A stretch of 47,253 bases of DNA from Draconibacterium sp. (GTDB lineage: Bacteria; Bacteroidota; Bacteroidia; Bacteroidales; Prolixibacteraceae). The notes under the pieces were generated by a model. The model saw only the letters and a list, made by a program, of their open reading frames with translations, searched no databases and was not told the origin of the DNA. Of the stretch, positions 1 to 47,253 are shown piece by piece; the stretch's first letter is position 1; each line of letters starts with the position of its first letter. The translations under genes were made by a program, and so were the position numbers. The DNA lies in contig WOYV01000130.1 of the NCBI GenBank assembly GCA_011620585.1, positions 1-47,253 of the forward strand, written 5' to 3'.

Positions 1-10
1 AAAATCATAT

Positions 11-18
11 TATCTTTG
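11..18 (+). promoter_or_regulatory. Bacteroidota-type -7 promoter element
   Basis: The octamer TATCTTTG fits the TAnnTTTG -7 consensus of Bacteroidota primary-sigma promoters. It lies 17 bp before the start codon of the radical SAM gene. The -33 region would lie outside the window. Confidence 0.5.
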
Positions 19-35
19 CGCCACAATCGTAAATT

Positions 36-815
36 ATGGCAACTTTCCTTTTCGATGAGATAATTTTTGGGCCGGTCGAAAGTCGGCGCCTGGGCGTTTC
101 GCTCGGTATCAACCTGCTGCCAACCAATGCCAAGGTTTGCTCGTTCGATTGTATTTACTGCGAATGTGGTTTTACCCCTAAAAAATACGAAGAAAAAGTT
201 ATGCTTCCTTCGCGCCGGAAAGTGCGAGAACGACTCGAAGCAAAATTACTGGAAATGGGAAAAGAAAAACGGTTGCCCGACGTAATTACTTTCGCCGGGA
301 ACGGGGAACCGACCTTACACCGCGAGTTTGCCGGAATTATTGACGATACCATTGAATTGCGCAACAAGCTTGCGCCCGGTGCTCGAATTGCCGTATTATC
401 CAATGCAACTACGCTGCACCGCAAACCGGTTTTCGAAGCGCTCCTGAAAATAAAAGACAACATTCAGAAACTCGACTCTGCTTTTGAAGAAACCATACTG
501 CAAATCGATTGTCCACAGGGAGTTTTCAACTTAGAAAAAACCATTGAACAACTGGTCGCATTTAAGGGCAAAGTAATTATTCAGACCATGTTCCTGCGAG
601 GGAGTTTTAAAGGGAAAATAGTAGACAATACCAGTGAAAAGGAAATTTCGGCCTGGCTCGAACTGCTCAAAAAAATAAATCCCCTGCAAGTGATGATCTA
701 CACCATTGCAAGGGATACACCTGTTGAAACGCTCGAAAAAGTTCCCCTGGAAGAACTCAACCAAATTGCAGAACGTGTTCGCGCTGCCGGACTTGATGTC
801 CAGGTTTCAGGGTAA
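36..815 (+). CDS. Radical SAM domain protein (COG0731-like)
   Basis: This 259-residue protein has the radical SAM cysteine motif CxxxCxxC (C35, C39, C42, with an extra C44) close to the N-terminus. The glycine-rich stretch FAGNGEPTLH follows near residue 85 and probably contributes to S-adenosylmethionine binding. Such proteins bind a [4Fe-4S] cluster and split SAM to make a 5'-deoxyadenosyl radical. The overall look (GPVxSRRLG start, single compact domain) matches the family annotated as wyosine-synthase-related radical SAM proteins in Bacteroidota. The real substrate of these bacterial members is not known to me. The gene stands alone: its own -7 box is just upstream, and a 137-bp gap separates it from the following ATPase gene on the same strand. 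Family assignment is secure; function is not. Confidence 0.85.
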   Translation: MATFLFDEIIFGPVESRRLGVSLGINLLPTNAKVCSFDCIYCECGFTPKKYEEKVMLPSRRKVRERLEAKLLEMGKEKRLPDVITFAGNGEPTLHREFAGIIDDTIELRNKLAPGARIAVLSNATTLHRKPVFEALLKIKDNIQKLDSAFEETILQIDCPQGVFNLEKTIEQLVAFKGKVIIQTMFLRGSFKGKIVDNTSEKEISAWLELLKKINPLQVMIYTIARDTPVETLEKVPLEELNQIAERVRAAGLDVQVSG

Positions 816-952
816 GATAAAGCGCAATATACACAGCGCATGTTGCGCAATATCTTAAAAAGCCTATTATATTGAACAATTACAACCGGTATTGATGATT
901 TTTATTTCAGAAAAAATGTTGTAATTTACGCAATGTAAAAAACGCAATAATT

Positions 953-2059
953 ATGAATCCATTTTTAATGAGCGGATACGAACGTCCCGAATTTTTTTGC
1001 GACAGAGAAAATGAAACCAAAAGAATTATTCAATCGATTGAAAATTCGCGAAACCTAACGCTTATTTCGGAGCGGCGAATGGGAAAAACGTCCCTGTTGA
1101 AACACCTTATGTTTTTGCAGCAAGATGAAGCAACATTTATTTATATCGATATTTATCCAACTCTTTCCATGTCCGACTTCATTCGGATACTTTCGAATGC
1201 AGTTTTAAACCATCTCGAACCATTTTCTGAAAAGGTGATACGAAAGCTGACTAACTTTTTTTCGGCCTTTAAACCAAAGTTTTCCATCGATCCGCACAGT
1301 GGTTCCCCAAATTTGGAGCTCAGTATTGGAACTACTTCAGAGAAAGAAAAATCCTTGAGTCTTCTTTTCGAGTATATCCGGGATTCGGAGAAGAAGCTGG
1401 TTGTGATCTTCGATGAGTTTCAACAAGTAACAAAATACCCCGAGAAAAATGTTGAAGCGCTGTTAAGGAGCGAGATACAAAAGGATATAAATACCAGTTT
1501 TATTTTTAGTGGAAGCCAGACCGGTATCTTATTATCGATGTTCAATTCATACTCGCGACCTTTCTACAATAGCACTGAAACCCTGTACCTCGATGCCATT
1601 CAAAAAGCGGAATACAGTGCTTTCATTGTCAATAAATTCGCAGCTAATAATATTAAAATAGTTCCTGAAACAGCGAGTTATCTTTACGAATTGAACCGGG
1701 GAATCACATACAACGTTCAGTATTTGTGCCATAAACTTTTTGCCGATGGCAATGATTTGATAACCAGAGAATCAGCAGAAGATAAACTTACTGAAATACT
1801 ACAAGAGAATGAAGTTGTTTACTATAATTACCGCGAGTTGTTAACTTCTTTTCAGTTCCAGTTATTACAGGCTATTGCTCACCAGGGGATAGTTGAAAAA
1901 CCCTATGGTTCAGCGTTTATTCAAGCCTATTCACTGGGGTCTACCAGTTCTGTCAGAACAGCTATTAATTCACTGTTGGAAAAAGGTTTTCTTATCCAGC
2001 AAAAGGGGGTTTATTTAAGCGATTGGTATTTTTCGCTGTGGCTGCAACGCCAACTATAA
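953..2059 (+). CDS. AAA-type ATPase (archaeal ATPase_2-like)
   Basis: A 368-residue soluble protein. The Walker A loop is a variant, SERRMGKTSLLKH, near residues 39-51, and Walker B is LVVIFDEFQQV near residues 147-157. The N-terminal pattern (NPF, then FFCDREKE-type box) and the C-terminal winged-helix-like part (about residues 290-368, ending in DWYFSLWLQRQL) are typical of the ATPase_2 family of stand-alone STAND/AAA-like proteins that are common and often multicopy in Bacteroidota. Their cellular role is unknown. No partner gene is adjacent. Its last 6 bp overlap the stop codon of the convergent DUF2147 gene (CTATAA shared, 2054-2059). It looks like an accessory gene. Confidence 0.8.
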   Translation: MNPFLMSGYERPEFFCDRENETKRIIQSIENSRNLTLISERRMGKTSLLKHLMFLQQDEATFIYIDIYPTLSMSDFIRILSNAVLNHLEPFSEKVIRKLTNFFSAFKPKFSIDPHSGSPNLELSIGTTSEKEKSLSLLFEYIRDSEKKLVVIFDEFQQVTKYPEKNVEALLRSEIQKDINTSFIFSGSQTGILLSMFNSYSRPFYNSTETLYLDAIQKAEYSAFIVNKFAANNIKIVPETASYLYELNRGITYNVQYLCHKLFADGNDLITRESAEDKLTEILQENEVVYYNYRELLTSFQFQLLQAIAHQGIVEKPYGSAFIQAYSLGSTSSVRTAINSLLEKGFLIQQKGVYLSDWYFSLWLQRQL

Positions 2060-2386
2060 GCTTGTCCGGTACCACTCCGAGCTTCGGCCCAGCCAGCGCA
2101 TGCCGGCCACAAAACCTTTAAGTTTTAAAAGGTCATCATTTTCAAGCCAGCCGTAGCAATCGTATGTTTTTCCTGATTTTGGGTCGTCTTTGGGAGGCTG
2201 GCCGTTTTCATATTTTTCAGGAATCATATAAACGATGGTCCCACTATATTTTCCGTCTACTTTCTCCACCTGTATCTTTGTAGTTTTTTCATCGTTCCAC
2301 CAGATCCCAACAATTTTATCGGCTTCCTGTGCATACGAACTGAGGGCATAAACACAAAGAAAAAAAAGAGTGGCTAATTTTTTCAT
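2054..2386 (-). CDS. DUF2147 domain secreted protein, shortened
   Basis: A 110-residue protein with a signal peptide (MKKLATLFFLCVYALSSYAQ). The mature part opens with the DUF2147 features GIWWNDEKTTKIQV and GTIVYM, and closes with SGKTYDCYGWLENDDLLKLKGFV and LGRSSEWYR. Family members are usually about 140 residues. Here the stretch that normally sits between the PKDD and GKTY parts (with a conserved GLxIL/GxIYDP segment) appears to be missing, so the protein looks internally deleted. It is probably periplasmic and its function is unknown. It ends inside the last codons of the convergent ATPase gene. The reading frame is otherwise open with a normal start and stop. Confidence 0.75.
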   Translation of the reverse strand: MKKLATLFFLCVYALSSYAQEADKIVGIWWNDEKTTKIQVEKVDGKYSGTIVYMIPEKYENGQPPKDDPKSGKTYDCYGWLENDDLLKLKGFVAGMRWLGRSSEWYRTSL

Positions 2387-2475
2387 ACTATAGGTTTTAA
2401 CTTAAATTTATAGCTCTAAATATATAAATATTTGAAATTGATACAGACCAACCTTTTCTTTTTAAATACTGATTT

Positions 2476-4866
2476 ATGAAAACACTGAAACGTATTTTGC
2501 TTGGACTTCTGATTCTTGTGGTGTTGGTAATCGTTGCCGGAGCCATATTTTTACGCTACCTGAAAACGGCTGCTGTGCCCGATTATAACCAGTACCTTGT
2601 CCTCCGGGAATTAAAAAATGACGTCGATGTTTTTCGCGACGAACACGGTGTCCCGCATATTTATGCGCAAAACGAAGAAGATTTATACCGGGCTGTAGGT
2701 TTTGCCATGGCGCAGGACCGCCTGTGGCAGATGGATTTGCTGCGGCGGGTAACACAGGGGCGTTTGTCTGAAATTCTTGGGAAAGACCAGGCCAATACCG
2801 ACCTGTTGATGCGTGCTTTGCGTATTCAGGAAAAGTCAGAGAAAATACTGGCACAGACCGATCCGGAAATCAAAGCCGCGCTGCAAGCTTTTTCGGAAGG
2901 TGTGAATTGGTATATCATGAAGTATCCGCTGCCACCCGAGTTTAAAGTTTTGGGTTATTCTCCTGATTTCTGGGAACCGTTGCATTCGATAAACCTAATT
3001 GGGTACCTGTCGTGGGACCTGTCGGCCGGTTGGGGAACCGAATATTTTTTGCATCGTTTGCGCAGCGAAATTTCGGATGAAAAAATTGCAGAAATGATTC
3101 CCGGTCTGGATAAGCATAAAACCACAGTTTATCCCGAATTTGGCAAGATTAAAATACAGGCTGCCAACACAATTTTGTCGGCCAGCGAAAACCTAAGAAA
3201 CCTGGGGGCCGAAATTTTTAGCGGGAGTAACAACTGGGCGGTTTCAGGGAAAAAAAGCACATCGGGAATGCCTTTGATGGCTAATGATATGCACCTGGGT
3301 TTGTTTGCCCCGGGGATTTGGTACCAAATGCACCAGGTTGTGGATGGAAAAGTTAATGTGGCGGGCGTGGTGCTTCCCGGACAGCCTTTTGTGATTGCCG
3401 GGCACAATGATCGGATTGCCTGGGGAATGACCAACGTGATGGTGGACGATCTCGATTTTTATGCCGAAAAAATTAATAAAGATACCACTCAGTATTTGTA
3501 TGATGGCGAGTGGAGAAATTTCGATATAAAAGACGTGGTTATCAAAACAAAAGAAGGAGAAGAAATTCATAAAAAGCTCCGTTTTACTCACCGTGGCCCG
3601 ATGGTGAACGGATTTAAAAGCGAAAAGGAAACTCCACTATCCATCCGTTGGTTGGGGAATGAACAGAGTAACGAGATCAAATCGGTATATCTGTTAAACA
3701 GGGCGCGTAACTGGAGCGATTTCCGCAACGCGGCAAGCACTTTTATTTCGGTTAGCCAAAATGTGGTTTACGCCGATATAGATGGAAACATTGGCCTGCA
3801 ATGCAGCGCCGGACTTCCAATACGCGAAGGCTCAGGTATCGAAATTTACCCGGGCGACAGCAGTAAATACGACTGGAAAGGATTGGCGCCTTTTGAAGAG
3901 CTACCCTTCGAATTTAACCCGGAACGAGGCTATGTTTCGTCGGCCAACAACAAAACTGTTTCAAACGATTACCCGCACTACATAAGTCACTGGTTTGCAA
4001 CGCCAAGCCGCATCGACCGCATTCGTGAGATGCTCGAAGCAAAAGAGAAGTTAAGCATCGATGATTTTAAAGCCATGCAAAGCGATTTCAAATCGAAAAC
4101 AGCCGAACAAATGACCCAGGTTTATCTTGCTTCGCTTAAAAATATTTCGGACTGGAACGCCACCGAAAAACAAGCCATTGATAAACTCAGGAATTGGGAT
4201 TACACTCTTACCCGCGAAAGCCAGGCTGCCTCGATATTTGAAGTTTTGTACCGCATCTCGATGTTCGACCTTGTAAAAGATGATCTTTCGCCCGAGCTGT
4301 TTAAAGCTATCCAGGGGGAGCGAATGTTGCTCGAAAACCTGATGATCAATGTCCTCGCAAATAACAAGCAATCAGAATGGATTGATAATGTTCAAACCGA
4401 CAAAACGGAAAACTTCGACGACCTTGTTGTTCAGGCTTTTAAAGAAACCGTGGCCGAACTTTCGGCACAACTTGGTACGGATGTGGAGCAGTGGAACTGG
4501 AGCAAATTGCACAGTTTTACAGTGGCTCACCCGTTGGGAGTGGTTGATGTACTGGATAAAGTGTTGAAACTGAATCGTGGCCCATTCGAAGTGCCCGGCA
4601 GTTACCACACGGTTTGTCCGTATTCGTATCCGTTCGCCAACTTGTATAAAACTAATCACGGTGCATCGGAACGGCATATTTTCGACACTCAGGATTGGGA
4701 TCGTTCAGAAACCGTCATCCCAACAGGAACAAGTGGAATACCGGCCAGCGATTTTTACCTCGATCAAACCGAAATGTATATCCATAACCAGTACCATGCC
4801 GATCCGTTCAGTAAAGCTGAAGTGGAAAATGCGGCAAAATTTAAAATGATCTTTAAGACAAAATAA
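2476..4866 (+). CDS. Penicillin acylase family Ntn hydrolase
   Basis: A 796-residue precursor of the N-terminal-nucleophile hydrolase family (penicillin G acylase, acyl-homoserine-lactone acylase, cephalosporin acylase). An uncleaved or signal-type hydrophobic segment (about residues 7-27) sends it across the inner membrane. The alpha chain includes DEHGVPHIYAQNEEDLYRAVGF. The autoproteolysis site is G250-S251 in SGSNNWAVSG, giving Ser251 as beta-chain N-terminus and nucleophile. GHNDRIAWGMTN and the C-terminal YHTVCPYSYPF region are also family-typical. Length is normal for an intact precursor. The substrate (amide antibiotic, acyl-homoserine lactone or other N-acyl compound) cannot be read from the sequence. 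The ORF begins at an ATG in an A/T-rich context with no Shine-Dalgarno, as is usual here. It is a single gene, followed by the ECF operon. Confidence 0.9.
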   Translation: MKTLKRILLGLLILVVLVIVAGAIFLRYLKTAAVPDYNQYLVLRELKNDVDVFRDEHGVPHIYAQNEEDLYRAVGFAMAQDRLWQMDLLRRVTQGRLSEILGKDQANTDLLMRALRIQEKSEKILAQTDPEIKAALQAFSEGVNWYIMKYPLPPEFKVLGYSPDFWEPLHSINLIGYLSWDLSAGWGTEYFLHRLRSEISDEKIAEMIPGLDKHKTTVYPEFGKIKIQAANTILSASENLRNLGAEIFSGSNNWAVSGKKSTSGMPLMANDMHLGLFAPGIWYQMHQVVDGKVNVAGVVLPGQPFVIAGHNDRIAWGMTNVMVDDLDFYAEKINKDTTQYLYDGEWRNFDIKDVVIKTKEGEEIHKKLRFTHRGPMVNGFKSEKETPLSIRWLGNEQSNEIKSVYLLNRARNWSDFRNAASTFISVSQNVVYADIDGNIGLQCSAGLPIREGSGIEIYPGDSSKYDWKGLAPFEELPFEFNPERGYVSSANNKTVSNDYPHYISHWFATPSRIDRIREMLEAKEKLSIDDFKAMQSDFKSKTAEQMTQVYLASLKNISDWNATEKQAIDKLRNWDYTLTRESQAASIFEVLYRISMFDLVKDDLSPELFKAIQGERMLLENLMINVLANNKQSEWIDNVQTDKTENFDDLVVQAFKETVAELSAQLGTDVEQWNWSKLHSFTVAHPLGVVDVLDKVLKLNRGPFEVPGSYHTVCPYSYPFANLYKTNHGASERHIFDTQDWDRSETVIPTGTSGIPASDFYLDQTEMYIHNQYHADPFSKAEVENAAKFKMIFKTK

Positions 4867-4874
4867 AGTTTTCC

Positions 4875-4906
4875 GGGCAACGCAAGTTTCTTTTTCGATT
4901 CGTGTC
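4875..4906 (+). promoter_or_regulatory. Possible ECF-sigma promoter of the 4930-8886 operon
   Basis: GGGCAACG (4875-4882) and CGTGTC (4901-4906) are 18 bp apart, roughly the GCAAC/CGTC-like pairing seen at ECF-dependent promoters. The pair sits just before the first gene of an operon that encodes its own ECF sigma factor. Autoregulation is inference from position and resemblance only. Confidence 0.3.
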
Positions 4907-4929
4907 ATACGCATAATAACTTTAAACAT

Positions 4930-5754
4930 ATGCTCGACATGAACCAAAAATTTAGCTGGCGGGCCTTCATAAGTTTTGGATTAAGCTACATGATGTTGAT
5001 CCTCCTGGTCTCTGGTTTCATCCTCTATGTTTCTCCTCCAGGCCGATATGCCCACTGGGTAAGCTGGAAATTATGGGGAATCACCAAAGAAGAATGGCAG
5101 TCTATCCACACCATTTTTTCATTTGGTTTTATCATATTATCGATTTTTCACTTGTTCTCGGCAAACTGGAGAGCCTTTGTTTATTATATCCGCTCGAAAT
5201 CAGTCAGTGGGTTTAATAAGAGATTTGAATTTCTTTTTGCCACAATATTGATCATCGCGGTTTTTTTAGGAACCTTTTATTCCTTGCCGCCTTTTAAGAA
5301 TGTGATGGCATTGGGTGAGAACTTTACCAATTCGTGGGAAAAAGTTGAAGAACAGGCGCCCGTTCCACATGCCGAATTATTGACTTTGTCTGAACTTGCC
5401 TATCAACTTAAAATCGATTCACTGGATGTAATGACCCGAAAGCTGGATAATCACAAAATCAGGTACAAAAATGCAACTGTTCAAACTTTACAGGAAATTG
5501 CAAACGCCAACCGGATGACGCCCGCTGAGCTGTATGAGATTATTTCGAAAAACTTGGGAAATGAAATGCAGGGATCGGGAGTGGGGCGTAAAACTGTCGA
5601 AGACTTTGCCAGAGAGTTAAATAAAGGTACTGATGAAATACTAAACATTTTGGAGGCTAATCATATACAAGCAGAAGAAGGCCAGACTTTAAAAACGATC
5701 GGAGACAACAACAACGTAGTTCCGCGTGATATATACGATTTGATCAGTAAATAA
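4930..5754 (+). CDS. DUF4405-like membrane protein with cytoplasmic or periplasmic tail
   Basis: A 274-residue protein with hydrophobic segments near residues 13-33, 57-80 and 100-118. Histidines H41, H60 and H74 lie next to or inside them, the pattern of DUF4405/cytochrome-b-like small haem or metal membrane proteins. After the last helix, about 140 soluble residues include two SAP-like or LysM-like helical repeats (LTLSELAYQLKID... and TVEDFARELNKGTDEILNILE) of unknown role. The start could also be the ATG at 4939. It leads the ECF sigma operon: the sigma gene begins 33 bp after its stop. Membrane topology is seen; family name is by resemblance. Confidence 0.65.
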   Translation: MLDMNQKFSWRAFISFGLSYMMLILLVSGFILYVSPPGRYAHWVSWKLWGITKEEWQSIHTIFSFGFIILSIFHLFSANWRAFVYYIRSKSVSGFNKRFEFLFATILIIAVFLGTFYSLPPFKNVMALGENFTNSWEKVEEQAPVPHAELLTLSELAYQLKIDSLDVMTRKLDNHKIRYKNATVQTLQEIANANRMTPAELYEIISKNLGNEMQGSGVGRKTVEDFARELNKGTDEILNILEANHIQAEEGQTLKTIGDNNNVVPRDIYDLISK

Positions 5755-5787
5755 TTTTCAGAGGGCCGTAATTGTAGTAATTTTCAC

Positions 5788-6375
5788 GTGCAGATGCCGG
5801 ATACCGAAATCATCGAACAATTAAAGCAAGGTAACGAGAATGCCTTTCGGAGACTTGTTGAAAACTATCAGAAACTGGTAGTGAACACCTGCTATGGAAT
5901 GGTGCGCAACCGCGAAGATGCAGAAGATATCGCACAGGATGTATTTGTCGAAGTGTATCGAAATGTGGATAGTTTCAGGGCCGATGCAAAGCTTTCAACC
6001 TGGCTTTACCGGATTGCTGTAAACCGTTCGTTGAATCACATCCGCGATAACAAAAAGCACAAATGGTTCCAATCCGTCGAGAGTGAAGTAGAAGCCAAAA
6101 ACAGGCAATTGTTGCAGCTTGAGTCGTCGAAAGTTGATCAACCTGAATACGACCTGGAGAACAAACAGCGGGCAATCATTCTGCACGGGGCCATCAATAG
6201 CTTGCCCGAAAATCAGAAAGTGGCTTTTACCTTGAGCAAATACGAAGAACTTTCGTACCAGGAAATTTCAGAAGTGATGGAAATGTCGGTATCTTCGGTT
6301 GAGTCGCTCCTGTTCAGGGCAAAAAAGAATTTACAAAAAAAATTGCATAAGTGTTACAAAAAAAAGTGTATGTAA
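5788..6375 (+). CDS. ECF-type sigma-70 family RNA polymerase sigma factor
   Basis: About 195 residues with sigma region 2 (NAFRRLVENYQKLVVNTCYGMV, AEDIAQDVFVEVYRNVDSF, STWLYRIAVNRSLNHIR) and region 4 (LPENQKVAFTLSKYEELSYQEISEVMEMSVSSVESLLFRAKKNL). This is the minimal two-domain plan of extracytoplasmic-function sigma factors. Starts: GTG at 5788 or ATG at 5794; the ATG gives 193 residues and is equally likely. The next gene encodes a zinc-binding anti-sigma factor, then come two CpxP/Spy-like periplasmic proteins, so the sigma factor probably controls an envelope or metal stress response. The C-terminus is Lys/Cys-rich (CYKKKCM). Confidence 0.93.
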   Translation: MQMPDTEIIEQLKQGNENAFRRLVENYQKLVVNTCYGMVRNREDAEDIAQDVFVEVYRNVDSFRADAKLSTWLYRIAVNRSLNHIRDNKKHKWFQSVESEVEAKNRQLLQLESSKVDQPEYDLENKQRAIILHGAINSLPENQKVAFTLSKYEELSYQEISEVMEMSVSSVESLLFRAKKNLQKKLHKCYKKKCM

Positions 6376-6425
6376 GCACAAGTTTTACGAATTGAAAGTG
6401 TCAGATAATTAAATACTGAAAAACA

Positions 6426-6860
6426 ATGAATTGCCAGGTTGTACAAAAAAAACTGATTTTCTTTCTTGAAAAAGAGCTTTCGGGAGCAGAGATGAAAGCG
6501 GTTCACGAACACCTGGACATTTGCCCCAACTGTGTTCTTTTTGCCCAGGAAATGAAAGCGACGCTCAGTATTTTGGATACGGATAAAAATCCGGAAATCA
6601 CCCCGTTCTTTTATACCCGCGTTAAAGCAAAACTCGAAAATCAGGTAGAAGCTGAAAACCAGGTGGCACACAGGCCGGTGCTCGTTCGTGTGTTGCAACC
6701 TGTTGCTTTTTCGATTATCCTTTTATTCGGAATTTACGGCGGTATCAGGTTGGGGAATACGAGCTCTTCAAAATCAGTGAATGTGGTAGCAGAACAGGAA
6801 CTGATTCCATATTGGAACGATTTGGATGCCGAGCCAATTGAAATATTCTTACTCGATTAG
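6426..6860 (+). CDS. Anti-sigma factor with zinc finger (zf-HC2)
   Basis: A 144-residue single-span membrane protein. The N-terminal zinc-binding anti-sigma (ZAS) motif is C3, H29, C33, C36 (HLDICPNC). One transmembrane helix follows at about residues 90-108 (VAFSIILLFGIYGGIRL), with a short C-terminal periplasmic tail. Proteins of this type hold the cognate ECF sigma inactive at the membrane and release it on a signal. It lies 50 bp after the sigma gene and only 2 bp before the next gene, so all are probably co-transcribed. Confidence 0.88.
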   Translation: MNCQVVQKKLIFFLEKELSGAEMKAVHEHLDICPNCVLFAQEMKATLSILDTDKNPEITPFFYTRVKAKLENQVEAENQVAHRPVLVRVLQPVAFSIILLFGIYGGIRLGNTSSSKSVNVVAEQELIPYWNDLDAEPIEIFLLD

Positions 6861-6862
6861 CC

Positions 6863-7396
6863 ATGATCACAAGAAATACATATCGTATCCTGATTTGGGT
6901 AATTGTGATCCTGGTGGCAACAAACCTTTCGATGGCAATGTCGTTCTGGTATCACGAACATCAGGATAAAAAGGCAGCCGACGCCGCTGTAGAAGAACAA
7001 ATTGAATTGCCATCAGAACAGCGTGCCCGGTTTTTCAGAGACCAACTTAATCTGAATCAGAACCAGTTGGAAGTATTCCGCGAGTTAAACCGCGAGTATA
7101 ACAGGAGCGCGCGCCGCGAATCGGATGAACTGGAACATTTACGGATTGAAATGGTAGAAGAGATGGGTAAAAACCCGCCTTCTCAAGAAAAACTTGATTC
7201 GATAGCCAGGAAAGTTGGAGAACTTCATTCCGAACTGAAAGAAATTACCATGGATTATTACCTGAAAATGAAAGCCGTTTGCGATAGCACTCAGCAGGAG
7301 AAACTGAAAGAGATTTTTCTTAGCGTTTCTAAATCGAAAGACGAAGTTGATCTTCCACAGCGAGGTCGAAGGTTCAGGGGAGGGTGGACTAGATGA
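6863..7396 (+). CDS. CpxP/Spy-like periplasmic heavy-metal-resistance protein, membrane anchored
   Basis: A 177-residue protein with an N-terminal transmembrane anchor (about residues 7-27) and a long helical domain. The helical part contains the LNLNQNQLEVFRELNREY and LREEM/ELHSEL-type segments of the heavy-metal-resistance / LTXXQ (CpxP, Spy) superfamily. These proteins act in the periplasm as chaperones or metal sensors that damp envelope stress signalling. The C-terminus is basic (RGRRFRGGWTR). Located directly after the anti-sigma gene, it may help to sense the signal. Superfamily call is good; the ligand is unknown. Confidence 0.75.
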   Translation: MITRNTYRILIWVIVILVATNLSMAMSFWYHEHQDKKAADAAVEEQIELPSEQRARFFRDQLNLNQNQLEVFRELNREYNRSARRESDELEHLRIEMVEEMGKNPPSQEKLDSIARKVGELHSELKEITMDYYLKMKAVCDSTQQEKLKEIFLSVSKSKDEVDLPQRGRRFRGGWTR

Positions 7397-7421
7397 AATA
7401 AATAATAATTAATCAAAAATG

Positions 7422-7439
7422 GTTCTGTAACGACAGAAC
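7422..7439 (+). other. RNA hairpin between two CpxP-like genes
   Basis: GTTCTGT and ACAGAAC form a perfect 7-bp stem with an AACG loop in the 82-bp gap inside the operon. There is no T-tract, so it is not a terminator; it could be a processing or stability element. Confidence 0.4.
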
Positions 7440-7478
7440 TGAAATTGCAGGAATTTTAATCATTAAAATTGTAACACA

Positions 7479-8012
7479 ATGAAAACAAGCAGATTACAAA
7501 AGTTTGCCTGGGTGTTTTTTGCCCTGGTAGTAACCGCCGGTTCGGTATTTGGACAAGGCTGGAGAAATGGAAACAACAGTATTAACGAACAAAACAGATA
7601 CTGTTTGACCCGTATTGCGGGGTTAACGGCAGAACAACAAAGCCAGATTCAGGAAATGGATGAAAAACACTGGGAAACGATGGATGAATTACGGACCCAA
7701 CGTCGCTCGGCTACTGATGCTGTTGAAAAAAGCGAAATCAGGACAACCATGCTAAAAACGGTTGAAGCTCACCGAAATGCAGTGAAAGCTCTATTAACAG
7801 AAGATCAGCAAATTCAATACGATCAGTTACATCCTGCTGGCGCTTACGGACCTAATCAAAACGTTGGAAACAGAGGCGGAAATGGCCGGTATTACGGACA
7901 GGGTTGCCAGTATGCACGGGGAAATTCGTGTAACGGGGCCCGGCAGATGAATAGCCGTGGAAACAGGGGCTGGAACCAAAACGCAAGAAGGGGAACTTGC
8001 ATATACAACTAG
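7479..8012 (+). CDS. Secreted Spy/CpxP-like protein with Gly/Asn-rich tail
   Basis: A 177-residue protein with a signal peptide (cleavage near VFGQ, residue 26). A central helical region carries the LTAEQQSQIQEMDEKHWETMDEL and LLTEDQQIQYDQL motifs of the Spy/CpxP family. From about residue 120 the sequence becomes a low-complexity Gly/Asn/Arg/Tyr-rich tail with four cysteines (YGQGCQ, NSCNG, GTCIYN and others). The tail may bind metal or form disulfides; that is inference. A similar Gly/Asn-rich tail ends the next gene product. It is probably part of the ECF operon, separated by a hairpin. Confidence 0.7.
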   Translation: MKTSRLQKFAWVFFALVVTAGSVFGQGWRNGNNSINEQNRYCLTRIAGLTAEQQSQIQEMDEKHWETMDELRTQRRSATDAVEKSEIRTTMLKTVEAHRNAVKALLTEDQQIQYDQLHPAGAYGPNQNVGNRGGNGRYYGQGCQYARGNSCNGARQMNSRGNRGWNQNARRGTCIYN

Positions 8013-8079
8013 AACAATACTGATTTGCCATCTTGCCGGATTGGAAAACAAATCATTATTAACATTTTAATTTTCAATT

Positions 8080-8886
8080 ATGAAGACAAAATTAGCATTT
8101 GTAACATTAGCAGGATTCGCACTATTTTTTGCAGCCTGTTCAGAAAAAGAAGACGGCATTGATAGCGTACTGACCACGTCGGACGATATTAAAAGTACCG
8201 AACTGGCAGCCGCTCCGGGCGACAGTTGCGATTTCACAGCAACACTCACCGAAGACGAAGTAGCCGGATTACTCGAAATGCGCGAAGAGGAAAAACTGGC
8301 GCATGATGTTTATATTTATTTCTACGAAACCTACGAATACTTTGTATTTAACAATATCTCGGAAAGCGAGGACGCACACTCCAGGGCTGTTTTATACCTG
8401 ATCAATGGATTTGGGTTGGTTGACCCCGCCCAGGCAGAAGTAGGCGAATTTACCGCCGATCTTTATAAAACACTTTATTCCGACTTAACTGCACAGGGAA
8501 GCACTAGTTTGGCCGATGCTCTTAAAGTGGGTGCATTTATCGAAGAATACGACATTGCCGATCTGCAACGATTGATTGCAGAAACCACGAACGAGACCAT
8601 TTTGCGGGTATATGGAAACTTATTGAGGGGGTCTGAAAGCCATTTGGGGGCATTTGTAAATGTGTTGGCAGCTTTAGGTGAAAAGTATGAACCACAAATT
8701 ATATCTGAAGCAGCCTTTGCTGAAATTTTAAGTCAACCCAATGGTAAACATGGGCAGGGCATTGGTTCTGATGGAAATGGGGGGAAAGGTAATAATGCAT
8801 ATTCTGGTTCAAACGGAACAGGCGCTTGCAACAGTACACAGAGTATCTCTTCAGGAAATCAGGCTGGGAACAGGTACGGAAAATAA
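8080..8886 (+). CDS. DUF2202 ferritin-like lipoprotein
   Basis: A 268-residue lipoprotein: the signal peptide ends in FFAAC with C20 as lipidation site. The DUF2202 domain (about residues 55-215) has EEEKLAHDVY, SESEDAHSRAV and GSESHLGAF. These supply Glu/His ligands (E71, H75, E97, H100) in the pattern of ferritin-like four-helix bundles. A metal-binding or diiron role on the cell envelope is plausible. The last 45 residues are Gly/Asn/Ser-rich. It is the last gene of the ECF operon: a terminator-like hairpin follows at 8912-8941. Confidence 0.8.
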   Translation: MKTKLAFVTLAGFALFFAACSEKEDGIDSVLTTSDDIKSTELAAAPGDSCDFTATLTEDEVAGLLEMREEEKLAHDVYIYFYETYEYFVFNNISESEDAHSRAVLYLINGFGLVDPAQAEVGEFTADLYKTLYSDLTAQGSTSLADALKVGAFIEEYDIADLQRLIAETTNETILRVYGNLLRGSESHLGAFVNVLAALGEKYEPQIISEAAFAEILSQPNGKHGQGIGSDGNGGKGNNAYSGSNGTGACNSTQSISSGNQAGNRYGK

Positions 8887-8911
8887 GACAATATAGTTGA
8901 GTGGGTGATTT

Positions 8912-8943
8912 AAAGCTGTCTGTCAACCGATGGACGGCTTTTT
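8912..8943 (+). terminator. Intrinsic terminator after the ECF operon
   Basis: AAAGCTGTC and GACGGCTTT pair (one G-T) around a 12-nt loop, then the sequence runs into TTTT. It marks the operon end after the DUF2202 gene. Confidence 0.6.
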
Positions 8944-9014
8944 ATGCATTCTCAGTTCAGTATTAAAAAATACCTGAAAATCATGCTTATGTACCGATAA
9001 TTGCCAATAAAAAC

Positions 9015-9022
9015 TAAATTTG
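9015..9022 (+). promoter_or_regulatory. -7 element upstream of asnS
   Basis: TAAATTTG fits TAnnTTTG about 100 bp before the asnS start. A short direct repeat GTAGGCTTA (about 9022 and 9036) follows in the leader. No good -33 box is visible. Confidence 0.35.
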
Positions 9023-9122
9023 TAGGCTTAATTTAGTAGGCTTATAAAGGTTAAATACGGAAGTAAAATAAATCATTTCCAATAAGTTAACTAAAGAAAA
9101 GGTTTAAGAGAAAAAAAACATC

Positions 9123-10559
9123 ATGACACGTTTAAAAGTAAAAGAGATCCTGAAGAATGGGAAAGCAGGCAACGAAGTAGTTGCCAAAGGTTGGGTACGA
9201 ACAAAACGCGGAAGTAAAAACGTAAATTTTATCGCATTGAACGATGGTTCAACCATTCATAATCTTCAGGTAGTGGTTGATGTTGAAAGTTTTGATGAAG
9301 CCTTGATCCGCGACATCAATACTGGAGCAGCGCTGGCAGTAACCGGGGTGTTGGCCGAGTCGGCCGGAAGCGGACAGAACATCGAACTGGTTGCCAAACA
9401 GATCGACTTGCTGGGGAAAGCCGACCCGGACAAATTTCCGATCCAGGCCAAACGCCACACGCTCGAATTCCTGCGCGAGAATGCTCACCTGCGTTTTCGT
9501 ACCAGTACATTTGGTGCGGTTTTCCGTCTTCGCCATGCCATCGCATTTGCCATTCATAAATATTTTAACGAAAAAGGGTTTAACTACCTGCATACTCCAA
9601 TCATCACTGCCAGCGATGCTGAAGGTGCCGGACAGATGTTCCGGGTTTCCACCCTGGACCCTAAAAATCCACCACTTAACGAAGATGGTTCTATCGATTA
9701 TTCCCAGGACTTTTTTGGCCGCCCAACCAACCTCACAGTTTCAGGACAATTAGAGGGCGAACTGGGGGCCATGGCTTTAGGCGAGATTTATACCTTTGGG
9801 CCAACGTTCAGGGCAGAAAATTCAAATACAACCCGCCATTTGGCAGAGTTTTGGATGATTGAACCCGAAATGGCATTTTACGATTTGAAAGACAACATGG
9901 ACCTGGCCGAAGAATTCCTGAAATCGTGTATTAAATATGTTTTGGATAATTGCATCGACGACCTTGAATTCCTTGCGCAACGACTCGAACAGGAAGAAAA
10001 AGACAAACCACAGGACCAGCGATCAATGCCACTGATTGAAAAACTTCAGTTTGTTCTGAACAACGATTTTATCCGGATCACCTACACTGAAGCCATTGAA
10101 ATTCTGAAAAATTCGAAACCATACAAGAAAAACCAGTTCCAATTTCCGGTTGAGTGGGGCATCGACTTGCAGAGCGAACACGAACGCTATCTCGTGGAGA
10201 AACATTTCAAATGCCCGGTAATCCTTACCGATTACCCGAAGGACATTAAAGCATTTTACATGAAACAGAACGAGGATGGCAAAACTGTTCGTGCCATGGA
10301 TGTGCTGTTTCCGCAAATCGGAGAAATTATTGGCGGTTCGCAACGCGAAGAAAATCTTGAAAAGCTCGAAACCCGAATGAACGAGATGAATATTCCAACC
10401 GATGAAATGTGGTGGTACCTCGATACACGCCGTTTTGGGTCCGTAGTTCACTCCGGATTTGGTCTGGGTTTCGAACGTTTTATTCTGTTTATCACGGGCA
10501 TGGGAAATATTCGCGACGTGATCGCTTTCCCACGGACACCTAAAAATGCCGAGTTCTAA
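9123..10559 (+). CDS. asnS: Asparaginyl-tRNA synthetase
   Basis: A 478-residue class IIb aminoacyl-tRNA synthetase that charges tRNA-Asn with asparagine. The N-terminal OB-fold anticodon-binding domain covers about residues 1-110 ([22 protein letters not shown]). The class II catalytic core has motif 2 around [21 protein letters not shown] and motif 3 around [20 protein letters not shown]. The [15 protein letters not shown] pattern and overall length fit AsnRS rather than AspRS. A 58-bp gap leads to rpoN, so the two may be co-transcribed. Confidence 0.97.
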
Positions 10560-10617
10560 CAACATTGGAAGTTTTGCTCCAAAAAAGTATTAAATTTACG
10601 GTGTTAACCATTGGGGT

Positions 10618-12069
10618 ATGGAGCAAAAATTAACATTACAACAAAAGCTGCTACAGAAGCTGTCTCCTCAGCAAATTCAGGTGATCAAGCTCCTGGAGAT
10701 ACCCACTATGCAACTCGAGCAACGCATCAAAAAAGAGTTGGAGGAAAATCCTGTTCTGGAACTTGAATCAGACACCCCGGAAGCAGAGAATGATCCGGAT
10801 TACGAGGATAACGATAACGGGGCAGATGCTGACAATGACGAGTTTAGCCTGGATGACTACTACGAGGACGATGAGATCCCGACCTACAGGCTGAATACAA
10901 ATAACTATTCGAAAGACGATAAATACATCGATATTCCTTTTTCGGTTGGAACCTCGTTTCATGAATCGCTACAGGAACAATTGAGTTTGACCGGCCTCTC
11001 GGAAGAAGAACGGCAACTGGCAGAATATGTGCTGGGCAACATTGACGAGGACGGCTACCTGCGTCGCGATCTGATGTCGATCAGCGACGACATTGCGTTT
11101 AATCTCAACATGGATGTGCGTGAAGAAGAGTTGGAAAAAATACTTGCTGTTATCCAGGATTTCGATCCCCCGGGAGTAGGGGCCCGCGACCTTCGCGAAT
11201 GTTTGCTGCTTCAGCTTCAGCGAAATGATGGGAAAGATTTTGTACTGGCCAGGACCATTGTAAAAGATTTTTTTAACGAATTCACTAAAAAGCATTACGA
11301 GAAAATACAAAGCAAGCTAGAATTGAGCGACCAAGAGCTCAAAGACAGCATCGCACATATTTTGAAATTGAACCCGAAACCCGGAAGTTCATATAGTAAC
11401 CCGCTTAACAAGGCCAATCAACACATTGTCCCCGATTTTATTCTCGAGAATATCGATGGCGAACTGAGTCTTTCGCTCAATCAGCGAAATGTTCCTGAGC
11501 TCAGGATAAACGATACCTACCAGGACATGCTGCGCACGATGAGTAAAAACCAGAAGGCAAAGAAAAACGACAAGGAAGCGCTGTTGTTTGTAAAACAAAA
11601 AATCGATTCGGCCAAGTGGTTTATCGATGCCATTCAGCAACGCCAAACTACCCTGTTGCTGACCATGCTGGAAATCATTAGTTTTCAAGAGGAATTTTTC
11701 CAGGATGGCGACGAAACCAAGCTGAAACCAATGATCCTGAAAGACATAGCCGAACGCACCAATCTCGATATCTCAACTATTTCAAGGGTTTCGAACAGTA
11801 AATATATTCAAACCCATTTTGGAATTTACCCCCTCAAGTATTTCTTTTCGGAAGGAATGCAAAAAGACGATGGCGAAGAGGTATCGACCCGCGAGATCAA
11901 AAAAATACTACAGGATTGTATTGAAAACGAGGACAAGCGTAAGCCGCTAACCGACGAGAAACTGGCTGCTATCCTGAAAAAGAAATCATATAACATTGCC
12001 CGCCGTACTGTGGCAAAATACCGTGAGCAGCTCGATATCCCCGTAGCTCGTTTGCGCAAAGAACTATGA
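10618..12069 (+). CDS. rpoN: RNA polymerase sigma-54 factor
   Basis: A 483-residue sigma-54. Region I is the Gln/Leu-rich N-terminus (QQKLLQKLSPQQIQVIKLLEIP). Region II is a very acidic Asp/Glu linker (about residues 51-95). The core-binding part and the helix-turn-helix region (DIAERTNLDISTISRVSNSKY) follow, and the RpoN box ARRTVAKYRE is at about residues 461-470. It directs polymerase to -24/-12 promoters and needs AAA+ activators, none of which is encoded in this window. The stop codon is 1 bp before the next ATG, implying translational coupling with the PAP2-like gene. Confidence 0.96.
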   Translation: MEQKLTLQQKLLQKLSPQQIQVIKLLEIPTMQLEQRIKKELEENPVLELESDTPEAENDPDYEDNDNGADADNDEFSLDDYYEDDEIPTYRLNTNNYSKDDKYIDIPFSVGTSFHESLQEQLSLTGLSEEERQLAEYVLGNIDEDGYLRRDLMSISDDIAFNLNMDVREEELEKILAVIQDFDPPGVGARDLRECLLLQLQRNDGKDFVLARTIVKDFFNEFTKKHYEKIQSKLELSDQELKDSIAHILKLNPKPGSSYSNPLNKANQHIVPDFILENIDGELSLSLNQRNVPELRINDTYQDMLRTMSKNQKAKKNDKEALLFVKQKIDSAKWFIDAIQQRQTTLLLTMLEIISFQEEFFQDGDETKLKPMILKDIAERTNLDISTISRVSNSKYIQTHFGIYPLKYFFSEGMQKDDGEEVSTREIKKILQDCIENEDKRKPLTDEKLAAILKKKSYNIARRTVAKYREQLDIPVARLRKEL

Positions 12070-12070
12070 T

Positions 12071-12676
12071 ATGAATGAAAAATTAGCCAGGGTAATCTCC
12101 ATTATTTTCCATCCGGTTTTAATCCCCACAATGGGTATGTTACTTTTGCTTAACTCGGGTTTTTATTTTTCGATGCTTTCGTGGGAGGCCAAGCGTTTTA
12201 TTCTTTTAGTGGTATTTTTTACTACCTGTATTTTGCCCTTGCTTACTGTTTCGTTGATGGCGCTCAACCCACGCTTCGATATAAACATGCCCAAAAGTAC
12301 CGATCGAATTATACCACAACTGGCAGCGTCGGTATTTTACTATTTCGGTTTTGTTTTGCTTGGACGGATCAGTATTTTTCCCGTGTTGAAACTATTTATG
12401 CTGGCCAGTATTCTGGTAATTATTGCACTGCTTCTTATTTCCTTTAAATGGAAAATCAGTATTCACATGGCTACGATGGGAAGTCTGGCAGGTACCTTTT
12501 TTGCACTTTCGTTCCGAAAAGGAATGAACCCGGTTTATGCTTTGCTGGTTATCGTCGTGGTTTCGGGACTGGTTGGTACCGCGCGACTGGCGCAAAACAA
12601 ACACGATATCTGGCAAATTGTTGCCGGATATGTTCTGGGTTTTCTGATTTTGTACGGAGTAGTGTACTTTGTTTAA
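12071..12676 (+). CDS. PAP2-superfamily-like integral membrane protein
   Basis: A 201-residue protein with about six hydrophobic helices. The C-terminal half has IHMATMGSLAG and GTARLAQNKHDIWQIVAGYVLG, which resemble the PSGH and SRxxxxxHxxxD motifs of type-2 phosphatidic-acid phosphatases. The first is degenerate (Ser and Gly absent around His), so catalytic activity is uncertain. The gene starts 1 bp after rpoN and ends 2 bp before the convergent response-regulator gene. Confidence 0.65.
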   Translation: MNEKLARVISIIFHPVLIPTMGMLLLLNSGFYFSMLSWEAKRFILLVVFFTTCILPLLTVSLMALNPRFDINMPKSTDRIIPQLAASVFYYFGFVLLGRISIFPVLKLFMLASILVIIALLLISFKWKISIHMATMGSLAGTFFALSFRKGMNPVYALLVIVVVSGLVGTARLAQNKHDIWQIVAGYVLGFLILYGVVYFV

Positions 12677-12678
12677 GT

Positions 12679-13380
12679 TTACTCAACAAACTTATACCCG
12701 ATCCCTTTCAGCGTTTTGATATGGTTGTTGCCGATTTTTTCGCGAAGTTTGCGAATGTGTACGTCGATGGTACGGTCGCCAACCACCACATTATCGCCCC
12801 AAACCGAGAAATAAATTTCTTCACGCGTGAAAACTTTTCCGGGTTTTGAAACCAACAATGAAAGCAATTCAAATTCTTTGCGGGGAAGGATCATTTCGAT
12901 ATCGTCGATTCTGATCAGGTAACGTTCTTTGTCGATGACCAGGTTTCCAATAGAAATGATATTGGTATCAATCACCTCGACAACGGGTGCAGTAGCTTCG
13001 CCGGTTCTTTTTAACAAAGCTTTTACGCGGCTAACCAGCACTTTTGGGCGAACAGGTTTGGTAATGTAATCGTCGGCCCCGGCTTCGAAACCGGCAATTT
13101 GCGAGTAATCTTCGCCACGGGCTGTAAGGAAAGCAATTACGGTACTGCTAAGCGCAGGCATTTTACGCAACTCTTCGCAGGCTGTAATCCCATCCATTTC
13201 AGGCATCATTACATCGAGAATAATCAGGTGGGGAACTTCCTGTTCGGCAATTTTAAGCGCTTCCAAACCATTTTTGGCGGTAAATACTTCGTAGCCTTCT
13301 TTTTCGAGATTGTAGCTCAGAAATTCAAGAATATCCAACTCATCATCTACCAATAAAACTTTAAACTGATTCTCGCTCAT
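12679..13380 (-). CDS. OmpR/PhoB-family response regulator (system 1)
   Basis: A 233-residue regulator. The receiver domain (residues 6-125) has acidic pocket D12/D13, phospho-acceptor D56 in LIILDVMMPEMDG, T85-A region FLTARG and K107-P in ITKPVRP. The winged-helix DNA-binding domain (about residues 140-233) ends KTLKGIGYKFVE. It lies 88 bp after the histidine kinase gene on the same strand. With the phosphate transporter divergent from the kinase gene, a PhoB role is the best guess. A degenerate Pho-like array precedes its own start (13397-13453). Other envelope-related roles (RprY-like) cannot be excluded. Confidence 0.88.
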   Translation of the reverse strand: MSENQFKVLLVDDELDILEFLSYNLEKEGYEVFTAKNGLEALKIAEQEVPHLIILDVMMPEMDGITACEELRKMPALSSTVIAFLTARGEDYSQIAGFEAGADDYITKPVRPKVLVSRVKALLKRTGEATAPVVEVIDTNIISIGNLVIDKERYLIRIDDIEMILPRKEFELLSLLVSKPGKVFTREEIYFSVWGDNVVVGDRTIDVHIRKLREKIGNNHIKTLKGIGYKFVE

Positions 13381-13396
13381 AATACTTAAATTGAGG

Positions 13397-13453
13397 TAAA
13401 GGTAACCAACACTTGTAAAGAAACCATTAATGTTTGTTTACACTTAGAATAAT
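13397..13453 (-). promoter_or_regulatory. Degenerate Pho-box-like array with -7 box before response regulator 1
   Basis: Read on the minus strand, the hexamers ATTATT, TGTAAA, ATTAAT and CTTTAC follow each other at exact 11-bp steps (13453 down to 13415). A 10-bp spacer and TACCTTTA (13404-13397) come next, one base off TAnnTTTG. The geometry is the same as at the stronger arrays in the window. The units are A/T-rich and loose, so chance is possible. Confidence 0.35.
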
Positions 13454-13468
13454 CACAAAGTTAGGCGA

Positions 13469-14524
13469 TTATTTTGCTTTTTCAAGCGTAAAATTAAAGG
13501 AGGTACCCTGGTCGAGTACACTACGAACATTTATCGATTGGTTATGTGCTTCAATAATATGTTTCACAATGGATAAACCAAGCCCGGTGCCGCCCTGTTC
13601 GCGCGAACGCGATTTGTCCACCCTGAAAAAGCGCTCGAAAATTCGTGGCAGGTCTTTTTTGTCAATCCCGATCCCGTTATCGGTAACTTCCACAATAATG
13701 TGGTCTTCAAGATCGTGAAACGACACATGTACAAAGCCTTTTTTTCTACTGTATTTTATTCCGTTTACAACCAGGTTGGTTAACACTTCCAAAATACGTT
13801 TTTTATCGGCACGCACATAAATGGGGCGTTCGGGTTTGTGCAGGATCTCCACACTGATTTTGTTTTCCTGAGCCTGCCAGTGTTCCATCTCGATTACTTC
13901 TTCAGCAGTTTTTATAATGTCGAAACGGGTCATATTCAGTGTTAATTCACCCGATTCGAGTTTTGTGATAGACTCCAGATCTTCCACGATCGAAACCATT
14001 CGGTCGATACTTTTTTCGGTCCGCTTCAGGTAAAGTTTGTTTATTTTTGGGTCATCCAAACCGCCCTCCAGTAACGTGAGTACATAACCCTGAATATTGA
14101 AAATGGGTGTTTTCAGCTCGTGTGAAACATTCCCCACAAAATCTTTACGGTATTTCTCCAGTTCTTTTAGCCTTTCAATTTCCTTTAACTGGGTTTTGGC
14201 CCATTCTTCCACTTCGTTTTTTACATTCAGTAGTAAACTGTTGGGGTCGAGCAATTGTTCGTCTAAACGTTTTCCACTTAGAGGAAGGTCGCGGATGGTA
14301 TTATAAATCGGCTTGATCCGGTCGATAATATATTTCCGAAGAATGAACAGGATCGAAAAATGGGCTGCTACAAAAAACAAGATTGCCGCGATTACAATCA
14401 CAATGACCGGCAGCTTATAATTCCTGACCGCCATCATCATTCCGAACACCAGCAGAGTTAGTATAACTGATACCACCAATGACAAAAATCTCGACGAGTA
14501 GGTTTTCAATTTTATTTTATTCAC
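13469..14524 (-). CDS. PhoR-like sensor histidine kinase (system 1)
   Basis: A 351-residue kinase, with GTG start. Two close transmembrane helices (about residues 13-33 and 38-62) leave almost no periplasmic loop, as in E. coli PhoR. There is then a short linker, the HisKA domain with H135 in VGNVSHELKTPIF, and an HATPase domain: N box NLVVNGIKYS, G1 DNGIGIDKKD, G2 GGTGLGLSIV. Lacking a periplasmic sensor, it probably receives its signal through the membrane or from a partner. The divergently transcribed neighbour is the Pit phosphate transporter. The kinase gene comes first and its regulator second. Confidence 0.88.
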   Translation of the reverse strand: MNKIKLKTYSSRFLSLVVSVILTLLVFGMMMAVRNYKLPVIVIVIAAILFFVAAHFSILFILRKYIIDRIKPIYNTIRDLPLSGKRLDEQLLDPNSLLLNVKNEVEEWAKTQLKEIERLKELEKYRKDFVGNVSHELKTPIFNIQGYVLTLLEGGLDDPKINKLYLKRTEKSIDRMVSIVEDLESITKLESGELTLNMTRFDIIKTAEEVIEMEHWQAQENKISVEILHKPERPIYVRADKKRILEVLTNLVVNGIKYSRKKGFVHVSFHDLEDHIIVEVTDNGIGIDKKDLPRIFERFFRVDKSRSREQGGTGLGLSIVKHIIEAHNQSINVRSVLDQGTSFNFTLEKAK

Positions 14525-14763
14525 TTGAGCGTTTTAAATATAGTAATTTTGTCAGCTGCGAAGATAAAGCAGCAGCAAAGTATTAAAACAGGCTTACTTA
14601 TTGATTAACAGTAATTTCATGCTGGGGTAATGTTTTTTTAATGTTGACTGTACAAACACTTCAGGGAGAGCTTATAAATTTGCCGCCTGAAGGTGAAATG
14701 AAATCTCTTTTTCTTCAAAACAGGAGAAGAAAAAAAAAGGAAAGGAATATTTTGAAATATTAT

Positions 14764-14793
14764 TTTGTAAATAAACTGAAGTCTTTAATTTTA
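14764..14793 (+). promoter_or_regulatory. Possible primary-sigma promoter for pit copy 1
   Basis: TTTG (14764-14767) and TAATTTTA (14786-14793, one base off TAnnTTTG) are 18 bp apart, about the normal -33/-7 spacing. The 428-bp gap 14525-14952 shows no 11-bp repeat array, no RNA gene and no convincing ORF. It does hold a TAATTTTG octamer at 14544 and a CTGCCG/CGGCAG inverted repeat (near 14876 and 14911) in the leader. Confidence 0.35.
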
Positions 14794-14952
14794 GCAACGA
14801 AACTTAACGATCGAACGGGAAAATGTAAATACAGAAATGCTGATCCATTTTATCCGCACTCAAATTTTCTTCAATACTGCCGGCTACTCAGGAAATAGGC
14901 TTGAAGCTTCGCGGCAGAATACTTACAGATAGCTGTCAATAAATACTGCATA

Positions 14953-17226
14953 ATGGAAAAATTTTATTTGATTCTTGTAATCGTTCTTTTTGCCCTTGCT
15001 TTTTCTGATTTAATTGTTGGGGTAAGTAACGATGCTGTGAATTTCCTGAATTCTGCGATTGGCTCGAAAGCCGCGCCCAAGTGGGTAATTTTTTTAATGG
15101 CCAGTTTGGGGGTTTTGGTTGGTGCTACTTTTTCGAACGGAATGATGGAGGTTGCGCGAAAAGGGATTTTTCATCCCGAAATGTTCTATTTCTCCGAGAT
15201 CATGGTGATCTTTCTGGCGGTAATGATCACTGATGTGATCCTGCTTGATATGTTCAATACTTTTGGAATGCCCACATCGACGACGGTTTCCATCGTATTT
15301 GAATTGCTGGGATCGGCAGTCGCTGTTTCTGCGGTAAAGATCAAATCAGCAGGTGGATCGATTGTAATGGAACTGGCGCAGTACATTAACTCTGGAAAGG
15401 CGCTGGCCATAATTTCGGGAATACTTGTTTCGGTCTTTATTGCCTTCACCGTGGGGGCGCTTGTCATGTATCTCTCGCGCATGGTTTTTACGTTTCGTTA
15501 TCGCGGCCCCATGAAATACGCAGGCGCTATTTTTGGAGGTTTGGCGATTTCGGCAATCACTTATTTTATGCTGATCAAAGGGTTACACGGTTCTTCGTTT
15601 GCCGAAATTGAGTTGGAAAGCGGAGGTACATTATCCGACTGGTTTGCGAAAAATACTTTTATGATCATGGTTTACAGTTTTTTCTTCTGGACCATTATCA
15701 TGCAGCTTTTAAATTGGATATTTAAGGTTAAGATTCTTAAGATAGTGGTATTGGTTGGAACTTTTGCCCTTGCCATGGCTTTTGCCGGAAACGATTTGGT
15801 GAATTTTATTGGCGTACCCCTGGCTGGTTTTAGTTCTTTTAAAGCCTGGATAACAGCAGGTGCACAAGATCCGGGAAGCTTTGGAATGGCCATGTTGTCG
15901 GGTAAGGTTAGCACACCTGCCTACATGTTATTAATCTCTGGCTTAATAATGGTAATAACTTTAATTTTATCAAAAAAAGCAAGGACAGTAACCCAAACCG
16001 AAATAAATCTTGCGAGGCAAAATGAGGGAGCAGAAAGATTTGGTTCATCAATGGCTGCCAGGTTTTTGGTACGTGCATCCACTAATTTCAATGCAAAGCT
16101 GGCACGTGTTGTCCCCACAGCACTTACACGCACTATACAGTCGAGGTTCGAGCCGCATTCGTATTATAATGAAAACGACGACGATGCACCCGCATTTGAT
16201 AAAGTACGTGCAGCCGTTAATTTGGTAGTCGCCAGTATTCTGATTGCATTGGGAACATCTCTGAAGCTGCCGCTTTCAACCACTTACGTAACATTTATGG
16301 TTGCCATGGGTACTTCGTTGGCCGACCGTGCCTGGGACCGGGAAACCGCTGTGTATCGTATTTCAGGCGTATTTTCGGTAATCGGAGGTTGGTTTCTAAC
16401 CGCTTTAATTGCTTTTATTGTTTCTGCGTTGATTGCATTACTAATTGCGTTAAGTGGCAACTTTATGATTTTTGTTTTTATTGCCATCGCTATTTTTATG
16501 GTAATCCGTACTCAAATCTTCTTTAAAAAACGCGAAAAAAGCAGGGCGGACGAGGAAGAAGAAGACATTAACGTTGCCGACGCCAACGAGCAGATTATTG
16601 AAAAAAGCTCTAAACAGGTGGTAAAAGCCATTGTGTCGAGCAACCAGGTTCTGACCCTGGGAATTGAAAGCTTTTTAAATGAAGACCGCATAGGTTTACG
16701 TACTGCACAGGAAGCTTGTGAAACCTTCTCGAAAAAATCGAAACGGAACAAGGAAAAAGTGTATAGTACGATATCGAAAATCACCGGAGGCACACTCGAT
16801 ACCAGTCATTATTATGTACAAATGATCGAACATCAGCGCGAAATGGCACATGCCGTTCATTTCATGCTGGATCCTATGGTGAAACATGTGGAAAATAATC
16901 ACAAACCATTTGTTCAGGAGCAAACCACTAATTTTACCAATTTACTTGCAAAAATTGATTCGTTCTTTAATTACACTTTACATGTGGTGAAGGAAGAAAA
17001 TTTTGATGAACTCACCAGCCTAATCAAAGAGCGTGATGCGATCATCGACATGCTTAAGAAAATGGAGAAGAACCAGATCAAACGAATAAAAAATAAACTG
17101 GTTAATACACGGAACTCACAATTGTTCTTTAAAATGCTTTCTGAAATTGAGCAATTATTGTTACACACCGTAAACCTTGTAAAAGCGCAACGCGACTTTA
17201 TTCTGTTTACCCGGCAATTGAAATAA
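14953..17226 (+). CDS. Pit-family inorganic phosphate transporter with fused C-terminal helical domain, copy 1
   Basis: A 757-residue inner-membrane protein of the PiT family (phosphate:cation symport). The duplicated PiT signatures are GVSNDAVNFLNSAIG (residues 23-37) and GNDLVNFIGVPLAGF (from about residue 279), with STTVSIVFELLGSAVAV and LPLSTTYVTFMVAMGTSLADRAWDR. About ten hydrophobic segments end near residue 525. The last 230 residues are a charged helical cytoplasmic domain resembling PhoU-like helical bundles (HREMAHAVHFMLDPMVKHVENNHKP). Ordinary Pit proteins are about 500 residues, so the fused tail is notable. It may couple uptake to Pho signalling, though this is not proven. Its upstream region lacks the Pho-like array that copy 2 has. 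Confidence 0.92.
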   Translation: MEKFYLILVIVLFALAFSDLIVGVSNDAVNFLNSAIGSKAAPKWVIFLMASLGVLVGATFSNGMMEVARKGIFHPEMFYFSEIMVIFLAVMITDVILLDMFNTFGMPTSTTVSIVFELLGSAVAVSAVKIKSAGGSIVMELAQYINSGKALAIISGILVSVFIAFTVGALVMYLSRMVFTFRYRGPMKYAGAIFGGLAISAITYFMLIKGLHGSSFAEIELESGGTLSDWFAKNTFMIMVYSFFFWTIIMQLLNWIFKVKILKIVVLVGTFALAMAFAGNDLVNFIGVPLAGFSSFKAWITAGAQDPGSFGMAMLSGKVSTPAYMLLISGLIMVITLILSKKARTVTQTEINLARQNEGAERFGSSMAARFLVRASTNFNAKLARVVPTALTRTIQSRFEPHSYYNENDDDAPAFDKVRAAVNLVVASILIALGTSLKLPLSTTYVTFMVAMGTSLADRAWDRETAVYRISGVFSVIGGWFLTALIAFIVSALIALLIALSGNFMIFVFIAIAIFMVIRTQIFFKKREKSRADEEEEDINVADANEQIIEKSSKQVVKAIVSSNQVLTLGIESFLNEDRIGLRTAQEACETFSKKSKRNKEKVYSTISKITGGTLDTSHYYVQMIEHQREMAHAVHFMLDPMVKHVENNHKPFVQEQTTNFTNLLAKIDSFFNYTLHVVKEENFDELTSLIKERDAIIDMLKKMEKNQIKRIKNKLVNTRNSQLFFKMLSEIEQLLLHTVNLVKAQRDFILFTRQLK

Positions 17227-17247
17227 ATATCACATAAGGGGCATATG

Positions 17248-17280
17248 AAAGCCGGGCAATTATTGCCCGGCTTTTTGTTT
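17248..17280 (+). terminator. Strong intrinsic terminator after pit copy 1
   Basis: AAAGCCGGGCAA and TTGCCCGGCTTT form a perfect 12-bp stem with a 3-nt loop, followed by TTGTTT. It separates the two pit genes into different transcripts. Confidence 0.9.
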
Positions 17281-17350
17281 GATGGCTCCAGGTTAAATGA
17301 TCTTGTAACTCTCAGAAATATAGTGATTTGTGTGTTTAGTATTAGCCCAA

Positions 17351-17407
17351 AGTAATAAAGATGTAATAATAATGCAATCAATTTGTAATCTCTTTGGTTC
17401 ACCTTTG
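17351..17407 (+). promoter_or_regulatory. Pho-box-like array plus -7 box before pit copy 2
   Basis: AGTAAT (17351), TGTAAT (17362), TGCAAT (17373) and TGTAAT (17384) are spaced by exactly 11 bp. After exactly 10 bp comes CACCTTTG (17400-17407), a -7-like box. Direct repeats at 11-bp phase just upstream of the core promoter are the known layout of PhoB sites in other phyla. That PhoB binds here is inference. Confidence 0.75.
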
Positions 17408-17477
17408 TTCCGACTAATAAAAATCAAACAAAAGACAATTCTTTGGCCGCATTAAAGAGCATATTCAATAACCTATA

Positions 17478-19745
17478 ATGGAAAAATTCTACCTCATTCT
17501 GACGATAGTTTTATTTGCATTGTCTATCTCCGATCTGATTGTTGGTGTCAGTAATGACGCAGTTAATTTTTTAAATTCAGCGATTGGTTCAAAAGCTGCC
17601 CCAAAGTGGGTAATTTTTTTAGTGGCAAGTTTGGGAGTGTTAATTGGTGCTACTTTTTCGAACGGAATGATGGAGGTGGCCCGAAAAGGAATTTTTCATC
17701 CCGATCAGTTCTACTTTGCCGAAATCATGGTAATCTTTTTGTCGGTAATGATCACAGATGTGATCCTGCTCGATATGTTTAATACCTTTGGGATGCCCAC
17801 ATCTACAACTGTTTCGATTGTTTTTGAACTACTTGGTTCTGCTGTGGCTGTTTCTGTAGTAAAAATAAAAATGGCGGGTGGAATGGTATTTATGGAGTTA
17901 TCGAAATACATTAATTCCGAAAAAGCGCTCGCCATTATTTTCGGGATTTTGCTTTCGGTTTTTATTGCGTTTACAGTTGGAGCTATTGTGATGTATATTA
18001 CACGCTTACTCTTTTCGTTTGAATACAAAAAATCGCTTAAATATTTTGGCTCGGCATACGGAGGTATCGCCATTACTGCCATTACATATTTTATGTTGGT
18101 AAAAGGTATTCACGGTTCGTCGTTTTCCGAACTTCCGCTTGAAAGTGGAGAAACACTTGAAGAATGGATCAAACAAAATACCTTACTGGTTTTATTGGGG
18201 AGTTTTGCCGGCTGGACCTTTATTATCCAGGTATTAAGCCGGCTATTTAAAATAGATATTCTGAAACTGATTGTGCTGGCAGGAACATTCGCTTTGGCCA
18301 TGGCATTTGCCGGTAACGACCTTGTGAACTTTATTGGTGTACCGGTGGCAGGCTTTACATCGTTTGAAGCGTGGCGGGCAGCAGGAGGAATATCGCCGGA
18401 GAGTTTTTCGATGGAAATGCTGGCCGGAAAAGCAAGCACCCCGGTTTATATGTTGCTGATTTCGGGTTTAATTATGGTACTTACCCTCATCCTTTCAAAA
18501 AAAGCCCAGGCAGTTACCGAAACGGAAGTGAACCTTGGCCGGCAATCGGAAGGGATGGAACGTTTTGGTTCTTCACTGGTTGCCAGGTTATTGGTTCGAA
18601 GTTCAATGCGTTTCAATCAGCGAATTGAAAAAGTAATCCCTACAGTAATAAGTACAGCGCTGCAAAGACGTTTTACTCCGGTTTTACTCGGCCCCGCCGG
18701 CGACTTAAATACACCGGCATTTGATAAACTTCGGGCTTCGGTAAACCTGGTGGTGGCCAGTATTCTTATTGCGCTGGCAACATCAATGAAGCTGCCTTTG
18801 TCGACAACCTATGTAACTTTCATGGTAGCTATGGGTTCTTCACTTTCCGACCGTGCCTGGGACCGCGAAAGTGCGGTTTACCGAATTTCCGGTGTTTTTG
18901 CCGTAATTGGGGGGTGGTTCTTAACTGCGTTAATCGCTTTAACCGTTTCGGGTGTAATTGCCGCATTAATTTCTTTAGGTGGAAAAATATTCATCTTTGT
19001 TTTTATTGCCATCGCGATATTTATGGTACTTCGGACACAACTCATTTTCAGAAAACGTCGTGAGAAGGTTAAAGCCAATGAAGTCCAACCATTTGAAGAA
19101 GACGACGAAGTAGATAAAGTAGTTAATAAAAGTCGAAAACATTGTGTTCAGGCTATCGAATCGGGCAGCAAAATATATGCAATTAGCCTACACGCTTTTT
19201 TAAACGAAGACCTGGGAGAATTAAGAAAAGGCCTTGGACTCAAAGACGAGTTGAATACAAAATCAAAAAAGTTAAAAAACAAAATTTTAACGATACTGTC
19301 AAAAATTGAAAACCATGTCGATTCCGGGCATTTCTATGTTCAGGTTGTCGATTATCAGCGCGAAATTGCCCACGCACTTAATTTCCTGACGAATCCTTTG
19401 TTTGAGCACCTCGATAATAACCACAAACCTTTTAATACGCAACAGGAAGCAGAATTGTCGGAACTGGTTTCAGGGATCCAGGACTTCTTCGATTTGGCTT
19501 TGCAAATAGTAAGTGAAGACAAATTCGCTGAAATTGATTCGCTGGTTAAAAAGAGGGATCTAATTTTTGAAAAGTTGTATAAAAACGAAAAAGTACAAAT
19601 CAAACGAATCAAGGAACAAAACGTAAATACACGGAATTCGATGTTATATTTCAATATCAACAGCGAAACTAAAAATCTGTTGTTACATACCATTAACATG
19701 GTAAAATCACACCGCGATTTTGTACTGTACTCTGAAAAAAAGTAA
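17478..19745 (+). CDS. Pit-family inorganic phosphate transporter with fused C-terminal helical domain, copy 2
   Basis: A 755-residue paralogue of the preceding gene, closely similar through the membrane part. It has the same signatures (GVSNDAVNFLNSAIG, GNDLVNFIGVPVAGF, LPLSTTYVTFMVAMGSSLSDRAWDR) and the same fused helical C-terminal domain (about residues 530-755), which has diverged more. Substrate is phosphate by family. It is preceded by a clear four-unit Pho-box-like array, so this copy is probably the starvation-induced one, whereas copy 1 looks constitutive. The final 97 bp of this gene recur as a decayed copy at 21460-21556. Confidence 0.92.
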   Translation: MEKFYLILTIVLFALSISDLIVGVSNDAVNFLNSAIGSKAAPKWVIFLVASLGVLIGATFSNGMMEVARKGIFHPDQFYFAEIMVIFLSVMITDVILLDMFNTFGMPTSTTVSIVFELLGSAVAVSVVKIKMAGGMVFMELSKYINSEKALAIIFGILLSVFIAFTVGAIVMYITRLLFSFEYKKSLKYFGSAYGGIAITAITYFMLVKGIHGSSFSELPLESGETLEEWIKQNTLLVLLGSFAGWTFIIQVLSRLFKIDILKLIVLAGTFALAMAFAGNDLVNFIGVPVAGFTSFEAWRAAGGISPESFSMEMLAGKASTPVYMLLISGLIMVLTLILSKKAQAVTETEVNLGRQSEGMERFGSSLVARLLVRSSMRFNQRIEKVIPTVISTALQRRFTPVLLGPAGDLNTPAFDKLRASVNLVVASILIALATSMKLPLSTTYVTFMVAMGSSLSDRAWDRESAVYRISGVFAVIGGWFLTALIALTVSGVIAALISLGGKIFIFVFIAIAIFMVLRTQLIFRKRREKVKANEVQPFEEDDEVDKVVNKSRKHCVQAIESGSKIYAISLHAFLNEDLGELRKGLGLKDELNTKSKKLKNKILTILSKIENHVDSGHFYVQVVDYQREIAHALNFLTNPLFEHLDNNHKPFNTQQEAELSELVSGIQDFFDLALQIVSEDKFAEIDSLVKKRDLIFEKLYKNEKVQIKRIKEQNVNTRNSMLYFNINSETKNLLLHTINMVKSHRDFVLYSEKK

Positions 19746-19886
19746 AACCTCTATTTTCCCAAACTTCAAAGGCCATCATAAGTTTATGAATTAAAGTTGT
19801 GGCTAAAATTTATTGAGGAATCATTTCGTGATTGTTGGATCGTAAAATCATGTCCTTAGTTCGTTTAGTAACTAATTTATTTGAAT

Positions 19887-19942
19887 TGTAACCAACTTTT
19901 AATGGTAGCTTAATTAACACAAAATCATAATGGCTAACTTTG
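19887..19942 (+). promoter_or_regulatory. Pho-box-like array plus -7 box before orphan gene
   Basis: TGTAAC (19887), TTTAAT (19898) and CTTAAT (19909) are at exact 11-bp steps. A fourth phase position (19920) has CAAAAT. TAACTTTG (19935-19942) fits TAnnTTTG and lies 36 bp before the ATG of the 19979 gene. The -7 box is good; the array is moderate. Confidence 0.45.
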
Positions 19943-19978
19943 AAAGGTCGAAGGGATTGTTTAAATTATTAGAATCGT

Positions 19979-20407
19979 ATGGAATCCTTTGCCAAGTTAC
20001 TGCATAAGTCAAATACATCCTTGATACACACCCCCCTTCCGGTGTATTTCTTTGGGATGCCAAACGGTAAAATATACATACTTTATGCCCGTTTCTATGA
20101 AGTGAAATTCGATAAATCGGATTTGGAATACGTAATTGCTGTGCACAAAGAGTTTGTTTTCGACGCACTGCAACATAAGGTAACTCCGTTAAATCCTGGT
20201 AAATATTCCAATCAGTCGTCAGTACATCTTTTCGATCAGGCTGAACCCAATTACAAAATAAAAGATGTCAAACGCAACATCGACTCATTCAAGGAAGCGG
20301 TTTTGCTGATAAACAAAAGAGCAGAAAATATGATGAGGAAGCAGGGAGAAAAAACGGTAAGACAGAACAAAAATGATAAACGCAGAAAGATTATTAATAC
20401 CTTATGA
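19979..20407 (+). CDS. Conserved-looking hypothetical protein, unknown family
   Basis: A 142-residue soluble protein that I do not recognise. There is no signal peptide and no membrane segment. The first 90 residues look like a mixed alpha/beta fold (VYFFGMPNGKIYILYARFYEVKF). The last 45 residues are strongly basic and probably helical (NKRAENMMRKQGEKTVRQNKNDKRRKI). It has a possible Pho-type promoter and sits with the next gene between pit copy 2 and the decayed pit 3' end, as if the pair had been inserted there. Confidence 0.55.
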   Translation: MESFAKLLHKSNTSLIHTPLPVYFFGMPNGKIYILYARFYEVKFDKSDLEYVIAVHKEFVFDALQHKVTPLNPGKYSNQSSVHLFDQAEPNYKIKDVKRNIDSFKEAVLLINKRAENMMRKQGEKTVRQNKNDKRRKIINTL

Positions 20408-20547
20408 TTTATCGGTCATTTTTTATTCCAATCGTTTCTGCTTACCAGATCATTAACTGTCGAGCCATTTTTAACGTTACGCAATCATTTTTTTTAATAA
20501 GCTCTTAATCCCAAAATAGTAAGATTTGCTATCAAAATAGGAAAGAA

Positions 20548-21255
20548 ATGGATTATTCTATAAAAATAAGTCAAAAGGATAAAATTAGCATGCTTCATTT
20601 GGTTCAAACTGTAATGGAAGAAAATGCCGCATTGTGGACCGATATAAAAACCTTAAACTGGGCGTTTACCCAATTTAAAAACAACAATCTGGAAATGCAG
20701 GAGCTCAGCTCTGAAACTGGCATAGAAGAGCCTGGACTTTCGTTTACCCTGGACAATAGTCGAAAGATTGTTATTGATTTGGCCCGTTCAATACAGAATG
20801 TTATCTGCGATTTTACTAATAACATGGAGGATAAGGCACTAATGGAGAAATTGAATCTTTTCAAGCCAGGTTCTACAAATTCTGACGATCGTGAATTAAT
20901 AGACCTTTGTGTGTCAACCATTAATTCCGCCGAACGACTTCATGGTATTTCAATAAATTCTCTCGAAAGTGAACTCGCCTTACTTAAAACAGCCAAACGC
21001 AATTTTGAGTTTTCGATAAATGAATTGAATGCCGCCCTCGATCGTAAAAACGAATCAGAGATAAGGATCATGGAACTAATAAATACAAATGATCAAATAC
21101 TTTGGACAAATCTTGATCTTCTGGTTTCCATTTTCGACCCGGCGAAGTCCGAATTTTATAAAGAATATACCGAGGCACGGCTAATTGCAATTTCTGAAAA
21201 GTGTAAGGGAAAAATGAAGGTTGAATACCAGGAACTGGAGGTAATTTCAGCATGA
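20548..21255 (+). CDS. Hypothetical all-helical protein, unknown family
   Basis: A 235-residue soluble protein that I do not recognise. The sequence is predicted to be almost fully helical, with heptad-like stretches (ESELALLKTAKRNFEFSINELNAAL). There is no signal peptide. The length and helical character recall PhoU-like or histidine-kinase-partner bundles, but no motif supports either. Upstream, TTTAAT (20493) and CTTAAT (20504) are 11 bp apart with an imperfect -7 box (AAGATTTG, 20521-20528), too weak to call. It is one of two orphan genes lying between pit copy 2 and its decayed 3' duplicate. Confidence 0.55.
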   Translation: MDYSIKISQKDKISMLHLVQTVMEENAALWTDIKTLNWAFTQFKNNNLEMQELSSETGIEEPGLSFTLDNSRKIVIDLARSIQNVICDFTNNMEDKALMEKLNLFKPGSTNSDDRELIDLCVSTINSAERLHGISINSLESELALLKTAKRNFEFSINELNAALDRKNESEIRIMELINTNDQILWTNLDLLVSIFDPAKSEFYKEYTEARLIAISEKCKGKMKVEYQELEVISA

Positions 21256-21459
21256 GTTTGGTAGTCTGATCGTGTTCTTTCAGAAAATCCGGGAGCTAAA
21301 GTAATGGATTGGTCATTTCTCTTAAGGTCATTTTTTCTCCTGATCATTTTCCAAACTACTGCTTCCCATTCATAAACTCCCTAAACTGTTTGGCAAGCCT
21401 GTCAAATTGATTGCTGATTTATGAAAATGGAATTCTGTAATCAAAAAAATTGATTTATT

Positions 21460-21556
21460 GATTTCAATCTACGATAACAACAAATCTGTTGTTAATACCA
21501 TTAGCATGGTAAAATCACACCGCGATTTTGTTCCCTATTCGCTTACCAAAAAGTAA
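21460..21556 (+). pseudogene. Decayed duplicate of the 3' end of a pit gene
   Basis: The stretch from about 21482 is nearly identical for about 50 bp to the end of pit copy 2 (19673 onward). The reading continues to a matching stop codon (21554-21556): HTINMVKSHRDFVLYSEKK in pit 2 against NTISMVKSHRDFVPYSLTKK here. A one-base deletion (CATACC to ATACC, near 21495) breaks the frame and there is no gene body upstream. The rest of the 584-bp gap 21256-21840 holds a terminator, a Pho-like promoter and the leader of the TonB receptor gene. I see nothing recognisable in 21256-21459. Confidence 0.8.
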
Positions 21557-21578
21557 TTAATTGAACCCAGATATGGGA

Positions 21579-21609
21579 AAGTCCTGCGCATTGTGCAGGA
21601 CTTTTTTTT
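21579..21609 (+). terminator. Strong intrinsic terminator after the pit remnant
   Basis: AAGTCCTGC and GCAGGACTT form a perfect 9-bp stem, followed by eight T. It lies 22 bp after the remnant's stop codon, as expected for the original terminator of a pit gene. Confidence 0.9.
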
Positions 21610-21610
21610 A

Positions 21611-21688
21611 TGTAACAAAGGTGTAATAATCACATCCAAAATGTAAAATTATCGTAATCGCAAATTAATAAAATGTGAGCTATTTCTG
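21611..21688 (+). promoter_or_regulatory. Split Pho-box-like array before TonB receptor 1
   Basis: TGTAAC (21611) and TGTAAT (21622) are 11 bp apart. TGTAAA (21642), CGTAAT (21653) and ATTAAT (21664) are also at 11-bp steps, but out of phase with the first pair by 2 bp. An 11-bp spacer leads to TATTTCTG (21681-21688), one base off TAnnTTTG. An alternative -7 box is TTTCTTTG at 21702-21709. Confidence 0.55.
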
Positions 21689-21840
21689 GTTCGATATTAA
21701 TTTTCTTTGCTGTTGAAAAGGAATAAAACTCTTAGGCGAAAAAGGCAATATTTATTTAGAAACGTACAGAATCAAAATTGTAATACGAGGTTATTAATGG
21801 AGGCTTATTTGATCTAAGAATTACCAAAACAACTAATTAT

Positions 21841-24800
21841 ATGAAAAAATTTACATTGTTTTTATGGATGTTATTTCTGATGAGTTCAATTACTGGTTTT
21901 GCCGAAAATGACAATGACGGGAATCGGGGAGCAATTATTGGTAGAATAGTCGACTCTGAAGATCTTCCTCTTCCAGGAGCTGCAGTATTTATCAAATCTC
22001 TGAACAAAGGTGTGGTTACCGACAACGATGGGGTATACAGGATACTTGGCTTAAGCAAGGGTAATTACATTGTTACTGTATCGTATGTTGGCTTTAAACC
22101 GGTAGAAAAGGAAGTATCAGTTAAAGAAGGGGCTTCTGTATCGCTCGATTTTCAGCTTTCCGATAATGAAATTATTGGAGAAGTTGTGGTAAAAGGAAGC
22201 GCCGGTGGAGTTTTAAAAGCGCTAAACCAGCAATTAAATGCACCGAGTATAATAAACGTGATATCATCGGATCAGGTGGGCAGTTTCCCCGACCCTAATA
22301 TTGGCGATGCTTTAAAACGTATTCCCGGGATCCATGTTCAGTATGACCAGGGTGAAGCAAAATTAATTAGTATCCGGGGTACTGATCCTTCAAAAAGCAC
22401 AATTTCAATCAACGGCACAGCCATGCCCGGAACCGGCGACAACCGCGCAGTAGGTGTTGATGCCATCCCGGCAGATATGGTACAGGCTATTGAAGTAAGT
22501 AAGGCAATTACCCCCGATATGGATGGTGATGCCATTGGAGGTGCGGTGAACCTTGTCACCCGAAAAGCTCCTTATTCAAAACGTCTGTCAGTTTCTGCTG
22601 CAACCGGATACAACTTTTTAACCAGCGATCCACAAGTGAATGGGAATGTAATTTTCGGAGATCGCTATTTCAACGATAAGTTTGGGGTAATTGGTTCAGC
22701 ATCAGTTTACGACCAGAAACTGGGTTCCAATAAACACAACTCTTCTTGGGAACCAACCATGGTTGGGAATACCGAATATTTTGTTCCAAAATACCTGAAT
22801 ATTGAACAAACTTTGATGGAACGTCTTCGACAGAGTTACACATTGGGACTGGACTTTAAATTTAATGATAACCATTCGATTGCATTCACCGGTATTTTCA
22901 ACGATTACAAAGACTGGCGTAAAACCTACACCCTCCGAATCGACGATATTGGCGGCGGCTACAAAGGAAACTGGTTGATGACGGATGAATACAACGATAT
23001 TAAAAGTTTTGAACAGGTTTTTGATGATGCTGAAGCTTTTGAAGATGAAATCGATTCTGACATCGATGCCAACGGCGACGGAGTAAATGATACCACTGGA
23101 AAGCCGTATATTATTTTAGACGAAAATAACGATGGAATTGACGACAATTCAGGAGCAATGTATGTTAATTACGATCCAATGAATCCTACATTTCATCCTG
23201 AACTTGAACGTCACGTGTATGCCGGAGGTAACGAAAAAGGTGGCGATTTAATTCATAAAAAGATTTATAACTGGGGTTTCGAAGGCGAACATATTCTGGG
23301 TGTTGTAAAAGCCAACTGGAAATTTGCATACATTAAAACTATTGAAGATGAACCGGATTCACGTGATTTTGAATTACAAAGCTATAATGAGAAAACAGTT
23401 GTGATGGATTTTTCCGATCCACGTTATCTTGGGCTCGACAAAGGATTTGGAATTGATAATGTCTCTCAGCAAATAGCAGGCAGAACATCGGCTGATATCG
23501 ATGAAAACCGGGTTGACACTTGGGAGCTGGACGGTTTTAAAGGCCGCGAAAGGCGTTCGAATGTAGATCAGTTACTCTATCAGGTTGATTTTGAACTCCC
23601 AATAATTCAAGGGAAATACGAAAACAAACTGAAATTTGGCGCCAAAGCCCGTACGATGGATAAAAGTCGTAAAACGCTTGGCCGGGTTAAATGGAAACCT
23701 CTGGATAATGACCCCGAATCGCCGGGCGTTTTTAACTGGAAATGGATGTGGAGCGAATTTGCCCAAAATATGGAAGATGTAAGTTCAGCCTTTAATAATT
23801 CAAATTATTCCGTTGGCCAGTCGGTAACAGCCGATTGGGTGGGACAACAAAATACAAGCTACGACGGCCCAACCGACAGATGGAAAATAGTAACGTTGTA
23901 TAATTCTGAAATTGCTGATGGCTATACCGCATCAGAAGACATTTACAGCGGATATGTAATGTCAACGCAAAAACTTGGCGATAAATTGAGCCTGTTGGCC
24001 GGGTTAAGGCTTGAGCAAACCCAAGTAAATTATCATGGGTTCGAGTATTTCGAACGCGCTGAAACCTTTGACGAAGTAAGCGCCAACCAAGACTATATTT
24101 CGATACTTCCGGGCGTTCACCTGAAATACACGCCTACCCCAAAAAGTGTATTTCGCCTGGCGTACACAAAAACCATCAGCCGCCCCAATTATCGCGATAT
24201 TGTTCCGTACACAAAGTGCGATATTAACGACATGGAAATCTTTTTTGGAAATCCTGATATTAAACCAACTCTGGCAAATAACTTCGACCTGTTAGGTGAA
24301 TATTATCTCGGTTCAACAGGCTTGCTTTCAGCAGGAGTTTTTATGAAAAATATTCAAGATTATGAAGTTCAGATAATTGATGTTTTACCCTGGGAGGAAG
24401 TTTCGCCGTATTTGCCAACCCCCGATGAAATTGACGCCCGTACCGATAATACCGATGCACAAAAAGCAGATTACAGGAAACGATACAATAAAGCAAGCGG
24501 CAAAGATTTTGAAAGTTTTACACCCGGAAACGGTGGAAATGCCAACCTTTTTGGTGTGGAAGTAGCTTTTCAGAAAAAACTCGATTTCCTGCCTGGTGTA
24601 TTAAGCAATTTTAGTGTTTACGCCAACTTTACGCACAACTGGGTCGATAATAAAGATAATGAATATGAACTTTCAGGTACGGCCGAAGACATTCTCAACG
24701 CGTCGCTGGCTTACGATAACAAACTTTTCAGCGCCCGCTTATCATACAACTACACGTCAGACTTTTTAACCAGCAACGGACAAACCGAACAGTATGATGT

Positions 24801-24993
24801 TTACTACGACAAGGTTTCGTATCTCGATGCCAACATCGACATCTTTATTACTAAAAAACTTGTACTTTTTGCCTCAGCTAACAACCTGTTAAACGAATTA
24901 CAACGTACTTATCAGTGGAAACCGGAATATACATATTCGTCGCTTGAAAACGGAACCAGGATTCAGGCAGGTTTGAAATTCAACATCTTTTGA
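21841..24993 (+). CDS. TonB-dependent receptor 1 with calcium-type repeats in a barrel loop
   Basis: A 1050-residue outer-membrane receptor. It has a signal peptide (about 1-21), a carboxypeptidase-D-regulatory-like domain (about 30-115, GAIIGRIVDSEDLPLPGAAV), a plug (about 125-240, FPDPNIGDALKRIPGIHV, IRGTDPSKSTISING) and a 22-strand-type barrel ending in Phe (GLKFNIF). One predicted extracellular loop carries two DxNxDGxxD motifs, DANGDGVND (409-417) and DENNDGIDD (427-435), typical of calcium-binding thrombospondin-3/EF-hand-like loops. There is no SusD gene. Downstream on the same strand come a beta-helix protein, an acid phosphatase and a phytase, so the likely cargo is phosphate or an organophosphate such as phytate. 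The substrate is inferred from neighbours only. Confidence 0.92.
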   Translation: MKKFTLFLWMLFLMSSITGFAENDNDGNRGAIIGRIVDSEDLPLPGAAVFIKSLNKGVVTDNDGVYRILGLSKGNYIVTVSYVGFKPVEKEVSVKEGASVSLDFQLSDNEIIGEVVVKGSAGGVLKALNQQLNAPSIINVISSDQVGSFPDPNIGDALKRIPGIHVQYDQGEAKLISIRGTDPSKSTISINGTAMPGTGDNRAVGVDAIPADMVQAIEVSKAITPDMDGDAIGGAVNLVTRKAPYSKRLSVSAATGYNFLTSDPQVNGNVIFGDRYFNDKFGVIGSASVYDQKLGSNKHNSSWEPTMVGNTEYFVPKYLNIEQTLMERLRQSYTLGLDFKFNDNHSIAFTGIFNDYKDWRKTYTLRIDDIGGGYKGNWLMTDEYNDIKSFEQVFDDAEAFEDEIDSDIDANGDGVNDTTGKPYIILDENNDGIDDNSGAMYVNYDPMNPTFHPELERHVYAGGNEKGGDLIHKKIYNWGFEGEHILGVVKANWKFAYIKTIEDEPDSRDFELQSYNEKTVVMDFSDPRYLGLDKGFGIDNVSQQIAGRTSADIDENRVDTWELDGFKGRERRSNVDQLLYQVDFELPIIQGKYENKLKFGAKARTMDKSRKTLGRVKWKPLDNDPESPGVFNWKWMWSEFAQNMEDVSSAFNNSNYSVGQSVTADWVGQQNTSYDGPTDRWKIVTLYNSEIADGYTASEDIYSGYVMSTQKLGDKLSLLAGLRLEQTQVNYHGFEYFERAETFDEVSANQDYISILPGVHLKYTPTPKSVFRLAYTKTISRPNYRDIVPYTKCDINDMEIFFGNPDIKPTLANNFDLLGEYYLGSTGLLSAGVFMKNIQDYEVQIIDVLPWEEVSPYLPTPDEIDARTDNTDAQKADYRKRYNKASGKDFESFTPGNGGNANLFGVEVAFQKKLDFLPGVLSNFSVYANFTHNWVDNKDNEYELSGTAEDILNASLAYDNKLFSARLSYNYTSDFLTSNGQTEQYDVYYDKVSYLDANIDIFITKKLVLFASANNLLNELQRTYQWKPEYTYSSLENGTRIQAGLKFNIF

Positions 24994-25098
24994 ACAGAAT
25001 TTAATATCACGAAAATGAAGATCAACCGTTTCTTTTTTAGGGAGATACGGTCGGTTTTCATATTATTCTTGATAAATATAAATTATTAAAAAAGTTAT

Positions 25099-26304
25099 AT
25101 GAAATTTATTTTAACGATTGTGTTGCTTTTATTTTCAATAACCCATTATCAAATTTGTTTTGCCTCTGGTTATTCGCAAAAAAAGGGAAAAGGTAATATC
25201 ATTCGGGTCCCATCAGACTTTTCATCGATTGCCCAGGCTGTAACAAATGCAAAAAATGACGATTATATTGTAATTGCGCCTGGAATTTACAACGAAAGTG
25301 AAATCTCAATTGACAAAAGGATTGTAATTACTTCGGAATGGAAACTGGACGATGATAAATCAAAAATTGAGAAAACGATAATTGATGCCGGAAATAAAAA
25401 TATCTTCATCATCAAAGCAGATGGCGTAGAAATCAGCGGACTCAAAATCATTAATGGTGACCATCCGCTTGATATTAATGCAATTGTTACCGTTAGAAAC
25501 AATTATTTTGTGGATAACAAAGACGCCATCAGTTTCGAGGGATCAGGCGGTGGTTATGCCGGTTATAATACGATTAAAAATGATAAAGACGATGGCATTG
25601 ATCTTGACATCAGAAAAGGCGGGGGGCACGTGGGAAGCGATATTATTGTAGAATACAATAAAATTTTCAGCAGTAATGACGATGGCATTGAGATTCGGTT
25701 GTATGAATATCCAAACCAGAATATTAAATACGAGATACGGAACAACATTATTACCGGAAGTAAAAATGCGGGTATCCAGCTTATTTCGTACGATATTTTT
25801 ACAGGAAAGGAATTTAATATTCACCACAACATTATTGAAAGTTGCAAAGTTGGGCTTGGCTGTATGGAAGGAACAAATACTAAAGAAAACACCAATGGCG
25901 CTTCAACCCTGGACGAATTGGTTTATTTCTACAACAATACTCTCTCCGACAACCAAGTGGGAGCCACAGGCGGAAACACTATTTTTGCAATGAACAATGT
26001 GGTCTTGAACAATAAGCTGGGTGGTTTTAAGCGTTTTGGAAAAAAATCGGTTGTTGCCAATAATTTATTTTTTCAGAACGGAAATAACAATTTGCTGGAA
26101 TTAAGCGAGCATGCAATATTTCGTTCCAATCTTTTAGAAGTAGAACCTGGATTAAATGGAGGTTCATTTGTGCCACTCGCCGGCAGTCCATGCATTGATG
26201 CTGGAGAAAAATACTTAAACGTAAACAACAAACGTGTTTTAAAAATTTCAGGCGCCTTATTTAATGGGAAAAAGCCTGATTTAGGTGCTGTTGAATTCAA
26301 ATAA
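25099..26304 (+). CDS. Secreted right-handed parallel beta-helix protein
   Basis: A 401-residue protein with a signal peptide (cleavage near CFAS, residue 22). The mature protein is a right-handed beta-helix: PSDFSSIAQAVTNAKNDDYIVIAPGIY, then repeated NNxFxxN/NNxI rungs, DDGIDLD and DDGIEIR acidic turns, and the closing PLAGSPCIDAG and KPDLGAVEF. This is the general plan of pectate-lyase-like and chondroitinase-B-like proteins, but no catalytic set can be assigned. The acidic DDG turns are possible calcium sites. It is probably co-transcribed with the TonB receptor before it (105-bp gap) and the phosphatase after it (16-bp gap). A capture or accessory role at the surface is inference. Confidence 0.8.
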   Translation: MKFILTIVLLLFSITHYQICFASGYSQKKGKGNIIRVPSDFSSIAQAVTNAKNDDYIVIAPGIYNESEISIDKRIVITSEWKLDDDKSKIEKTIIDAGNKNIFIIKADGVEISGLKIINGDHPLDINAIVTVRNNYFVDNKDAISFEGSGGGYAGYNTIKNDKDDGIDLDIRKGGGHVGSDIIVEYNKIFSSNDDGIEIRLYEYPNQNIKYEIRNNIITGSKNAGIQLISYDIFTGKEFNIHHNIIESCKVGLGCMEGTNTKENTNGASTLDELVYFYNNTLSDNQVGATGGNTIFAMNNVVLNNKLGGFKRFGKKSVVANNLFFQNGNNNLLELSEHAIFRSNLLEVEPGLNGGSFVPLAGSPCIDAGEKYLNVNNKRVLKISGALFNGKKPDLGAVEFK

Positions 26305-26320
26305 ATAAAATAATTATCTC

Positions 26321-27688
26321 ATGAAGTCTTTACTATTAATTACTCTTTTATTATGTGTGTTTTCGGGCTTACCCGCCCAGAACTTGCAATATGCAAATTT
26401 TGAACCCACTATTTTCCCTGACAGGTTGATGCTTTCGATTTCGGGCGACCGGGCAACCTCGCGCACTGTTTCGTGGAGAACAGCATATGAAATTACAGAA
26501 AGTGTTGGCGAAATTGCAATCCTCGATGCTTCGCCCAAATTTGACGATAAAGTGATGAAAGTTACTGGAACAAATTCGCCATGGGAAGAGGGTAGCCAGA
26601 CCTCGATGGGACATAAAGTAATATTCGAAAACCTTCAGACCGAAACAAAATATGCCTATCGCGTGGGCGATGGTAAAAACTGGAGCGAATGGTTTCAGTT
26701 CAAAACTTCGTCGGCCACCGCCAAACCATTTTCATTTATTTATCATGGCGATGTGCAGAACGACATCAAATCGCTGGGTTCACGCACTTTGCGTCAAGCA
26801 TATTCCCATTTCCCCGGATCTGATTTTATGCTTTTTGCCGGTGACATTGTAAGCCGTAGCAATGAAGAATACTGGCGCGAATTTTTTTACGCCGGAGACT
26901 GGATTTTCGGAACAATGCCCAGTATTGTAACGCCCGGTAATCACGAATTTGACAGTAACGAGGGTAAATCGCGCACTTTTTCAAAACACTGGAACCAGAT
27001 TTACCAAATGCCTGAAAATACACCTTCAGAGAAATACAAAAACCGCAACTACTTTTTCGATTACCAGGGAGTGCGGTTTGTGTCACTCGATTCGCCATCT
27101 CTCGGAAATTATCCTGAAGACAGCACCCTCGTACTCGGCTGGCTGGAAAAAACATTGGCTTCAAATCCAAACCGCTGGACGGTGGTTTTTACACACTATC
27201 CCATTTATTCCTGCTCGCAGGGCCGAAACAACGAACGTTACCGAAATGCAGTACAACCAATTCTCGAAAAATACAATGTCGATTTGGTGCTTGCCGGTCA
27301 CGACCATACGTATTGCCGTGGTTTTAATACCGAAAATGTGATGGCAAAAGGTAAAAATGCCCCGCTATATGTGGTTTCGGTTTCAGGGCCAAAAATGTAT
27401 GGTTTGAATACTAGTTTCTGGAGCGACCGCATGGCATCTATGACTCAGTTGTACCAACATATTTCAATCAACAGCGATAAACTTGAATTCAAGTCGTTCA
27501 CAGTTGCCGGCGATTTATACGACCATTTTATCATCAGCAAAAATGTCAGCGGAAAAAACAAGTTTAAGGAAGGCGGCGAATTAGACCAAATAAAATGGCG
27601 GACTGAAATTCCTGAAAACGCTTTAGAAAAATATTCGGAAGAGGAGTTAAAAAACTACAAATTGAAATTCAAATTGACAAAACATTGA
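26321..27688 (+). CDS. Purple-acid-phosphatase-like metallophosphoesterase, secreted
   Basis: A 455-residue protein with a signal peptide (ends LPAQ, residue 20). A purple acid phosphatase N-terminal fibronectin-III-like domain covers about residues 30-130. The calcineurin-like catalytic domain follows: HGDVQ (142-146), AGDIVSR (from 173), GNHE (206-209), THYPIYS (291-297) and GHDHTYCR (326-333). These supply the Asp, Asn and His ligands of a dinuclear metal centre. In the first block the usual GDxG/GDLG is GDVQN. It should release phosphate from organic monoesters in the periplasm or outside the cell. It lies between the beta-helix and phytase genes in a phosphate-scavenging cluster. Confidence 0.88.
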   Translation: MKSLLLITLLLCVFSGLPAQNLQYANFEPTIFPDRLMLSISGDRATSRTVSWRTAYEITESVGEIAILDASPKFDDKVMKVTGTNSPWEEGSQTSMGHKVIFENLQTETKYAYRVGDGKNWSEWFQFKTSSATAKPFSFIYHGDVQNDIKSLGSRTLRQAYSHFPGSDFMLFAGDIVSRSNEEYWREFFYAGDWIFGTMPSIVTPGNHEFDSNEGKSRTFSKHWNQIYQMPENTPSEKYKNRNYFFDYQGVRFVSLDSPSLGNYPEDSTLVLGWLEKTLASNPNRWTVVFTHYPIYSCSQGRNNERYRNAVQPILEKYNVDLVLAGHDHTYCRGFNTENVMAKGKNAPLYVVSVSGPKMYGLNTSFWSDRMASMTQLYQHISINSDKLEFKSFTVAGDLYDHFIISKNVSGKNKFKEGGELDQIKWRTEIPENALEKYSEEELKNYKLKFKLTKH

Positions 27689-27781
27689 TCAATTAGAGGA
27701 ATTTTACTGGATACTTAGGTTCAGGGAGTTTTAATCCAAATTACCTGATTATAGATTCTTAATTTTCAAAAATTAACAAAT

Positions 27782-28879
27782 ATGCAGCGTAAGGCTTTTT
27801 CAAAAATTTTAATCCTGTGTTTTGGTGTTTTTGTCGTATCGTGCTCTGTCGACCGTCCCAGCGAAGGCTCACGTAAAGCCGGCGAACACATTAAAAATCT
27901 GGTTTCGGCAACAACAGAAACAGAACCAACCCCTCGCGGGAAAAACGACGATTCGGCGGATGATCCTGCCATTTGGACAAATCCTGTCGATGCCATGCAA
28001 TCGGTAGTGATAGGTACCGACAAAAAAGGCGGTTTAGCTACCTATGATCTGAACGGCAACCTCTTGAATTATTATCCCGATGGTGAAATGAACAACTGCG
28101 ATTTGCGCTATGGTTTTGTTCTTGGCGCCGATACTATCGATATTCTTGCATCAAGTAACCGTTCATCGCACTCCATCTCCTTGTATAAAATTGCTGAAGG
28201 CGGCGTTTTGGATTCGATCCACAGTAGGGCCATAACATCGGAAATGGCCGATGATGTGTATGGCTTGTGTATGTACAAAAGTCCGGCAAGCGGCAAATAT
28301 TTTGTTTTCATAAACAGTAAGGCCGGAGAAGTGGAGCAATGGGAGTTGATCCCTGAAGGAAAAAAGGTAGGTGCGAAGATTGTGCGCACTTTTCACGTGG
28401 AAACACAAACCGAAGGAATGGTTGCCGATGATGAAAACAGAATTCTTTACCTCGGCGAAGAAGTAGCCGGCATTCATAAATTCGATGCCGAACCAACAGG
28501 AACGAATAATGGTAAAATTATTACGCTCAGCTCAGAAGAAAATCCGAATATCAGTTACGACATTGAAGGGTTGACCATTTATCCAACCGATAGCGTAAAT
28601 GGCTACCTGATAGCTTCTTCGCAGGGAAATTATTCGTATGCCGTTTTCGAGCGACAAGGCAATAACCGATATGTCGGAAGTTTCAGGATTGTGGACGGCA
28701 ATATCGACGGGGTGGAAGAAACGGACGGAATAGATGTGAGTAATGTGTCGCTTGGGAAAGATTATCCCAAAGGGATTTTTGTTGTGCAGGACGGTTATAA
28801 TTACAACGGTGAAACTCTTCTAAGCCAGAATTACAAATACCTTTCCTGGGAAAAGATTGAGGCGCTTTTTACTAAATAA
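27782..28879 (+). CDS. Beta-propeller phytase lipoprotein (3-phytase)
   Basis: A 365-residue lipoprotein (lipobox VVSC, C21). The whole mature protein fits the six-bladed beta-propeller phytase family: DDSADDPAIW, GTDKKGGLATYD, NNCDLRYGF, ASSNRS, QTEGMVADDE, LGEEVAGIHKFD, DIEGLTIY, ASSQGNYSYAVFE and VVQDGYN. These enzymes need calcium and release phosphate from phytate (inositol hexakisphosphate), using a cleavage and an affinity site. Surface lipidation would keep the enzyme on the cell. It is the last gene of the TonB receptor, beta-helix, acid phosphatase and phytase cluster, and a Pho-like promoter for the next genes starts 24 bp after its stop codon. Confidence 0.95.
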   Translation: MQRKAFSKILILCFGVFVVSCSVDRPSEGSRKAGEHIKNLVSATTETEPTPRGKNDDSADDPAIWTNPVDAMQSVVIGTDKKGGLATYDLNGNLLNYYPDGEMNNCDLRYGFVLGADTIDILASSNRSSHSISLYKIAEGGVLDSIHSRAITSEMADDVYGLCMYKSPASGKYFVFINSKAGEVEQWELIPEGKKVGAKIVRTFHVETQTEGMVADDENRILYLGEEVAGIHKFDAEPTGTNNGKIITLSSEENPNISYDIEGLTIYPTDSVNGYLIASSQGNYSYAVFERQGNNRYVGSFRIVDGNIDGVEETDGIDVSNVSLGKDYPKGIFVVQDGYNYNGETLLSQNYKYLSWEKIEALFTK

Positions 28880-28902
28880 CTGCCTTATAAAATTATTTCA
28901 AT

Positions 28903-28948
28903 CTTAATTTTACTGTAACGGGCACTTAACATCAATACCGTTACTTTG
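28903..28948 (+). promoter_or_regulatory. Pho-box-like array plus -7 box before the lipid-remodelling pair
   Basis: CTTAAT (28903), TGTAAC (28914) and CTTAAC (28925) are at exact 11-bp steps. A spacer of exactly 10 bp leads to TTACTTTG (28941-28948). ATTATT at the next upstream phase (28892) is weaker. Because the -7 box covers the GTG at 28948, the real start codon must be the ATG at 28969. Confidence 0.65.
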
Positions 28949-28968
28949 TGCAATATCTTCGGAATTGT

Positions 28969-29817
28969 ATGAATAAGAGACAGATCGAAGTTTCAGTTAT
29001 TTCTGACTTGCATTTGGCAACCCATGCATGTAAACCGAAACAGATATTGGGTTATCTCAAATCTATTCAGCCTGAAATTCTGGTACTAAACGGAGACATT
29101 ATCGATTCATGGCGTTTCACAAGAAATTATTTCCCCAAAAGTCATCTGAAAGTGATCCGCCAGCTCATAAAAATGATGGAGAAGGGAGCACGGATGATTT
29201 ACATTACCGGCAATCACGATGAATTTCTTCGAAAGTTTAGCGGAACAAAAGTAGGACAGCTCGAAATCGTGAACCAGTATATTTTTCACCACGATGCACG
29301 TAAAACCTGGATTTTCCATGGCGATATTTTTGACGATATTATCCACAATTCAAAAGGGCTGGCCAGGTTCGGAGCCGCGCTTTACGGTTTGCTGACCCTC
29401 GCCAACAAAGCCCTGAACCGGATACTAAGGTCGCTGGGGAAGAAGGAAATAATCATTTATAAAAGCCTGAAGAAAAACCTGGTGAAAGAAAAGGCGGCAC
29501 CTTCGAAGTTCGAAAGTCAGTTGGCCAAGTCGGCTGTTTCGCAGGGGTACCACGAAGTGATTTGCGGGCACACACACCTTCCAAAAATTAAGAACATTGA
29601 AGTTTCAGGCTGCCAGATCCGTTATATTAACTGTGGCGACTGGGTGGAACATTTTACCGCAGCCGAATTTTATCACAACCAGTGGCATTTGTATACACAC
29701 AGTGATGTTGAAACCGAAGAATCGAATGAAGATTCGGAAATTCCAGCGGAACGATTGATTTACCAAACGCTCCTGGAAGAACTAACATTTCAAAACGCAA
29801 TATCCATTTCATCGTGA
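28969..29817 (+). CDS. plcP: Calcineurin-like phosphoesterase, PlcP-type (LpxH-like fold)
   Basis: A 282-residue cytoplasmic or peripheral protein with the full metal-site set: SDLHL (D13, H15), GDIID (42-46), GNHDE (81-85), HGD (117-119) and GHTHLP (200-205). By fold it is close to LpxH, the lipid A UDP-diacylglucosamine pyrophosphatase. But the next gene, overlapping by 4 bp, is a glycosyltransferase and the promoter looks PhoB-controlled. This is the known context of PlcP, a phospholipase C that removes the head group from membrane phospholipids under phosphate starvation. I therefore favour PlcP over LpxH; the choice is inference. The GTG at 28948 is rejected as start because it lies in the -7 box. 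Confidence 0.75.
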   Translation: MNKRQIEVSVISDLHLATHACKPKQILGYLKSIQPEILVLNGDIIDSWRFTRNYFPKSHLKVIRQLIKMMEKGARMIYITGNHDEFLRKFSGTKVGQLEIVNQYIFHHDARKTWIFHGDIFDDIIHNSKGLARFGAALYGLLTLANKALNRILRSLGKKEIIIYKSLKKNLVKEKAAPSKFESQLAKSAVSQGYHEVICGHTHLPKIKNIEVSGCQIRYINCGDWVEHFTAAEFYHNQWHLYTHSDVETEESNEDSEIPAERLIYQTLLEELTFQNAISISS

Positions 29818-30905
29818 AAATTTTATATGCTATTCAGGGAACCGGAAACGGCCACTTGGCCCGGGCAACAGAAATCATTCCGCACTTACAAAAATTTGGC
29901 GAAGTAGATATTTTGGTTAGCGGTATCCAGGGAGATATTAACTTGCCATTCGAGGTAAAATATAAGTTTTACGGACTTAGTTTTATGTTTGGGAAAAAGG
30001 GCGGTGTTGATTATTGGCAAACAGTTTTTAAATCCAGGCCCTTCGGTTTGTTGCGGGATATATTGCAGGTGCCGGTAGAAACATATGATCTGGTTCTGAA
30101 TGATTTTGAGCCTGTTTCGGCCTGGGCCTGTCGTTTAAAAGGCATTAGGTGTGTGTCGGTCAGCCATCAGTCTGCAGTATTGCATCCATTGGCGCCTCGT
30201 CCTCCGAAAGACAATTTCATCGCCCGGATAATTTTAAAATATTATGCCCCTGCCAAAGTAAACTACGGGTTTCATTTCAGGGCTTTGGATTTTTATCATT
30301 TTACCCCTGTTATCCGTTCATCCATCCGAAATGCATCCCCACGCAACAAAGATCATTACACGGTGTATTTGCCTGCATACAGCGATGCAATGATTGAGAA
30401 ACTATTGAGCCGGTTCGCAGAAGTAAAATGGGAAGTCTTTTCGAAAAAATGCCGTCACGAATATCAGATTGATAATATTAGGTTTTCTCCGGTTTCACTC
30501 GATGGGTTTCATGATTCGTTTGTTAATTGTAGTGGTTTACTGTGCAACGCTGGTTTCGAAGCTCCGTCTGAAGCTATCTTTTTGGGTAAAAAACTGTGTG
30601 TAATTCCCATGAAAAACCAATATGAGCAAGCTTGTAACGCCGCCATGCTAGCTGATATGGGGATTAGCGTTGCGAATAATGCAAATGAATTACCATCTGT
30701 TCTGAAAAGATGGATAAAGGAATCTTATTCGATACGGATAAAATTTCCGGATCAAACGCATGACATATTACGAAGAATAATGATGGAGAAACGGGAGACA
30801 AAAACAAGCAAAACAGTCATCCCTGAAAAAATACTGATTCGTGCTATAAATTGTATAGCAGCGTCCAGCCCTGTATCCAGTCATCTTCGCCAAAGGCCCC
30901 TTTAA
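29814..30905 (+). CDS. Glycosyltransferase, probable diacylglycerol glycosyltransferase (Agt-like)
   Basis: A 363-residue GT-B type protein starting with GTG inside GTGA, which overlaps the stop of the phosphoesterase gene. Features: MKILYAIQGTGNGHLARATEII (nucleotide-sugar/acceptor loop), VLNDFEPVSAWACRLKG, and the donor site LLCNAGFEAPSEAIFLGKKLCVIPMKNQYEQACNA. The last has the MurG/MGDG-synthase layout of a Gly/Glu loop followed by PxxxQxEQ. It matches the MJ1255/VC2487-type glycosyltransferases. Coupled to a PlcP-like enzyme, it could add sugar to the released diacylglycerol, making phosphorus-free glycolipids. Its final 62 bp overlap the convergent beta-helix lipoprotein gene, so the tail (ASSPVSSHLRQRPL) may be non-conserved. 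Confidence 0.72.
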   Translation: MKILYAIQGTGNGHLARATEIIPHLQKFGEVDILVSGIQGDINLPFEVKYKFYGLSFMFGKKGGVDYWQTVFKSRPFGLLRDILQVPVETYDLVLNDFEPVSAWACRLKGIRCVSVSHQSAVLHPLAPRPPKDNFIARIILKYYAPAKVNYGFHFRALDFYHFTPVIRSSIRNASPRNKDHYTVYLPAYSDAMIEKLLSRFAEVKWEVFSKKCRHEYQIDNIRFSPVSLDGFHDSFVNCSGLLCNAGFEAPSEAIFLGKKLCVIPMKNQYEQACNAAMLADMGISVANNANELPSVLKRWIKESYSIRIKFPDQTHDILRRIMMEKRETKTSKTVIPEKILIRAINCIAASSPVSSHLRQRPL

Positions 30906-32154
30906 AATCAACTATCTGAAACCAGGGAAGCGGATATTCGAACATCTCGCCTTTTACTTTTTCCCCTGGCATAAAGCTTCCGGAGGTAAAATCGATCAAC
31001 GGATCTTTGATTTCATTTTTTGATGTGTTAAAAGCAGCAGCCCATTCATTTTCGATCTCAGGAGAAAACAAACCCGATAATTTAAAGATGGTTTCGGGTG
31101 TTGAAGAAGCCACTTCGAAAAATACGTTGTTTTTGATGGCCAGTTTCCCATTTTTCCATTGGTTGTAACTGTCGTGCTGCTGGTCGGTTACTTCAACGAC
31201 GATCCCTTTATTTTTATTTATAAAAACGGAATTCGCAATTAACCCACCAGCATTCTTTTCAAAGATAGAACAGGCGCCAGCGCTTGATTTGCCGCTGCCG
31301 ATTAACGTAAGATTGAACAAGTTGGGGAGCGAATTGGGCAAGCCATAAACCGGATCAACCCCTCCGCCGGCTTCAATTAGATGGTCGCCCGGAAGATCTT
31401 CCTGTACCCCCAGCCAAAATTGTCCGTTGCCCGACCACCCCAGGTCATAATCGAAGAGGTCGTCTCCGCAACCCGAAACAACCATATGTTTAAGGTTAAC
31501 CGTTCCGCCGAAAATTTCAATGCCATCATCTTCATTCGATATTACTTCCACATAATCGATTTGTGTCTGGTTTCCAACGCCGCCCAGTGTTAAGCCATTT
31601 ATTTCATTGCCGTCTCCAATGTTGGTTCCTCCATGCCGAATGGAAACATATTTTAGTACTCCCGAGTTATCCGCTTCATCTATTCCTCCATAAATACCCC
31701 GGGGTTCGGCAAGCGCAATTCCTTCGATCGATGCTTCACCCCCACTTACATTGATGGGTGCATTCCCAAGAATAACCAGGCCTCCCCATAGCCCGCGCAT
31801 ATCTCTTGAAACCGATCCATTTAGATCGTCAAGTAAGGACGTAAAAATAATGGGTTTATCTTCTGTCCCTTCAGCAACAATTTTTCCTCCGCGTGCCACA
31901 ATCAAAGCGCTCGCGTTTTCTGCCTGTCCGCTTTCGAACCGAATAACAGTACCTGCTTCAATGGTAAGCACCTGGCCATCGTTCACAAAAACAAATCCTT
32001 CGAGCGTATATTCTTTGTCGGCAGTCCAGGTTACCGTTCCTGTCCCAAAACCATCATCGGTAATCGTTTCGTTATTATCTTCCAAAAAGTAATCGCTTTT
32101 CCGGCATGAAAAGCTGGCGACTAGCAGAAGTACTATCAATATCTTATTTTGCAT
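30844..32154 (-). CDS. Beta-helix lipoprotein, paralogue of the T9SS repeat protein
   Basis: A 436-residue lipoprotein (lipobox SFSC, C17). After a short linker, the core has GTVIRFESG, ALIVARGGKIVAEGTEDKPIIFTS, SGVLKYVSIRHGG, EINGLTLGGVG, TQIDYVEVISNEDDGIEIFGGTVNLKHMVV, ending with VDFKGAFGEDDWIQGW. The same blocks occur in the same order in each repeat of the protein encoded at 39039. The acidic DDGIE turns suggest calcium or cation sites. It begins 11 bp after the porin gene, so porin and lipoprotein are one operon. It is probably exposed on the outer membrane next to the porin. Function is unknown; a phosphate-capture role is inference. Confidence 0.8.
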   Translation of the reverse strand: MQNKILIVLLLVASFSCRKSDYFLEDNNETITDDGFGTGTVTWTADKEYTLEGFVFVNDGQVLTIEAGTVIRFESGQAENASALIVARGGKIVAEGTEDKPIIFTSLLDDLNGSVSRDMRGLWGGLVILGNAPINVSGGEASIEGIALAEPRGIYGGIDEADNSGVLKYVSIRHGGTNIGDGNEINGLTLGGVGNQTQIDYVEVISNEDDGIEIFGGTVNLKHMVVSGCGDDLFDYDLGWSGNGQFWLGVQEDLPGDHLIEAGGGVDPVYGLPNSLPNLFNLTLIGSGKSSAGACSIFEKNAGGLIANSVFINKNKGIVVEVTDQQHDSYNQWKNGKLAIKNNVFFEVASSTPETIFKLSGLFSPEIENEWAAAFNTSKNEIKDPLIDFTSGSFMPGEKVKGEMFEYPLPWFQIVDFKGAFGEDDWIQGWTLLYNL

Positions 32155-32165
32155 GATAACCGGTT

Positions 32166-33161
32166 TTACAATTTAACTTCGAGATCAAAGAAAATAAAAG
32201 CTTTGGTTTCGCCATTGGCAGCATAAGGGACCCAGTCGTGGTAATCGAGCGCCATTTTTATTTTTTTTATGGGTTGAAACTGGATACCGGCCACAAAGGC
32301 CGAACCGTCGTTGGCAAGATTCCACGGCGAGCTTTCACCTTCCAATTTGTTTGATGCCATTCTGTCGAAACGTGCGAACAACTGGTATTTTGATGTGATG
32401 TTGTATTTCCCGTATACAGAGAATCCGTATCGATTGCGATCTTCTTTCCATTTTTCTTTGGTTCGGTAAAGCGCTTCGCCGGCAAGGTTGGCTTTCGCCT
32501 TAAAATCATACGATAGAAAAATATGATAGGTCGATTGCAGCATTTCATCGCTGGTCATATCATAGTACCACCGTGTGGTCAGATTTTTTATGGGTTTAAG
32601 CGTGCTTCCAATAGCATATTTGAAAATTCCATCGGTTTGAACGTTGTTATAGCCTTCGCCGTTCATAATGGTAAAGTCGACATCCCAAAAATCGGTAAAA
32701 GCATAATGGAGGTTCATTCCAAGATCGGCTGAAGCACCTATCGAATATTCATCGGCCAGTGTTTTCATTAGGTATCGGCGTTCCCAAACATTTTCCATCA
32801 GTTTATACTGGCGCAATCCAATCAAACCAAATTCAGCTTCAAACCTGTTCTGCTTGTATCGTAAGTAAGCATTCTTGAAATAAGCATAACGTCGCGCTTT
32901 GGCGTATTCCGATAAATCTTCGGGGCTACCTATATCTAAATTTATTTTGGCATAAAAGTTTGGGCTAAAAGTATATTCGTAACCAATGTAACCACGTACC
33001 AGTTCAAAAGCTGATTCGGAGGCAGAGGCAGAGGTAACTCCCTGGTGAAAATTTGCAAATATTACAGCAAAAGGATTGCCCGATGGTTGAAAAGTGTCGG
33101 TTTGAGAAGAAGCCCCCAAAAAAGCATAGGTCGCCAGGGCCAGCAGCAGTGTTTTTTTCAT
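32166..33161 (-). CDS. Porin O/P-like outer-membrane beta-barrel
   Basis: A 331-residue protein when started at the ATG at 33161 (signal peptide MKKTLLLALATYAFLGASSQ). An upstream TTG start at 33191 is rejected because a perfect -7 box (TATATTTG on this strand, 33196-33189) covers it. The mature chain alternates polar and aromatic residues (LVRGYIGYEYTFSPNFYAKINLD, LTTRWYYDMTSDE, YGFSVYGKYNITSKYQLFARFDRM) and ends FIFFDLEVKL, as in porins of the phosphate-selective O/P family. It lies between a phosphate-type two-component system and a beta-helix lipoprotein. Phosphate selectivity is inferred from family and context. Confidence 0.75.
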   Translation of the reverse strand: MKKTLLLALATYAFLGASSQTDTFQPSGNPFAVIFANFHQGVTSASASESAFELVRGYIGYEYTFSPNFYAKINLDIGSPEDLSEYAKARRYAYFKNAYLRYKQNRFEAEFGLIGLRQYKLMENVWERRYLMKTLADEYSIGASADLGMNLHYAFTDFWDVDFTIMNGEGYNNVQTDGIFKYAIGSTLKPIKNLTTRWYYDMTSDEMLQSTYHIFLSYDFKAKANLAGEALYRTKEKWKEDRNRYGFSVYGKYNITSKYQLFARFDRMASNKLEGESSPWNLANDGSAFVAGIQFQPIKKIKMALDYHDWVPYAANGETKAFIFFDLEVKL

Positions 33162-33188
33162 TCTTTTATGGCATTTTAGAATTAGCGG

Positions 33189-33196
33189 CAAATATA
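33189..33196 (-). promoter_or_regulatory. -7 element of the porin/beta-helix operon
   Basis: On the minus strand the octamer reads TATATTTG, a perfect TAnnTTTG, 28 bp before the porin ATG. No minus-strand Pho-type units are in the expected position, so any shared control with the phoB-like gene would act from the array at 33255-33293. Confidence 0.5.
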
Positions 33197-33254
33197 TAGG
33201 TTAATCGAAATGTCATGTTTTATTAATTAATATGTAATGAATTGAAACTTAGAA

Positions 33255-33293
33255 AGTAATCGAATTGTAATATAAATGTAATAAAAATGCAAT
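33255..33293 (+). promoter_or_regulatory. Pho-box-like array between porin operon and phoB-like gene 2
   Basis: AGTAAT (33255), TGTAAT (33266), TGTAAT (33277) and TGCAAT (33288) are at exact 11-bp steps. In the same phase further upstream lie TGTAAT (33233) and TGTCAT (33211), the latter identical to the E. coli Pho-box core. The array points to the phoB-like gene, but the -7 box after it (GGTTTTTG, 33302-33309, 8-bp spacer) is poor. The transcript would have a leader of about 150 nt. The 309-bp gap contains nothing else recognisable. Confidence 0.65.
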
Positions 33294-33470
33294 GAAGATA
33301 TGGTTTTTGGCGATTATTCAGGACAAGGGCCTATCTTCCATATTATTATCATTCATCTTCGGGTTAATTTCTATATTTTTTAGTATTTTTCGCATTCGTT
33401 AAGCTTTGATTAACATCTTGTCAGAACAAGATAATTGTGGAGTGGTATAAGCCTGATTCAACTCAATATT

Positions 33471-34148
33471 ATGGAAGAAAATAACCGAATACTTATTGTA
33501 GATGACGAAAAAGATCTTTGTGAGATTCTTCAGTTTAATCTCGAAAGCGAAGGTTTTGAAATCGATATTGCGCACTCGGGCGAGGATGCATTAAAGCAGG
33601 ATCTCCAGGATTACGACTTGATTTTGCTCGATGTAATGATGGAAGGCGTTTCGGGTTATAAGGTGGCCAATACCATTCGGAAAGAGCTTAAACTTACAGT
33701 GCCCATAATTTTTCTGACTGCCAAAATCGAAGAAAATGATATTCTCACAGGGTTCAATGTTGGGGGCGACGATTATATTGCCAAGCCTTTCTCGATTAAA
33801 GAAGTTGTAGCAAGGATAAAGGCAATTTTAAAACGGGGTACCGTTACCGGGCAGGAATCAAACACAATTGGGGTGGGCGATTTAAAAATCGATCTCAAAA
33901 AAAAGATCATCACTATTGGTGGCGAAAACATCAACCTTACACGCAAGGAATTCGAGATACTTTCGTTGTTAGCCAAGAACATGGGGCAATACATTAGCCG
34001 CGAAGAAATTTTAAAACGCATTTGGAAAGACGATGTGATTGTAACCGAACGAAACGTAGATGTTAACATTGCACGACTTCGTAAAAAGATCGGAGAATAT
34101 GGGGCCAGTATCAAGGGTAAATCGGGATATGGCTATTGTTTTCAATAG
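33471..34148 (+). CDS. PhoB-like response regulator (system 2)
   Basis: A 225-residue OmpR/PhoB-family regulator. The receiver domain (residues 6-122) has D11/D12, phospho-acceptor D54, FLTAK and AKPF. The residue after DVMM is Glu (DVMMEG) instead of the usual Pro. The winged-helix domain (about 130-225) ends SGYGYCFQ. The start at 33471 is chosen because residues before it (from a TTG at 33435) do not belong to the receiver fold. The kinase gene follows after 21 bp. Position between porin and TonB receptor genes, and the Pho-like array upstream, make this the best candidate for the local PhoB. Confidence 0.85.
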   Translation: MEENNRILIVDDEKDLCEILQFNLESEGFEIDIAHSGEDALKQDLQDYDLILLDVMMEGVSGYKVANTIRKELKLTVPIIFLTAKIEENDILTGFNVGGDDYIAKPFSIKEVVARIKAILKRGTVTGQESNTIGVGDLKIDLKKKIITIGGENINLTRKEFEILSLLAKNMGQYISREEILKRIWKDDVIVTERNVDVNIARLRKKIGEYGASIKGKSGYGYCFQ

Positions 34149-34169
34149 AAACAAATACTTGGCAAAGCA

Positions 34170-35930
34170 GTGAAACGGTCTTTCAGGGGCGAAATATTTC
34201 TCTATTACATTATCGTTTTTGTTTTCTTCACGGTAACAGTGCTCGTTTTTCAATTCGAACGCGAACGAAAATACAAGACCTCTCAGCTCGAAAACACACT
34301 GGATAATATTACCGAAGTTACCTACAAATTTATTCAACAAAATAATCTGATCGGGAAGAACGAGGTTTCGAGAGTTGCCGAACTTATTAGTATCTTACCC
34401 GAACCCAATACACGAATTACGGTCATCGATAAAAACGGGAAAGTATTGTACGATAGTTTCGTGAAAAACTACCCATTGATGGAAAATCATATTGCGCGGC
34501 CCGAAGTGGTAAAAGCCATCAAAGAGGGGAATGGTGCATTTATACGTACATCGGCAACAACAAAACAGGATTTCTATTATTATGCCCGTCTATATCCTGA
34601 TTGTTTTGTCAGAGCTGCCCTGGTTTATGATGTAAATCTGAAAAGCTTCCTGAAAACAAGCCGGATTTTTATCACTTTCATGGTGGTGCTTTTTATTCTT
34701 GTGGGAATTGTTTTGGTTTGGGTTACCTTTAAACTATCCGATACAATTACCAAGCTTAAAGACTTTGCGGTTAGGGCAGGTCACAACGAATTAGTGGAAT
34801 ACGACACCCAATTCCCTGAAAATGAATTGGGAATAATTAGTACACAGATTATAGAAATATACAATAAGCTGAAAAAAACAAAAGATGACCTGGCCAACGA
34901 AAAAGAGAAACTCTTCAACCACCTTGATGCACTTGATGAGGGAATCGCCTTTTTCTCGTCAAGTAAGATTATGACTTTGTCGAACGGAAAGTTCATCGAG
35001 ATCGTCAATCTTTTCTCAAAAAAGGAAGTGATTTCCTTGGAAAAAATGTTAGACAGTACGTCGTTTAACAAGCTAAATAACTTTATTGACCAGCACATTG
35101 GGAAAACACCTGGCCAGGGCGAATCGTTGGCTAAACTGGACTATACTGTCTCGAAAGAAGAAAAATTCTTTAGAATACAATCGATTATATTTGCCGACAA
35201 CAGCTTCGAAGTTGTGATCACCGATGTAACCCGGCTCGAGAAACGCAGGTTAATGAAACAACAACTTACCTCGAACATTGCACACGAACTTAAAACACCG
35301 CTTTCTTCTATTCGTGGCTACCTCGAAACCATTCTCGAAAACTGGCCCATCCCCGAAGAAAAGCAAAAGTATTTTCTCGAAAAAGCCTTTTTCCAATCCG
35401 AAAGATTAACCTCGTTAATCAACGATATTTCGCTCATCAATAATATAGAAGATGCCGGCGAACTGTTTGAAATGAAAAGTATCGATGTTAAAAAAATCAC
35501 GAATGATGTGTACGAGTATTTTTCGAGTAAAATTGAACACAACAAGATTGAATTTATCGATGAGGTAAGTGCAGGAACAATTATTAACGGAAACGAATCT
35601 TTGTTGTTCTCGGTGTTCCAAAACCTGGTCGAGAATTCTATCACATACGGAGGGCCGGGTATCAGAATTCACATTAAGTGTTATCACCAGGACGAGCGTT
35701 ATTACTACTTCTCATTTTCAGACACGGGCAGTGGGATCCCAAAGGAACATCTTCCACGAATTTTCGAACGCTTTTACAGGGTTGAAAAAGGTCGTTCAAG
35801 ATCTACCGGCGGCACCGGCCTTGGTTTGGCAATCGTAAAAAATGCCATTATGCTGCACAACGGGAGAGTATCGGTACGCAACCGCCCTAAAGAAGGAGTA
35901 GAGTTTATGTTTTCTCTTTCGAAGAAATAA
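34170..35930 (+). CDS. PhoR-like sensor histidine kinase (system 2)
   Basis: A 586-residue kinase with GTG start. Transmembrane helices at about residues 9-26 and 168-188 enclose a periplasmic sensor region of about 140 residues (VIDKNGKVLYDS, EVVKAIKEGNGAFIR), which is PhoR/WalK-type. Then follow a HAMP-like linker, a PAS-like region (about 255-355), HisKA with H372 in SNIAHELKTPLSSIRGYL, and HATPase with NLVENSITYGG, DTGSGIPKEH and GGTGLGLAIVKN. It pairs with the regulator 21 bp upstream. Unlike the kinase of system 1 it has a real extracytoplasmic sensor domain. Confidence 0.88.
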   Translation: MKRSFRGEIFLYYIIVFVFFTVTVLVFQFERERKYKTSQLENTLDNITEVTYKFIQQNNLIGKNEVSRVAELISILPEPNTRITVIDKNGKVLYDSFVKNYPLMENHIARPEVVKAIKEGNGAFIRTSATTKQDFYYYARLYPDCFVRAALVYDVNLKSFLKTSRIFITFMVVLFILVGIVLVWVTFKLSDTITKLKDFAVRAGHNELVEYDTQFPENELGIISTQIIEIYNKLKKTKDDLANEKEKLFNHLDALDEGIAFFSSSKIMTLSNGKFIEIVNLFSKKEVISLEKMLDSTSFNKLNNFIDQHIGKTPGQGESLAKLDYTVSKEEKFFRIQSIIFADNSFEVVITDVTRLEKRRLMKQQLTSNIAHELKTPLSSIRGYLETILENWPIPEEKQKYFLEKAFFQSERLTSLINDISLINNIEDAGELFEMKSIDVKKITNDVYEYFSSKIEHNKIEFIDEVSAGTIINGNESLLFSVFQNLVENSITYGGPGIRIHIKCYHQDERYYYFSFSDTGSGIPKEHLPRIFERFYRVEKGRSRSTGGTGLGLAIVKNAIMLHNGRVSVRNRPKEGVEFMFSLSKK

Positions 35931-36040
35931 TAAGTATATTAATTTTTCCCTAAGATTGGCCCCTCAATTATTCCCTGCAAATAATTTCTAAATTATAGAA
36001 TATCAGAGATTTGCATGATTTCAAACAGGAATTCTGAAAA

Positions 36041-36097
36041 AGTAATCCATACTTAAACAATTTTTAATCAATCTGTAACATCTTGCCGCTTCCTTTG
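36041..36097 (+). promoter_or_regulatory. Pho-box-like array plus -7 box before TonB receptor 2
   Basis: AGTAAT (36041), CTTAAA (36052), TTTAAT (36063) and TGTAAC (36074) are at exact 11-bp steps, then exactly 10 bp, then TTCCTTTG (36090-36097). The two middle units are loose. The last unit is followed by ATC as at 28925 (TAACATC in both). Confidence 0.55.
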
Positions 36098-36138
36098 ACC
36101 CAGGGTTTTTAAGTCAAATCACTGCAATTTTTATATAA

Positions 36139-39006
36139 ATGACGAAATTTTTACTAAGCGGTTTTTTACTGCTGTTCTTTACCATGTCTCTTTATGCGCA
36201 GAATAGTGCGATTAAAGGTACGATTACGGATGTAAAAACAAATGAAACTTTAATTGGATCGACCATTCTTATTCAAGGAACCACACAAGGGGCAATTACA
36301 AATTTCGATGGTGAATTTATAATTCCGAAGGTGAACCCCGGGAAATACAATCTCGTGATTTCATTTATTTCTTACGACACCCAGATTGTTCAGGTTGAAG
36401 TAAATGAGGGTAGCGACACCCAGGTTGATATTTCATTAGCTCCTGCAACCATCGATATTGGTGAAGTTCAGGTGGTAGCAAAACGGAGGACTGATACTGA
36501 AATGTCGATGTTATCGAACCTGAAAGCTCAAAATATGATTGTGAACGGGATAAGTGCCCAGCAAATTTCGCGTAGCCAGGACAAAGACGCTGCCGAAGTA
36601 ATACGTCGTGTTCCTGGGATTACGATTACCGATGGTCGTTTTGTGGTTGTCAGAGGGTTGATAGAACGGTATAATTCGGTGATGCTCAACAATGCAACGG
36701 CGCCAAGTTTTGAGGCCGACAAAAGAGCTTTCTCATTCGACGCGATCCCCAGTGGATTAATTGACAACATTTTAATTTATAAAAGCCCATCGCCCGAATT
36801 ACCCGCCGATTTCGCCGGAGCTGCCATTGATGTTGTAACAAAAAGTGTTGCCGATGAAAACAGCCTGGTGATTACTTATGGTACAAAATACGTTCAAAAT
36901 ACTTCGTTTAGCAACGACTTTTCCAGCTACGCAGGTTCGAAAACCGATTGGTTGGGGTACGATAACGGAACACGCAGTATTCCAAAGGGAACACCTTCTT
37001 CAGAAGAATTCTCCAACCTGTATACCTGGGAAACAGTCGATGATTATTTACAAAAAACACCCGAAATAGTCAAGGTCTCCAAATTGTTTTCAAACAACTG
37101 GGAAACGGTTTCTAAAAAACCATTTCTTGATCAAAGCTTTTCGGTTACTTCTCAACGACGCTTCTTGCTGGGTAAAATTTCAATCGGGAATATTACCGCT
37201 GTTAATTACAGCTATGCGAGCGATTACACCCAAAGAGATCGTTTGGAATATCAGGGCTACGATGAAGGAACCGGAATTGTTACCAAGGATTTTGATTTCA
37301 AGGACGAACGATCGAAACAAACAGCCAAATTGGGTGTCATCTTTAACTGGAACATTATTTACGGCAAAAATCAGAAACTCGAATTCCGCAACTTCTTTAA
37401 CAATACAGGTGTAAATTCTACCAATATTAGAAACGGTGTAAACTATTACAATGTTGAAACACTCCGGCTTCATGATTTGAAGTTTGAAAACCGTTTGGTA
37501 TACTCAGCGCAACTCGCCGGAGAACAGATTTTCAACCAGGAACGCACGAAATTTAAGTGGATGGCCGGTTACGGTTTGACAAAAACTGATCAGCCGGATA
37601 ACCGTCGGGTTACATACGCATTTGAAGATAATGGGGACAGCGAGAACTTCGGAAATTATTTTATGCGTATTCAAAACGTTCCGAATGCCTATTTGGGAGG
37701 AAGATTATGGTTGAATATGAAAGAAGATATTTACGATGCAAAAGCTGATTTGGAACATAACTTCAAACTCTTTGGATCGGAAACTCCCTGGAAGGCAAAA
37801 ACCGGATTTTTTTACGAGCAAAAAACACGCGAATTCGGATCCCGTTTAATAGGCACTGTCGCATTGCGTAATCCACCTATCGATTTTTTCCAGCCGGTAT
37901 CAGATATTATGCAGCCCGAAAACTTCTTTTTCGACGAAACACCCCCGTATAATAAGCACGGACTTTCGTACCGCGATAATACACGCGCCAAGGATAGTTA
38001 TAATGCCGAAGACGAAATTGTGGCAGGATATATCAATTTGTTTATTCCGGTTACTCCAAAATTTAGTGTGTCGGGCGGTGTACGTGTTGAGAAATTCCAT
38101 CGGGAAATAACCGATTTCTACGAGCCAACAGATACTCCTGAATTATTTGATATTGTGCGTGATACCACCACCTTTTTCCCTTCCGTTAATTTAACGTATA
38201 ACATCACCGAAAAGCATGTATTACGAGCTTCATACGGGCAAACAGTTAACCGTCCCGAATTCAGGGAAATGTCGAATTTCGACTACCAGGATTTTGATAT
38301 GTTTGTGTTGGTTCACGGAAATGAAGATTTGAGAAGTGCTTACATTAAAAACTACGATATTCGCTACGAATGGTACCCAAATCAGGGAGAGATCATTTCA
38401 GTTGCAGGGTTTTACAAAGACTTTACGAATCCTATCGAGGTATTCTTAATTCCGGCTGGGACAGGATACGACTACAAACCTTTTAATACTGAAAACGCTT
38501 ATAGTATGGGGGTCGAAGTTGATATTCGAAAAAGATTGTCGGAGTTTGGTTCTTCAGCAGGCTTCTTCGGTTTCTTAAAAGACATTACGCTGATTTTTAA
38601 TACTTCGCTGATCAAAAGTGAGATTGATACCGAATTGGCTTTCGCTCGCGAAAAAACCAGGATCATGCAGGGTCAATCGCCATATATCATAAATCTGGGT
38701 GTCAATTATGCGGGAGAAAATAACGGTGTTGTTGTAAATGTATCATACAACAAAATTGGAAAACGTATTGCTTACGTTGGAACTCCTGTTAATCCTCACA
38801 CCTGGGAATTACCAAGAAATTCTCTTGATCTGACAGTTCAGAAAAATATTGGAGACCGCTTTTCGGTTAAAGCCGGGGTAAAAGATATTTTGAACGACCC
38901 CGTTCGCTTTGCACAATACTACGGATCGGATGAATCTAAAGAATTAAATACCTTGAAATATTTACCAAACAGGCAATTCTCTTTTACTATCCTATATAAA
39001 CTCTAA
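36139..39006 (+). CDS. TonB-dependent receptor 2
   Basis: A 955-residue outer-membrane receptor. It has a signal peptide (about 1-21, ends LYAQ), a carboxypeptidase-D-regulatory-like domain (about 24-110, SAIKGTITDVKTNETLIGSTI), a plug (about 135-245, SRSQDKDAAEVIRRVPGITI, VVRGLIERYNSVMLNN) and a barrel to the C-terminus (FSFTILYKL). There is no SusD partner; a T9SS-exported beta-helix protein starts 32 bp downstream and is probably co-transcribed. The upstream array and the neighbouring phoBR system point to phosphate-starvation control. Substrate unknown: phosphate, phosphonate or a phosphorylated polymer are all possible. Confidence 0.92.
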   Translation: MTKFLLSGFLLLFFTMSLYAQNSAIKGTITDVKTNETLIGSTILIQGTTQGAITNFDGEFIIPKVNPGKYNLVISFISYDTQIVQVEVNEGSDTQVDISLAPATIDIGEVQVVAKRRTDTEMSMLSNLKAQNMIVNGISAQQISRSQDKDAAEVIRRVPGITITDGRFVVVRGLIERYNSVMLNNATAPSFEADKRAFSFDAIPSGLIDNILIYKSPSPELPADFAGAAIDVVTKSVADENSLVITYGTKYVQNTSFSNDFSSYAGSKTDWLGYDNGTRSIPKGTPSSEEFSNLYTWETVDDYLQKTPEIVKVSKLFSNNWETVSKKPFLDQSFSVTSQRRFLLGKISIGNITAVNYSYASDYTQRDRLEYQGYDEGTGIVTKDFDFKDERSKQTAKLGVIFNWNIIYGKNQKLEFRNFFNNTGVNSTNIRNGVNYYNVETLRLHDLKFENRLVYSAQLAGEQIFNQERTKFKWMAGYGLTKTDQPDNRRVTYAFEDNGDSENFGNYFMRIQNVPNAYLGGRLWLNMKEDIYDAKADLEHNFKLFGSETPWKAKTGFFYEQKTREFGSRLIGTVALRNPPIDFFQPVSDIMQPENFFFDETPPYNKHGLSYRDNTRAKDSYNAEDEIVAGYINLFIPVTPKFSVSGGVRVEKFHREITDFYEPTDTPELFDIVRDTTTFFPSVNLTYNITEKHVLRASYGQTVNRPEFREMSNFDYQDFDMFVLVHGNEDLRSAYIKNYDIRYEWYPNQGEIISVAGFYKDFTNPIEVFLIPAGTGYDYKPFNTENAYSMGVEVDIRKRLSEFGSSAGFFGFLKDITLIFNTSLIKSEIDTELAFAREKTRIMQGQSPYIINLGVNYAGENNGVVVNVSYNKIGKRIAYVGTPVNPHTWELPRNSLDLTVQKNIGDRFSVKAGVKDILNDPVRFAQYYGSDESKELNTLKYLPNRQFSFTILYKL

Positions 39007-39038
39007 TCGTAATTGAATTTGCATAAATAATTTTAAAA

Positions 39039-41981
39039 ATGAAGACTATGAAAAATTTTTTACTCTCTATTTCGGCTTCTTTTTTAATAGTATTGGGGCT
39101 TAGCGCTCAATCTATTGATAACTCATTCTTCGAACAAGTGAGTTATGTAGGGGCATTTGACGGTTCAACCGACTGGACGGCAGGCTGGGCCGAATGGAAC
39201 CCTATTGATGCAGCTTACCCGACAGCCACCGCCACCAAAGGTAACGGGCAGTTTTCGCGCAGTACAGGAACACACATTGCCTCGGATGAAACCTGGAGTG
39301 GGGTGGTCAAACTCGACGGCTGGGTATATGTAGATGCAGGCGCCACACTTACGGTAGAATCCGGAACGATAATCCGGAGCACAGAAAAGAGTGCACTTAT
39401 CGTAGAACGTGGCGGTAAGATTATGGCCGTAGGTACCTCAAGTTCCCCAATTGTTTTCACGTCGAACCAGGGGGCAGGCTTACGGAGCAACAGTGACTGG
39501 GCCGGTTTGGTACTATGTGGCTACGGTGTTAACAACCTCGACGGAGGCGAAGGGATTGCCGAAGGGGGTATCGAATCCCCTTACGGGGGGAACGACCCAC
39601 ACGATAACTCAGGAGTATTAAAATATGTACGTATAGAATTCCCCGGCTTCGAGATTTCAACCGGATCGGAAGTCAACGGGTTAACATTGTGTTCGGTAGG
39701 GGACGGCACCACCATAGATTATGTACAGGTATCGTACTCAGGCGACGACGGTTACGAATGGTTTGGTGGTTCTGTAAATGCAAAGCACCTGATTTCGTAC
39801 AAGACAGAAGACGATGACTTTGATACGGACAACGGTTACTCGGGCATGGTTCAGTTTGGTTTGATCTCTCGCGACAAGGATATTGTAGACTCCGATACGG
39901 GGAATGCATTTGAATCGGACAATGACGCAGCAGGTTCAGGGAACACCCCATTTACACATGCTGTGTTCAGTAATATCAGTGCTTTTGGCCCGTTTGCGTC
40001 CGCAGGAGTGGAATTGGAGAAGAACCACGAAGACGGAGCAGCGATGCGTTTACGCAGAAGCACCCAACTTCAGGTTTACAATGCGTTATTTGTAGGCTGG
40101 GGCCGTGGCGTACGTATGGAATCGGACAATAGTATGAATGCAGCCAAAGACGGCTTACTGAATGTGAACAATACAATTATTGCCGGAGTTGAAAACGAGC
40201 AGTACAAAGTAGATGGGACTGTATTCGATGCAGCGGGTTTGGAAGCATGGTACCTAACCACAGACAAACGCAATAAAATGCTGGATGCTCAGGCTGATGC
40301 AAAAATTGTAGCCCCTTTTGCATACTTTAATTTTGACTTTTCTCCTGCTCCGGGATCCCCTGTATTTAATGCCTCTTACTGGACAGAAGAAAATCCGAAC
40401 GGAGATATGGAAGCTTCGATCGACAACAACTTCTTCGAACAAGTGAGTTATGTAGGGGCATTTGACGGTTCAACCGACTGGACGGCAGGCTGGGCCGAAT
40501 GGAACCCTATTGATGCAGCTTACCCGACAGCCACCGCCACCAAAGGTAACGGGCAGTTTTCGCGCAGTACAGGAACACACATTGCCTCGGATGAAACCTG
40601 GAGTGGGGTGGTCAAACTCGACGGCTGGGTATATGTAGATGCAGGCGCCACACTTACGGTAGAATCCGGAACGATAATCCGGAGCACAGAAAAGAGTGCA
40701 CTTATCGTAGAACGTGGCGGTAAGATTATGGCCGTAGGTACCTCAAGTTCCCCAATTGTTTTCACGTCGAACCAGGGGGCAGGCTTACGGAGCAACAGTG
40801 ACTGGGCCGGTTTGGTACTATGTGGCTACGGTGTTAACAACCTCGACGGAGGCGAAGGGATTGCCGAAGGGGGTATCGAATCCCCTTACGGGGGGAACGA
40901 CCCACACGATAACTCAGGAGTATTAAAATATGTACGTATAGAATTCCCCGGCTTCGAGATTTCAACCGGATCGGAAGTCAACGGGTTAACATTGTGTTCG
41001 GTAGGGGACGGCACCACCATAGATTATGTACAGGTATCGTACTCAGGCGACGACGGTTACGAATGGTTTGGTGGTTCTGTAAATGCAAAGCACCTGATTT
41101 CGTACAAGACAGAAGACGATGACTTTGATACGGACAACGGTTACTCGGGCATGGTTCAGTTTGGTTTGATCTCTCGCGACAAGGATATTGTAGACTCCGA
41201 TACGGGGAATGCATTTGAATCGGACAATGACGCAGCAGGTTCAGGGAACACCCCATTTACACATGCTGTGTTCAGTAATATCAGTGCTTTTGGCCCGTTT
41301 GCGTCCGCAGGAGTGGAATTGGAGAAGAACCACGAAGACGGAGCAGCGATGCGTTTACGCAGAAGCACCCAACTTCAGGTTTACAATGCGTTATTTGTAG
41401 GCTGGGGCCGTGGCGTACGTATGGAATCGGACAATAGTATGAATGCAGCCAAAGACGGCTTACTGAATGTGAACAATACAATTATTGCCGGAGTTGAAAA
41501 CGAGCAGTACAAAGTAGATGGGACTGTATTCGATGCAGCGGGTTTGGAAGCATGGTACCTAACCACAGACAAACGCAATAAAATGCTGGATGCTCAGGCT
41601 GATGCAAAAATTACAGATCCATTTAACTCGGGCAATTTCAATTTCCAGCCAATGTCAGGATCACCTGTTTACAATGCATCGTACTGGACAATCACACCGG
41701 TTATCGATTACGTAGTGAAGGAAGCTAATTTCGAAATCAGCAACTATCCAAACCCATTTAATGGTAGGACCACAATCGAAATCAGGCTTGTTGATGAAGC
41801 ACCAGTGGCAATAATGGTTTACAATATGTCGGGTGTGTTGATTAAAATGATTCAAAACGGTCAGTTATATGAAGGAACACACCAGTTTGAATTCAATGCG
41901 AATCAGTTACCAAAAGGAATGTATTTCGGCAAGGTGATGGTTGGCAACGATGTGAAAACGTTAAAAATGATTGCTCAATAA
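39039..41981 (+). CDS. T9SS-exported tandem beta-helix protein
   Basis: A 980-residue protein: signal peptide (about 1-23), two large repeats at a pitch of 435 residues (copy 1 from residue 30, copy 2 from residue 465), and a C-terminal type A T9SS sorting domain (about 893-980, NYPNPFNGRTTIEI ... LPKGMYFGKVMV). Each repeat begins VSYVGAFDGSTDWTAGWAEWNP and contains a right-handed beta-helix core (SALIVERGGKIMAVGTSSSPIVFTS, NGLTLCSVGDGTTIDYVQVSYSGDDGYEWFGGSVNAKH). It also has the Asp-rich turns EDDDFDTDNG and SDNDAAGSG that could bind cations. The core is homologous to the lipoprotein encoded at 30844. It is exported to or beyond the cell surface, probably acting with the TonB receptor before it. 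Enzymatic activity is not evident. Confidence 0.87.
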   Translation: MKTMKNFLLSISASFLIVLGLSAQSIDNSFFEQVSYVGAFDGSTDWTAGWAEWNPIDAAYPTATATKGNGQFSRSTGTHIASDETWSGVVKLDGWVYVDAGATLTVESGTIIRSTEKSALIVERGGKIMAVGTSSSPIVFTSNQGAGLRSNSDWAGLVLCGYGVNNLDGGEGIAEGGIESPYGGNDPHDNSGVLKYVRIEFPGFEISTGSEVNGLTLCSVGDGTTIDYVQVSYSGDDGYEWFGGSVNAKHLISYKTEDDDFDTDNGYSGMVQFGLISRDKDIVDSDTGNAFESDNDAAGSGNTPFTHAVFSNISAFGPFASAGVELEKNHEDGAAMRLRRSTQLQVYNALFVGWGRGVRMESDNSMNAAKDGLLNVNNTIIAGVENEQYKVDGTVFDAAGLEAWYLTTDKRNKMLDAQADAKIVAPFAYFNFDFSPAPGSPVFNASYWTEENPNGDMEASIDNNFFEQVSYVGAFDGSTDWTAGWAEWNPIDAAYPTATATKGNGQFSRSTGTHIASDETWSGVVKLDGWVYVDAGATLTVESGTIIRSTEKSALIVERGGKIMAVGTSSSPIVFTSNQGAGLRSNSDWAGLVLCGYGVNNLDGGEGIAEGGIESPYGGNDPHDNSGVLKYVRIEFPGFEISTGSEVNGLTLCSVGDGTTIDYVQVSYSGDDGYEWFGGSVNAKHLISYKTEDDDFDTDNGYSGMVQFGLISRDKDIVDSDTGNAFESDNDAAGSGNTPFTHAVFSNISAFGPFASAGVELEKNHEDGAAMRLRRSTQLQVYNALFVGWGRGVRMESDNSMNAAKDGLLNVNNTIIAGVENEQYKVDGTVFDAAGLEAWYLTTDKRNKMLDAQADAKITDPFNSGNFNFQPMSGSPVYNASYWTITPVIDYVVKEANFEISNYPNPFNGRTTIEIRLVDEAPVAIMVYNMSGVLIKMIQNGQLYEGTHQFEFNANQLPKGMYFGKVMVGNDVKTLKMIAQ
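39126..40307 (+). repeat. Tandem intragenic repeat, copy 1 (1182 bp)
   Basis: This block and 40431-41612 (offset 1305 bp, 435 codons) read as identical DNA wherever I compared them. Shadow frames also give identical translations in both. Homologous sequence continues on both sides but is diverged: SIDNSFFEQ against SIDNNFFEQ with different synonymous codons at the left edge, GSPVFNASYWT against GSPVYNASYWT at the right. Confidence 0.9.
40431..41612 (+). repeat. Tandem intragenic repeat, copy 2 (1182 bp)
   Basis: Second copy of the block at 39126-40307, in the same reading frame. Identity ends sharply after the codons for DAKI; the next codons encode TDPFNSGNF here and VAPFAYFNF in copy 1. 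Confidence 0.9.
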
Positions 41982-42047
41982 GCAAAAAATATACAAAGGT
42001 CAACATAATTGCAGTGTTTGACGACTGTTGGAATTTAATTCCAGCTT

Positions 42048-42077
42048 AAACTCCGGATGAAAGTCCGGAGTTTTTTT
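42048..42077 (+). terminator. Intrinsic terminator after the T9SS beta-helix gene
   Basis: AAACTCCGGA and TCCGGAGTTT form a 10-bp stem with a 6-nt loop, running into seven T. Confidence 0.92.
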
Positions 42078-42177
42078 ATGAACAACACGGGTATCTCAGA
42101 TTACAGTTGTGTTAAATAAATATTTCATAAAAATTAAATTAATGTTACAAATAAATTACAATGCTTCAAATTATTCT

Positions 42178-42224
42178 TAACTTTGTATCAATAAACACAG
42201 AGTTAAACTAAAAAAGAAAGGAGG
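42178..42224 (+). promoter_or_regulatory. -7 box and consensus Shine-Dalgarno of the MORN-like gene
   Basis: TAACTTTG (42178-42185) is a perfect TAnnTTTG. AAAGGAGG (42217-42224) is a near-perfect Shine-Dalgarno 5 nt before the ATG, rare among genes in this window. Upstream, ATTAAA, GTTACA and ATTACA (42133, 42144, 42155) are 11 bp apart but read as Pho-like units only on the opposite strand. Confidence 0.5.
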
Positions 42225-42229
42225 CAACC

Positions 42230-42694
42230 ATGAAAAGGTTAGCATTGTTAGTTGGAGTTTTGATCTTGGCACTTACAGCTTATTCACAAAAATTGCAGGA
42301 AGTTGATGGCTTGTATTACCAAGATTCTAAATTGTACTCTGGGAATTTTATAACGTATTACGAAAATGGCAACATTAAAATGGAAGCCACTTTCCTTGAA
42401 GGCAAAAAGCATGGCGACTGCAAGTTGTATTTCGAGAATGGCAAACTAAATGAAATTCGTTCGTACCGTAACAACGAAATGGATGGAACCTGGTTGACAT
42501 TTAACAACCTGGGAGTGAAAATTGCAGAAGCTTCTTACGAAAATGGTAAGAAAAACGGCAATTGGTATGTTTGGGACGACGAAGGGATTTTAAAGTATGA
42601 GCTCTGTTATAAAAACGGAGAAAAGACAGGGATTTGGAAAAGCTACGATGACATGGGTGTAGTTATTAACGAAAGAGATTACACCAGTTTCTAA
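42230..42694 (+). CDS. Secreted MORN_2-repeat protein (YwqK-like)
   Basis: A 154-residue protein with a signal peptide (ends AYSQ, about residue 19). It contains about five MORN-variant repeats of the YENGxxKxEATFxxGKKHGxCKLYFENGK type. Such proteins are often labelled 'toxin-antitoxin system YwqK family antitoxin', but there is no toxin here and the signal peptide speaks against that. The function of secreted MORN_2 proteins is unknown. It is a single gene between two terminators, with a strong ribosome binding site suggesting high expression. Confidence 0.82.
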   Translation: MKRLALLVGVLILALTAYSQKLQEVDGLYYQDSKLYSGNFITYYENGNIKMEATFLEGKKHGDCKLYFENGKLNEIRSYRNNEMDGTWLTFNNLGVKIAEASYENGKKNGNWYVWDDEGILKYELCYKNGEKTGIWKSYDDMGVVINERDYTSF

Positions 42695-42723
42695 AAAATC
42701 TGAATTTATTTAAACACTGCATA

Positions 42724-42762
42724 AAACGTCTGCTTCCATTGGTATGCAGACGTTTCTTTTTA
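42724..42762 (+). terminator. Intrinsic terminator after the MORN-like gene
   Basis: AAACGTCTGC and GCAGACGTTT form a perfect 10-bp stem with a 12-nt loop, followed by CTTTTTT. Confidence 0.88.
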
Positions 42763-42782
42763 AGATTTTTATCATAGTCTTA

Positions 42783-42839
42783 ATTAATCGAATTGTAATA
42801 AAAACGTAATTCACGTGTAATCGCCGTACCGTAATTTTG
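42783..42839 (+). promoter_or_regulatory. Pho-box-like array plus perfect -7 box
   Basis: ATTAAT (42783), TGTAAT (42794), CGTAAT (42805) and TGTAAT (42816) are at exact 11-bp steps, then exactly 10 bp, then TAATTTTG (42832-42839), a perfect TAnnTTTG, 23 bp before the ATG. It is the most complete example of the design in the window. The stretch around TAATCGAATTGTAATA is shared with the array at 33255. Confidence 0.75.
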
Positions 42840-42862
42840 ACCCGATAAAAGTTCGGGTTGAA

Positions 42863-43213
42863 ATGAAATATTTATTAAGCTTACTTTTCGTTTGTGCTGT
42901 TTTATTCCCTGCTAATGCGGATGAAAAAGAACATCGCGCTGATAATGCCGACAAGGCCATAACTGTTACTTTGTTTGGAACGGTTACCGATGCTAATACC
43001 GGCGAATCACTTGTTGGCGTGCAGGTACAACTTGAGGGAACAAATAAAAAAGCATATACCGATTTTGATGGTAACTTTTCTTTTGAAGATCTAAGGCCGG
43101 GTGAATACAACATTTCAGCAAATTATATCTCATACGAAGCTAAAAAAGTAGAAAAGCAAACGATCGATATTTTTTCCTGTGAAGTAAAACTAAAAATGGA
43201 ACCCGCAAACTGA
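42863..43213 (+). CDS. Free-standing carboxypeptidase-D-regulatory-like domain protein, secreted
   Basis: A 116-residue protein with a signal peptide (ends PANA, residue 19) and a single beta-sandwich domain (about 34-112, LFGTVTDANTGESLVGVQVQLEGTNKKAYTDFDGNFSFEDLRPGEYNISANYISYE). It is the same fold as the N-terminal extension of the two TonB receptors here, but with no plug or barrel. Length is complete for the domain. It ends with its own terminator and is preceded by the clearest Pho-like promoter, so it is a monocistronic, probably phosphate-controlled gene. A role as a periplasmic partner of receptors or of TonB is inference. Confidence 0.8.
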   Translation: MKYLLSLLFVCAVLFPANADEKEHRADNADKAITVTLFGTVTDANTGESLVGVQVQLEGTNKKAYTDFDGNFSFEDLRPGEYNISANYISYEAKKVEKQTIDIFSCEVKLKMEPAN

Positions 43214-43239
43214 CAATACCGGCAAGCAACGTCGTGACG

Positions 43240-43269
43240 ACCATACACTGGAAGGTGTGTGGTTTTTTT
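43240..43269 (+). terminator. Intrinsic terminator
   Basis: ACCATACAC and GTGTGTGGT pair over 9 bp (one G-T) around a TGGAAG loop, followed by seven T. Confidence 0.88.
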
Positions 43270-43317
43270 GTGCCCCGATTTTTACACTTTCTCCTCTACA
43301 AAATGTAAATTGCAGCT

Positions 43318-44277
43318 ATGATCTGCATGCATCTCAATAACACAAATGCTTATTTTTGCCTGGCCGCCGAAGAATACCTGCTAAAGAATTCTACCGACGA
43401 CATTTTTATGCTTTGGCAAAGCCACGATACGGTAGTTTTGGGGAAACATCAGAATGCCCTGGGAGAGATCAATTATCGCTTCATCCGTGAGAAAAATATT
43501 ACAGTGGCCCGAAGGATTTCGGGTGGCGGAACGGTTTTTCACGATTCCGGGAATGTAAATTTTTGCTACATCAAAAATGTGAGTAGTCCGTCGGAAATCA
43601 GTTTTAAAATGTTTACTAAACCAGTGGTGGAAGCCTTGTCCCGACTTGGCATTGAAGCTACTACCTCAGGTCGGAATGATCTGCTGGTTAATGGTCTTAA
43701 AATTTCGGGGAATGCCGAGCATGTGTATAAAAACCGGGTGTTGCACCACGGGACCCTGTTATACAATTCTGATCTCGAAAACCTGGGGCAAGCTATTTAC
43801 GTGGAGCCGGGAAAATACGAAAGCAAGGCAGTAGAATCGAACCGCAGTAAAGTGGCCAATATTTCCGCTTTCCTGAAACGAAAAATGACCACGGCAGAAT
43901 TTGCGCGCTTTCTTCTTGATGTGCAGCTCAGTAACCCGGGTAATTCGTTTTATGCACTTGACGGGGAAGATACCTATGAAATTGATAAATTGGTGAAGGA
44001 AAAATTTGGCACGTGGGAATGGAATTTTGGCTATTCTCCCAAATATGTTTTTCGAAATACATTTCAGTTGGAAAATAATAAACTGAAGATTGAATTGAAA
44101 GTCAATAAAGGAATAGTTGAAACGGTTTGGCTGGAAGGCAACCTGTTTGATGAAGAACAAACCAAAGGGCTGGTTTTAGAATTAAATGGGAAACAACATC
44201 GTTATGAAGCGTTTGAAAAATGTTTGAAAAATCAACTCAGGACAGTTCCTGCTGGAATGACGGATTCATTCTTTTAA
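43318..44277 (+). CDS. lplA: Lipoate-protein ligase A
   Basis: A 319-residue enzyme that attaches lipoate to the E2 subunits of 2-oxo-acid dehydrogenases or to GcvH. The lipoate-ligase catalytic signature RRISGGGTVFHD is at about residues 65-76, followed by GNVNFCYI, the conserved GRNDLLVNGLKISGNAEH block with the catalytic Lys, and HHGTLLYN. A C-terminal accessory domain (about 240-319) is present, as in full-length LplA. Start ATG 43318; a second ATG three codons on is possible. A single gene convergent with the TrpB2 gene. Confidence 0.92.
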   Translation: MICMHLNNTNAYFCLAAEEYLLKNSTDDIFMLWQSHDTVVLGKHQNALGEINYRFIREKNITVARRISGGGTVFHDSGNVNFCYIKNVSSPSEISFKMFTKPVVEALSRLGIEATTSGRNDLLVNGLKISGNAEHVYKNRVLHHGTLLYNSDLENLGQAIYVEPGKYESKAVESNRSKVANISAFLKRKMTTAEFARFLLDVQLSNPGNSFYALDGEDTYEIDKLVKEKFGTWEWNFGYSPKYVFRNTFQLENNKLKIELKVNKGIVETVWLEGNLFDEEQTKGLVLELNGKQHRYEAFEKCLKNQLRTVPAGMTDSFF

Positions 44278-44284
44278 CAGATTG

Positions 44285-44319
44285 AAAAATCAAAACACCG
44301 AAACAAAACTGTTCCGGTG
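44285..44319 (-). terminator. Intrinsic terminator of the TrpB2 gene
   Basis: On the minus strand CACCGGAACA and the matching arm (44319-44310 with 44305-44296, one mismatch) form a stem with a 4-nt loop, followed by TTTTGATTTTT. The stem could also stop lplA transcripts, but the T-tract lies on the minus side. Confidence 0.65.
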
Positions 44320-44341
44320 CTTCTTCGCTATTTTATTAAAA

Positions 44342-45718
44342 TTATTTCGGAAGTGGGTAGCCTTCCAGTTTCTTTAGGTTGGCAGCAATTTCCGATTCCG
44401 GGTATTCGTAATCGCTTAACTGGCCAGCCATGTATTTATTGTAACCCACAAGGTCCATCAAACCGTGTCCGCTAAAGTTGAAGAGGATGACTTTTTCCTT
44501 GCCTTCTTCTTTTGCTTTCAGGGCTTCGCGGATAGTTGAGGCAATCGCATGAGTGGTTTCAGGGGCCGGAATAATCCCTTCGGTTTTCGCAAACAATAAA
44601 CCGGCCTCGAAACATTCGCTCTGGTGAATAGCCTGGGCTTCCATCAGCCCGTCGCGGAGGGCGGCGCTTACCAGCGGAGCCATCCCGTGATAACGCAATC
44701 CACCGGCATGAATCGGAGCTGGAATAAAATTATGCCCCAGGCTGTACATGGGCAGCAGCGGGGTCATTTGTGCTACATCGCCGTTATCGTAAATAAAAGG
44801 TGCTTTTGTTAAGGTTGGGCAGCTAAATGGTTCTGCACCAATTATTTGAATATCGGAGCCATGGATTTTATCGTACATAAAAGGGAATGAAATTCCGGCA
44901 AAGTTACTTCCGCCACCACAGCACCCGATCACCACATCGGGTTTGTCGATGCCGACTTTGGCGAGTTGTTTTTTTGCTTCCAAACCAATTACGGTCTGGT
45001 GCAACATTACGTGGTTAAGTACCGATCCCAATGAATAACGGGTTTGTCCGCTTGGGTCGGTAACCGCAGCTTCAACGGCCTCCGAAATCGCAATCCCCAA
45101 ACTCCCGGGAGTATCGGGGAACTGGGCAAGGATATCGCGGCCTGCCTGTGTTTCGGTACTCGGACTGGCAATACATTTACCGCCCCAGGTTTCCATCATC
45201 ATTTTCCGGAAAGGTTTCTGATCGAAACTCACGCGTACCATGAATACTTTACATTCAATTCCACCAATTTGTGCGCAGGCGTATGAAAGCGCCGATCCCC
45301 ACTGGCCGGCGCCGGTTTCGGTAGTCAGTTTTTTGATCCCGAACTGTTTATTGTACCAGGCCTGTGCCACAGCCGTATTGGGTTTGTGGCTTCCTGCCGG
45401 CGAAACCGCTTCGTTTTTGTAATAGATTTTGGCCGGAGTTCCGAGAGCGGCTTCCAGTTCGTAGGCACGGATCAGCGGACTCGGACGCCATTGCATAAGT
45501 ATTTGCCTGATTTCTTCCGGGATGTCGATCCAGCGTTCCTGGCTAACTTCCTGTTCTATCAGGTTCATTGGAAATACCGGAGCAAGCATTTCAGGAGTAA
45601 CCGGTTTCCCGTCGGGGCCAAGTGGTGGATTTAGGGGTGTTGGCAGGTCGGGACTCAGGTTGTACCATTGTTTTGGGAATTCCGATTCTTCAAGGAAGAT
45701 CTTTTTTTGTCTGGTCAT
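44342..45718 (-). CDS. Tryptophan synthase beta chain, TrpB2 type
   Basis: A 458-residue PLP enzyme of the TrpB2 (long, TrpA-independent type) group. Schiff-base lysine K112 is in [15 protein letters not shown] and the phosphate-binding loop is [38 protein letters not shown] and the C-terminal NFSGHGLMD are also conserved. It condenses serine with indole. TrpB2 proteins are about 430-460 residues and often lie outside the trp operon, as here. The true start is ATG 45718; the upstream in-frame extension to 45820 is translated from a repeat element and is not coding. A possible Trp-codon leader and terminator lie upstream at 45926-46056. Confidence 0.92.
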
Positions 45719-45767
45719 GATTTTTATTTTTATTGATTTAAATATTTGTTTTAATCCTATTGCTTGA

Positions 45768-45896
45768 GATTCCTCACTACGTTCGGAATGACAGACGGCT
45801 CTAGGTACGGGGCGGATCAATCAGGTGGCCTACAGCCACCTGATTGATCCGTCATAATCTAAATTATTTCTGTTATTCCGAGCAACGCGAGGAATC
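45768..45896. repeat. Inverted-repeat element with nested perfect hairpin
   Basis: The outer arms 45768-45794 and 45870-45896 are 27-bp imperfect inverted repeats (about 21 of 27 match). Between them 45814-45829 and 45835-45850 form a perfect 16-bp stem with a 5-nt loop. Translated on the minus strand, the outer arm gives HSERSEES, a peptide that I recall from spurious ORFs of dispersed repeats in Bacteroidota genomes. There is no transposase. Confidence 0.75.
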
Positions 45897-45923
45897 TTTA
45901 TTAATTCTTGCCAGCATTTCAAT

Positions 45924-45959
45924 AAAAAGGGATTTGCTGCGTACGCAACAAATCCCTTT
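45924..45959 (-). terminator. Long hairpin with T-tract upstream of TrpB2, possible attenuator
   Basis: The 34-bp near-palindrome (AAAGGGATTTG and CAAATCCCTTT with a TGCGTACGCA centre) is followed on the minus strand by five T (45928-45924). It therefore looks like a terminator for transcription heading towards the TrpB2 gene, just after a small ORF with two Trp codons. Confidence 0.55.
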
Positions 45960-45966
45960 CCCGGCC

Positions 45967-46056
45967 TTAAATCCGCGAAATCATAGTAAGCTCCTGCGCT
46001 TCCATTTTCACGTTGCGCCAGGCCCATTCTTTCCCGTATAAAGGCGTTTTGTACAT
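45967..46056 (-). CDS. Small ORF with WAW, possible leader peptide
   Basis: A 29-codon ORF (MYKTPLYGKEWAWRNVKMEA, then QELTMISRI and TAA). It has Trp at codons 11 and 13 and an in-frame stop upstream of its ATG. It ends 8 bp before the terminator-like hairpin and lies on the same strand as the TrpB2 gene. Two Trp in 29 residues before a Trp-biosynthetic gene fits a leader peptide. It could equally be a chance ORF or part of a dispersed repeat: the Trp codons are far from the stop and I did not find a clear anti-terminator. Confidence 0.3.
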   Translation of the reverse strand: MYKTPLYGKEWAWRNVKMEAQELTMISRI

Positions 46057-46193
46057 ATTTTTTGTTTACAGAACCGTAAAACTAATGATATTTTTCTTTT
46101 ATCAAATACGCTGCACTGGTTAAAAATCAGAACTTATGTATGATTTTGGTTTGTTAAATGATGAGCTGAAATCAGAATGCGCACTGATTTACT

Positions 46194-46223
46194 TTTGCGG
46201 TTTAATAGCTTTGCCTATTTTTG
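46194..46223 (+). promoter_or_regulatory. trpS: Primary-sigma promoter of trpS
   Basis: TTTG (46194-46197) and TATTTTTG (46216-46223) are 18 bp apart, matching the -33/-7 layout. TAGCTTTG (46206-46213) is an alternative -7 box. The gene starts 30 bp after the second box. Confidence 0.55.
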
Positions 46224-46253
46224 CAGCTACTTTAAAACCAGATTCATAAGGTT

Positions 46254-47253
46254 ATGAATAAACCAACAGTAGTAAGCGGTATCAGGCCCACAGGGTATTT
46301 ACACCTAGGAAATTATTTTGGTGCAGTGCGGAATTTTATCAGGATGCAGGACGATTTTAACTGCTTCTTTTTTATTGCGGATATTCACTCGCTCACCACA
46401 CATCCAACACCTGAAAACCTGCAGTCAGGAGTGAAACAGGTGCTGGCCGAATACCTGGCTTGTGGTATCGACCCAGAGAAGGCTACAATTTTTATTCAAA
46501 GCGACGTTCCGGAAGTGTCTGAATTGTATGCTTTTCTGAATATGAATGCCTACCTCGGCGAGCTGGAACGTACTACTTCGTTTAAAGACAAAGCCCGCCA
46601 GCAGCCCGATAATGTAAATGCCGGTTTGCTGACATACCCGGTTTTAATGGCTGCCGACATTATTATTCACAAGGCACATTTTGTTCCAGTGGGAAAAGAC
46701 CAGGAACAAAACCTGGAAATGGCGCGTAAATTTGCCAAACGCTTTAACCACATGTACAAAAGTGAAGTATTCCCAATTCCGCGTCCGTTTACGTTTGACG
46801 GAAAAGATATGATCAAGGTCCCGGGTCTGGATGGAAGCGGGAAAATGGGTAAATCGGAAGGAAACGCCATCAATTTATACGAAGATCCGAAATCGATCCG
46901 CAAGAAAGTGATGCGTGCGGTTACCGACGCTGGCCCAACCAAAATGAACCAGGAAAAACCAGAGCCTGTTCAAAACCTGTTCACCCTGCTTGAGATTGTT
47001 TCTACGCCCGATACAGTGGCATATTTCAATGAGTTGTACAACAAATGTGAGATTCGTTACGGCGATTTGAAAAAACAACTGGCTGAAGATATTATCGCTT
47101 ACACCGCACCCATCCGCGAACGTATTATCAAAATTCTGGAAGACGATGCTTACCTGGCAAAAGTAGCCAGGATGGGTGCTGAAAAAGCCCGCGAATCGGC
47201 TGTCAAAACTTTGCAGGAGGTAAAAGACGTAATCGGGTTCAGAAAGTTATTTT
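46254..47253 (+). CDS. trpS: Tryptophanyl-tRNA synthetase, 3' end outside the window
   Basis: The open frame from ATG 46254 runs to the window end (333 codons visible, about the full family length of 325-335, so only a few residues are missing). Class I signatures: HIGH-type TGYLHLGNYFGA near residues 13-24 and KMSKS-type GKMGKSEGN near residues 202-210. VSGIRPTG, LMAADIIIHKAHFVPVGKDQEQN and the GLDGSGKMGKS block identify TrpRS and not TyrRS. It charges tRNA-Trp. It is divergent from the TrpB2 gene across a 535-bp gap that also holds the inverted-repeat element and the possible leader. Confidence 0.95.
   Translation, partial: MNKPTVVSGIRPTGYLHLGNYFGAVRNFIRMQDDFNCFFFIADIHSLTTHPTPENLQSGVKQVLAEYLACGIDPEKATIFIQSDVPEVSELYAFLNMNAYLGELERTTSFKDKARQQPDNVNAGLLTYPVLMAADIIIHKAHFVPVGKDQEQNLEMARKFAKRFNHMYKSEVFPIPRPFTFDGKDMIKVPGLDGSGKMGKSEGNAINLYEDPKSIRKKVMRAVTDAGPTKMNQEKPEPVQNLFTLLEIVSTPDTVAYFNELYNKCEIRYGDLKKQLAEDIIAYTAPIRERIIKILEDDAYLAKVARMGAEKARESAVKTLQEVKDVIGFRKLF

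Follow-up and report, generated by a model that had tools for sequence, protein, structure and literature searches.

We found, upstream of several genes in a 47,253-nucleotide stretch of Draconibacterium sp. DNA (the window), arrays of TGTAAT-like hexamers placed at 11-bp steps. Judged from sequence comparison, these arrays are Pho boxes, predicted sites for the phosphorylated PhoB encoded at 33471, with a probability of about 0.92. This reading was reached because the targets, the register, Arg201 of PhoB and the E. coli-like unit agree. The arrays have 11-nt direct repeats, a TGTAA(T/C) core resembling TGTCA(T/C) and a fixed distance to the core promoter, as a Pho box should, and phosphate genes have them in their promoters, although no independent link to phosphate exists for the CarbopepD_reg and TonB targets. 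The array is very probably a PhoB target in Draconibacterium and its relatives, including gut Bacteroides. Features of the window are given in Table 1.

Table 1. Arrays, -7 elements and genes of the window
Feature	Position	Strand	Details
RR2, OmpR-family regulator gene	12679-13380		adjoins first PiT gene; kinase at 13469-14524
11-bp-phased units at RR2 gene	13397..13442	-	TGTAAA/ATTAAT/CTTTAC, 10 bp before -7-like octamer
Array of second PiT gene	17351..17389	+	AGTAAT/TGTAAT/TGCAAT/TGTAAT (4 units)
-7 octamer CACCTTTG	17400..17407	+	10 bp after last unit of 17351 array
Second PiT-family phosphate transporter gene	17478..19745	+	PF01384; 64% identical to first PiT (14953-17226)
Possible weak operator upstream of TonB receptor gene 21841	21611..21669	+	TGTAAC/TGTAAT, then TGTAAA/CGTAAT/ATTAAT (2 + 3 units, 20 bp out of phase)
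Array before metallophosphoesterase gene	28903..28930	+	CTTAAT/TGTAAC/CTTAAC (3 units)
-7 TTACTTTG	28941-28948	+	10 bp after last unit of 28903 array
PlcP-like calcineurin-type phosphoesterase gene	28969..29817	+	PF12850
Glycosyltransferase gene	29814-30905		directly after phosphoesterase; PF13528; TIGR00661 match under cut-off
Porin-like protein gene	32166..33161	-	PF07642 match under cut-off; divergent from 33211 set
Weaker 3-unit set	33211..33238	+	TGTCAT/ATTAAT/TGTAAT
Array upstream of phoB	33255..33293	+	AGTAAT/TGTAAT/TGTAAT/TGCAAT (4 units)
phoB	33471..34148	+	NF053854, above cut-off; Arg201 kept
phoR sensor kinase gene	34170..35930	+	NF053855, above cut-off
Array of TonB receptor gene	36041..36079	+	AGTAAT/CTTAAA/TTTAAT/TGTAAC (4 units)
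-7 TTCCTTTG	36090-36097	+	10 bp after last unit of 36041 array
TonB-dependent receptor gene (TonB2)	36139..39006	+	CarbopepD_reg domain
6-unit array, reversed orientation	42100..42160	-	upstream of MORN-repeat gene
MORN-repeat gene	42230-42694		42100..42160 array upstream
Array of small CarbopepD_reg gene	42783..42821	+	ATTAAT/TGTAAT/CGTAAT/TGTAAT (4 units)
Perfect -7 TAATTTTG	42832-42839	+	10 bp after last unit of 42783 array
Small CarbopepD_reg-domain protein gene	42863..43213	+	116 aa; N-terminus signal-like by eye

The first-pass annotation had described four hexamers at an exact 11-bp step at 17351, 33255 and 42783, with looser sets in the same phase at 28903 and 36041. All of these coordinates were checked and hold, and the step was exactly 11 throughout the three four-hexamer sets; as for the looser sets, the one at 36041 has four units and the one at 28903 has three, not four. 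The placement of the last unit 10 bp before a TTTG octamer in four of the five sets (17351, 28903, 36041 and 42783) also stood, the exception being the phoB array at 33255, where the octamer was sought at 10 bp and was absent, which counts against the Pho-box reading. In the window, hexamers of this kind with an 11-bp spacing exceed chance expectation by far. Eight overlapping three-unit positions scored at least 16/18; 200 dinucleotide shuffles gave 0.035 on average, and 300 shuffles made inside intergenic segments only gave none. When periods of 7 to 21 were compared, sites of this score appeared in the window at period 11 only. The four-unit pattern had three matches in the whole 3.94-Mb genome, all inside the window, and its reversed control had none. 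Likewise, 23 loci (397 kb) fetched for phoB alone held 63 four-unit positions of at least 20/24 at period 11, and none at the other periods of 7-23 save six at the harmonic 22; the reversed control gave 0. Three exact TGTAAT units gave no match over 296 genomes of the phylum, a query too strict to be informative, as genome G000 itself is without one.

The first-pass annotation had named equally dense arrays at phosphorus-unrelated genes as the result that would count against a phosphate operator, and this was tested in 31 same-genus genomes. The genus pattern gave 84 matches in 71 promoters, and the reversed pattern 4. Among promoters with at most one mismatch, 42/46 precede relatives of the window porin-like, CarbopepD_reg, second PiT or TonB genes, and the phosphate-operator reading came through the scan on these best promoters. 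With two mismatches, 13 of the 25 promoters precede relatives of Pho-locus genes; 5/11 of those of other genes lie inside an opposite-strand ORF.

The upstream regions of orthologs were then compared, taking 20 or more of the four-unit score of 24 as the strict score and leaving out matches that started past the first quarter of the query, matches for which another query scored better over the same stretch, and upstreams of less than 150 bp. These counts take in loci fetched for their motif matches; the unselected subset consists of the window and loci L051-L070, which are the 20 same-genus members of the 23 loci fetched for phoB. The small CarbopepD_reg gene is the most constant array target in the genus, with 23/23 upstreams at the strict score (0/23 in reversed sequence) and 14/14 in the unselected subset. 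The second PiT gene reached it in 5/5 upstreams (3/3 in the subset) and the porin-like gene in 17/26 (11/20). Lower counts were obtained for TonB2 (5/24; mean 17.7, with 14.8 for the reversed sequence) and for plcP (1/9; mean best score 18.9 vs 14.2 reversed), which has a weaker array at the same place. The phoB upstreams had the strict score in only 3/27, six-unit arrays being present in L051, L053, L055 and L063; this count, like those of TonB2 and plcP, speaks against the Pho-box reading, and so does the scan of the pst genes of the window genome (contig C58), in which no array was found. For the TonB1 gene (21841) it was one upstream of six, from an L118 ortholog with 89% identity, and for a sigma-factor match of 27% identity one of three. 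No upstream reached the strict score for pit1 (0/13), phytase (0/12), phoR (0/27), glycosyltransferase (0/11), T9SS (0/13) and lplA (0/12). TTTG stood at offset 10 in 23/45 arrays of L051-L070, loci not picked by a -7-containing pattern, and in 44/80 arrays of a set including loci picked by a pattern with the -7. In L062, a relative of the porin-like gene, for which no Pfam or NCBIfam family was matched, heads a pstSCAB-phoU-phoB-phoR cluster. TGTCAT/TGTCAC units are also present in relatives. Since the score matrix was made from genus arrays partly selected by their own score, its frequencies are biased. Sites shared by related species are not independent either, so that counting sites gives more events than there were.

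A pattern built after the pst promoter was run on a Bacteroides-like genus and gave 78 matches in 31/41 genomes, and its reversed control 2. Of the 20 sites that were fetched, 19 lie before pstC, phoU, phoB, PiT, Porin_O_P or TonB receptor genes, and TTTG was found at 10+11t bp in 41/45 sites, the -7 being absent from the query. The same layout thus recurs at pst, phoU, phoB, PiT, porin and TonB genes, which bears out the earlier statement that geometry and gene content agree with a Pho box. That the repeats are merely an A+T-rich promoter texture, phased at the 11-bp helical repeat and without a dedicated regulator, would fit the A/T-rich units and most spacers, and the position of many of them upstream of -7 boxes. 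However, the reversed patterns keep composition and phasing and yet gave 4 vs 84 and 2 vs 78 matches in the two genera, and arrays are missing from most of the remaining genes in these loci; we consider this explanation hardly credible. Arrays were also seen upstream of pstC in named Bacteroides, Mediterranea and Prevotellaceae records during a scan of pst-record upstreams (80 loci, with 12 from archaea and divergent bacteria left out, and B. fragilis itself not included), and no array was found in three Flavobacterium loci and one Rufibacter locus. Across the order, the genus-tuned pattern gave 103 matches vs 48 for the reversed control, 22 of the 48 coming from two genomes; as this is only about two-fold above control, claims beyond the genus rest on loci of phoB, of pst and of the Bacteroides-like genus. 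The comparison was widened inside the order because the PhoB family search over the phylum at E 1e-75 reached just 5/247 genomes, G000 included.

The window PhoB matches NF053854 (PhoB of Bacteroidota) with 319.8 bits for a cut-off of 270. E. coli PhoB was not among the 35 relatives listed in the solved-structure search, and the MG1655 record was used as its reference sequence. Arg201, which touches guanine in the PhoB-DNA structure according to an excerpt of PMC3973317, is kept together with Val197 in 32/32 PhoB domains, and Thr194 is Asn in 26/32; four further domains, two with Arg and two with Lys at 201, were assigned neither to PhoB nor to the paralog. Arg219 is not kept in the alignment with the window PhoB, which counts against the reading. 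The same excerpt names E177, W184, G185, V190, E191 and D192 as sigma contacts. By alignment reading, the transactivation loop of the window PhoB keeps E177, W184 and V190, has Glu for D192 and is changed at G185 and E191.

The arrays could instead be read by RR2 with its kinase, or by both regulators. Lower-scoring PhoB-like matches, taken as RR2, occur in 24/25 genus genomes (all but G314), and in G319, a 96%-complete genome of the genus, arrays and an RR2-type match are present with neither phoB nor phoR above cut-off, which counts against PhoB. The RR2 promoter itself carries phased units at 10 bp from its -7 box, and the TonB2 and plcP boxes mix TGTAAY and nTTAAT units. Against this, Lys replaces Arg201 in 11/11 RR2 domains, and the units of RR2's own promoters, of the TTTAAA/GTTAAT/TTTAAT type in relatives, have the G of TGTAAT in only 4/24 cases (non-redundant set). 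Moreover, G315 has RR2-type matches, no phoBR above cut-off and no array match, and phoB itself has arrays upstream in the Bacteroides-like genus. Because of Lys201 and G315, RR2 is an improbable reader of the arrays and PhoB is preferred; the units at 13397..13442 are probably RR2's own operator.

The arrays resemble the E. coli pho box, which lies 10 bp from the -10 box, in their 11-bp direct repeats, their TGT-A- core and their presence at pst, phoB and phosphate porin (phoE) genes. Unlike in E. coli, the units number from three to six or more per array, and the core element is TAnnTTTG, not TATAAT. The PhoP boxes of Bacillus, Streptomyces and Mycobacterium go with other core promoters. In excerpts of PMC4415409 and PMC4832192, these boxes are also 11-bp-type direct repeats, for OmpR/PhoB-family regulators, but with other cores, such as GTTCACC in Streptomyces (PMC4415409). 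The hexamer had been described as unlike the E. coli TGTCAT: this holds mainly for position 4, which is A in 38/38 at each of three inner units (non-redundant, score-selected genus set), and the difference is smaller than stated because A is already a minority base at E. coli PhoB sites (31/112, with C in 80/112, over 56 sites), where phoE, yibT and mglB have TGTAAT/TGTAAC units (PMC10294691, excerpt). PhoB of B. fragilis, a member of the same order, binds the pstC promoter by EMSA (512-bp fragment) and governs abscess survival and the expression of pstC, which is reduced to trace in the phoB mutant (PMC3547664); in related Bacteroides, the pstC promoters have arrays. The main text of that paper has 0 occurrences of the terms binding site, consensus, motif and direct repeat. 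Though B. fragilis PhoB has been studied, the literature searched contained no operator consensus or Pho box for Bacteroidales, and the arrays are new in this sense, while being a variant of a known switch. The PhoP of Riemerella anatipestifer, a Bacteroidota response regulator named for the phosphate system and compared here by motif and name, has a DAP-seq motif TTTAACA with a TTTAAC-type core, likened to the ArcA motif (PMC9603813, excerpt) and closer to the RR2 promoter units than to TGTAAT. In Flavobacterium johnsoniae, genes of comparable types, likened by gene type only, are induced at low phosphate (PMC8115612, excerpt).

The arrays with their period, register, conservation and set of targets, and PhoB with some of its contact residues, are seen in the sequences; we infer PhoB binding, the phosphate response, the sigma contact and the direction of the effect. 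One TGTAA(T/C) plus 5 bp would make up a half-site of 11 bp that takes a single DNA-binding domain of PhoB, the units being read head to tail. At low phosphate, PhoR would phosphorylate PhoB, which would line up on at least three units, with six or more in some arrays. The start-nearest unit ends, at most promoters, 10 bp short of the TAnnTTTG box used by the housekeeping sigma factor; owing to this distance, we propose that PhoB occupies the -33 region and holds RNA polymerase by touching sigma region 4, as in E. coli. The inducible PiT transporter, the porin-like protein (pst-phoU-phoBR in relatives) and phoB itself would be switched on, along with TonB receptors, a small protein and the phosphoesterase/glycosyltransferase pair, for which lipid remodelling is suggested by analogy alone. 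At about even odds, the following would hold together: long head-to-tail PhoB arrays (TGTAAY-like, 3-6+ units) at 10+11n bp from TAnnTTTG replace the weak -33 of an unusual primary sigma, reversed arrays may control neighbouring or divergent genes, and two paralogs share the 11-bp grid and differ at one residue, Arg201 going with a G at unit position 2 and Lys201 with its absence. Given a consensus and its fixed promoter register, the Pho regulon could be predicted from genome sequence across Bacteroidales, including gut Bacteroides and ungrowable MAGs. The arrays also draw attention to unstudied targets such as the MORN protein and the CarbopepD_reg protein of 116 aa, and would be a simple system for asking how an activator works with a sigma factor of weak -33 element.

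Two sets had been missed by the first-pass annotation, the minus-strand six-unit array (42160-42100) and the plus-strand weaker set (33211-33238). The edge of the former is 17 bp from the octamer TAACTTTG (42178-42185, plus strand). The latter is reversed relative to the divergent porin-like gene and lies 14 bp from the octamer TATATTTG (33196-33189, minus strand) before it. An antisense-RNA promoter fired from the 42160 array was considered and rejected: no TTTG stands at register on the minus strand, and TAACTTTG serves the MORN gene. It is possible, though rather doubtful, that PhoB binds the reversed arrays of the MORN and porin-like genes and there represses or acts from a distance instead of activating. 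The reversed MORN cases are few, being the window and five relatives among 25 MORN upstreams examined; the distances, including that at the porin-like gene, are in favour, since by hand count the -7-like box is 17 bp away, not 10, in L056 and L063 as in the window, and 29 bp away in L051, L053 and L055.

The five places at which the first-pass annotation had described repeats carry sequences that agree with its description. Four TGTAAT-like hexamers follow each other at a step of exactly 11 bp at three of them (17351, 33255 and 42783); as for the looser sets, 36041 has four units in the same phase, and 28903 is also in phase but has three units. The last unit lies exactly 10 bp before an octamer ending TTTG at 17351, 28903, 36041 and 42783, the array before phoB (33255) being the exception. 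Eight overlapping three-unit positions of at least 16/18 were found in the window, whereas 200 dinucleotide shuffles averaged 0.035, and no window position reached 16/18 at any other period from 7 to 21. Over the whole genome, the four-unit pattern gave three matches, every one inside the window (reversed control, 0), and a looser three-unit pattern with at most three mismatches gave 17, 10 of them within the window (control, 4). Before the TonB receptor at 21841 (TonB1), two sub-arrays (21611-21669) standing 20 bp out of phase form a degenerate site. At the phosphoesterase gene plcP, the GTG start (28948) of the longest ORF shares sequence with the proposed -7 box (28941-28948), and translation more likely begins at the ATG at 28969.

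Recurrence within the genus was looked at in 397 kb of phoB neighbourhoods, chosen irrespective of the motif; 20 of the 23 source genomes belong to the genus. Period 11 gave 63 four-unit positions of at least 20/24 and the reversed control none, and the other periods from 7 to 23 gave 0, save 6 at the harmonic 22. TTTG stood exactly at offset 10 in 23 of the 45 arrays of the 20 same-genus phoB loci, the background expectation being 0.68 per offset in a larger set of 80 arrays partly drawn from loci picked by motif. Downstream of these 80 lie relatives of TonB2 or of CarbReg, a small CarbopepD_reg protein (29), porin-like genes (18), PiT (9), phoB (9) and single ORFs of other kinds (6); the remaining 9 precede no recognised gene. 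The first-pass annotation had also proposed scanning related genomes for the pattern with its -7 octamer, TAnnTTTG; 29 of 31 same-genus genomes proved positive, with 84 matches representing 71 promoters and 4 in the reversed control. With at most one mismatch, 42 of 46 promoters lead relatives of CarbReg (17), the porin-like gene (16), PiT (8) or TonB1 (1), and the other four are a reversed array at the MORN-repeat gene, a contig end and two sites in genome G319. With two mismatches, 13 of 25 stand before relatives of the porin-like gene, CarbReg, PiT or TonB1, 11 are classed as 'other' and 1 is at a contig end. One of these 'other' sites directly precedes a VTC-domain gene (L133 4905-5666, minus strand), presumably of the polyphosphate-polymerase type and possibly a further phosphorus target. 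At the MORN-repeat gene, the reversed arrays and the -7-like box are separated by 17 or 29 bp, which makes a putative second promoter architecture.

Reversed arrays and the in-phase element of the degenerate TonB1 site (L###, loci of relatives)
Feature	Locus	Position	Strand
Reversed array upstream of MORN-repeat gene	window	42160-42100	-
Reversed array upstream of MORN-repeat gene	L051	612	
Reversed array upstream of MORN-repeat gene	L053	2429	
Reversed array upstream of MORN-repeat gene	L055	2405	
Reversed array upstream of MORN-repeat gene	L056	17228	
Reversed array upstream of MORN-repeat gene	L063	3477	
In-phase TTTCTTTG of degenerate TonB1 site	window	21702-21709	

Regions upstream of orthologs were scanned in 59 fetched loci, window included, some of them fetched owing to motif matches. 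The strict score (at least 20/24) was reached at CarbReg in 23/23, pit2 in 5/5, porin-like in 17/26, TonB2 in 5/24, phoB in 3/27, TonB1 in 1/6 and plcP in 1/9; mean scores were raised over the reversed sequence for TonB2 (17.7 vs 14.8) and plcP (18.9 vs 14.2). In the same scan it was never reached at pit1 (n=13) or the genes for phytase (12), glycosyltransferase (11), PhoR (27), the T9SS protein (13) and LplA (12). By our own count, the window and L051-L070 alone gave 14/14 for CarbReg, 3/3 for pit2 and 11/20 for porin-like. One reason why phoB often has no array upstream is its place: in L062, an array, the porin-like gene, pstS, pstC, pstA, pstB, phoU, phoB and phoR follow in one direction. 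In the window and in L051, L053, L055 and L063, phoB and the porin-like gene are divergent and phoB is preceded by an array of its own, six units long in these four relatives, at whose phoB loci pstC was not found. The window's tandem PiT genes (14953-17226 and 17478-19745) encode proteins 64% identical, with the operator at the second only; one may be a housekeeping copy and the other inducible.

In another family, two genomes have a phoB promoter with four units and the -7 octamer 10 bp on. Before pstC of genome G321, TGTAAC/TGTAAT/TTTCAC/CTTAAC is followed after 10 bp by TTACTTTG. An alignment scan with PstC kept 68 of 80 named records; in these loci, three-unit TGTAAY of at least 16 occurred at 29 positions for period 11 (reversed control, 4) and at 0-1 for the other periods from 8 to 16. 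Among the matches listed, 21/68 loci had one in the upstream part; where it lay at most about 650 bp from the PstC match, the loci included Bacteroides timonensis, several uncultured Bacteroides, Mediterranea massiliensis and Prevotellaceae and Tannerellaceae MAGs; three Flavobacterium loci and one Rufibacter locus were not among the upstream matches listed. The pst array then served as the model for a pattern that had no -7 element. In the Bacteroides-like genus to which G238 belongs (the G238 PstC shares 98% identity with the PstC of a Bacteroides sp. MAG), 31 of 41 genomes were positive, with 78 matches (control, 2). Of these sites 20 were fetched, chosen to take in the more unusual variants as well as three genomes with all four of their sites; 19 lead PiT (5), TonB receptor (4), Porin_O_P (4), phoB (3), pstC (2) or phoU (1), and one has a methyltransferase gene downstream. 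In an overlapping set of 30 sites in search-delivered loci of this genus, 29 stand before PstC (15), PhoU (6) or porin, TonB, PiT and PhoB (2 each), and 1 before none. TTTG lies at 10+11t bp (t = 0 to 3) in 41/45 distinct sites, which are non-independent, coming from related species.

That the hexamer differs from the E. coli core TGTCAT stands; it is no new word, since in the available part of the source E. coli PhoB units have C at position 4 in 80/112 and A in 31/112, so that Bacteroidales show a shift inside the known range of pho-box variation. The novelty lies in the target set, the length of the arrays, their fixed TAnnTTTG register and a consensus at the level of the order. No published Pho box for Bacteroidales was found in the open-access papers searched, and the available parts of PMC3547664, PMC9603813, PMC4796936, PMC8115612, PMC4415409, PMC9723704, PMC7366714, PMC10294691 and PMC3973317 hold none for this group. 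Marine-bacterial plcP gene clusters have putative, bioinformatically predicted Pho boxes, the strains studied including a flavobacterium (PMC4796936); the accessible portion of that paper gives no Bacteroidetes consensus.

PhoB of B. fragilis binds the pstC promoter and is needed for low-phosphate pstC expression (PMC3547664, in the accessible text, where no box is defined). The window PhoB clears the Bacteroidota PhoB model. In the E. coli PhoB-DNA structure, as described in the available part of PMC3973317, Arg201 contacts guanine and Thr194/Val197 contact thymines; Arg201 and Val197 are conserved in 32/32 PhoB domains. Genome G315 had no phoBR over the cut-off and no arrays. G319, of the same genus, has clear arrays (L114-L117, L190), yet phoB and phoR were undetected over the family cut-offs; contig ends are no more than 210 bp away from two of its sites, and a gap in the assembly may account for the missing phoBR. 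The paralogous regulator RR2 has Lys at position 201 in 11/11, and the G of the unit is present in only 4/24 units of its own promoter set. Its promoter in the window (13397-13442, minus strand) has 11-bp-phased, G-poor units of its own, 10 bp before a -7 box. In relatives these units read TTTAAA/GTTAAT/TTTAAT and resemble the Riemerella PhoP motif TTTAACA, as it appears in the available part of PMC9603813.
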